From a bacterium (GTDB taxonomy: Bacteria > Hydrothermota > UBA3073 > JACQXS01), in NCBI GenBank assembly GCA_030605695.1, contig JAUWHX010000026.1, positions 1 to 33,945 on the forward strand: a stretch of DNA of 33,945 bases. The letters run 5' to 3'. Made by a program: the position numbers and the translations under genes. The stretch's first letter is position 1; every line of letters begins with the position of its first letter. The notes beneath the pieces were generated by a model. That model was not told where the DNA came from and did no database searches. It saw nothing but the letters and a program-made list of their open reading frames with translations. Shown here piece after piece: positions 1 to 33,945 of the stretch.

Positions 1-1
1 T

Positions 2-84
2 TGGGCAGAGCGGGATTTGAACCCGCATCCCTTTTGAGGACTAGATCCTAAATCTAGCGCGTATGCCAATTCCGCCACCTGCCC
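2..84 (-). tRNA. tRNA-Leu (anticodon UAG)
   Basis: The minus strand folds as a complete class II tRNA. The 7-bp acceptor stem begins GGGCAGG and closes with a G-U pair. The anticodon stem CTAGA/TCTAG carries the loop TTTAGGA, giving anticodon TAG (reads CUA leucine). There is a short extra arm, and the T arm is GCGGG-TTCAAAT-CCCGC. The discriminator base is A, as expected for leucine tRNAs. The next base is A, so the 3' CCA is not encoded and must be added by a nucleotidyltransferase. The tRNA lies 57 bp past the stop of the dehydrogenase gene and has its own promoter. Confidence 0.95.
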
Positions 85-96
85 TTTCATATTCTG

Positions 97-125
97 TATT
101 TAATAGTATAAATATCTATTGTCAA
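97..125 (-). promoter_or_regulatory. Predicted promoter of tRNA-Leu
   Basis: On the minus strand a perfect -35 box TTGACA (120-125) is followed after 17 bp by TAAATA (97-102), 13 bases before the first tRNA base. The -35 box is strong and the -10 box is weak. The position fits a short tRNA leader. Confidence 0.45.
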
Positions 126-141
126 GGATAAAGAAGAAAAT

Positions 142-1167
142 TTATTTGTGTGGCTCAATGATTACTTTTATTGATTCCTTGGCTTGTGCAACAAGATTAA
201 ATCCCAACCCTGCATCCTTTATGCCAAAACGGTGTGTTATCATTTCACGAACTCTTACCTTGCGAGTCCTGATAAGCTCTATTGACTCTTTAATATCCGG
301 CTCAACAGCCGCATAAGTGGATACAAGAGTTACGCCTTTGTTCCAAAGCTCAAATAAGGGAAAAGGAACCTCAATATCCGGTGCAGGTGGTGCAAAAAAC
401 AAAATAGTTCCTGCTCGGTCAACAGAGGAAAGCCCTTGAGCGATGGCTTCAAGAGACGATGTGCAAATTATCACCTTGTCAGCAAACTTCCCATCATTAG
501 CTTCTTGCACTCTCATAGGCATATCTTCTTTTGCATTTATTACAGTATCTGCACCAAACTTCTTTGCTGCATTAAGTCTGTACTCATTTATATCGGTAGC
601 AATCACTCGTTCTGCTTCAAGCACACGAGCAAGTTGGATATGTAAGAGCCCAGAAATCCCACTCCCTATTACAAGAACCACATCATCTTTCTTGATTCCT
701 GCTATTCTTTGCCCACGAACCACACATCCGAGTGGCTCTACAAATGTTCCTTCTTCAAAAGATACCTCATCGGGCAGGAGATAAACACCTCGCTCAACAT
801 TTATTTTTGGTACTCTTATATATTCAGCAAATCCTCCGGGGTCAAAGTTTGTTGAGTGTAAGGTATCGCATAAAGTATGATGACCAGCAAGACAGTAATG
901 ACATTCATTACAAGGGACATGATGAGACACAAAAACTCTATCTCCGATTTTGTATTTTTTAACATCCTTTCCAACTTCAACAATTTCACCTGCAATTTCA
1001 TGTCCCAATACCCGAGGAGCTTTTTTAATCCTATACCATTCCATTACATCGGAGCCACAAATCCCACTTGCTATTACCTTTACCAATAGTTCATCAGGAC
1101 CAATTTTTGGAACAGGCAACTCCTCTAATCTTACATCCTTATTGTTATAATACATTGCTACTCGCAT
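142..1167 (-). CDS. Zinc-dependent medium-chain dehydrogenase (polyol/threonine dehydrogenase type)
   Basis: A 341-residue cytoplasmic NAD(P)-dependent alcohol/polyol dehydrogenase of the MDR superfamily. Catalytic zinc ligands are visible as C37 (GICGSD), H56-E57 in the zinc-ADH signature GHEIAGEIVEVG, and E144 (FVEPLGC). The structural zinc is held by C86, C89, C92 and C100. The Rossmann motif GSGISG is at 168-173. Length is normal for the family. The start is supported by AGGAGA eight bases upstream of ATG. It is the last gene of a leftward operon, 10 bp after the GNAT gene and downstream of an LsrF-like aldolase, which suggests joint work on a sugar or polyol phosphate derivative. The exact substrate (sorbitol, threonine, galactitol phosphate) cannot be told from the sequence alone. 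Confidence 0.9.
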   Translation of the reverse strand: MRVAMYYNNKDVRLEELPVPKIGPDELLVKVIASGICGSDVMEWYRIKKAPRVLGHEIAGEIVEVGKDVKKYKIGDRVFVSHHVPCNECHYCLAGHHTLCDTLHSTNFDPGGFAEYIRVPKINVERGVYLLPDEVSFEEGTFVEPLGCVVRGQRIAGIKKDDVVLVIGSGISGLLHIQLARVLEAERVIATDINEYRLNAAKKFGADTVINAKEDMPMRVQEANDGKFADKVIICTSSLEAIAQGLSSVDRAGTILFFAPPAPDIEVPFPLFELWNKGVTLVSTYAAVEPDIKESIELIRTRKVRVREMITHRFGIKDAGLGFNLVAQAKESIKVIIEPHK

Positions 1168-1177
1168 AATATTTCTC

Positions 1178-1702
1178 CTATGTGAAGTTGGTTTGTTTTG
1201 GTTTCTTTGTGGATTTTTTTATTAGCCTCTTTGCCATGCGCATCTCCAATGGCAAGTATTCCATGCGGTGAAACAAAGCCTTTGCACGCTCATTTCCAGC
1301 CCAAACCAGTAGTTCAAGTGTAGAAAAACCTTTTTGGGATGCCCACTCCTCTATTGATTCCAGAAGGGCTTTACCGATACCAGCACCACGGAACCTTTCA
1401 CTGACTCCAAGATATTGTATTGTAAGATATGGAGCCTTTAACAAATCGTCAGTGTGGTTCTCAACAATACCCATCACAAAACCCACAACCTCTTTATCTT
1501 GTTCAGCCACGAGTATGGTTGTTTCATTGTCCTCAAGGGCTTTTGCGAAGAATTCCTCATTTACTCCAATCTCTACTGGTGACTTCAATGTTTCACCAAA
1601 TCCCTCCGGAGCGATTTGTCGCATAAATTCGGTCATTTCAGCATCAAGGACAGCAAGTAAGTGCACATCTTTAACTTCAGCAAAACGAATTGAAAAAGTC
1701 AT
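1178..1702 (-). CDS. GNAT-family N-acetyltransferase
   Basis: A 174-residue GNAT acetyltransferase. The family transfers an acetyl group from acetyl-CoA to an amine. The acetyl-CoA binding motif A is seen as YLGVSERFRGAGIGKALLE (R/Q-x-x-G-x-G/A type, RGAGIG), preceded by a strand VVGFVMGIV and followed by the family's typical LLVWAGNERAKALFHRMEY ending. An ATG 15 bases further upstream (1717) is in frame but overlaps the ribosome binding site GGAAGGAG; the ATG at 1702 sits 5 bases after that site and is the better start. It is the middle gene of the aldolase-acetyltransferase-dehydrogenase operon (32 bp and 10 bp gaps). The substrate is not known. The C-terminus is lysine-rich. Confidence 0.88.
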   Translation of the reverse strand: MTFSIRFAEVKDVHLLAVLDAEMTEFMRQIAPEGFGETLKSPVEIGVNEEFFAKALEDNETTILVAEQDKEVVGFVMGIVENHTDDLLKAPYLTIQYLGVSERFRGAGIGKALLESIEEWASQKGFSTLELLVWAGNERAKALFHRMEYLPLEMRMAKRLIKKSTKKPKQTNFT

Positions 1703-1734
1703 TAAGTCTCCTTCCACAGAGTTCTATGAATCTG

Positions 1735-2532
1735 TTATTTGTTCTTTCTCTTAGTGCTTTTCAGACTATTAAATAGCTCAAATGCTTCGTCAACGGATGT
1801 GTTTTCGTGGACTATTTTGCGAACTGATTGAATCATTGCCATCGGATGCTCTGATTGAAAGATGTTTCTTCCCATATCCACACCACAGGCACCTTTATGA
1901 ATAGCATTGAAGGCAAGCTCGAGTGCCTCACGTTCAGCAATCTTCTTGCCACCTGCAATCACTATAGGCACAGGACAACTCTCTACGACCTTTTCAAATC
2001 CCTCACAATAATAGGTTTTTACAAAATGAGCACCAAGCTCTGCGGCAATACGAGAAGCTAAACTAAGATACCGAGCACCTCGTGTCATCTCTTTGCCTAC
2101 CGCCGTGACTGCCAGAACAGGAATCCCATATTTCTCACCTTCATTTACCAACTTTGAAAGGTTGATAAGTGTCTGATGCTCATACTCACTGCCCACATAA
2201 ATAGAAAGAGCCATTGCTGATACATTAAGGCGAATGGCTTCCTCTATGCTTACAGCAATTCCTTCATTAGAAAGGTCTTTTCCGACAATACTATTTCCGC
2301 CAGATACTCTGAGAACAATTGGTATGTCTGTATCTGCGGGTATTGAGGTGCGTAAAATTCCACGAGTAAGCATCAATGAGTCAGCATAAGGAATAAGCGG
2401 AGTAACCGTTTTTGCAGGCACTTCTAATCCTGATAAAGGTCCGAGAAAGTAGCCATGGTCAACAGCAAGCATTACTGTATGTCCATCTGATTTAATTATT
2501 CTTGATAACCGATTTTTTAATCCCCAATTCAT
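1735..2532 (-). CDS. lsrF: LsrF-like class I aldolase/thiolase (DhnA/DeoC/LacD superfamily)
   Basis: A 265-residue protein closely resembling E. coli LsrF, the thiolase that cleaves phospho-AI-2 degradation product 3-hydroxy-5-phosphonooxypentane-2,4-dione. Recognisable blocks from memory are WGLKNRLSRI, AVDHGYFLGP (catalytic Asp 25), the Schiff-base lysine K172 in VKTYYCEGFE, CPVPIVIAGGKK and GVDMGRNIFQ. Residues before the E. coli WG block (about 30) are absent here. The start is backed by AAAGGAGG before ATG. It is the first gene of a three-gene operon. None of the other lsr genes (transporter, LsrK, LsrG, LsrR) is in the window, so the in vivo substrate may be another ketose phosphate; homologs are often annotated as fructose-bisphosphate aldolase. 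Confidence 0.8.
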   Translation of the reverse strand: MNWGLKNRLSRIIKSDGHTVMLAVDHGYFLGPLSGLEVPAKTVTPLIPYADSLMLTRGILRTSIPADTDIPIVLRVSGGNSIVGKDLSNEGIAVSIEEAIRLNVSAMALSIYVGSEYEHQTLINLSKLVNEGEKYGIPVLAVTAVGKEMTRGARYLSLASRIAAELGAHFVKTYYCEGFEKVVESCPVPIVIAGGKKIAEREALELAFNAIHKGACGVDMGRNIFQSEHPMAMIQSVRKIVHENTSVDEAFELFNSLKSTKRKNK

Positions 2533-2549
2533 TTTGCCTCCTTTTTATG

Positions 2550-2577
2550 ATTTTATCCTGATTTTTACTGAAGTCAA
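2550..2577 (-). promoter_or_regulatory. Predicted promoter of the lsrF-GNAT-dehydrogenase operon
   Basis: The minus strand has TTGACT (2572-2577), a 16-bp spacer and TAAAAT (2550-2555), ending 17 bp before the lsrF start codon. The spacing allows a short leader that contains the GGAGG ribosome binding site. Confidence 0.6.
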
Positions 2578-2620
2578 GAAGTTTTTCTAACCACAGAAAA
2601 CACAAAGGTAATTCAAAGAA

Positions 2621-2643
2621 TCGTGAATCGTAAATCGTGAATC
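2621..2643. repeat. Intergenic heptanucleotide repeat
   Basis: Three copies of a 7-bp unit (tcgtgaa, tcgtaaa, tcgtgaa) in the murI-lsrF gap. The same heptamer is found in frame inside genes at 15143-15177 and 18260-18294. Confidence 0.75.
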
Positions 2644-2656
2644 TTGTAATCTGCTT

Positions 2657-3454
2657 TTATAGAGTTGTTCGGGTATAAGAAATTTGATGTCCGAGGAATC
2701 TTTTGCTGAGCTGGCTGAATCCTCTCGGGATGTCAGAAAAGTAAAAAGCGTGATTCGGGTTGGTGGTTCGTGTTCGTGGAGGAGGAATCTCCATACTACC
2801 TAAAATATCTTTAACTTCAAGGGCAACTGAGCTGGCTGAGTCTATAATCTTTACTCCCTTTCCCATAACCTCTTGAATCTTATCTTTTATAATAGGATAA
2901 TGCGTGCAACCCAAAATCAAAGTATCTACATTCTTTTTCTTTAACCCAAGCAAATAACCTTCTAAAACAAGTCTCGTGACCTCATAATTACCTCTTTCCT
3001 CTTCTATAATTGGAACAAGCAAAGGGCAACTTTTTGAATAGACTTTTATATCCCGATTTATCCTGTGAATTGCAAATCTGTATGCAGAACTCTCTATGGT
3101 GGCGCGAGTTCCAATTACACCTATTATATTGTTTCTTGTTGTGCGAATTGCCTCACGAACTCCCGGCTCTATCACTCCAACAATAGGCAAAGAGTATTTA
3201 TTCTTAAGCCATTCAAGTGAAGTGGATGAAACTGTATTGCAAGCTACAACTATAAGTTTTACATCTTTTTTGAGCAAGAATTTAACAATCTGGTCAGAGA
3301 AATCTTTAATTGTGGAAGTGGATTTTCCTCCGTAAGGAACTCTTGCGGTATCACCAAAGTAAATTACTCGTTCCTCTGGCAAAGTCCTCAGAAGCTCACG
3401 AGCTACTGTAAGTCCTCCAATCCCTGAATCAAATACACCAATACTTTTAGCCAT
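2657..3454 (-). CDS. murI: Glutamate racemase MurI
   Basis: A 265-residue cofactor-independent glutamate racemase that makes D-glutamate for peptidoglycan. Family motifs are the N-terminal GVFDSGIGGLTV with the catalytic-region Asp9-Ser10, ACNT with catalytic C72, and GCTHYP with catalytic C183; GVIEPG and DSASS are also present. Length is normal. The variable stretch before the last helix, PPPRTRTTNPNH, is encoded by a degenerate 7-bp repeat (2754-2780), an in-frame expansion in a housekeeping enzyme. The gene lies 20 bp behind a secreted glycosidase gene and is probably co-transcribed with the secreted-protein operon as its last member, an odd place for murI. The start ATG follows GGAGT by about ten bases. 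Confidence 0.95.
   Translation of the reverse strand: MAKSIGVFDSGIGGLTVARELLRTLPEERVIYFGDTARVPYGGKSTSTIKDFSDQIVKFLLKKDVKLIVVACNTVSSTSLEWLKNKYSLPIVGVIEPGVREAIRTTRNNIIGVIGTRATIESSAYRFAIHRINRDIKVYSKSCPLLVPIIEEERGNYEVTRLVLEGYLLGLKKKNVDTLILGCTHYPIIKDKIQEVMGKGVKIIDSASSVALEVKDILGSMEIPPPRTRTTNPNHAFYFSDIPRGFSQLSKRFLGHQISYTRTTL
2754..2780. repeat. Heptamer-like repeat inside murI
   Basis: A run close to period 7 (ttcgggt, tggtggt, tcgtgt, tcgtgga) within the coding sequence of murI. It encodes the proline/threonine/arginine linker just before the C-terminal helix. Confidence 0.55.
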
Positions 3455-3473
3455 AGATAAGATACTCCATTTT

Positions 3474-5795
3474 TTACTTCAGCAAAATAAACTTCTTGAC
3501 TTGTAAAAGTTCACTTCCAATCTTCAGTCTGCAGAAATAAACTCCACAAGGAAAGTCTTTTGCGTTCCAGTCAATCGTATATTCACCGGATTGCTTTAAT
3601 CCTTTAGCAAGCGTATTTATTTTTTGACCACAGATGTTGTATATAGCCAAATCAATTTTTGCTAATTGAGGAATATTGTATATTATATTAGTTATAGCAT
3701 TAAAAGGATTTGGATGCACCACCAGTTTTACATTTTGCACTTTGCATTTTGCATTTTCATCAACTCCTACTTCTTTCTTGTAGAATGTCTCAAGTTTCAA
3801 ATAGTCTGCATAATTTGTAAATGGGTGCTTGTTCGTGGTAAAAACGCGCAGTTTTATCTGATTGTCTCCTGAAATATAATCTCCTACATTATGGATTATA
3901 CCATCCTCCTGAGTAAAATCCTGTGGGCCTATTATTCTCCAGCCAATGAGGTCCCATTCCGAGCTCGAGTAGTTCCAAATGTATAAGTAATTAAAAGTGC
4001 TATCCTCTGACGAATGCCCATTACAAGTTATCCAAATTCTTTTTATGCTATCTCTCGGCTCATCCACATTGTAATAAGTATAAAAGTCTGTGCAATACTC
4101 AATCCACCACTTTGAGTCTATCACAAGATACTGCCCATCATCAGCAGAAAGGGAGTTTTTGTCTCCACTCACTATGGTTCCATAAACTATGCTCAAGGAG
4201 TCACACAAATACTCAGAAGCACAAAGCAGATTCCAGTATGCTCTCAATGCTAACATAAATTCATCAAGCTTTACAAATTTGAGCTCCCCGGGATGTAAAT
4301 TATTTAGTCTTTCCATTATTATACGAATGGAGTCAACATTAAAACAAAAAAGATGAGCACCTGAACACAAGAATAACGGTCTTTCGTTAAAGCTATTAGC
4401 TACACTATCTAACACAGCAACTGCACTATCTATTGTCCCTGTTGCAATTGGTGCAGGAATAACCCAAGGGATATTATTAGAGACTCTGAAATTGCCGGTA
4501 TTTATCCAGCCAAGCTCAGTACCAGTATAACCTTGTGTAAAGCCAAGAAAATTATTTAGTGTTGATGTATATGCAGAAATAATCTCTTCATCCATCCTAA
4601 ATCCATTTATAAGGGCAAGAGCTTTTAGGTCGCACTCATCCATCCTTGATTTTGATTGATTCAAATATTGGCCCAGCAAAGGAAAATCAGTAGGATAGAT
4701 ATAGCCCAAACCAAAGCCTGCAATAAAATAGTCATTATCGGTTTTCGTCTCATAATAATGTTGATAAATTCCAGGGCAATGATTTCTAAACACTGGCTCA
4801 AAATACCAGTTTAATGGAATACTCCCACGCATTGGGTCATCCCATGCATTATAAAATCTATTTTGCATCATGTCGCCACCGCCATCTATCATAGTAAATG
4901 TACAGTATATTTTTGTTGTATCTAATGACACTGTATCACAATGTAGTTGATGATAAACAGTGTCGGCAGGCATTTTTGAATGCACAGAATAATTGACTGC
5001 GTCATACCTTTCGTGCAAAAGCATAAGATTATATTTTGATGCAAGATGAACATGCCATGCCTCATAAACCGGGTTAATGTACACTTCAGGCCAGCCAAGC
5101 ACAATACCAAATGGATTCATCTGCTCGTAATAGGTTTTAAGTAATTCATACTCTTCCGTATCATCAGGATTGGGTGAAAGGTCAACCACGCAGGCGCGAT
5201 TTTCAATAACATAATCTTTCTGTGGATGACCACATTCCCACAACCACCAGTGAATAGTCATCATAGCAATCATATCTGTATTACAATAGGGAAAAAGGCT
5301 GTCTCTTTGCCAAGTATATGCTTCTATTTGGTCAGTCCACATACCCCTCAAATCCCTGAGTTCAGATATTCCGAGGCTATCAAGTTTATTTATATAGTCA
5401 GGATGAGCGACAATGGCACTATCTATTCCAGCCATTGTGAAAGCAATATTTATAGAATGGCGAAAATTAGTGTCATAGAGGATATATCCTTTTACATTAT
5501 TTCTATATTTGCTTAGTGCAGAATCCAAAGAGACAGTATCGCAAGCAATCCAGCCCTTATATTGATAGTAATCAAGCCACCTTTCTGATGGAGTTAAAAG
5601 AAGTGGAGTTATATTGTGCCAAATATCTTCCCAGATTATATAGAGACACGCAGAATCACGATTCACATTACCTTGAAGACTTAATGCCAACAATCTCTCC
5701 TTTTCGGGTGTATTCTTGAGGTCAATAACATCAAGATGTATCCCATAAACTGATACCGACCACAAAAGTATCAAAAAGTTAATGCATTTTCTCAT
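3474..5795 (-). CDS. Secreted GxGYxYP-family putative glycoside hydrolase with sorting tail
   Basis: A 773-residue exported protein. The signal peptide MRKCINFLILLWSVSVYG is followed by a large domain holding the family-naming motif GLGYIYP at residues 362-368 (GxGYxYP). This matches the GxGYxYP putative glycosidase family, whose activity is predicted from fold and gut-bacterial context rather than well characterised. The N-terminal part (about 30-270) fits the family's N domain. Residues about 690-773 are the T9SS-like sorting domain (HPNPFNA, ICGQKINTL, GVYFCRLKIG, KKFILLK). The linker before PNPF is encoded by a 7-bp repeat (3732-3759). A strong GAGGAGG ribosome site precedes ATG. It follows the GH-A glycosidase gene by 61 bp and leads into murI, so a role in extracellular glycan breakdown is a fair inference. 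Confidence 0.8.
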   Translation of the reverse strand: MRKCINFLILLWSVSVYGIHLDVIDLKNTPEKERLLALSLQGNVNRDSACLYIIWEDIWHNITPLLLTPSERWLDYYQYKGWIACDTVSLDSALSKYRNNVKGYILYDTNFRHSINIAFTMAGIDSAIVAHPDYINKLDSLGISELRDLRGMWTDQIEAYTWQRDSLFPYCNTDMIAMMTIHWWLWECGHPQKDYVIENRACVVDLSPNPDDTEEYELLKTYYEQMNPFGIVLGWPEVYINPVYEAWHVHLASKYNLMLLHERYDAVNYSVHSKMPADTVYHQLHCDTVSLDTTKIYCTFTMIDGGGDMMQNRFYNAWDDPMRGSIPLNWYFEPVFRNHCPGIYQHYYETKTDNDYFIAGFGLGYIYPTDFPLLGQYLNQSKSRMDECDLKALALINGFRMDEEIISAYTSTLNNFLGFTQGYTGTELGWINTGNFRVSNNIPWVIPAPIATGTIDSAVAVLDSVANSFNERPLFLCSGAHLFCFNVDSIRIIMERLNNLHPGELKFVKLDEFMLALRAYWNLLCASEYLCDSLSIVYGTIVSGDKNSLSADDGQYLVIDSKWWIEYCTDFYTYYNVDEPRDSIKRIWITCNGHSSEDSTFNYLYIWNYSSSEWDLIGWRIIGPQDFTQEDGIIHNVGDYISGDNQIKLRVFTTNKHPFTNYADYLKLETFYKKEVGVDENAKCKVQNVKLVVHPNPFNAITNIIYNIPQLAKIDLAIYNICGQKINTLAKGLKQSGEYTIDWNAKDFPCGVYFCRLKIGSELLQVKKFILLK
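3732..3759. repeat. Heptanucleotide repeat (attttgc type) inside a sorting domain
   Basis: Four 7-bp units (attttgc, actttgc, attttgc, attttca) encoding the linker ENAKCKVQNVKL immediately before the PNPF strand. Similar runs at the same protein position are at 6121-6147 and 11251-11279. Confidence 0.75.
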
Positions 5796-5809
5796 CTCTC
5801 CTCCTCTCG

Positions 5810-5845
5810 CTACTTCAAAAGCGGCGTTTTTTGCTTATGAGAAAC
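5810..5845 (-). pseudogene. Remnant of a sorting-domain tail
   Basis: In the gap between two cargo genes the minus strand reads VSHKQKTPLLK followed by TAG. This resembles the last residues of the cargo at 10976-12925 (FSQTKKLLLFR, stop), and the DNA also matches it (aaaaaacgccgcttttgaag against aaaaaactgctgctttttag). I take it as the end of a lost cargo gene. It is short, so chance is not excluded. Confidence 0.4.
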
Positions 5846-5856
5846 TATTCCTATTT

Positions 5857-8073
5857 TTAGCGAAGCAGAATCAGCTTCTTTGTAATATTGTAATCTCCTG
5901 CTGTGAATTTTATAAAATATACTCCACCTCCAAGCTTCTCGGTATCCCACACTACTTCGTTAATCGTTAATTGTTCATCGTGGATCGGGATTTCCCGAAC
6001 AAGTCTGCCAGAAATATTGTAAATCGTTAATCGTAAATCGTTAACCGCCCGATTTGCGATTAACGAATAACGAATAACGGTTTTTCCTATAGATGGATTA
6101 GGGTATGCTTCTAATTTTACACTTTGAGATTTGAATTTTGCGTTTTCTTCAACTCCTGTATTCCAATTAAGTGCAACGCAATATGGAAAATCGGCTATCG
6201 GCAAACTGTCAAATGTAGTTGAAGTATCACCGACAGAGTAAGTTGGTATATCATTTGCTGAGCCACTCACGAAGTCTATGAGAACAGCAGAAGATACGGT
6301 TGCATCGTTGACCGTAAGGTTCAATAATTTATCTGTATAGTTATCCTTTGCTTCTACGCCGAGCCAATATACTACAAACCGTTTGCCCGTTGTAGTATCC
6401 TCAAAATTAGCGGAAGTAAATTTGTTAAAGGATGTGGAATCTACATTGATATTCTCAAAATGTGATGAGAAATTCTCTGTGTTTTGTACAGTCTCATCGA
6501 AGATGCTACAAATATTCTGAAGGGCGTAATATGACTTTTTGCGAATACAATTTGTGTCAATCTTTACAAGTTTCCATATATCAAACCTTGAGCCATCCCA
6601 ATGAGTTTCTACATACAGTTTATGACTATCTGATTCAAGCTCAAAGAACTTCAGGAATTTGCCCGATGCTGGAACCCACCTGTATTCACTCGTTGAGTAC
6701 CAATTTCCAATACTGAACCACAGGGAATCCAGTGCCGCAACAAAAATACTAATACTATCACCGTTTCCCACGCTTCTTGACCAAAAAGTATACCACCCAT
6801 CTTCTGTCAACTCGAAATCATAGTAAGCATAACCTGAATCTCCCATACCATCTGGTGTCCAGATACAAGAATCTCCTGAAGCGAAAGGGTCATAAACGGT
6901 CTCCATTGGTATGGATATTCCGGTATAGTCTTCGCCCTCTGAAGTAAAAGTATACACATCTTGTGGAGTACAAACCACACCGCAAAATGGAGCTTCACCA
7001 AACTCAAAATCGGTTCGTTCAGAATAGTCACTAACCCAATCAGTCCTTCCCATATTGTTTGTTAGCGAGTGAAAGTCCCAATCAACGGTCCAGGTGGTAA
7101 TCTCTATGCCCTGTTTGAGATTGAGAATATATCTTCTTGCAAGATACTTTGCCTGCGTTGTCTCAGATGAATGCTGAGGATTAAACGGGTCGGGACTCAG
7201 TGGGTCTGGATGAATTGAATCTGAAAGGAAGCAACCTTCAGTATCCCAAATCTCAATGCTATCGCTAAATAATGCAATCGTATCTTTCAGGGCGTTTATT
7301 TCTTCTTCATAAGAGTCATAGGGACTCTCAAATTGAGTATTTGGCTTCCATACCATTAGATTTTGAGGTGCTTCAGGTAGTGTTCTATAAGGGTGTATGC
7401 CTATTTTATCTACATATTCGCTAACACCATTCTCAAGACAGGACTTGATAAATTTAATATCAACAAGTGCCATCCCTCCAAGACAGATAATAGCATCAGA
7501 ATCAATTGTTCTGATAGTGGTTGCCGTTGAACACACAAGAGCAGAGTATTGCACAGGATTTGCCGATGGACACCATGTCTCATCAAGATTTGGCTCATTC
7601 CAGATTTCCCAATGTCTTACTCTATCTTGATACCTTTTTACGACTGTATCTACATAGGCAAGCCAGGCAGAGAAATAGACAGCACTATCTGGTATAGGAG
7701 GAAACCCTTTTGGATTGTATAGAACATTTGGGTCAGATAGAATAAGATAAGGTATAATACTGTGGTCAAGAAGCTGATTTATAATTGTGTCAATAGAAGT
7801 AAAGTCATAGTATCCAACAGAGTCGTGTTCCACATATCCCCACGGCACTCCGAGTCTACACCACTTGACACCAGTTTCAAACATTTTTTCGGTTATATCC
7901 TTACGGATAGGACCTATATCAAGCCAGATAGTATGTATTCCTATACCAGAACCTGCAATCTCCGCGGAATTCCTTGGCTCAAGTTGTCCTCCAGAGATAG
8001 AAGTACATAGCAGAAGAGAAATAATCAAATACCCAATCCGCATCAGGTGGAAAGAGATTTTTTTGTTTAACAC
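5857..8073 (-). CDS. Secreted clan GH-A glycoside hydrolase (GH39-like) with sorting tail
   Basis: A 738-residue exported TIM-barrel glycosidase. The acid/base glutamate is E160 in HWEIWNEPN, and the probable nucleophile is E279 in EIWDTEGCF, the pairing expected for retaining clan GH-A enzymes such as GH39/GH5-like. A jelly-roll-like region (about 400-520) follows, then a sorting domain (YPNPSIGKTVIRYS, NISGRLVREI, GGGVYFIKFT, KKLILLR). I choose the GTG at 8073: it has GAAGG five bases upstream and lies one base after the TGA of the upstream gene, implying translational coupling. An ATG at 8043 gives a cleaner signal peptide (MRIGYLIISLLLCTSISGG) but lacks a ribosome site. Its sorting domain is rich in 7-bp repeats and contains a perfect palindrome at 5985-5998. 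Confidence 0.8.
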   Translation of the reverse strand: MLNKKISFHLMRIGYLIISLLLCTSISGGQLEPRNSAEIAGSGIGIHTIWLDIGPIRKDITEKMFETGVKWCRLGVPWGYVEHDSVGYYDFTSIDTIINQLLDHSIIPYLILSDPNVLYNPKGFPPIPDSAVYFSAWLAYVDTVVKRYQDRVRHWEIWNEPNLDETWCPSANPVQYSALVCSTATTIRTIDSDAIICLGGMALVDIKFIKSCLENGVSEYVDKIGIHPYRTLPEAPQNLMVWKPNTQFESPYDSYEEEINALKDTIALFSDSIEIWDTEGCFLSDSIHPDPLSPDPFNPQHSSETTQAKYLARRYILNLKQGIEITTWTVDWDFHSLTNNMGRTDWVSDYSERTDFEFGEAPFCGVVCTPQDVYTFTSEGEDYTGISIPMETVYDPFASGDSCIWTPDGMGDSGYAYYDFELTEDGWYTFWSRSVGNGDSISIFVAALDSLWFSIGNWYSTSEYRWVPASGKFLKFFELESDSHKLYVETHWDGSRFDIWKLVKIDTNCIRKKSYYALQNICSIFDETVQNTENFSSHFENINVDSTSFNKFTSANFEDTTTGKRFVVYWLGVEAKDNYTDKLLNLTVNDATVSSAVLIDFVSGSANDIPTYSVGDTSTTFDSLPIADFPYCVALNWNTGVEENAKFKSQSVKLEAYPNPSIGKTVIRYSLIANRAVNDLRLTIYNISGRLVREIPIHDEQLTINEVVWDTEKLGGGVYFIKFTAGDYNITKKLILLR
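5957..5990. repeat. Heptanucleotide repeat in the GH-A gene sorting domain (loop after GRLV)
   Basis: Units tcgttaa, tcgttaa, ttgttca, tcgtgga encode the loop IHDEQLTINE after the GRLVREI strand. The run abuts the palindrome TCGGGAttTCCCGA (5985-5998). Confidence 0.75.
6019..6080. repeat. Heptanucleotide repeat in the GH-A gene sorting domain (loop before IYNISGRL)
   Basis: Units tcgttaa/tcgtaaa run to about 6045, and then taacgaa units run in the opposite orientation at 6060-6080. Together they form a partly inverted arrangement. They encode SLIANRAVNDLRLT in the sorting domain. Confidence 0.75.
6121..6147. repeat. Heptamer-like repeat before PNPS in the GH-A gene
   Basis: Degenerate 7-bp units (actttga, gatttga, attttgc, gttttct) encode EENAKFKSQSVKL, the linker before YPNPS. 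Related to 3732-3759 and 11251-11279. Confidence 0.55.
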
Positions 8074-8074
8074 C

Positions 8075-8896
8075 TCAACCTTCTTTTCCTCCCCATTGCC
8101 AATAGAGATAAGGAAGTATTGGTATAAGCATAGAAACTGTCTCCTTAGCATCGGGAAAACAGAAAAAGATTGCAGGAAACTCAGCCCGAAAATTTCTGAG
8201 AATTGCCCATCTATTCTTCAGAAAAGGGGCTATCCGAAATCCATAAGTAAATTGGTATTTCCTTGGCACATTATCCAAATAAATAAATGTAGTCCCATAA
8301 GAGCCAGCAGAATGAAACGAAAGCCATTTATAAATTCTCCAATCAATTCCTAAAGACAAATCTGGACTTATTAAGTCTTGAAATCGCCTTCCGAAATATT
8401 CAGGACGATTAGAATTCTCAATCAGAAGATATTCGGAATAGGTAACACCTAATGAGAGATGCAGACGCAGACGTTTCGAAAGATGCCATGTAGCATTAAG
8501 TCGGTTATACCAACTACTTCCTTTTCGCACAACACGAAGAGAGTCGTAGTCTTCCATCAAGTTAATTTCTTTAAAAAGGCATTGAAACATTGTTTCATAA
8601 GCAAGAGCAGGTTGAATCCTATGTTGTTTTGCAAGAGCAAACCTAAAATTAAAACTCGGAACTCCTCCAAGCAAGCATTCAATGTCAATCTCGGTAGTCA
8701 GCCAATCTGTTATTCCCCACCACATCCAGCCCGGCGTCAAACCCAAAACCGGAAAATTATATGCCCATTCACCTTTATGAAAAGTATATGCGGTATAGGA
8801 ATCAAGAGGGTGAAGCATATTTTCATTGATGAGTCCTATATTAGTTTCTTGTGCTAAAATGTCCGAAAACAAAAGAGACAATAGAAAAACACTCAT
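8075..8896 (-). CDS. Putative outer-membrane beta-barrel protein, unknown function
   Basis: A 273-residue exported protein with a short hydrophobic leader (MSVFLLSLLFSDILAQ). Amphipathic strands alternate with aromatic ends (WMWWGITDWLTTEIDIE, LRLHLSLGVTYSEYLL, WLSFHSAGSYGTTFIYLD, YQFTYGFRIAPFL), typical of a small outer-membrane barrel; it has no sorting tail. The ATG at 8896 has a weak AGAG upstream; a TTG at 8917 would add seven residues including an arginine and is an alternative. The gene ends with TGA one base before the GTG start of the GH-A gene, so the two are translationally coupled. It might be a surface partner of the glycosidase, but I do not recognise the family. Confidence 0.65.
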   Translation of the reverse strand: MSVFLLSLLFSDILAQETNIGLINENMLHPLDSYTAYTFHKGEWAYNFPVLGLTPGWMWWGITDWLTTEIDIECLLGGVPSFNFRFALAKQHRIQPALAYETMFQCLFKEINLMEDYDSLRVVRKGSSWYNRLNATWHLSKRLRLHLSLGVTYSEYLLIENSNRPEYFGRRFQDLISPDLSLGIDWRIYKWLSFHSAGSYGTTFIYLDNVPRKYQFTYGFRIAPFLKNRWAILRNFRAEFPAIFFCFPDAKETVSMLIPILPYLYWQWGGKEG

Positions 8897-8944
8897 ACAT
8901 GCATCTCTTGAAAACAATTTTTTATTTAACCGTATAACTAATTT

Positions 8945-9013
8945 TTAGTGAAGAAAATTTAACTTTTTCATAGTTGCAAAGTTGCAAACCTCAAGCTCGC
9001 AGAAATAATGATT
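8945..9013 (-). pseudogene. Remnant of a cargo gene: isolated sorting-domain tail
   Basis: Directly after the stop codon of the 9014-10960 gene, the minus strand reads FCELEVCNFATMKKLNFLH then TAA. This aligns residue by residue with the end of the propeller protein at 14971-16458 (FCKLEVGEFKAMKKLILLH, stop). There is no start codon or upstream coding sequence, so it is the scar of a lost or fused cargo gene. Confidence 0.7.
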
Positions 9014-10960
9014 TTAGTACACCCATACTACTTTCCTGACAATAGTCCTTTCTCCGGATAATCTGACAAAGTAAACCCCTGAATTTGGATTACAAGCTAT
9101 ATCAATCTTGCCTTTTGCTTTCCCTCTGAAAAGGTTCTTAATCTTCCTACCTGCAATATCAAAAATATCCAATGTCACCTGTCTATCGATGGGAGTACTG
9201 AAACTTATTCGTAATTCAGAACCCTCTTGATGTGCAGCAAGTTTCCAACTTTGGGGCTTGTTTTCTTCCTCAGTCCCCGGACTCAGCAAAGTTATATCTC
9301 TAAATGCTGTAAGACTATCTCCTGCACTATCCCATATTGTAAGACGGAGGTCATATTCGCCTGCACTCATCCCGGAAGTGTTCCATTTGCCAAGGGTATC
9401 ATTATGAAACTGACTCGTTGATTCCCGTATAAGTGTCCAGATAGAATCTCCTTTATAAGTCCAGTATAATTTATATCTATCAAAAGCAATAGGATTAAAA
9501 GGACCTGCATCTATCCACGCAGAGCCATATATATCAATAGTTGTATCAACCATCCCAGTAGCAGGGCTATCTATTGCAGTAACCATTACCAACGAGGTAT
9601 CCATTGCTTCAGGCTCATATTCAAAGTAAGAATTGACTGCCAGAAGATAAGAATGGTTATGAGCAAGATTAGGGCCCATAGGTGGAGGTGACCACGGACT
9701 GATGCAGATGACGGATGTGTTTGATAAAAGCAAAGTTGCGTTTTGCCACACACTCACGAAGGATTTGACCATACCGTCGGTGAAACTTCCAAAAGCGTTG
9801 TCCACGACCCCCAAGTGAAGCCAAATGCCGTCACAAGTGCATCGGGTGGCGTAAGTCACGGAGTTCCCCTTGCCCATCATCTCTCCAAAAGTGCAGGAAT
9901 CTATGTAAAAGACTGTTTGTTCTAACGCATATGGTTGCCAGGAGTAGACAGCTGAGTTTATGAGACGATGATGTCGGTCAGGAAGGGGTACTGTCAGGTC
10001 AGTGTAAAAAGTGGAGTCCATTATACCGTAGAAGGTTATTGTATCCGAGCCCGGAATCCTCATCATAGAACCCATTACTAGGGAATTCGTGACAGTCAAC
10101 GAACAGCCCGGGTGAGTGCCTACTCCCCACCAAACATTGTAACAGGTATCTATGGTCATCGTATAGTCTATTCCAGCAATACCGGGTTGTGTATCGCTGA
10201 ACTCAAAGTGTAGTACTGTGTCAATACCAGGGAATTGGATGTCTATCACTGAACCATCCGGTATTTCAAGCCAAGGTAGCAATTTGGCACAGTGAAGAAA
10301 ACTTACCCGGCATGAGTCATTTACCAAGAGGTCTCCTATATAGTCCACATCCTCCATAATGAGGATAGAGTTGTTAAACACCTTCCTAAAGACCCAATCA
10401 GTAAAATGCACTCTTCGGGCAATGTAAGTAGAGTAGTCACGAAGCTCTACCCAGTCTAACGGAATGCCGTTCCCATCTATTGTGGCATCTATGGCTTCAA
10501 ACTTGGCACTATCCACAAGAAATGTAAAATACTGAGATAGATAAAATTGCTTGAAGCTCAAGTGTGCACCATTTTTGAAAATAGTCTGCCCTTGATTTTG
10601 TGCATATAAGTGCCCAGAGAGAGTAAGTTTCGCATTATCTACCAGGAGCATTCCATTCCCATAAATGATAATATCACCATCTTGGACATAGTCTGTGTCT
10701 ATAAGAACAGTATCACCTATGTAAAGAGTGCCCTTTTTGTCAGAAGTAAAACTAAAATCTTCCCTTCCCGAGAAAACTGGACTTTCTGCAAAAAATCCTC
10801 TCCTCCTGTTAATACTTGTTTCCCATTCCCCAACAGACAATGAAGTTTGAGCAATATGCCTTGGTGTATCTGAAACAATTTTTTTCTCTCTGTTTTTAAG
10901 ACATACCCCATCAACCTTTGCCTGTGGAAAAACAGTTAAAATAAATGCTATCCAAAACAT
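9014..10960 (-). CDS. Secreted beta-helix-like cargo protein, paralog A of three
   Basis: A 648-residue exported protein with a short signal (MFWIAFILTVFPQAKVDG). Residues about 70-470 show repeating short strands rich in Thr/Ser/Asn (GDIIIYGNGMLLVDNAKLTL and so on), suggesting a right-handed beta-helix or similar solenoid. An Ig/Fn3-like module (about 500-590, IYGSAWIDAGPF...YDLRLTIWD) follows, then a divergent sorting domain (FDIAGRKIKNLF, SGVYFVRLSG) ending RKVVWVY. It shares length and landmarks (GIDY/GIGY-SVYVDS, YTDLTVPLPDR, YDLRLTIWDSAGDS) with the next two genes, 15 and 84 bp apart, so they arose by tandem duplication. The start has AGGAAAAG upstream. Function is unknown; a surface adhesin or structural role is speculative. 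Confidence 0.75.
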   Translation of the reverse strand: MFWIAFILTVFPQAKVDGVCLKNREKKIVSDTPRHIAQTSLSVGEWETSINRRRGFFAESPVFSGREDFSFTSDKKGTLYIGDTVLIDTDYVQDGDIIIYGNGMLLVDNAKLTLSGHLYAQNQGQTIFKNGAHLSFKQFYLSQYFTFLVDSAKFEAIDATIDGNGIPLDWVELRDYSTYIARRVHFTDWVFRKVFNNSILIMEDVDYIGDLLVNDSCRVSFLHCAKLLPWLEIPDGSVIDIQFPGIDTVLHFEFSDTQPGIAGIDYTMTIDTCYNVWWGVGTHPGCSLTVTNSLVMGSMMRIPGSDTITFYGIMDSTFYTDLTVPLPDRHHRLINSAVYSWQPYALEQTVFYIDSCTFGEMMGKGNSVTYATRCTCDGIWLHLGVVDNAFGSFTDGMVKSFVSVWQNATLLLSNTSVICISPWSPPPMGPNLAHNHSYLLAVNSYFEYEPEAMDTSLVMVTAIDSPATGMVDTTIDIYGSAWIDAGPFNPIAFDRYKLYWTYKGDSIWTLIRESTSQFHNDTLGKWNTSGMSAGEYDLRLTIWDSAGDSLTAFRDITLLSPGTEEENKPQSWKLAAHQEGSELRISFSTPIDRQVTLDIFDIAGRKIKNLFRGKAKGKIDIACNPNSGVYFVRLSGERTIVRKVVWVY

Positions 10961-10975
10961 TATCTTTTCCTTTCG

Positions 10976-12925
10976 CTACCTAAAAAGCAGCAGTTTTTTG
11001 GTTTGTGAAAATTCATCACCGACCGTTAATTTACAAAAATAAACCCCTGAACCTACTTTTTCGCCTAAATCATTCTCTCCATCCCAAACTACAGTAACGA
11101 GTGATGAGTGACGAGTGACAGGCAGGGGTTTGACCAACCGGCCTGTCAAATCGTAAATTTGAATCCTTGTTACTTGTGACTTGTCACTTGTTACTGGTAT
11201 TTGACAACAAATAACGGTCTTTTGAGTAAATGGATTAGGGTATATCTTTAATTTTGCACTTTGCACTTTGATTTTTTCACTTTCTTCAACCCCGCTTTCA
11301 CTAACTCGGACCATAAAGTAAGTCTGGACACTGTCTCCAAAATTGTCCTTTAAAGTGAGCCAGAGTGCATAATATCCTATTTCAAGAGAATCCGTGTCCC
11401 AATACCCAAGAAGCGAATCCCTGACCCCTTCAGTATGCTCAAGCCCAATTAGTATTAAACTATCCCAAGTAGGTGGAGGGGCATACCATAGTCTGTAAGA
11501 ACCAAATGAGTATGGAGAACTTGGACCTACATCAATGTATGCTGAACCATATATTGGAACAAAGTTTGATATAGGAACAACGGTTGGTGAATCTACTGAA
11601 GCAAAATATAAAGCTGATTCATCAAGCAATCTTGGCGACTGAAAACTCCTGCTATTGAGAAGTACGGACTTCCCTTTATCCTTAAGACAAAATTCACTCA
11701 TTAAGTATCCGTGGGATAGTGCAAATATCCCTTGCTCAGCCACAAAAGTCTCAGCAGATATACCACACTGGTCAGCAAAAATAAATGAGTTTCCATAAAT
11801 CCAGAACGGCCCACCTTTGCCATCATGAGTTGAACTTTTCATATAGAGAGTATTATAGTTCATAGAGAGAATTTCCGAAATTATACTGTTTTCTAAAGTA
11901 ACTATTGCTGTATCCTGCATATGCAAATGCCAGTTCACTACTTTAGTATTTACAAGTCTCAGTCGTCTATCAGAAATCGGAATCTCCCAATCAGAATAAT
12001 AAGTCCCGGGCGTTAAACCAGATATAGTAAAACTGTCAGTCCCTGTTGCCCGAATAATAGGAGGAGTCTCACAGTCACGGATAGTTACATCTGAACCCGA
12101 GTGAAACCAGGGTCCATTTTCCAAAATATAGCAGGAATCAACAGTAATACAATAATCTACTCCCTTACACAAAGGTAAATTGTCAGGCAAAATCCAGTGA
12201 GCTACAAACTCTTCGTGAAATGGAAAATAATCGACTGTATCTCCTTCCTCAAATACAAGCCACACAGTCAGAGACCCGGAGCGAGTAAATGTCCCACGAC
12301 TTGTATCTGAAAAAGCATACTCTCCTACAAGCCCATGACAGTCCTCTATCGTAATTTCTGCTTGATTACACAAAAACCCAGCTATCCAGTCATCAAAATA
12401 TGTGTTTATCCAACTAACCTGACTATTATACCCGCAGTTCACAAGAGCAGGGAAAAGATTTGCGTAAAAATGCGAATTCTCAAGCTTGAGCTCAGAATTG
12501 TCGGCAGTAAAAAAGTTAAATTGCCATGAGAAAATTTGCAAGAAGCCGACACGACTCGAATCAGCGAGAAGCTTCCCATTATTAAGTAACCATATATCGC
12601 CATAGTTTAGGAAATCAGCATTTTCAATTAAGATGACCCCATTGTTCATCACACAAATATCTCCGTAGTGCAGATAAGTTGTGTCGTGCACATAAAGTGT
12701 CTCGTTTGGATTAGGATATCCGACAATAAGAGTATCCAGTATCTTTTTCGCCTCAAAAATGGCCTGTGGACTTTTTACCACTGCTTCCGGAAGTACAAGA
12801 TTTCCTGAGCCTGCGCTCATCCTCACAAACTCATTTATCTTATCAAAATTGGTTGTTGCCAAACCGTGTTGTGTTAATCCCCAGCACAAGATAATAAAAA
12901 CTATAATGGTTCTCTTTGACATCAT
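10976..12925 (-). CDS. Secreted beta-helix-like cargo protein, paralog B of three
   Basis: A 649-residue exported protein (signal about 1-23, MMSKRTIIVFIILCWGLTQHG). It has the same plan as its neighbours: solenoid-like strands at about 75-470, the landmark GVDYCITVDSCY, PISDRRLRLVNT, an Ig/Fn3-like module (YGSAYIDVGPSSPY), then a sorting domain (YPNPFTQKTVICCQ, YDLTGRLVKPL, GSGVYFCKLTVGDE, KKLLLFR). Unlike paralogs A and C it has a canonical PNPF tail, and this tail carries three 7-bp repeat runs (11095-11120, 11166-11197, 11251-11279). Two adjacent ATGs (12925, 12922) follow GGGAGGGG; the second has better spacing. No enzymatic motif is seen. Confidence 0.75.
   Translation of the reverse strand: MMSKRTIIVFIILCWGLTQHGLATTNFDKINEFVRMSAGSGNLVLPEAVVKSPQAIFEAKKILDTLIVGYPNPNETLYVHDTTYLHYGDICVMNNGVILIENADFLNYGDIWLLNNGKLLADSSRVGFLQIFSWQFNFFTADNSELKLENSHFYANLFPALVNCGYNSQVSWINTYFDDWIAGFLCNQAEITIEDCHGLVGEYAFSDTSRGTFTRSGSLTVWLVFEEGDTVDYFPFHEEFVAHWILPDNLPLCKGVDYCITVDSCYILENGPWFHSGSDVTIRDCETPPIIRATGTDSFTISGLTPGTYYSDWEIPISDRRLRLVNTKVVNWHLHMQDTAIVTLENSIISEILSMNYNTLYMKSSTHDGKGGPFWIYGNSFIFADQCGISAETFVAEQGIFALSHGYLMSEFCLKDKGKSVLLNSRSFQSPRLLDESALYFASVDSPTVVPISNFVPIYGSAYIDVGPSSPYSFGSYRLWYAPPPTWDSLILIGLEHTEGVRDSLLGYWDTDSLEIGYYALWLTLKDNFGDSVQTYFMVRVSESGVEESEKIKVQSAKLKIYPNPFTQKTVICCQIPVTSDKSQVTRIQIYDLTGRLVKPLPVTRHSSLVTVVWDGENDLGEKVGSGVYFCKLTVGDEFSQTKKLLLFR
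11095..11120. repeat. Heptanucleotide repeat, paralog B sorting domain (loop after GRLV)
   Basis: Units taacgag, tgatgag, tgacgag, tgacagg encode VTRHSSLVT, the loop after GRLVKPLP. Confidence 0.7.
11166..11197. repeat. Heptanucleotide repeat, paralog B sorting domain (loop before IYDLTGRL)
   Basis: Units cttgtta, cttgtga, cttgtca, cttgtta encode PVTSDKSQVTR between the first and second strands of the sorting domain. Confidence 0.8.
11251..11279. repeat. Heptanucleotide repeat, paralog B, before PNPF
   Basis: Units attttgc, actttgc, actttga, ttttttc encode EKIKVQSAKLK just before YPNPF. Confidence 0.65.
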
Positions 12926-12943
12926 TTCCCCTCCCGTTACCTC

Positions 12944-12985
12944 TCACAGAGTCTGCGACAAAAGTAGCAGTTTCTTGTCGGAAAT
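12944..12985 (-). pseudogene. Remnant sorting-domain tail interrupted by a mini-element
   Basis: In the gap between paralogs B and C the minus strand reads ISDKKLLLLSQTL then TGA. The KKLLLL core is the usual end of a sorting domain. The following bases GTCGCAGACTCTGTGAG are the dispersed mini-element found also at 22079 and 22843; without it the DNA resembles the end of paralog B (aaactgctgctttttaggta). Confidence 0.5.
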
Positions 12986-13009
12986 CCGTGGCTTATGTAT
13001 TTGATAATT

Positions 13010-14956
13010 TTAGTGTACCCATACTACTTTCCTTGTAATACATTTATTCGGGGTGTCCATCCGTAACCAATATATTCCTGAAGTTTCAGGATGCCATACC
13101 AGATTGTGTGTCCCAGCCGATTGTTCATCCGACACGAGAGTCGCAATACATCTACCATCCAATGTATAGACAGTAATGACGACATTATTTCTCTTAGATA
13201 GTAGATACTTCACATTTATACCTCTAAAAGTGGGTAAGATAGAAAAAGAAAGTTTAGTATCTATTTTAGTTTCTCGTTCTGTAATCCCTTGTTCTGGCAG
13301 TAGGGTTATACTCTTATCTGCTACAAGACTATCTATCATCGCATCTGTTCCCCACACTGTAAGTGCCAATTCATAGGGACCTGGAGAAAGTCCTCCTGTA
13401 TTCCAGTGTCCCAAAATACTTCTGTGAATCTCGGAGGTATAAGCAGTATCAATAGCTATCCAATCAGAGTCTCCTTTAGAACGATAAAAGAGTTGATACT
13501 TAATCATATCCACCGCATTCAAAGGACCTCCATCTACCCAGGCACTTCCTGTAATATTTACAGTATCTTCCACATATCCTTGAGTCGGGCCCTCTAAATT
13601 GACCATCCAGATTGCAGCACTATCAAATGGTATTGGGTCAGATGGAATGTATGTGTTGAGATATATGAGTTTAGAGGAGTCTGTAGCCCAGCCACTACCG
13701 AAGAGTTGAGATGACCATCCAATTATCGCAACACCGTTATTTTTGGTGATTACATCAGACGTTATGGAAGAAAGAAAGCTTATCACAAAAGCATTATCAG
13801 CTGCCTCAAGATGCCCACCTGAACCATCAAGAGTATAATTCTGTGCCCATACCTGAGATTGACCCCACCCAATAATCTCACCTACTATTGAGCCTGTGAG
13901 AGAAAAATATGGTGCAACAATAATAGAATCATTGAACCCAGGATAGAGATTCCATGTCCCAAGACTCGTATTAACAAACCTCAATGTGCGGTCTGAAAGA
14001 GGAAGCGTAAAATCTGTATATGTCTGGTTGTTGACCAATCCTGAAAGACTCACACTATCATTTGTATCAAACATTATCCCCATTATGCGCATCTCACTTT
14101 CTCTGAATATAACATCACTGCCTGCCCGTGACATACTGCCCCACCACATAGTATCCACACTATCCACATACACGCTGTAGCCGATGCCGGAAATGCCCGG
14201 TTGTGTGCTGTCCATCGTAAAATCATATACAGGAGAAGGAGGAAAAGTAAAATCTACCGTTGCACCCTCACCAAAAGTGTACCAATGAAGCAGGAGTCCA
14301 ATGTTGCTGAATGTAAGGGTAGGATTTTGCAATATAACCCACTCTCCAGCCAAATCAACATCTCGGACCGTGACTGATGCACCTCCTCCAAGCACTCCCG
14401 CAGTGGTGAAATCTGTATTTTGCACATTTTCCCATATAAATGTTGGTTTTACTCCATATATGGTCAGATTGAGTGGATAACCACTATAATTGGTGCTTGT
14501 ATTTCGCACCCGAAAAGTAGCACTGTCCGCAACTGTCCAGCCACGCTCATAGATATAGTGCTGAACCATACATATAGAAGAAGAATCAATATCTACCGTT
14601 GCTGCTCCGGTAGCCATGATATCGCCATTCAAGGTGATAGTTGCGTTCTTTACAAGGAATACTCCATCGTTTATGATATGTATATTCCCATCGTGTGACC
14701 ACTCTCCTGTTACAAAAAGCGTATCACCTGTTCCAATAATTGTATCAGTTTTTGAGCAAAATAACGGTATCTCCCAATTTATAAACTGTTCAAAACAGGA
14801 AGTTGAGAAATAAGATTTTTCACGGAATTCTGGAACTGTTGGAATATCCAATCTGCAAGGTTTGGTAGTCTCTACTATCTTATAGAAATCAGATAGCCGT
14901 TCCTTGAGTGGAATAGCAGAAATCACCACTACACAAAGTATATTAATACAAAACAT
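13010..14956 (-). CDS. Secreted beta-helix-like cargo protein, paralog C of three
   Basis: A 648-residue exported protein (signal MFCINILCVVVISAIPL). Like paralogs A and B it has an N-terminal solenoid of short strands (DTLFVTGEWSHDGNIHIIND, AAT VDIDSSSI), the landmark QPGISGIGYSVYVDS, LPLSDRTLRFVNT, an Ig/Fn3-like module (ITGSAWVDGGPLN, GPYELALTVWG) and a divergent C-terminal domain (VYTLDGRCIATLVSDEQSAG, SGIYWLRMDT) ending RKVVWVH. The ending and overall plan are nearest to paralog A (RKVVWVY). AAAGGAGG lies eight bases before ATG. The gene is 15 bp behind the propeller gene, in the same operon. Function is unknown. Confidence 0.75.
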   Translation of the reverse strand: MFCINILCVVVISAIPLKERLSDFYKIVETTKPCRLDIPTVPEFREKSYFSTSCFEQFINWEIPLFCSKTDTIIGTGDTLFVTGEWSHDGNIHIINDGVFLVKNATITLNGDIMATGAATVDIDSSSICMVQHYIYERGWTVADSATFRVRNTSTNYSGYPLNLTIYGVKPTFIWENVQNTDFTTAGVLGGGASVTVRDVDLAGEWVILQNPTLTFSNIGLLLHWYTFGEGATVDFTFPPSPVYDFTMDSTQPGISGIGYSVYVDSVDTMWWGSMSRAGSDVIFRESEMRIMGIMFDTNDSVSLSGLVNNQTYTDFTLPLSDRTLRFVNTSLGTWNLYPGFNDSIIVAPYFSLTGSIVGEIIGWGQSQVWAQNYTLDGSGGHLEAADNAFVISFLSSITSDVITKNNGVAIIGWSSQLFGSGWATDSSKLIYLNTYIPSDPIPFDSAAIWMVNLEGPTQGYVEDTVNITGSAWVDGGPLNAVDMIKYQLFYRSKGDSDWIAIDTAYTSEIHRSILGHWNTGGLSPGPYELALTVWGTDAMIDSLVADKSITLLPEQGITERETKIDTKLSFSILPTFRGINVKYLLSKRNNVVITVYTLDGRCIATLVSDEQSAGTHNLVWHPETSGIYWLRMDTPNKCITRKVVWVH

Positions 14957-14970
14957 AATATCCCTCCTTT

Positions 14971-16458
14971 TCAGTGAAGAAGAATCAATTTCTTCATTGC
15001 TTTAAATTCACCAACCTCAAGTTTGCAGAAATAGATACCAGCCATTGCTCTCTTACCACTCGAGTCAGTTCCATCCCAAACTATTTCGTGAGTCGTCTCA
15101 ATATCCGTATGGAGAAAGGTGCGGATAACTCTGCCAGCAATATCGTGAATCGTGAGTCGTGAATCGTGAGTCGCTAAGTTAACTCGTTTTTCACTAACCT
15201 TTAACCCCTGAACCCTAATTACTATGGTTTGAGTGAATGGATTAGGAGAAACTATCATTTCGGTTTTCGGTGGTCGGTTTTCGGTGGTCGGTTCTTCTAT
15301 TCCCGGCGATAAAGTATCGCCCAAGGAATTTGTCTTGATTAAGTAAACATCGGCATATCCGGGGTTAGATGGTTCAATGTATCCTGTTATAATATAGCCA
15401 CTATCAGCTGTCTGTTGCACGGCATAACCACAATCATTATAATTTCCTCCGAAGAGCTTAACCCATGTTGTATCACCGAGAGAGTCTGTCTTGATAAGAC
15501 ACACATCATACCAGGTAGCACCACAAGAAAAGGTTCCCGTTACGATATATCCACCATCTGTGGTTTGCTGAACATCATAGCCATAATTATCCCATACAGC
15601 ACTTTCCCCAAAAGTCTTGGTCCATACCGTATCACCCCAAGCATCTGTTTTGATAAGATATACATCATAACGAGGATGAAAAGAGCTGGTCTCTCCTGCT
15701 ATGATATATCCACTATCCGTGGTCTGTTGAACAGACCAACCTCTATCAATGTGAAGCCCTCCAAAGGTTTTAGTCCACGCTGTATCACCGAGAGAGTCTG
15801 TCTTGATGAGATATACATCTTGGACTCCAGCACCAAACGACTCAGTTTCTCCTGTTATAATATACCCATCATCTGCAGTCTGTTGAACACAATAACCCCA
15901 ATCGGAATCATCTCCACCAAAGGTCTTGGTCCATAGTGTATCACCATCTGTATCTGTCTTGACAAGATATACATCAAAGTCAGTACTAAAGGAGCGAGTT
16001 CCTCCAACTATAATGTATCCACTATCAGTGGTTTGTTGAACGGAATGGCCCCACTCATAATTACCTCCACCAAATGTCTTGGTCCAGAGCGTATCACCAT
16101 CTGCATCTGTCTTAATGAGATATATGTCATGACTACCAGCACCAAAGGAGCCGGTGTAACCTGTTATGATATAGCCACTATCTGCGGTCCGCTGGACATC
16201 ATAGCCCTTTTCTACATCGTTTCCTCCAAAAGTCCTGGTCCAAAGTGTATCACCCAGAGAATCTGTCTTAATGAGATATACATCAACATTGCCAGAAAAA
16301 TCAGTCTCTCCTGCGATGATATATCCACCATCTGTGGTTCGTCTAACGGAATAGCCCAAATTATTATTACCTTCTCCAAATGTCTTGGTCCAACTTTCTG
16401 CACGGATTGAGCAGAAGGTAGATATAACTACTATTCCTAACCAGAAATGACCTCTCAT
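14971..16458 (-). CDS. Secreted seven-repeat beta-propeller protein with sorting tail
   Basis: A 495-residue exported protein (signal MRGHFWLGIVVISTFCSIRA). Residues about 20-385 are seven tandem repeats of about 52 residues with consensus TFGG-x4-D-x-G-x-SVQQTTDSGYII-x-G, then DVYLIKTDSLGDT-x-WTK. Seven units fit a closed seven-bladed propeller. A sorting domain (SPNPFTQTIVIRVQ, HDIAGRVIRTF, AGIYFCKLEVGE, KKLILLH) follows. No catalytic residues are apparent; a binding role is likely. An in-frame ATG at 16470 is overlapped by the GGAGG ribosome site that serves the ATG at 16458, so I start there. Sorting-domain loops carry 7-bp repeats at 15143-15177 and 15260-15294. Confidence 0.85.
   Translation of the reverse strand: MRGHFWLGIVVISTFCSIRAESWTKTFGEGNNNLGYSVRRTTDGGYIIAGETDFSGNVDVYLIKTDSLGDTLWTRTFGGNDVEKGYDVQRTADSGYIITGYTGSFGAGSHDIYLIKTDADGDTLWTKTFGGGNYEWGHSVQQTTDSGYIIVGGTRSFSTDFDVYLVKTDTDGDTLWTKTFGGDDSDWGYCVQQTADDGYIITGETESFGAGVQDVYLIKTDSLGDTAWTKTFGGLHIDRGWSVQQTTDSGYIIAGETSSFHPRYDVYLIKTDAWGDTVWTKTFGESAVWDNYGYDVQQTTDGGYIVTGTFSCGATWYDVCLIKTDSLGDTTWVKLFGGNYNDCGYAVQQTADSGYIITGYIEPSNPGYADVYLIKTNSLGDTLSPGIEEPTTENRPPKTEMIVSPNPFTQTIVIRVQGLKVSEKRVNLATHDSRLTIHDIAGRVIRTFLHTDIETTHEIVWDGTDSSGKRAMAGIYFCKLEVGEFKAMKKLILLH
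15143..15177. repeat. Heptanucleotide repeat, propeller gene (loop before IHDIAGRV)
   Basis: Units tcgtgaa, tcgtgag, tcgtgaa, tcgtgag, tcgctaa: two copies of a 14-bp double unit, then a variant. They encode LATHDSRLTIHD. Confidence 0.85.
15260..15294. repeat. Heptanucleotide repeat, propeller gene (linker before PNPF)
   Basis: Units tcggttt, tcggtgg, tcggttt, tcggtgg, tcggttc: again a duplicated 14-bp double unit. They encode TTENRPPKTE before the SPNPF strand. Confidence 0.85.
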
Positions 16459-16470
16459 AATCACCTCCAA

Positions 16471-16500
16471 TTCGTGTTGGTGAATCGTGTTCGTGAATAA
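16471..16500. repeat. Intergenic heptamer-like repeat upstream of the propeller gene
   Basis: A degenerate run (ttcgtgt, tggtgaa, tcgtgt, tcgtgaa) just upstream of the propeller gene's ribosome binding site. The last unit matches the heptamer at 2621 and 18260. Confidence 0.6.
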
Positions 16501-16514
16501 CCACGACCCACCAC

Positions 16515-18146
16515 CTATTTAACTAATATAATCTTCCGCACACCTTTAAATTTATCTGTCTCCATACAAATGAAATATATGCCGGATGGAACACCTTTCA
16601 AGTCCGGTTTAATAGAATGTTTTCCGGGAACCAAATTCTTGCTCAGTAAAGTCAAATGTAGACTTCCACTTATATCATACAATTTAATGCTCACATAAGA
16701 CTCATTTTCAAGCCCAAAATTGAGAAGTAGCTTTATGCCATTCTTGTTTATAGTGGGATACACATCAAGAAAGCATTTTTCTGCATCTACATTTATTTCA
16801 TCACTACCTGATCCTCCGGGCCATTCGTCGCAACCTATATCGGGATGAACAACGTCTCTCGTATCTCCATCATAATCGGTCGGATAACCAGGGATTGGAG
16901 TAGCCATAGCGATATTTGCAGAAGTAATATTATCAATATGCAAATCAGTTGCAGACACATATTGGGGACTCCAGTCAACACTGTGAGTATCAAGACCTGT
17001 TACCCACCAGGCTTCCAATGTATCATACTCGCTTATTCCTCTTTTGCCCACTTTATAGTTTGGAGCATACAAATTATTATAGTCTGATGGAATATCACCA
17101 AAAGCAGGTAGCTGAATGCAATAGCTGCTGCCCCCCGTGGTGTAGAGAGAATTATTCTTGAGTATAACCGAATTGTCTTTGCTCATCACACTACCATCGT
17201 AAAAGCAGGTTCCCAATCCATAAAAAGAATTATAGTAAATCTCTGTGGAATCTTCACCCGAAAGAACTACATAAATACCAAAAACATTGAAATCGTAAAT
17301 CATATTGTTATAGATATGGACCTCAACCATTTCGTCATGAATATATATACCACAAGAATCTATATTATGTATCCTGTTCCGGTAAACATCTGTGTATTCT
17401 ACATAGTCATATAAACATATCCCCCGATGAGTACATCCAGAAACATCATTATCATATATCTCAATATATCTGGAAGAAGAAGCACCAGAGCCATTTCCTG
17501 TTACATAGATTCCGTACTCACAGGAATCTATTCCTGCCAAAATGTTGTCATAAATTCCCATATATTCACACTGCCCGGTTGGAGAAGTGCCAGCTATGTG
17601 AATTCCTGGTCCTACATTTCCTGCTTGTAAACTCCAGTTACTGATTGTACAATTTCTTATAGTATCGTATTGACAATCACCATTTACACAGCCACTTGCT
17701 GGACAACCAATCCTTATTCCTTGACTCAAGGTGCTATCAATGGTGAATCCGTCTATTATTACATAAGAGGCATCTCTTATGTCAAATCCTTTATCATATC
17801 CATCAATAGTCACTCCATTAGGAGAAGCAAGAAAAACTACACAACCAGTCGCATCTCCATCGTCATCCCCGGTAATCAGTATATCCTCACTCTCAGATGC
17901 ATGGATATATGTCCCAGTCTCCACAAATACAGTGTCGCCGGGCCCAAGAACCTTGCTATCAATTACATACCGCACCGTTGCATAAGGCAAACCTGTACTA
18001 CCATCACCCGTTGCATTATCTCCCACTGCTGTACACCATACATCATTCGTGGTGCTATTATCATTTACATACCAATTAGCTCCACCAAGGTAAGTATACT
18101 CTCCTGCCAAGAGCCAACCTATTACCACTAATAAAAACTTTTTCAT
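16515..18146 (-). CDS. Secreted parallel beta-helix protein (DUF1565/NosD-like) with sorting tail
   Basis: A 543-residue exported protein (signal MKKFLLVVIGWLLAGEYTYLGG). The WYVNDNSTTND start, GDGSTGLPYATVRYVID and LGPGDTVFVETGTY are the classic entry of right-handed parallel beta-helix proteins of the DUF1565/pectate-lyase-like type. Rungs of the form YIEIYDNDVSGCTHRGICLYD run to about residue 340. The segment DYDGDTRDVVHPDIGCDEW (about 425-445) is the usual end of this family. A sorting domain with a weak PNPF site (YPTINKNGIK) follows and ends KIILVK. Carbohydrate binding or lyase activity is possible, but no catalytic residues can be assigned. AAGGAGGG precedes ATG; it follows the C25 gene by 13 bp. 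Confidence 0.8.
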   Translation of the reverse strand: MKKFLLVVIGWLLAGEYTYLGGANWYVNDNSTTNDVWCTAVGDNATGDGSTGLPYATVRYVIDSKVLGPGDTVFVETGTYIHASESEDILITGDDDGDATGCVVFLASPNGVTIDGYDKGFDIRDASYVIIDGFTIDSTLSQGIRIGCPASGCVNGDCQYDTIRNCTISNWSLQAGNVGPGIHIAGTSPTGQCEYMGIYDNILAGIDSCEYGIYVTGNGSGASSSRYIEIYDNDVSGCTHRGICLYDYVEYTDVYRNRIHNIDSCGIYIHDEMVEVHIYNNMIYDFNVFGIYVVLSGEDSTEIYYNSFYGLGTCFYDGSVMSKDNSVILKNNSLYTTGGSSYCIQLPAFGDIPSDYNNLYAPNYKVGKRGISEYDTLEAWWVTGLDTHSVDWSPQYVSATDLHIDNITSANIAMATPIPGYPTDYDGDTRDVVHPDIGCDEWPGGSGSDEINVDAEKCFLDVYPTINKNGIKLLLNFGLENESYVSIKLYDISGSLHLTLLSKNLVPGKHSIKPDLKGVPSGIYFICMETDKFKGVRKIILVK

Positions 18147-18159
18147 ACACCCTCCTTTT

Positions 18160-21100
18160 TCAACGGAGCAAAATCAATTTCTTCGTAATATTGTAATCGC
18201 CTACTGTGAATCTTATGAAATATACTCCACCTCCAAGCTTCTCGGTATCCCACACTACTTCGTGATTCGTGAATCGTGAATCGTGAATCGTGATTTCTCG
18301 AACAAGTCTGCCGGAAATATCGTAAATCGTTATTCGTGAGTTGTTAATCGTCTTGATTCCACCTACTGAATAGCGAATAATGATTTCATCAGAGCGGGAT
18401 GGATTTGGATAGAGAGCAATGCCAAAACTTCCTGGTAATTTTGTTTCTTCAGCTCCAGTTCCGTAAACCTTTATCCTAATAGGGATATTAGAATCATCAA
18501 CATTCAGACTGAAATCTAAATAATGTCCATAGGGGGCTGAGGAACTGATTTCAAAAGAGAACCATCCCTCCACTACTCCCTTACCCGGTATATCACCAAA
18601 AATTAGACTGTCATACGGAAGGATCGTAACATAAGAGTCGGGACAAGATATATTTCCAGATGTATTAAATAAAGGGGAAGTCCCCTCGTTAATCAGCCAT
18701 ATATACACAAACACACTCTCCCCCGGGTCAACGATACCATCGTTGTTGCCAAGTGAGTCATTTATAATAAGGTCTCCTATGCGGAGTTGGGGTTCAGTTT
18801 CAAGTTCTCCTACTCTCACATCATCAATATAAAAGCCTTCTTCTACATCTTTATTATCTGAAACAAAGCCAAATTTAACTTGAAGTGTATCTCCAATAGG
18901 ATATTTTGAGAGATCATAAGAGTATTTTGCCCAGTCTGTCTCAAATCCACTTTTCACTTCTTCAAGTGCTCCTCCACACCCTATAAAATCAAGTGTATCC
19001 TCAGCCCCGCCGTTGGCGGGGTCAATTATAGCATAAATTCCATCCCCCTCATACCCATGAGCAGAATAGATAGCGACATCAAATCGGCACCAGAAAGAAA
19101 GCCAGGACTTTGGTCCAAGAGTAAATTCGGGACTTAAGAGCCAGCAAGTATCTATATCATTTTCATATTCCCAGCTCGTAGTGTCTCCACAATACCAAGA
19201 ATGCAAAGAAGAATGATAGTTATGTTGTGTAACTGTCCATAAGTCTGTTGCTCCGCCGTGAGTCCAGTTAGTATCGGATTCAAAGTCATCAAAGAAACTA
19301 ATTGTTCCTTGTCCAATTTTAAGCAAGAATGTATCTTCAAATTCTTCTGAATAGCCAAGACTTTTGGAGTTTAGAATAATCTCGGCAAAATGAGGAGAAG
19401 GACAAGTAGGTTTTACAGCAATCCTATAAGAGAAATTACCATAAGAATCAGCTTTAATACGCTTAAGAGTTCCCAGTGTGTCAAGAATAATAAGTTCAGT
19501 GTCAGGTGAACTGATTTCTCCTTCTACATCCAGAGCTCCTCCTCCCGTATTTTTTATAGTTATCCATAACTCGGAAGTATCTCCTGGCGAGAGAATCTTA
19601 TCCACTGCATAATACTGATACTCAAGCCAAGGCGTTTGAACCAAGAAATTCAGATTAATGTCTTCAAAGTTTTGGATACTCAAAGTACAGGGAACTAAAT
19701 GTCCGTTTTGGCAAGTTGAATCCACTCTAAAACTAAAGTCTCCGGATACAATATTGCCAGCAGAAATGTCACCAAAATCATGAGTGCTGTCTAAAAGAGT
19801 GATATAAGAATCGTTAGTTCGGAGCGTTGCATTTACTCCGTCTGCCTGTTCGGTGCCGTAATTTTTCAGAGTAACTGTTAAATCAATTAACTCGCCGGGG
19901 TTTATTTCTCCATTGATTCCTGAATCGGATATTTCCTGACTATAATATCCGGGACAGGGACCTGTAGAGAAAACTATTGCCTTTTCTTGACGGGGATAAT
20001 AATTATGATAACTTGCAGTAACCAAAAGCGTTCCCGGTGAAGTTGGGTTCACTGTAAATATTGCCTCGCCAGCCTGATTTGTATAAGAAGTCGCAAAAAC
20101 TTCATCATCAAAATATTTATTGCAACAAACAAGTGCTCCTTTTATTGGTGATCCATCATGCGTCACCGAGACTTTAAATCTTGATTCACCAACTATCAAG
20201 CTTTCTGGATAAGAAATCTGTAATAAACCAGAGGGTTCACCTGTCCAAATATCAAGTTCTGGGTCTCCTAGAAGATTCAACTGATACTGATGCCAGCGGA
20301 ATACATTCTCGTTTCTGGAATAAGCAATATAATCCATTTTTGTGTGGGCAAGTGTAGCACCTATATGAGTTTCGCCTTTTTTAAATATGTTACAAAAGAA
20401 ACTCTCGTCTATCTTGTCTGAGTATCCGAAGCCCGGGTTTCCGGGAGAACCCCATCCATATCTTGAATTCGCAATAAACGCAATCCCTCCACCATTTGGA
20501 TTTAGTACCCAATGCTCACCGATACAATCGTAATCAAAAGCTCCACACCAGCATCCTATGGAATATAAGATTCCCTGCGCATCACCATTAGTTAGTGCAT
20601 CCATATCTGATTTGCCCAAGCCGTCAGGACCTATTCCCATATAACCAATACTTCCGTGCCCATCATGATTTAACAGTGAATTCCCGGAATTCATTGCATT
20701 TATTACGCTATCACGATTCTCATTTCCAAGTGATTCATAAAGCTTATGTATATTGAAATCTGTTGGAAATAACTCACCAATCATATTTTTGCCAATCCCT
20801 GCGTCTGTATAAGGGTCTGTCCACAGTATTTCAGCCATAAAGAGTGCGTCATCAAGATACCCTGGAGGAGGGTTTTTTTCATATTTTATAGTTTTGTTCA
20901 CAAAAGTTTGGACATCCGAAATATCACGCACAGGTGCTCTTCCAACAAAAATATCAGGATAAAGGTCAACCGAATCATCTACCTCACCAAAGATATAGTT
21001 GTTATTGGCATCCCAGGTCCCATCAAGGTCTGAATAATAGAGGTCAGAATGGAGACTATCTTCATCTGGAATTGGGAGTCCAGAACTACAGGTCATTGCA

Positions 21101-22029
21101 TAAGCAACTCTTGAGGGAACAACGACATTCATAGGGTCTGGGTCAGTGTCTCCGCCCAAGAGAACCCATACGAGTCCGGAGTCCTGAGCCGCTATTTTCA
21201 AGAAGTTTCTTATCTTTTCTTGAAGGTCTCTGCCTGTGTAATTTGCGTCAATCCACTCCGTGGTGCGGATTACAGACTTAATACCCTTTGAGGTTTTCCA
21301 TTGGACGAGAGGTTCAAATTGAGACGCAAGCAACGCTTTGGTTATAATCACATACTCATATCCTTGATAGCTTGTTGAGCTTGCGAAATCCCGATTTATC
21401 GGGGATAGCTTGATAGCTTGATAGCTAACATCCTCAGGATTTATTACGAGATCTTTTACTAATTTTATCATTTTGGGAGGTATATTTCGGTATTCGGTGT
21501 TCGGTATTCGGTGTTCGGTCAGTTCTATACTAACATCTATGCTCGTATAGAATTTAAGTTTCCTGGTAGCAGGAACCCACTGCATTGGATAAACAAGAAC
21601 TTCAGCGATTTTATATCCACGCATTGAGCCCTCTCCTGCAAATTCTATAAGTTTGCCGGGATACTCATCCGCTGATTTGTAAACCTCTAACTTTGGCTCA
21701 ACAAATTCTGTGATTTGTGATTTAAGATTTGGCATTCCACTTAATATCTGCGGTGGTTGAGACGGGCATACATTATATTCTCCAGCAAGCCACTTAAATT
21801 CACTTCCCGCAACTTTTACCTCTTTCACAGTGGTTCCTTCAGGCAACAGGAAATAAACTGCCTTAACCGGAAGCTGAGGTTCTCCCGGAGCAGGAATAAA
21901 ATTGCAGGTCAGGATTTTCGGAACTTCGTATCCCTTAATCGCATTAAACGAGAGCTCCTTTTCCGAGAAATACACACTTTTGGTAATCTCCCCAAGTCCC
22001 AAGATACTTACTAAAATGATATAAAACAT
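18160..22029 (-). CDS. Gingipain-like C25 cysteine protease, secreted, with sorting tail
   Basis: A 1289-residue exported endopeptidase. It has a signal peptide (about 1-17) and a propeptide-like region to about 215 (ELSFNAIKGYEVPKI, PQLPVKAVYFLLPEG). The C25 catalytic domain (about 222-590) has YVIITKALLASQFEPLVQWK, the probable catalytic His458 in NHDGHGS and Cys493 in YSIGCWCGAF. CARDB/Ig-like modules (about 650-860) and a MAM-like domain (about 885-1040, FFDDFESDTNWTHGG, LLSPEFTL) follow. The sorting domain (YPNPSRSDEIIIRYS, YDISGRLVREI, KKLILLR) ends the protein. GGGAGGAG sits before ATG. It is the first gene of the long operon. In-frame repeats mark the propeptide junction (21366-21427), the propeptide (21487-21520), the MAM-like domain (palindrome 19005-19021) and the sorting domain. 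Confidence 0.9.
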   Translation of the reverse strand: MFYIILVSILGLGEITKSVYFSEKELSFNAIKGYEVPKILTCNFIPAPGEPQLPVKAVYFLLPEGTTVKEVKVAGSEFKWLAGEYNVCPSQPPQILSGMPNLKSQITEFVEPKLEVYKSADEYPGKLIEFAGEGSMRGYKIAEVLVYPMQWVPATRKLKFYTSIDVSIELTEHRIPNTEYRNIPPKMIKLVKDLVINPEDVSYQAIKLSPINRDFASSTSYQGYEYVIITKALLASQFEPLVQWKTSKGIKSVIRTTEWIDANYTGRDLQEKIRNFLKIAAQDSGLVWVLLGGDTDPDPMNVVVPSRVAYAMTCSSGLPIPDEDSLHSDLYYSDLDGTWDANNNYIFGEVDDSVDLYPDIFVGRAPVRDISDVQTFVNKTIKYEKNPPPGYLDDALFMAEILWTDPYTDAGIGKNMIGELFPTDFNIHKLYESLGNENRDSVINAMNSGNSLLNHDGHGSIGYMGIGPDGLGKSDMDALTNGDAQGILYSIGCWCGAFDYDCIGEHWVLNPNGGGIAFIANSRYGWGSPGNPGFGYSDKIDESFFCNIFKKGETHIGATLAHTKMDYIAYSRNENVFRWHQYQLNLLGDPELDIWTGEPSGLLQISYPESLIVGESRFKVSVTHDGSPIKGALVCCNKYFDDEVFATSYTNQAGEAIFTVNPTSPGTLLVTASYHNYYPRQEKAIVFSTGPCPGYYSQEISDSGINGEINPGELIDLTVTLKNYGTEQADGVNATLRTNDSYITLLDSTHDFGDISAGNIVSGDFSFRVDSTCQNGHLVPCTLSIQNFEDINLNFLVQTPWLEYQYYAVDKILSPGDTSELWITIKNTGGGALDVEGEISSPDTELIILDTLGTLKRIKADSYGNFSYRIAVKPTCPSPHFAEIILNSKSLGYSEEFEDTFLLKIGQGTISFFDDFESDTNWTHGGATDLWTVTQHNYHSSLHSWYCGDTTSWEYENDIDTCWLLSPEFTLGPKSWLSFWCRFDVAIYSAHGYEGDGIYAIIDPANGGAEDTLDFIGCGGALEEVKSGFETDWAKYSYDLSKYPIGDTLQVKFGFVSDNKDVEEGFYIDDVRVGELETEPQLRIGDLIINDSLGNNDGIVDPGESVFVYIWLINEGTSPLFNTSGNISCPDSYVTILPYDSLIFGDIPGKGVVEGWFSFEISSSAPYGHYLDFSLNVDDSNIPIRIKVYGTGAEETKLPGSFGIALYPNPSRSDEIIIRYSVGGIKTINNSRITIYDISGRLVREITIHDSRFTNHEVVWDTEKLGGGVYFIRFTVGDYNITKKLILLR
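18260..18294. repeat. Heptanucleotide repeat, C25 gene sorting domain (loop after GRLV)
   Basis: Five units (tcgtgat, three tcgtgaa, tcgtgat) encode ITIHDSRFTNHE after GRLVRE. It is the cleanest run of this heptamer in the window. Confidence 0.9.
18320..18352. repeat. Heptanucleotide repeat, C25 gene sorting domain (loop before IYDISGRL)
   Basis: Units tcgtaaa, tcgttat, tcgtgag, ttgttaa, tcgtc encode KTINNSRIT before IYDISGRL. Confidence 0.75.
19005..19021. repeat. GC-rich perfect palindrome in the C25 gene
   Basis: CCCCGCC-gtt-GGCGGGG, a 7-bp stem with a 3-base loop, stands out in an AT-rich gene. It encodes DPANGGAED in the MAM-like domain and looks like an in-frame micro-insertion. Confidence 0.6.
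21366..21427. repeat. Octamer repeat with embedded palindrome at the C25 propeptide/catalytic junction
   Basis: Three 8-bp units (gatagctt) at 21404-21427 flank the palindrome TCCCGATttATCGGGG (21389-21404), with a further gatagctt at 21366. The block encodes SYQAIKLSPINRDFASSTSY, between propeptide and protease domain. The palindrome core CCCGAT-nn-ATCGGG recurs at 29030-29043. Confidence 0.7.
21487..21520. repeat. Heptanucleotide repeat in the C25 propeptide
   Basis: Units tcggtat, tcggtgt, tcggtat, tcggtgt, tcggtc form a duplicated 14-bp double unit. They encode TEHRIPNTEYRNI. Confidence 0.85.
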
Positions 22030-22073
22030 AATCTCCTCCCTTTTTTGTTTTGATGCTACTTCAAGAAAAAGCT

Positions 22074-22184
22074 AACCACTCACAGAGTCTGTCGCAGACT
22101 CCACGAGCGACAGAGGACACAGAGGAAAATAAAATTAAAATCTCTCTGTGTTCTCTTGAAAAAACTCTGTGCTCTCTGTGGTTC
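22074..22184. repeat. Composite intergenic repeat with a nested mini-element
   Basis: Upstream of the C25 gene lies an inverted-repeat unit with arms built from CACAGAG words (aaccac...acagaggacacagagg on the left, ctctgtgctctctgtggtt on the right). Its left arm is split by about 31 bp that themselves form a hairpin (GAGTCTG-tcg-CAGACTC, 22085-22101). Removing the 31 bp restores AACCACAGAGGACACAGAGG. The inserted part shares CTCACAGAGTCTG with 12943 and 22843. Confidence 0.65.
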
Positions 22185-22199
22185 ATCTTTTCATTATCA

Positions 22200-22227
22200 T
22201 ATATACTTTGAGACTCAAAGAAGTCAA
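22200..22227 (-). promoter_or_regulatory. Predicted promoter with palindromic operator for the secreted-protein operon
   Basis: On the minus strand, TTGACT (22222-22227) and TATATA (22200-22205) are separated by 16 bp. The spacer contains the perfect palindrome CTTTGAGtCTCAAAG (22206-22220). A protein bound there would cover the whole promoter. It lies about 170 bp upstream of the C25 start codon, leaving a leader that includes the composite repeat. Confidence 0.45.
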
Positions 22228-22283
22228 CAAAAAATAACTTGCAAAGATGAGAATGGGGAGTATGTTATTTAAAAGGGGGGAAA

Positions 22284-22793
22284 ATGAAGAAGTTTTTCAT
22301 CATCTTATCTGTCGTTACATTAGCTGTCGCTTTATTTGTTGGTGAAGCGAGGACTGCGAACTTAAAAGGCAAATTTGGTGCAGGATTAGAGATTAGCAGT
22401 TTCTACTACGATTATAGCTACGATTATTATTGGCGGGGCATAGGATTCAATGACATGGAGCTAATGTATGGATTGACAAATAACCTATCTCTCATTGTTG
22501 GGGGTGGAATATATGGTGAGCTGCGTCTTGAAATTGGATTACAGGGCTATGTAGAACCTACTAAAGCAGTTAGCCCATATTTTAAGGTCAGTTTTGATTG
22601 TCGGAACTACGACAGCTATTATTCTGAAAAAATCTACCCTTTGAAAATGGGTGCTGGAGTGGAGTATTTCTGGACCGAGCATCTGGGATTAGCTATCCAT
22701 ACATCTTTCCTTACAATTTATTTCAGTGGCTTCGCAGGGAATGATGCACAAATAATCACAATACCCGGTATATACTTCTGGATTCGGAAATAG
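22284..22793 (+). CDS. Small exported beta-barrel-like protein, unknown function
   Basis: A 169-residue protein with a signal peptide (MKKFFIILSVVTLAVALFVGEARTA). Alternating strands follow (LKGKFGAGLEISSFYYDY, LSLIVGGGIYGELRLEIGLQGYV, SPYFKVSFDCRNY, YPLKMGAGVEYFW, LGLAIHTSFLTIYF) and the C-terminus is aromatic-containing (IPGIYFWIRK). This is the pattern of a small outer-membrane barrel. It is the only intact plus-strand gene in the window, divergent from the secreted-protein operon and convergent with rnfA. AAGGGGGG lies just before ATG. A possible promoter is TTGCAA (22239-22244) with TATGTT (22261-22266), which is weak. There is no sorting tail. I do not recognise the family. Confidence 0.75.
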   Translation: MKKFFIILSVVTLAVALFVGEARTANLKGKFGAGLEISSFYYDYSYDYYWRGIGFNDMELMYGLTNNLSLIVGGGIYGELRLEIGLQGYVEPTKAVSPYFKVSFDCRNYDSYYSEKIYPLKMGAGVEYFWTEHLGLAIHTSFLTIYFSGFAGNDAQIITIPGIYFWIRK

Positions 22794-22818
22794 AGAACAA
22801 CCCCTACGCCTTCAGGGT

Positions 22819-22877
22819 AGGTTGAAGCCCTCGCTTCAACCTGTCGCAGACTCTGTGAGATACGAGCGAGGGCTCGC
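22819..22877. repeat. Two-hairpin repeat element with complementary loops
   Basis: The gene-free stretch 22794-23350 begins with a perfect 10-bp hairpin, AGGTTGAAGC-cctc-GCTTCAACCT (22819-22842). It is followed by the mini-element GTCGCAGACTCTGTGAGA (22843-22860) and a second hairpin CGAGC-gagg-GCTCG (22864-22877). The tetraloops cctc and gagg are complementary. A related second hairpin (tacgag...gctcgcatct) is at 28993-29012. No T-run follows on either strand, so a simple terminator role is not supported. Confidence 0.65.
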
Positions 22878-22920
22878 ATCTACCCCAAATCCTCCAATAA
22901 TTAACAGCAGAGTTGTTTTC

Positions 22921-22974
22921 ACTTCTACCGCACTTTAGTGCAAGGTTATGACCATCGGCTAAAGCCGTAGAAGT
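22921..22974. repeat. Multi-palindrome element with 8-bp terminal inverted repeats
   Basis: ACTTCTAC at the left end is inverted as GTAGAAGT at the right end. Between them are two 12-bp palindromes, GCACTttAGTGC (22930-22941) and CGGCTaaAGCCG (22956-22967), so the whole could fold as a cruciform or three-way structure. Half of the element recurs in inverse orientation at 33323-33343. Confidence 0.7.
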
Positions 22975-23026
22975 AAGAAGCGCCCATATATTTCTCTCGA
23001 CACCCCTAAAAAGCAACCCTATCATT

Positions 23027-23257
23027 GATGTCAACCAAAAGTTGGTGGAACTCCACCAAAAAGTCGTGGATATCCACCAAAAGTTAGTAGGTATCAACCA
23101 ATGACTTGCGGATATCAACTAAAGATTGGTGGAACTCTACCAAAAAGTTGTGGCATTCCACCAAAAGTTAGTGGAGGTCAACTAAAAGTTAGTGGGTATC
23201 AACCAAAGAGTCGTGGAACTCAACTAAAAGTTGGTGGATGTCAACAGAAAACTTGTG
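23027..23257. repeat. Eleven-unit, 21-bp tandem repeat array
   Basis: Eleven consecutive degenerate units of exactly 21 bp with no insertions or deletions, unit borders at 23027, 23048, 23069 and so on to 23257. Typical units are gaactccaccaaaaagtcgtg and gatgtcaaccaaaagttggtg. Across each unit border lies an imperfect palindrome of the form GTGGA-nn-TCCAC, perfect at 23065-23076 (gtggatatccac). The array sits between convergent genes. One plus-strand frame reads as heptads like KLVELHQKVVDIHQ but is broken by several stops; no frame stays open with a ribosome site. It is not a CRISPR array, because there are no unique spacers. Confidence 0.9.
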
Positions 23258-23274
23258 GAAAGGCATTCTTTTTT

Positions 23275-23332
23275 AACCACAAGGTGCACAAAGAGCACGG
23301 AGATTTATGAAAACTTTGTGTCCTTTGTGGTT
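23275..23332. repeat. Long imperfect inverted repeat (ACCACAAAG family)
   Basis: The 19-bp arms AACCACAAGGTGCACAAAG (23275-23293) and CTTTGTGTCCTTTGTGGTT (23314-23332) match at 16 positions around a 20-base loop. It lies 18 bp past the rnfA stop. It resembles the CACAGAG-type inverted repeat at 22074-22184 in layout. No T-run marks it as a terminator. Confidence 0.7.
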
Positions 23333-23350
23333 TATAAATTCGCTTTTAAA

Positions 23351-23932
23351 TTAAGAGAGTCCGAGGAAGCCCATAAATCCAAGGAAGGCAAGGGACATCA
23401 AGGAAGCTGTGATAAAAGCTATGGGTGCTCCTTTCAAGGCATCCGGTATCTCCGCAAGGTCAAGCCGTTCCCTGATTGATGAGATAAGGATAATGGCTAA
23501 TGCGAATCCGAATGCCGTGCCTATTGCAAATACGGTTGCCTTCACAAAAGTATATTCATTATCTATGATGAGGAAAGTCGTGCCGAGAATTGCACAGTTC
23601 GTTGTGATTAGCGGAAGATATATGCCGAGTGCGGAATAAAGAGCAGGGATGAATTTCCTGAAAACCATCTCCACGAGTTGAACGAGCGATGCGATTACAA
23701 GAATAAATGCGGCTGTGCGTAAATAGATAAGGTCAAGTGGCACCAAAACGAGTTTATATATCGCCAGGGTAATCCAGCTTGCTATGAGCATCACAAACAG
23801 GACTCCGCCTGACATTCCGATTGCCGAGCTGAGTTTCTTCGAGACGCCGAGCCAAGGGCAAAGCCCGAGAAACCGCATCAGAACGATGTTGTTGACAAGA
23901 AATGCGGAAAGGAATATTAGAAATAAACTCAT
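23351..23932 (-). CDS. rnfA: Electron transport complex subunit RnfA
   Basis: A 193-residue integral inner-membrane protein with six predicted helices. RnfA with RnfE forms the membrane core of the ferredoxin:NAD+ oxidoreductase that couples electron flow to ion pumping. Hallmarks are LVNNIVLMRFLGLCPWLGVS near the N-terminus and TTNCAILG (about residue 110), which contains a cysteine conserved with RnfE for the in-membrane [2Fe-2S] centre. Length is normal. The ATG at 23932 has no ribosome site directly upstream. Instead a duplicated copy of its first codons (23969-23993) has the GAGG site, and the resulting 18-residue leader ORF stops 4 bases before this ATG. rnfB, normally next, is absent; the repeat-filled gap follows. 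Confidence 0.95.
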   Translation of the reverse strand: MSLFLIFLSAFLVNNIVLMRFLGLCPWLGVSKKLSSAIGMSGGVLFVMLIASWITLAIYKLVLVPLDLIYLRTAAFILVIASLVQLVEMVFRKFIPALYSALGIYLPLITTNCAILGTTFLIIDNEYTFVKATVFAIGTAFGFALAIILISSIRERLDLAEIPDALKGAPIAFITASLMSLAFLGFMGFLGLS

Positions 23933-23993
23933 AATTTTAGACGCTGATTAACGCAGAAAAAACAGGATAAAGAAATATTAGAAATAAAGACAT
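23908..23993. repeat. Direct duplication of the rnfA 5' end around a 36-bp insert
   Basis: Copies at 23908-23932 and 23969-23993 agree at 22 of 25 bases and both contain ATG plus codons for SLFLIFL. Between them is a 36-bp insert (23933-23968) containing gacgctgattaacgcagaaa, a word typical of dispersed repeats. The arrangement looks like an insertion with target duplication. Confidence 0.75.
23937..23993 (-). CDS. Leader mini-ORF upstream of rnfA created by duplication
   Basis: An 18-residue ORF, MSLFLIFLYPVFSALISV then TAA. The first eight residues repeat the RnfA start; the rest comes from the inserted repeat. It has AGAGG five bases before its ATG, whereas rnfA itself has none. Its stop is 4 bases before the rnfA ATG, a spacing that would allow translational reinitiation. 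It is probably a by-product of the insertion that now couples rnfA translation; independent function is unlikely. Confidence 0.5.
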   Translation of the reverse strand: MSLFLIFLYPVFSALISV

Positions 23994-24010
23994 TATACCT
24001 CTACTTTTTT

Positions 24011-24103
24011 ATCACGAAATTCAAGAAATTTAGAAATCACGAAAGCAAGTAAATTTTTATTGTTAAGGGATTTCGTGATTTCCTCCTTTCGTGTTTTCGT
24101 GAT
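24011..24103. repeat. Inverted repeat built from ATCACGAAA words
   Basis: The left arm 24011-24044 (atcacgaaatt...gaaatcacgaaa) is inverted in the right arm 24071-24103 (tttcgtgatttc...ttttcgtgat). It fills the rnfE-rnfA gap of 182 bp, which in most rnf operons is only a few bases. Confidence 0.7.
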
Positions 24104-24114
24104 GAATTTTGACA

Positions 24115-24705
24115 TCATTTTCTCTGTTTAATCCAGTTCATCGTTCCTATCAGGAAGGCAATCACAAGAAACCCTCCCGGAGGAAGTATCATATAAATAA
24201 CAGGTGCTTTTACAAATCCCGCTCCAAGCACTGTATATCCAAATAATTTGCCACTTCCGAGTATTTCTCTTATTGCTCCCATCAAGAAGATAGCAAATGT
24301 AAATCCAATTCCAGAGCCGAGCCCGTCAAATAAGCTTGCGAAAAATCCGTTCTTTGAGGCAAATGCTTCTGCCCTACCTAATATTATGCAGTTCACCACA
24401 ATCAGGGGAACGAAGATGCCAAGCTGGGAGTATAATTCAGGCAAAAAGGCGTGCAGGACATAGTCTATAACGGTAACAAAGGTAGAGATTATTACAATAA
24501 ATACAGGGATTCTTATGGCATCAGGAATTATTTTCCTTGTTATTGAAATAGTAACATTTGAAAGTGCAAGGACGAATATAACCGCTATCCCCATCCCCAG
24601 TGCATTAAAAGCAGTAGTTGAGACTGCAAGAGTAGGACAGAGCCCAAGCATTAACACAAGGACCGGATTATTCTTGATTATTCCTTCAGAAAAGTTTTTA
24701 AACAT
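24115..24705 (-). CDS. rnfE: Electron transport complex subunit RnfE
   Basis: A 196-residue integral membrane partner of RnfA. Hallmarks are the N-terminal EGIIKNNPVLVLMLGLCPTLAVSTTAFNALGMG, VVNCIILGRAEAFA (about 103-116, matching the RnfA TTNCAILG half of the iron-sulfur site) and GAIREILGSG. Length is normal. It starts 2 bases after the rnfG stop, so it is co-translated. In the membrane it forms the antiparallel pseudo-twofold core with RnfA. The C-terminus is basic (WIKQRK). Confidence 0.96.
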   Translation of the reverse strand: MFKNFSEGIIKNNPVLVLMLGLCPTLAVSTTAFNALGMGIAVIFVLALSNVTISITRKIIPDAIRIPVFIVIISTFVTVIDYVLHAFLPELYSQLGIFVPLIVVNCIILGRAEAFASKNGFFASLFDGLGSGIGFTFAIFLMGAIREILGSGKLFGYTVLGAGFVKAPVIYMILPPGGFLVIAFLIGTMNWIKQRK

Positions 24706-24707
24706 CT

Positions 24708-25319
24708 CTATTGCTCCAGATATTTCTTATATCTTGAAATCCCATCTCTGACTCCATTTGCAACTGCTCTTGATGAGATAGTGGCTGCTGTGATGGCATC
24801 AAGTGTGCCACCGTCTTTTTTAAGTGTAATCTCGGGTTCTCTCTTCCCTATAAATTGCCGTTTAAACCAGGAGGCATTTACTTTTATCCCGAGTCCAGGG
24901 GTTTCCTTTAGTCCCTCAGCCGGAGTTACAGTCCTTATTCCAGTAATTATAGTATCTATCCCTAAACCAACAAGGGTCTCGATTGGTCCAGCATATCCTT
25001 TAGGGTAGGTTTTAAACGCAATTCCTATTTTATTCTGAACAGTGTCAAAAACAGCCCAAAGTGTTTCAGGAATAACAGACTCAAAGTGAGCATTTCCCAT
25101 GATTTTCCCTGTTGTGTCGCAAGCTACCCAGAATGTTGTATCTTTATCCGATACTTTGTACTCTTTGGCTGATGGAAACATAACTTCCATAAGATAAACA
25201 TTAGTTTTCTTTGCAATATCTTGTTGTATCTTCGGCTCTGTGACTCCGTAAACCCAGTCAAGCAAGAATGCAGACCCAAGACACACAATTGTAAGCACCA
25301 AAATCATTTTCAGTTTCAT
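24708..25319 (-). CDS. rnfG: Electron transport complex subunit RnfG (covalent FMN)
   Basis: A 203-residue protein with one N-terminal membrane helix (about 4-22) and an extracytoplasmic FMN-binding domain. The flavinylation motif is DAITAATISS; Thr180 is the expected covalent FMN-phosphate acceptor (family motif [ST]-G-A-T; here T-A-A-T, a Gly-to-Ala variant). ETPGLGIKV (about 139-147) is the other conserved block. The ATG overlaps the rnfD stop (ATGA), showing tight coupling. An ApbE flavin transferase would be needed and is not in the window. Confidence 0.95.
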   Translation of the reverse strand: MKLKMILVLTIVCLGSAFLLDWVYGVTEPKIQQDIAKKTNVYLMEVMFPSAKEYKVSDKDTTFWVACDTTGKIMGNAHFESVIPETLWAVFDTVQNKIGIAFKTYPKGYAGPIETLVGLGIDTIITGIRTVTPAEGLKETPGLGIKVNASWFKRQFIGKREPEITLKKDGGTLDAITAATISSRAVANGVRDGISRYKKYLEQ

Positions 25320-26296
25320 CTTTGCTCCCCTAATTTTTTGGGTCTTATTGTTCTATCAATTAGTGGAGTCAGGCAATTCATAAGTAATATTGAATAACAA
25401 ACTCCTTCCGGATAACCTCCCCACAATCTTATGAGGACGGTAATAACTCCGCATCCGATTCCAAATATCCATCTTCCACGATGAGTAATTGGTGAAGTTA
25501 CATAATCCGTAGCCATAAAAAAAGCTCCCAAGAAAAGTCCACCTATGAGTATATGAAAAATCCCATCAACCGGTGTTACTCCAGCCAAATGAAAGATTCC
25601 CATCAATATCCCAACGGTTCCTACGAATGACAGTGGGATTCTCCAATCAATATATTTTATTGCAATGAGGAATATACCTCCAATTAATAAAAGAAGAGCT
25701 GAGGTCTCGCCAAGACACCCTCCCTGTGCTCCCAAAAATAGATTTAGAATACCTTTATTTGAGCCAAATTGACTCATTGCAACGGGGTCAGCAGTCCCAG
25801 TTTTAAGTATGGTAAGAGGAGTAGCATTTGTTATTGCCTGTATCCCACTCATAGTTCCTGATGCTGGAGCACTCCATTTATTAGTCATTATTTCGGGCCA
25901 GGATGCCATAAGGAAAGCCCTTCCTGCAAGAGCAGGGTTCCATATATTGTAGCCAAGTCCCCCAAATGCCTGTTTGGCAACAAGAATAGCGAAGAAAGAA
26001 CCAACTAACGGAATCCAGAAAGGTGCGTTGACAGGAATATTAAAGGCAAGCAATATCCCTGTTAATAAAGCACTTCCATCCCAGATAGTTAGTTTCTTCT
26101 TCCTGATCCGTTGAGCAAGTGCTTCTGCTGCAATAGCTCCTGCACAAGAGATGATTACAAGCCATAGTACCCGAATCCCAAAGAAGTATATAGCACCCAA
26201 GAAAGCAGGAGTTAAAGCTAAAATCACAGTGTACATTATCCGTTTAGTGGAAATATTCTTATGTATATGTGGGGAAACTGACGCTGTAAGTTTCAT
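25316..26296 (-). CDS. rnfD: Electron transport complex subunit RnfD (covalent FMN)
   Basis: A 326-residue membrane protein of the NqrB/RnfD family with about ten helices. The probable FMN-carrying threonine is in NATPLTILK (about T159). Other family blocks are GGLGYNIWNPALAGRAF and GGCLGETSALLLLIGG. The ATG at 26296 is preferred over an adjacent TTG at 26299. There is no ribosome site; instead a strong promoter ends 7 bases upstream, so the mRNA is probably leaderless and rnfD is the first gene of the operon. rnfC, which normally precedes rnfD, is missing; a transposase fragment lies in its place. Confidence 0.95.
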   Translation of the reverse strand: MKLTASVSPHIHKNISTKRIMYTVILALTPAFLGAIYFFGIRVLWLVIISCAGAIAAEALAQRIRKKKLTIWDGSALLTGILLAFNIPVNAPFWIPLVGSFFAILVAKQAFGGLGYNIWNPALAGRAFLMASWPEIMTNKWSAPASGTMSGIQAITNATPLTILKTGTADPVAMSQFGSNKGILNLFLGAQGGCLGETSALLLLIGGIFLIAIKYIDWRIPLSFVGTVGILMGIFHLAGVTPVDGIFHILIGGLFLGAFFMATDYVTSPITHRGRWIFGIGCGVITVLIRLWGGYPEGVCYSILLMNCLTPLIDRTIRPKKLGEQR

Positions 26297-26303
26297 CAAA
26301 CCA

Positions 26304-26332
26304 AATATATTTTAACGGATTCTAAAAGTCAA
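26304..26332 (-). promoter_or_regulatory. Strong predicted promoter of the rnfDGEA operon
   Basis: Minus-strand TTGACT (26327-26332), a 17-bp spacer and TATATT (26304-26309). The predicted transcript start falls within a base or two of the rnfD ATG at 26296, implying a leaderless message. Confidence 0.65.
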
Positions 26333-26345
26333 CAAAAAAATGTAG

Positions 26346-26540
26346 GATATTTCGGATAAATGTTTAAAATTTATTTTTCTGACAAACTTACTTTATTACT
26401 TGAGTTCAACAGAATCGGAGCAAAACTACGAGATAATTTTTTATGATGTGACAAACAATTACTTTGAAGACAATGTACCAAAAGGGACTGATGAGAAGAG
26501 ATATAGATATGAAAACTACGCCGTTGAACCTAATCTTTAA
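26346..26540 (+). pseudogene. Transposase remnant (IS1634/IS4-like DDE motif)
   Basis: An open plus-strand frame without a start codon reads through to TAA at 26538-26540. It contains NYEIIFYDVTNNYFED, closely similar in form to the first catalytic-aspartate motif (YDVT-x-x-YFE) of IS1634-type DDE transposases. After that it continues for about 25 unrelated residues. Only this short part of a transposase is left, with no terminal repeats that I can see. It occupies the place upstream of rnfD where rnfC is normally found. Confidence 0.5.
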
Positions 26541-26541
26541 T

Positions 26542-28824
26542 CTAAAATACAAGGACTTTCTTAACCAAAGCTGTATTTCCTGTTTGGAGTTTCACAAAGA
26601 ACACTCCTGCTTGTAGTTTGTCCTTCATATTCCATTTCAATGTATGAGTCCCTGCTTTGAAGAGGGATGCACTATGACGTGTCCCTATAAGATTCTTACA
26701 AAGTCTTCCGGTTATGTCGTATACATCGATCGTGACCTTAGATGCTTTAGGTAAGGAAAAAGTAATAGTGCCAGTATTTAGCATAAGATTGGGCGTTACA
26801 TTAAAAGTTACATCTCCTATTTTTATATCTTTTGCATCCTTTTCCTCCACCCCAATCTGACGGTATACACTTCTAACTGAATCAGCATGTGTCTCTATCT
26901 CACTTTTTGTCTCTCCACCAACTATTGCAAATGCCACAATTTGACTACCACCCGGAGCAAGGTCAAATGGTCCTGCTGATATAACTACGCCGTAATCACC
27001 ATTACTCGATTGAGAACCAAAATGGAATGTTTTATTCATAAACTTATACTGATTAGCATCTGTCATACCGTCATCTGGATAGATATAAGTTACATTATTA
27101 ATCGTGCTTGCATTAGCAAGCTTGTCAACAGGGTCAAGGAGCGTAATTCCTGCATATATTCCTTCACCCGATACCCAGGCAAGAGACTTGGATTCGTTGA
27201 TGTTAGCCTTGTTTCTGCCGATACCTCCAATAATATCAAAGTCTGCAAAGATTGCAGAATAGAGATTAGTAAGTGTTGAACTACCATTGTTTATGTACCA
27301 AAAGCTCAATATTACAAAGTCATCATAATTAGGATCTTTGAATGCCCACGCATCCTGTCGACAGGTAACATTTTTTGCAGATGAGATACCTGAATCATCA
27401 TAGTAACCAGTGGTCATAGTATCACCTCTTGTTGGTGGTGAGACCCATCGGAGCCTACCATTTGGTGAAGTAGTGGGCTTCCAGTCATTGTCCGAACCAG
27501 CACTTATATACCAGTTATCAACGAGGTAAGAACTTGAGTTACCAAATGCCATACTTGCATAAAAGAGGGTGTTCTTTCCATCTGCAGGATATACGAATCC
27601 GCTCCCATTTCCATCTGGGTTATCAGACCCGATAGAAGCAACATCAGTAACAGTCAGTGTTGCGTCACTTGCCAGTACATCCATATAATCGAACCTCGCA
27701 ACTCCTATTGGTATTTTAAAACTAATATCTTTGGAATAATCGCCATCAGCTGTAATATGTAATTTAAATTCTACATCATGCTCAGTGGCAGAGACAGTTG
27801 CTGTTGCCTTAAATGGATTTGTTGAATTATCTGCTGTTTGCCCATCAGGTATTGTCCCAAAATTATATGTGTCGTTGAAGATGGCAACATCAGAATTACT
27901 TATTGAGAGTTGACCAGTCACATTTGTAAATTCTTTGCCTTTACTTTTAAGAGTGATAATAATATCAACTAACTCTCCGGGGTTCCAGATACCGTCATTT
28001 GGCTCATTTATCTCATATTTATCTAAGTTTATCCATTCAGTTGCCTCCATCGTTGTCCAGCCTATCACAAAAGGGGCTTCGGAGAGCCACATATAAGACT
28101 GATTGGAGCCCCAAGAATTTTTATATAGCCACTGACCAGAAGAGTTCCATCCACATAAGCACATTGCATGTTGCAAGCTTGCCACACCAGCAGATACAGG
28201 TCCCTCCATTATCCGGGTTTTATAGTCTGATACCTCATATTTTGAATAGCCCCAATCTACAACACCTTTCACCACTTTTGATTCCCAGTCAGAACATCTC
28301 AAGCTACATGGTAAGTTACTTGCTTGATATGGAAAACAATCCTCATCCGGTACTCCTGTCTCTGCCAGGAATTTCATTGAAATCTCTATAGCCCCTCCAC
28401 CGCATCCACTATTATCCGTACAACAAGATACCACAAATTGTTCTGAAAAATCCGGATTAGACTCACTGTCAGGCAGGTTATTAGCGATTTTATACCTCGC
28501 CTCAATCATACTAACTGCTGCGAAAGCCCAACAAGCTCCACAATGCTGGGGACTATGCTGATTTTTAACACTTGTCATCCAGTCGTGTCCATCCTTATTT
28601 CGCCAGTCCCAGTCCGAAGGTGGTGGTGTTTTCAGTTTGGGCAATTTTCCACTCATATCATGAGCTTTCATCTCAGGAGCAGCACTTTCCTCAGCCGTTA
28701 GCATTCTCCAGCCACCGTGAAATGTTTCAGGAAGAGTATCGGGTGGAGTGCTTAAACTTTGCACAGTTTGCGCCCATCCCAGCGATATTATTACCGCTAT
28801 CCCAAATAAACATAATCTCTTCAT
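26542..28824 (-). CDS. Secreted papain-family (C1A) protease with C-terminal modules and sorting tail
   Basis: A 760-residue exported cysteine protease. The signal is MKRLCLFGIAVIISLGWAQT and the propeptide is short (about 24-66). In the C1A domain (about 67-262) the oxyanion Gln is Q89 and the nucleophile C98 in CGACWAF. The catalytic His is H219 in LQHAMCLCGW, and Asn236 lies in KNSWG; the triad is complete. Next is a CARDB-like module (GIWNPGELVDIIITL, about 275-370), then a large domain (about 385-640) shared with the genes to the right, and a sorting domain (DVYDITGRLCKNL, AGVFFVKLQTGN, KKVLVF). GGGAGG precedes the ATG. It has its own predicted promoter. Confidence 0.9.
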   Translation of the reverse strand: MKRLCLFGIAVIISLGWAQTVQSLSTPPDTLPETFHGGWRMLTAEESAAPEMKAHDMSGKLPKLKTPPPSDWDWRNKDGHDWMTSVKNQHSPQHCGACWAFAAVSMIEARYKIANNLPDSESNPDFSEQFVVSCCTDNSGCGGGAIEISMKFLAETGVPDEDCFPYQASNLPCSLRCSDWESKVVKGVVDWGYSKYEVSDYKTRIMEGPVSAGVASLQHAMCLCGWNSSGQWLYKNSWGSNQSYMWLSEAPFVIGWTTMEATEWINLDKYEINEPNDGIWNPGELVDIIITLKSKGKEFTNVTGQLSISNSDVAIFNDTYNFGTIPDGQTADNSTNPFKATATVSATEHDVEFKLHITADGDYSKDISFKIPIGVARFDYMDVLASDATLTVTDVASIGSDNPDGNGSGFVYPADGKNTLFYASMAFGNSSSYLVDNWYISAGSDNDWKPTTSPNGRLRWVSPPTRGDTMTTGYYDDSGISSAKNVTCRQDAWAFKDPNYDDFVILSFWYINNGSSTLTNLYSAIFADFDIIGGIGRNKANINESKSLAWVSGEGIYAGITLLDPVDKLANASTINNVTYIYPDDGMTDANQYKFMNKTFHFGSQSSNGDYGVVISAGPFDLAPGGSQIVAFAIVGGETKSEIETHADSVRSVYRQIGVEEKDAKDIKIGDVTFNVTPNLMLNTGTITFSLPKASKVTIDVYDITGRLCKNLIGTRHSASLFKAGTHTLKWNMKDKLQAGVFFVKLQTGNTALVKKVLVF

Positions 28825-28845
28825 AATGCTTTACCTCCCTTTACA

Positions 28846-28873
28846 AAGATAGTTCAATTTTCTAATTTATCAA
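28846..28873 (-). promoter_or_regulatory. Predicted promoter of the first C1A protease gene
   Basis: Minus-strand TTGATA (28868-28873), 16-bp spacer, TATCTT (28846-28851), leaving a leader of about 15 bases with GGGAGG before the ATG at 28824. Confidence 0.45.
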
Positions 28874-28992
28874 GAAAAGGTGCGATTGAATGGTTTTTCT
28901 GAAACATCTCATCAAGACTAACCGCGAGTGAGGATGAAACAGACAATGTTCCTCTATTCCGCCTGAAACGAATTACAAAGAACTTCTGATTA

Positions 28993-29044
28993 GGTACGAG
29001 TCCTTGCTCGCATCTCCTGAATGAGATATCCCGATGAATCGGGA
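28993..29044. repeat. Intergenic hairpin repeats between the two protease genes
   Basis: The hairpin-like tacgagtccttgctcgcatct (related to 22862-22882) is followed by the perfect palindrome TCCCGAT-ga-ATCGGGA (29029-29044). The palindrome's core matches the one inside the C25 gene at 21390-21403. Both lie just downstream of the second protease gene. Confidence 0.65.
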
Positions 29045-29065
29045 AACCTACCCGTACTTTTGCGG

Positions 29066-30976
29066 TTATTTTATAAGCATTACTTTTTTTGTAGTCTTAA
29101 AGCCCGCAGTCGTAAGACGGCAGAAGTAAATTCCAGAGGAGATATTCTCTATATTCCACTCTATCTTCTTAATTCCTGTATTCTCAATCCTGTCAACTAT
29201 CTTTGCAACTTCTCTACCGGCAATATCACAGACAACAAGTTCCACATTTGCTTTCTCTGGCACAAAGTAAGATATACTGATTTTATCTCTAAATGGGTTA
29301 GGAGAAACCTTAAACATTGATAACATAGATGCAGTCTCCTCAGCTACACCACCCGTCTTGATAATGAGTGTCACAGGAACCCTCGTCTCGCTTTTCCCAG
29401 AAGCAGATGTTATAACAATCTCATCCTGATGAAGAACATCTTTCTGAAGTCCCACAGTATCTACATCTACTTTTATACCAACAGAGTCATCATAATATAC
29501 ACTGAAGCTTGTGGGGGCTATGGACTTAATCCAACCGGAACCTTGAGCAGAATGTACATCACTCACTGTAAGTTTTCCAGCTCCTACATTCTTGACCCAT
29601 ATAGTTCCTGAGCCAGCAAAGCTTTCTCCATAGGTTACAATAGCCCTTAGCAGAAGGTCAGTAGAACCAGGCATATCGTTCCATGAACCTCCGTTGTTAC
29701 CGGTATAGCGGCTTCTACCTGTGCCGGGGTCGTCGCCATAAACATAAGATATAGGAGATGAGTTGCTTGTTTTTAACAAATAGGTTAGCCAGAAATCGGA
29801 ATTAGTAGTGTAGGGAGTGGGAATATCCTGGCGGTACCACTTACGAGTAGCCCCAGCAGCTTGAGTGGCATATGGGAATTCGGAAATGATAGTTCCGGGA
29901 ACACCATTATCATCATCTCGGACAACAAGTTTATCGTTCTCCACTTGTTCAGTTCTTCTCATAATAATGCCAGCAATAACATTACATTTTTGAGGAGGAG
30001 AAAATCTGACGGCAAAACCATTAGGGCCGTACCAGTAGTGAGCAGTGTTACCGTCATCATATTTAAGAGTATCCTCATCACCCTTAGGGCTTAAAATGAC
30101 TTCCCCTGAAGAAGTAATTGAGTTTATATCCGGGTAAATTCCTTTATTTTGGTGGAAAACAAAGTTAAGAGAATCAGTTACCCACATTATTGGGGTTCCA
30201 GTATCAGACTTTACTACTACCCAGGCTATTAACATGGGAGCTAGGGAAAGCCACATATAAGGTTGGTCGTAACCCCAGCAATTTTTATATAGCCACTTTC
30301 CGGAAGAGTTCCATCCGCATAAAACCATTCCATGTCCTCCCACTATGTTTACACCAGCAGCCACAGGTCCCTCCATTACCCGAGTTTTATAGTCTGATAT
30401 ATCATATGACCATCCGTAATCCGTGCCTTTCATAACTCTTGACTCCCAATCAGAACATCTATCCTCACATGGCGCTCCACTGTTGTAATCACGCGCCTCA
30501 TATGGATAACAATTCTCATCCGGGATACCTGTTGTTACCGAGAATTCCACTGCAGGCTCTAAAGCTCCTCCGTTACATCCCTGATTGCGTTTTTCGCAGG
30601 ATGTCAATGTTTGTTCTGAAAAATTAGGATTAACCAGATCATCGGGTAGATTATTAGCGATTTTATACCGTGCCTCAAGCATTCCAACCACTGCAAAAGC
30701 CCAACAACAATTACAACCTCCTTGATCCTTAACACTTGTCATCCAATTGTGTCCATTATAACTTCGCCAGTCCCAGTCCGAAGGTGGTGGTGTTTTCAGT
30801 TTGGGCAATTTTCCACTCATATCATGGGCTTTCCATTCAGGATGCTTTGCAATCTCTTCAGGTGTTAGCATTCTCCAGCCCCCCCAATGTATAGGAACTT
30901 CATCCAAACTTTGCGTAGTTTGCACCCATCCCAGCAACACTATCGCGGATATTACTGTTAAACCCAACTTTTTCAT
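29066..30976 (-). CDS. Second secreted papain-family (C1A) protease with sorting tail
   Basis: A 636-residue exported cysteine protease, paralog of the neighbour at 26542-28824 in its first 250 residues (HDMSGKLPKLKTPPPSDWDW is identical in both). Signal about 1-20. Catalytic residues are Q85 (KDQGGC), C91 in NCCWAF, H215 in GGHGMVLCGW and N232 in KNCWG. The C-terminal half differs: a carbohydrate-binding-like beta domain (about 300-440, VRFSPPQKCNVIAGIIMRRT), an Ig-like module with VWVKNVGAGKLTVSDV, and a sorting domain (SPNPFRDKISISYF, CDIAGREVAKIV, SGIYFCRLTTAG, KKVMLIK). AAAGGAGG lies upstream of ATG. So the protease has been combined with different tails in the two copies. Confidence 0.9.
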   Translation of the reverse strand: MKKLGLTVISAIVLLGWVQTTQSLDEVPIHWGGWRMLTPEEIAKHPEWKAHDMSGKLPKLKTPPPSDWDWRSYNGHNWMTSVKDQGGCNCCWAFAVVGMLEARYKIANNLPDDLVNPNFSEQTLTSCEKRNQGCNGGALEPAVEFSVTTGIPDENCYPYEARDYNSGAPCEDRCSDWESRVMKGTDYGWSYDISDYKTRVMEGPVAAGVNIVGGHGMVLCGWNSSGKWLYKNCWGYDQPYMWLSLAPMLIAWVVVKSDTGTPIMWVTDSLNFVFHQNKGIYPDINSITSSGEVILSPKGDEDTLKYDDGNTAHYWYGPNGFAVRFSPPQKCNVIAGIIMRRTEQVENDKLVVRDDDNGVPGTIISEFPYATQAAGATRKWYRQDIPTPYTTNSDFWLTYLLKTSNSSPISYVYGDDPGTGRSRYTGNNGGSWNDMPGSTDLLLRAIVTYGESFAGSGTIWVKNVGAGKLTVSDVHSAQGSGWIKSIAPTSFSVYYDDSVGIKVDVDTVGLQKDVLHQDEIVITSASGKSETRVPVTLIIKTGGVAEETASMLSMFKVSPNPFRDKISISYFVPEKANVELVVCDIAGREVAKIVDRIENTGIKKIEWNIENISSGIYFCRLTTAGFKTTKKVMLIK

Positions 30977-31012
30977 AATTCTACCTCCTTTAAAATAAAT
31001 ACCTAAATCTTG

Positions 31013-31067
31013 AGAGTTAAGAGTTTTTTGTCTTTTAACTCTGAACTCTAAACTTTACACTTGCTTT
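31013..31067. repeat. Intergenic heptamer-like repeat with inverted AGAGTTAA words
   Basis: Agagttaa (31013-31020) is inverted as ttaactct further right, and the following bases run near period 7 (aactctg, aactcta, aacttta, cacttgc). It lies between the second protease gene and the interrupted gene. Confidence 0.45.
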
Positions 31068-31087
31068 CCTGGACTTTTAGGCATTTT

Positions 31088-33226
31088 TTATTTCAACGAA
31101 ATTACTTTCTTAACCAAGGGCAGACATATTGGTCTGCCACTACAATCACATGCTTTGAGTCTCACGAAGAATACTCCTGCCGGCAGTTCGTCCTTTATAT
31201 TCCATTTCAATGTATGGGGTCCTGCTTTAAACTGTCCCTGAACAATGTTATGGCAAAGTCTTCCGGTTATGTCGTATATGTCAATCGTGACCTTAGATGC
31301 TTTAGGTAAGGAAAAAGTAATAGCAGTAGTATTTAGCATAGGATTCTGCAGAACATTGAGAGTTACATCTCCTGGTATCACTTTCACGTTTTCTTTCACC
31401 CCATATGTAGTCCTGGCTGCATCAACGCGTTCTTCTATATCAGTCTTTGAGCCCCCACCAACCATTGCAAATACTACAGCCTGACTACCACCAGGAGCAA
31501 GGTCAAATGGCCCTGCTGACACCATCGCTCCATAGTCACCATTCGCCTGAGAGCCAGAATGGTGTGTTTTTTTCATGAACTTATATTGGTCAGCATCTGT
31601 CATACCCTCATTCGGATAGATGTAAGTCTCGTTCTTGATTGTGCTCGCATTAGCAAGCTTGTCAATCGGGTCAAGGAGCGTAATTCCTGCATATACGCTT
31701 CCAGCAGATACCCAGGCTAAATACTTGGACTCGTTGATGTCGGCATCATCAGCTGTACCACCCGCACTAACATCAAAGTCTGCGAAAATTGCAGAATAAA
31801 GACCAGTAAGTGATGAACTACCATTGTTTGTGTAAGTAAACCTCAATATCACAAAGTCATCATAATTTGGGTTGTTTCTGAATGCCCATGCATCCTGTCG
31901 GCACACAACATTCTTCGCCCCTGAGATACCTGAATCATCATAGTAAGCAATATTCATAGTATCGCCCATTGTCGGAGGTGAAACCCAATGAATCCTGCCA
32001 TTTGGGGAGGTAGTCACTCTCCAGTCACGGTCAGGACCACCGCTTACATACCAATTATCAACAAGATAGGAACTTGAATTGCCAAATGCCATACTTGCAT
32101 AATAGAGTGTATTGTTTCCACCTGCAGGATACACAAATCCACTCCCATTACTATCCGGCTCCACAAATCCAATGGCACTATTACCGGTAACAGTTAGTGT
32201 TGCGTTATTTGCTGGCACATTTACATAATCGAACCTTGCCACTCCTATTGGTATCATAAAACTGATGTCTTTAGAATAACCGTCATCTGCTGTGATATGT
32301 AAATTAAATTCCACAGGGTGCTCAGTAGCAGAAGATTTTGCTGTTGCTTTATATGGATTTGATGAATTGTTAGCTGTTTGACCCTCGGGCATTGACCCGA
32401 AGTTGTATGTATCAGTAGAGACAGTCACACCAGTGTCAGTTGTTGAGAGTATACCCCTTACATTTGTAGCATTTATACCGCCATTTTCTATAGTAGTAAT
32501 AATATCAGCTGTCTCCTCAGCATCCCAAATACCATTGTTTGGCTCGTCAAAATCATAATCTTCCAGGACCACATAAGGTTCGTTAGGAATAAATGTAAGG
32601 CTAATATCGTCGGCGAAGACCTTCGCCAGTGGGAAAATCCCACCACCTCAACCAGCACAAGCTTTGTCAACATAGCAATAGAGTGCAACCTTTAGTTTGG
32701 CAATATTAGATGGATTCACTCCTGATAGATTTGCAAGCTCATCCTGGATGTTAAAAGAATAATCATGCCACCCAGTATCAGATACCTTTATGAGGTGAAC
32801 TGTGGAACTATTGGACCAGGGGCAGGTACCTGAGGTTGCGTATATTCTTGTCTCGCCTAATGTATTTTCAGAAGAATCAAGATAATAAATTCTAATTGCG
32901 GAGACTGCCCAATATCCACCCACTCCTTTGCTGGGGTATAACTTTGCCGAAGCAGAAAATAAAACATCTTGACTCTGCATTGACACTGTCTGGTAAAGAG
33001 TAGCATGGTAACCAAGGTAGGTATAGGTATATGCTTCCTTATCACCGTCGCTGTTATAATCGTCAGAGCTTATCTCACACTTGGAAACATTATAGTGGAT
33101 TTTCTCATCTTGTTCCCATCCTATACTCAAATCTTGTTCAAAGTTTCCATTCGTAATAAGGTCAGCTGCCACTACTGGCAATGCCACCACAAGCAAAACC
33201 ATTACTCCAAAACAATACCTTTTCAT
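31088..33226 (-). CDS. Secreted multi-domain cargo protein with in-frame TGA at codon 193 (pseudogene or recoded)
   Basis: One reading frame of 713 codons including the stop. Codons 1-192 encode a signal peptide (MKRYCFGVMVLLVVALPVVAA) and a carbohydrate-binding-like beta domain (LITNGNFEQDLSIGWEQ...). Codon 193 is TGA (32648-32650). The same frame then continues without a break through FADDISLTF, the CARDB-like module (EPNNGIWDAEETADIIT) and the domain shared with the protease at 26542, to a sorting tail (DIYDITGRLCHNI, AGVFFVRLKACD, KKVISLK). There is no protease domain. Two perfect hairpins follow the TGA at once, and the local peptide is CAG-stop-GGG, so selenocysteine (C-x-x-U) is one reading; a nonsense mutation from a palindromic insertion is the other. 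AAAGGAGG precedes ATG. Confidence 0.7.
32612..32643 (-). other. Tandem perfect hairpins immediately downstream of the in-frame TGA
   Basis: On the coding (minus) strand the TGA is followed by GGTG. The hairpin GTGGGA-ttt-TCCCAC (32629-32643) comes next, then one base, and then the hairpin GGCGAA-ggtc-TTCGCC (32612-32627). The GGTC loop begins 26 bases after the TGA and recalls the apical loop of bacterial SECIS elements (AGGUCU in E. coli fdhF, from memory). The same arrangement could equally be a palindromic repeat inserted in the gene. Confidence 0.6.
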
Positions 33227-33322
33227 GCTGTACCTCCTTTTGTTTTAAATTTATCTTTGAATTTCGCTTTGTCATTTTGCATCTTAATTTTTGCTTTTTA
33301 CATTGTTCTTTTGACAAACCCT

Positions 33323-33343
33323 ACACTAAAGTGTGGTAGAAGT
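33323..33343. repeat. Half copy of the multi-palindrome element
   Basis: ACACTaaAGTGT followed by GGTAGAAGT. It matches the reverse complement of 22921-22941 at 19 of 21 bases. The two differences are the two ends of the palindrome (G-C replaced by A-T), a compensatory change that keeps the stem. It lies 32 bp downstream of a cargo gene stop. Confidence 0.65.
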
Positions 33344-33374
33344 CTAACATCAAAATCTTCATTTTGCAGCAGAG

Positions 33375-33945
33375 CTATCTTATCAAGATTATCTTTTTAA
33401 CCAAAGTCTTGTTTACTGTTTTTCCATAGGGTTTTGCAAAGAGCTTCACAAAGAATACTCCTGCTGGTAGTTCGTCCTTTATATTCCATTTCAATGTATG
33501 GGGTCCTGCTTTAAACTGTCCCTGAACAATGTTATGGCAAAGTCTTCCGGTTATGTCGTATATATCAATCGTGACCTCAGATGCTTTAGGTAAGGAAAAA
33601 GTAATAGCAGTAGTATTTAGCATAGGATTCTGCAGAACATTGAGAGTTACATTTCCTGGTATCACTTTCACGTTTTCTTTCACCCCATATGTAGTCCTGG
33701 CTGCATCAGAATGTGCTTCTATCTCAGTTTTTGAGCTCCCACCAACTATTGCAAATACTACAGCCTGACTACCACCCGGAGCAAGGTCAAACGGCCCTGC
33801 TGATACCATCGCTCCATAGTCACCATTCGTCAGATAGCCGGAATGACATGCTTTTTTCATAAACTTATACTGGTCAACATCTGTCATACCCCCATTTGGA
33901 TGGACATAATCAGCATTTTTGATTGAGCTCGCATTAGCAAGCTTG
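33375..33945 (-). CDS. Partial cargo gene, C-terminal part (runs off the window)
   Basis: The frame is open to the right edge, so the start is outside the window; 189 codons plus stop are visible. It begins KLANASSIKNADYVHPNGG and continues through the domain shared with 26542 and 31088 (FMKKACHSGYL, VSAGPFDLAPGGSQAVVFAIVG). It ends in the sorting domain (DIYDITGRLCHNI, AGVFFVKLFAKP, KKIILIR). A 240-base stretch (33469-33708) differs at only 3 positions from 31185-31424, far less than the flanking sequence, which suggests gene conversion or a very recent duplication. What precedes this part, protease or binding domain, cannot be seen. The gene lies 148 bp upstream of the interrupted gene. Confidence 0.85.
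   Translation of the reverse strand, partial: KLANASSIKNADYVHPNGGMTDVDQYKFMKKACHSGYLTNGDYGAMVSAGPFDLAPGGSQAVVFAIVGGSSKTEIEAHSDAARTTYGVKENVKVIPGNVTLNVLQNPMLNTTAITFSLPKASEVTIDIYDITGRLCHNIVQGQFKAGPHTLKWNIKDELPAGVFFVKLFAKPYGKTVNKTLVKKIILIR

Follow-up and report, generated by a model that had tools for sequence, protein, structure and literature searches.

The stretch of DNA analysed here (the window, 33,945 nucleotides) carries many short tandem repeats of seven nucleotides, most of them inside genes. This raises the question of how a unit whose length is not divisible by three comes to be so frequent in coding DNA, and why it is found so often in the loops of one domain, the T9SS type A sorting domain. 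The preliminary description of this DNA had proposed an active process that generates heptamers and is tolerated at structural loops. The excess in coding sequence, the clustering and the fast turnover between sister species reported below all agree with that proposal, and the explanation that we consider probable is a lineage-specific mutational supply of heptamer arrays which is filtered by the structural tolerance of the proteins.

Period-7 runs in the window and in the genome

The window belongs to the metagenome assembly of an uncultured bacterium (G000; 1.98 Mb, 93 contigs, 84% complete). Runs were located by TRF and by a lag-7 scan, self-matches at lag p being scored +1/-1.5 with a cut-off of at least 9 in the window and at least 12 in a genome sample of 725,358 bases, which consists of the window and stretches from 14 other contigs. 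In the window the lag-p scan (score of at least 9) gave 14 runs of period 7, 10 of period 14 and 0-3 for each of the other periods from 4 to 13. The period-7 runs listed previously were present at, or adjoining, nearly all of their positions within a few bases (TRF, lag-7 scan). The 14-bp doubling that had been read in several of them was also found, the runs starting at 15143, 15260 and 21486 being 100% period-14, and the period-14 runs of the window are mostly such doubled heptamers.

The 725-kb sample contains 142 period-7 runs, compared with one in an order-3 Markov simulation of equal size. Other periods gave 1-6 runs (periods 2-6 and 10-13), 11 runs (period 9) and 39 runs (period 8). The period-8 runs were intergenic in 25 of 39 cases in a first count, which is the reverse of the period-7 distribution. 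The preliminary description had made its reading depend on an excess over a shuffled-codon background, and such an excess was found: 119 period-7 runs were observed in coding DNA against 1-8 after synonymous shuffling, the backgrounds being made by shuffling synonymous codons within each gene or by redrawing codons genome-wide. The frame-neutral periods 6, 9, 12 and 15 were near background in the coding sequences (3, 5, 4 and 1 runs). Since the 7-nt unit dominates even in coding sequences while the periods that keep the frame stay at background, the preference is mutational and frame selection is not its source. According to microsatellite theory, repeats in coding DNA should have lengths divisible by three, whereas here a unit without this property dominates, so the preference for seven nucleotides must stem from the mutational machinery. 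Coding DNA thus records this preference with selection acting against it.

At least 73 distinct circular heptamer classes were counted among 119 arrays. A tendency towards one variable position per heptamer is modest only (0.525 observed, 0.426 expected) and is partly owed to stop avoidance. Run lengths in coding sequences peak at 29-36 bp (80 of 124 runs; 7 of 18 for intergenic runs), which is the length expected if 21 bp are added to a seed of 8-15 bp.

Positions in sorting-domain tails and in other proteins

The host domain of the tail arrays is the T9SS type A sorting domain (TIGR04183 / PF18962). Each of the ten proteins of the window that were tested exceeds the TIGR04183 cut-off (23 bits), the domain matches the solved T9SS tails 8glk/8glj, and the genome has 150 Por_Secre_tail matches as well as SprA (439.6 bits in total). 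Eighteen of the 142 runs in the sample are intergenic and 124 are coding, the latter being divided among tails (46), other parts of tail-bearing genes (6) and other genes (72). With the tail defined as the sorting domain plus a 40-residue linker, the density is 1,896 runs per Mb in tails, 257 in intergenic DNA, 135 in other coding sequences and 62 in the rest of the tail-bearing genes. These values hardly change when the window is excluded (1,905, 240, 137 and 64 per Mb), and nine held-out tails beyond the sample gave 1,894 per Mb, so that the anticipated clustering in sorting domains was borne out (about 1,900 runs per Mb compared with 135 in other genes).

The favoured sites in the tail are the linker before PNP, strand 2 with the loop that follows it (TVIRYSL), strand 3 at its start together with the residues leading up to it (LTIYDISGRL), and the turn that follows GRLV; no array was found in the C-terminal part beyond this turn in the sample tails. 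Three places had been named earlier (the linker, the loop before IYDISGRL and the loop after GRLV), whereas the favoured sites are about four. The arrays frequently take in the edge of a conserved beta-strand. When mapped on AF2 models of two window tails (pLDDT 82.9 and 80.5), they fall at the disordered N-terminal linker, at loop 2-3 with the start of strand 3, and at hairpin 4-5.

In the window, the tail of the GxGYxYP protein (3474-5795) has an AAAATGC array in the linker before PNP (3726-3757, minus strand). Three minus-strand arrays are found in the tail of 5857-8151: a weaker TCGTTAA array in the hairpin after GRLV (5957-5987, score 11.5), AACGATT/ACGATTT in the loop before IYNISGRL and the start of strand 3 (6016-6047) and ATTCGTT over the conserved strand 2, TVIRYSL (6050-6079), the last two located by the lag-7 scan, which also gave a weak run at 6123-6146. 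The tail of 10976-12925 likewise has three on the minus strand, namely ACTCGTC in the hairpin after GRLV (11093-11119), AACAAGT read as VTSDKSQVT in the loop before IYDLTGRL (11166-11198, lag-7 scan) and a short TTTGCAC array in the linker before PNPF (11253-11270, TRF and lag-7 scan). Both arrays in the tail of 14971-16470 (minus strand) show the 14-bp doubling. The first, ACGATTC (THDSRLTIHD, 15142-15173), lies before and into strand 3 and corresponds in the AF2 model to residues 42-52, the loop end and strand 46-51; the second, AAAACCG/ACCGACC (15258-15292, TRF and lag-7 scan), occupies the disordered linker before strand 1 (residues 3-14, with coil at 1-12). The same protein has repeats of about 156 bp at 15608-16392 encoding beta-propeller-like repeats, which are ordinary protein repeats.

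A C25 (gingipain/PorU-like) peptidase with a T9SS type A sorting domain is encoded on the minus strand at 18160-22029 (PF01364, E 4.8e-69; TIGR04183, 42.5 bits) and hosts two arrays on that strand. In its tail, ACGATTC (ITIHDSRFTNHE; 18259-18293) lies at the beta-hairpin after GRLV and corresponds in the AF2 model to the end of strand 53-59, the turn 60-65 and the start of strand 66-72. The other, ACCGAAC/ACCGAAT (EHRIPNTEYRN; 21486-21519, TRF and lag-7 scan), is in the propeptide region. The lag-7 scan gave in addition a weak run at 18319-18337 and a run at 21709-21730 that had not been listed before. Of the runs listed previously, the one at 21486-21519 is thus outside the tail, and a GAATCGT array at 2618-2646 (TRF, lag-7 scan) is intergenic, flanked by genes ending at 2532 and 2657. 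Also intergenic, between two genes, is a previously unlisted inverted pair AGAGTTN / NAACTCT around a T-rich centre (31010-31062), which may form a hairpin or a terminator. A degenerate 21/42/84-bp tandem repeat (TCAACCAAAAGTTAGTGGAAA) in the intergenic region at 23027-23261 has a period of 21 without heptamer units.

Tails are favoured, but a tie of the arrays to sorting domains in particular, as had been supposed, is not supported. Of the 124 coding runs in the sample, 78 are located elsewhere than in tails, essential cytosolic enzymes are among the hosts, and arrays are present in many other phyla. The non-tail hosts include PheT, MurD, carbamate kinase, a UvrD/RecB-like helicase, a SurA-like protein and, judged by eye, a large aminoacyl-tRNA synthetase of the ValS/IleS type. 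Seven arrays, mostly near domain junctions, are found in a three-domain glycosyltransferase/LpxB-like protein. Here two GT2 glycosyltransferases and an LpxB-like protein make up one frame of 1,052 aa (locus L048, 3127-6285, contig C42 of G000), with arrays near the junctions at aa 324-345 and 646-700. The parts are in separate frames in G007 and G004, the third part is in another frame in G002, and all are fused in G008. Heptamer arrays may aid gene fusion, but as the frame is fused in G008 as well they are no more than a possible cause.

A perfect consensus array would give an in-frame stop in 34 of 115 coding arrays, while none of the 115 real arrays has one. Moreover, the 19 coding arrays within the first 35 residues have a mean hydropathy of +0.27 compared with -0.93 for internal arrays, as expected from a filter at the protein level.

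It might be supposed that the arrays are themselves selected for, either because variation in the length or sequence of exported proteins is adaptive (contingency loci) or because it is favourable for a beta-strand of the sorting domain to be extended. The 14-fold enrichment in tails over other genes, the fast turnover of the arrays and the alternation of polar and apolar residues in the array peptides, which run into conserved strands, would all agree with this. However, loops of essential enzymes in the cytosol are filled by arrays as well, the lack of in-frame stops in all 115 coding arrays speaks against on/off frameshifting, and variation in the sorting domain would not be displayed if the domain is removed on export. 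The T9SS sorting domain is normally so removed. We regard selection for the arrays as quite improbable.

The tails could also have shared their arrays through duplication or recombination of array-bearing sorting domains. There are 150 tails in this one genome, and heptamer families recur by loop (AGAGTTN in the linker, ACGATTN before IYD). Nevertheless, the array-free C-terminal half is no more similar in pairs that share a heptamer (0.575) than in other pairs (0.565), and close pairs (0.86-0.88) differ in their arrays. Tail C3_36139, for example, has no arrays while C3_37329 has three, at 0.86 similarity, and in C37_37810 and C37_36126 the same four loops are occupied, each tail using four heptamers and the two together eight different ones. 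Tail duplication is thereby largely refuted as the cause of the tail arrays and is very unlikely. The recurrence of related heptamers at the same tail loops, a point against the explanation given below, indicates that coding constraints, or seeds in the conserved strands (TIYDI, VIRYSL), also shape the arrays.

Turnover between related species and the probable origin of the arrays

A sister species of the same genus (G001) could be aligned to G000 in synteny over 130 kb. Mean identity at the array sites in coding sequences is 0.81, with 41% of sites below 80%, compared with 0.935 and 5.4% in control windows (odds ratio 12, p 1e-6). Length has changed at 32% of array sites and at 1.8% of control windows, and 16 of 52 array comparisons are at 97% identity or more. 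Growth in steps of 21 bp, as had been postulated, was observed in clean form: at aa 393 of the UvrD-like helicase AAGAGAC has about two copies in G001 and five in G000, and in an LVIVD propeller (C37:44245) two copies became five. As a point against the explanation given below, no further clean +21 step was seen in comparison with this closest species, and several changes are not multiples of 21 (e.g. 3, 6, -27). Moreover the heptamer itself can be switched. In the SurA-like protein this occurs at equal length at aa 215 (AACCCCG vs AATCCCC) and aa 297 (AACACCG vs ATTCACG), and in a tail linker (C3:54339) with a length difference of 3 nt (AGGGTTT vs AGTCCAC).

In G002, a more distant congener, the orthologous sites have a lag-7 match of 0.50, compared with 0.28-0.33 at other lags. 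This residual periodicity indicates that several arrays are ancestral and have decayed at constant length. In the C25 peptidase the array at 21486-21519 has a decayed counterpart of equal length in G002 (lag-7 match 0.52), and that at 18259-18293 is also unchanged in length there (lag-7 match 0.38). G002 had suggested that arrays overwrite unrelated sequence at equal length, but with residual lag-7 periodicity at most sites the decay of ancestral arrays explains most cases, the hairpin array at 18259 being less clearly one of them. At greater distance, the PheT loop has AAAACAG in G000, AAATCTC in G005, AAATATC in G007 and a palindromic insert in G006, and the helicase loop has a 21-nt tandem repeat in G003. 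The protein fixes the site of an array and the lineage its content.

The same loops carry other in-frame repeats. Palindromic inserts of about 18-33 nt occur (e.g. CCCGCC-AA-GGCGGG, carbamate kinase, L101), and in G003 tandem units of 15 nt and 21 nt are in frame in PheT and the helicase. Such repeats were seen in L081 and L351 (G003), L075 (G006), L101 (G000) and in G000/G001 gene alignments.

The insert in carbamate kinase is a single block of 63 nt, composed of a 33-nt array and the CCCGCC-AA-GGCGGG hairpin, and it is absent from all ten relatives. Such a block is what would be expected of a dispersed, mobile or copied element, in which ready-made heptamer cassettes are inserted or gene-converted from site to site in the manner of Rickettsia palindromic elements. 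The recurrence of the same heptamers at dispersed sites and in unrelated phyla, and the switching of heptamer identity at constant length, can be read in the same way. Against this, there are at least 73 heptamer classes in 725 kb with no common flanks apparent, the +21 steps start where the sister species has a two-copy seed, and the units continue in phase into the flanking sequence. We therefore consider a mobile cassette unlikely, if less so than selection.

With a mutational supply filtered by protein structure, the array-making step would be tandem duplication or re-copying (slippage or templated repair) with a strong intrinsic 7-nt step, acting on chance 7-nt-spaced repeats anywhere in the genome. 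The arrays built by this heptamer-biased process would have about 4-5 copies each. Inside a gene a net change would survive only if it leaves the frame intact, typically as +21 or -21 nt (three heptamers, seven residues), and base changes inside the units would weed out in-frame stops. Arrays would then persist where they are tolerated: in sorting domains these places are the disordered linkers, the turns of hairpins and the edges of strands, and elsewhere they are interdomain linkers, surface loops of enzymes and signal peptides. Repeated contraction and re-expansion could swap the heptamer at a site while the length of the site remains close to what the fold dictates. Tolerance alone predicts mostly intergenic arrays, and the intergenic density, about seven times below that of tails, counts against it. 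It is suggested that the frame constraint shields coding arrays from decay by 7 or 14 nt, which may explain the excess of tails over intergenic DNA.

As to the source of the step, a polymerase footprint has been suggested as the cause of the heptanucleotide preference, in other work cited in PMC4692102. A bolder version, which we hold to be unlikely, is that patchily distributed bacteria possess a polymerase, reverse transcriptase or repair pathway that is dedicated to this task and works in a 7-nt register. It would write the arrays largely independently of local sequence and would be a continual source of new in-frame loops and linkers, for which the tails of exported proteins are the main sink. 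The arrays offer a concrete route by which proteins gain or rewrite loops and linkers, seven residues per step, and pairs of sister species make it directly testable why bacterial repeats favour seven nucleotides.

Distribution and relation to known heptanucleotide repeats

In a scan of 84,980 species genomes, exact (GATTCAC)n of four copies or more was found in at least 116 stretches, and the matches listed come from many phyla, including cultured Halomonas/Vreelandella and Acinetobacter. Among 120 genomes of the phylum of the window, three copies of GATTCAC were found only in G000, G001 and two genomes of the same class, and the reversed control pattern gave no match in these 120 genomes. 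In loci of relatives, period-7 runs are present within the order and class, and none was found in 129 kb from the wider phylum. The trait is thus patchily distributed. Ten heptamers are shared across phyla compared with 3.9 expected, but the loci compared had been picked by one heptamer and the sharing of a repertoire is only suggestive. Long AATCGTG arrays of 60-170 bp, some at contig ends, were seen in Betaproteobacteria SG8_41 and Proteobacteria SZAS (L211, L266, L222, L224, L238, L261), and these may break assemblies.

With a fragmented metagenome assembly an artefact of assembly or binning comes to mind. However, near-identical arrays occur in the independent assembly of the sister species, the coding frames are intact, and the same heptamer arrays are found in cultured isolates, which refutes an artefact for the bulk of the arrays and leaves it a negligible probability.

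Heptanucleotide repeats had been noted earlier as a feature of cyanobacteria, which is correct, but they are documented well beyond that group and inside genes too (PMC4679880, PMC4692102, PMC2700814). In the open-access literature we found no description of heptamer arrays in sorting domains, in agreement with the preliminary description, and no genome reported with dozens of heptamers, a coding bias, fixed loops and switching between sister species. What appears to be new is thus the heavy, fast-changing intragenic use of many heptamers.

Several known systems share part of these features. Geobacter metallireducens has a four-copy GGGACCG heptanucleotide element at 49 intergenic and intragenic sites (PMC2700814), which resembles the arrays in having four tandem heptamers within and between genes and differs in its single consensus, its alignable sequence and its proposed regulatory role. 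Rickettsia palindromic elements are found inside protein-coding genes (PMC10969869 and references there) and, like the arrays, are short in-frame repeats in unrelated genes and compatible with the fold (here carbamate kinase and the UvrD-like helicase, compared with relatives). They form palindromic families with a body of about 100-150 bp, whereas the arrays are non-palindromic, of about 30-36 bp, with many units and without a common body. The 7-bp repeats of the contingency locus HMW1A in Haemophilus (PMC8262952) are also length-variable, and the change in unit number between close relatives that marks phase-variable loci is found here too, but there is no single target gene class. As regards on/off switching by frameshift or promoter spacing, none of the 115 coding arrays carries a stop and the clean steps between species are of 21 nt.

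The closest likeness is to the bacterial heptanucleotide STRR/SSR, for which GGGNATC in Xanthomonas and Nostoc (2007 survey, as cited in PMC4692102) and TAACTGA in Beggiatoaceae, cyanobacteria and Bacteroidetes (PMC4679880) are examples. These too are short arrays of head-to-tail 7-nt units, patchy across phyla, with indels in 7-nt increments between strains, and units far above chance are found here as well (142 runs compared with about one simulated). They consist, however, of one or a few G-rich or TAACTGA units and are mostly intergenic, whereas the present arrays use dozens of heptamers, lie mostly in genes, occupy fixed protein loops and switch heptamer between sister species.

Follow-up and report, generated by a model that had tools for sequence, protein, structure and literature searches.

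The tandem array at positions 23,027 to 23,257 of the window, the 33,945-nucleotide stretch of DNA analysed here, is a gene-less, decaying member of a dispersed family of 21-bp arrays. In this genome and in other phyla such arrays lie directly upstream of genes of one family, here called DYIP, and the arrays combine a fixed period with free sequence, frequent dyads, a position 5' of genes, dispersal and a partner gene. The reading we favour, tentatively and with somewhat less than even confidence, is that the window copy is a decaying member of this fixed-period family tied to DYIP and that the arrays act at the level of double-stranded DNA. The features of the window concerned are the following.

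22,813 to 23,322: segment missing from the orthologous gene pair in the sister genome G002 (contig C68), which has about 20 bp instead
22,921 to 22,974: dispersed inverted repeat ACTTCTAC...GTAGAAGT, found also upstream of the C256 and C51/C92 arrays
22,991 to 23,026, plus strand: shared leader TTTCTC-TCGACA-N17-TATCAT, a sigma-70-like promoter directly before the array
22,997 to 23,002, plus strand: -35-like hexamer TCGACA, degraded from TTGACA
23,020 to 23,025, plus strand: -10-like hexamer TATCAT
23,027 to 23,257, plus strand (the side on which the DYIP genes of relatives sit downstream): 21-bp tandem array of 11 units
23,045 to 23,056, no strand: perfect dyad GTGGA-AC-TCCAC
23,066 to 23,077, no strand: perfect dyad GTGGA-TA-TCCAC

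The array consists of 231 bases in 11 units of exactly 21 bp each, with no indels between units and with seven of the 21 columns invariant. Its self-match is 68% at offsets of 21, 42 and 63, and at most 45% at any other offset up to 69. Both comparisons agree with the exact, indel-free array of the preliminary description, which had also correctly placed it between convergent 3' ends, those of a plus-strand gene (22,284 to 22,793) and a minus-strand gene (23,351 to 23,932). The TRF score (139-241), together with the near absence of other periods between 14 and 30 from 576 kb of the genome, indicates that the array is more than a product of chance; in that census period 21 was found 23 times, period 17 once and every other period from 14 to 30 not at all. 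The palindrome GTGGA-nn-TCCAC had been described for every border between units; it is perfect at two of the ten and imperfect at most others, five of which carry it with one mismatch, mostly an A in place of the needed C. A CRISPR-like array was rejected, as the units repeat throughout without unique spacers. An Rfam search of the window returned a tRNA above the gathering score and nothing else, and a search of viral contigs for the exact pattern of the array found nothing. The proposed heptamer theme is real in so far as short 7-bp arrays are enriched genome-wide, but the offset self-match shows no 7-bp periodicity inside the array, and a unit built of three diverged heptamers was therefore rejected. 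Short 7-bp tandem arrays are present in the window at 3726-3757, 11166-11198, 15142-15173, 18259-18293 and 21486-21519, and in the sampled genome sequence 53 short tandem arrays have period 7 and 16 have period 8, whereas the remaining periods between 4 and 13 have zero to two each.

The leader TTTCTC-TTGACA-N17 is common to several loci whose 21-bp units differ. Its -35 box reads TTGACA at three gene-bearing loci (C194, C256 and C92) and TTAACA at a fourth (C20), and TCGACA, CTGACA and CTGACA at the three gene-less ones, i.e. the window, C80 and C180, so that it is intact in three of the four gene-bearing copies and damaged in all three gene-less copies. The closest relative of the window array, on contig C194 of G001, is 84-85% identical and directly upstream of a DYIP gene, while this gene is absent downstream of the array at the window and likewise at C80 and C180. 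The window array is thus recognised as a decaying orphan by the missing gene, by its gene-bearing homologue at C194 and by the degraded -35 box common to all three orphans. It has the unit length of the family with DYIP, as well as its leader and array homology, and lacks the downstream gene. The search of the genome for further copies, which had been suggested at the outset, revealed a second array of 11 units with the same leader at C80 of the same assembly, and more in close relatives; the suggested alignment of orthologous gaps revealed the G002 gene pair that lacks the segment from 22,813 to 23,322. The window copy is most likely what remains of a mobile leader array with a putative function at the level of DNA. 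A DYIP gene has probably been lost from just after the array, and the copy, its promoter eroding, probably no longer works. Parts of the inverted repeat at 22,921-22,974 are found at many sites in G000 (the genome that carries the window), G001 and G002, and an intergenic repeat of about 28 bp, TAGGTTGAAGCCCTCGCTTCAACC... (22,814-22,843), is identical across several genomes of the order.

G000 is a WOR-3/Stahlbacteria-type MAG of 1.98 Mb in 93 contigs. Of the 23 period-21 arrays counted in 576 kb of it, about 10 immediately precede a DYIP gene and more than half have no DYIP neighbour; WOR-3 arrays also precede genes other than DYIP. The array between yebC and ruvC is present in G000 and absent in G001, G002, G003 and G006. 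It is bordered on either side by an 8-bp direct repeat, AAAATGAA, the evidence of which for dispersal is weakened by its being a single case; a direct repeat was not seen at the window junction, nor were terminal inverted repeats recognised at arrays. At one orthologous locus, C38 in G000 and C113 in a sister genome, the flanks are 92-94% and the DYIP genes 92% identical, and the arrays are unalignable. A DYIP protein co-evolved to recognise the letters of its array was therefore rejected. Further 21-bp arrays, at L178 (3138-4616) and L243, precede members of the multi-copy gene family MRNLLRVWAFVGTQ..., which has internal repeats resembling those of the window at 15.6-16.4 kb. Some MAG contigs (C51/C92 and G001:C193; loci L019, L020 and L240) end within or beside arrays, and as contigs break there the counts of arrays and of DYIP genes are lower bounds.

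The DYIP family comprises proteins of about 220 amino acids that start with M(x)KDYIPxxDAEF(N/D)xW..., encoded directly behind the arrays at C194, C256, C20 and others. There are 15 copies in the assembly of the window, eight and one in two congeners and 13 in a genome from the same taxonomic family; the 56 other genomes of the phylum yielded none. In this assembly and its relatives a 21-bp array precedes the DYIP start wherever sufficient upstream sequence is available. The AlphaFold2 prediction (mean pLDDT 85, pTM 0.45) features a pair of long helices together with an FnIII-like domain, and the structural neighbours found for it are FnIII domains; the protein is predicted to have a helical N-terminus and an FnIII-like C-terminus. 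No convincing family emerged from comparison with Pfam, NCBIfam, PHROGs and PADLOC, and nothing useful from solved-structure sequences, no DNA-binding or transposase domain being recognisable in these curated-family and solved-structure searches. The family was not found in plasmid, phage and viral collections.

When 84,980 genomes were scanned for DYIP loci with a DNA motif, 77 emerged, distributed among Spirochaetota, Planctomycetota, Bacteroidota/Ignavibacteriota, Verrucomicrobiota, Armatimonadota, SAR324, Sumerlaeota/BRC1 and others; nearly all of the genomes concerned are MAGs, and some may be binning errors. In a free search of periods from 8 to 69 the best period upstream of DYIP was 21, 42 or 63 at most loci, and a 21-bp array was present upstream of the gene in 41 of 62 regions, compared to two of 379 control windows on the same contigs. 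The unit sequences are wholly different between loci and the period stays at 21; in all lineages 21, 42 and 63 dominate, the exceptions being only a few 18- or 22-bp stretches. The notion that spacing rather than sequence is under constraint is thereby strongly supported, as many phyla keep the 21 bp while the letters turn over. A description of 21-bp arrays with a DYIP gene was not found in the open-licence literature, and the pairing across phyla appears to be undescribed.

Circular alignment of 68 arrays yielded a shared motif, approximately YYC-N4-N4-N4'-GRR-NNN, of 5.45 bits compared to 3.37 ± 0.06 for permuted columns. In the full set one dyad axis has covarying stem columns (z 10.4), and tests of single arrays for dyads gave p<0.05 for 20 of the 68 (Fisher 1e-9). 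A strict set was limited to one array for each genome of other phyla, 34 in total; here the motif is still significant (5.2 versus 4.0 bits) but the common dyad axis is not (z 3.3 versus a permuted best-axis maximum of 5.2), and many arrays carry no dyad. Dyads are therefore a frequent and not a defining feature of the arrays; those noted initially are real and enriched, but are found neither at every border nor in every array. G-T pairs are present at 0.66 and A-C pairs at 0.84 of expectation, with no preference for wobble pairs; this speaks for a feature of the DNA rather than for hairpins in a sense RNA.

From this we infer that the array is a helically phased, DNA-level leader read by its structure. 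With units of two helical turns, the quasi-dyad sites in the gene's 5' region would face the same side of the helix, and a protein that reads structure and not letters, or hairpin extrusion driven by supercoiling, would there act on the expression of the gene downstream. DYIP, or a partner of DYIP, is a candidate for such a protein, a putative role that is weakened by its lack of a recognisable DNA-binding or transposase domain. The arrays may grow and turn over by tandem duplication and may be copied between loci. The DNA-level reading is in turn weakened by the loss of a significant axis in the strict set together with the many dyad-less arrays, by the RNA fold of the window array, which would allow a role for RNA, and by the WOR-3 operon arrays open in sense, which point to translation at those sites.

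Among the alternatives, it is unlikely that the array is a transcribed leader, a series of tandem RNA hairpins in the 5' UTR that governs the stability or translation of the downstream gene. A sigma-70-like promoter does lie ahead of the array in the window's own subfamily, the median distance from array end to ATG is 79 bp, covariation is seen between stem columns of the full array set, and the window array folds in sense with a z of -5.8 relative to shuffles. However, the antisense strand has almost the same folding tendency (z -4.8), the fold predicted consists of long-range pairing and not of a row of hairpins, and G-U pairs show depletion instead of enrichment when compared with A-C. Improbable too is a selfish minisatellite, in which slippage and template switching at hairpins, or a mobile element, would generate 21-bp arrays without function. 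Rapid turnover, presence and absence at orthologous sites, the single 8-bp direct repeat and the many gene-less copies are consistent with such an origin, but neutral DNA would not be expected to have a fixed period, a common YYC...GRR motif and one partner gene family that recurs across phyla. Unit length that varies among relatives had been named as the mark of a neutral minisatellite, and the result was the opposite, the period of 21 being kept.

Less probable still is a translated heptad minigene, in which 21 bp equal seven codons of a repeat peptide encoded upstream of DYIP, the window copy being its pseudogene. In the window array the sense frame 2 (KVGGTPPK...) is free of stops and the KLVDIHQ frame is interrupted by four, and the close copies did not yield an intact KLVDIHQ gene. 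At C194, C20, C256 and C37 the DYIP gene is intact and an ORF spanning the array is absent, as it is in those arrays of the window's leader subfamily that were examined. The decayed coiled-coil gene considered in the preliminary description did not hold up, since arrays with intact downstream genes also have stops in every frame; the idea of one ancestral coding sequence that extended through the leader was likewise rejected, as leader and array are in different frames at C256. Among 37 WOR-3 arrays, spanning ORFs are found in sense in 25 and in antisense in seven (discordant 21 versus 3), several of them starting with MNDL and ending only a few bases away from the following gene, and they are often fitted between operon genes. 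Stops are depleted in one register frame, but whichever register frame is fixed, about half of the arrays contain stops in it, the other phyla show no sense bias (19 sense versus 23 antisense), and a need for coding accounts for a multiple of three and not for 21 alone. WOR-3 arrays of the other leader family are mostly open in sense, which makes a translated leader plausible for them, but not for the window array, and the operon arrays may be held open so that ribosomes follow the polymerase, which would not be the cause of the period. An apparent korB and korC of a 2-oxoacid oxidoreductase operon are separated at L213 (720-1010) by an array whose MNDLMSSGNDS... ORF is open.

Iterons, or a replication or partition site, as had been raised from the two-turn spacing and the dyads, are very improbable, since arrays at many sites per genome make a single-origin reading untenable, no rep or par gene was recognised among the flanking ORFs, and DYIP is missing from the plasmid, phage and viral collections searched. 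Known phased arrays are identified by their letters. Iterons and arrayed operators resemble the arrays described here in their helical phasing, their dyads and their location near a gene, but they have one recognised sequence, whereas the sequence here is free even at orthologous sites.

Likeness to other repeat systems is partial. The archaeal Borg elements contain fast-evolving tandem arrays, both intergenic and within ORFs, where in-frame repeats keep the ORFs open, and like the present arrays these may be absent from the same site in a relative; however, Borg units vary (18, 20, 21 and 36 nt in one region) while those here are of 21 bp throughout, and a partner gene family is undescribed for them, in contrast to the pairing with DYIP (PMC9879509). 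REP/BIME and other small palindromic repeats are likewise dispersed, intergenic and present in many copies per genome, but REPs are of 20-40 bp, are classed by fixed sequence tags and lack a strict tandem 21-bp period, and DYIP is unlike a transposase (PMC3733652). MITEs and the enterobacterial RU elements share the short dispersed copies and their presence and absence, and some copies carry ORFs, while the direct repeat seen here is one case; unlike them, the present arrays are tandem inside, have no recognised terminal inverted repeats and are not conserved in their interior between copies (PMC2229807, PMC2759123).

The combination of free letters and a fixed period in distant phyla suggests selection on the geometry of the DNA itself, and ties the fixed-period arrays to one unannotated and testable gene family. 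It is possible, though on balance doubtful, that array and protein form a widespread, undescribed two-part element, in which an array selected for period and symmetry is read or maintained by a helical-FnIII protein and which spreads between genes and between phyla. If true, this would constitute a new class of cis-element, possibly a new mobile or regulatory module, and would help to explain why the contigs of these MAGs so frequently end at array loci.
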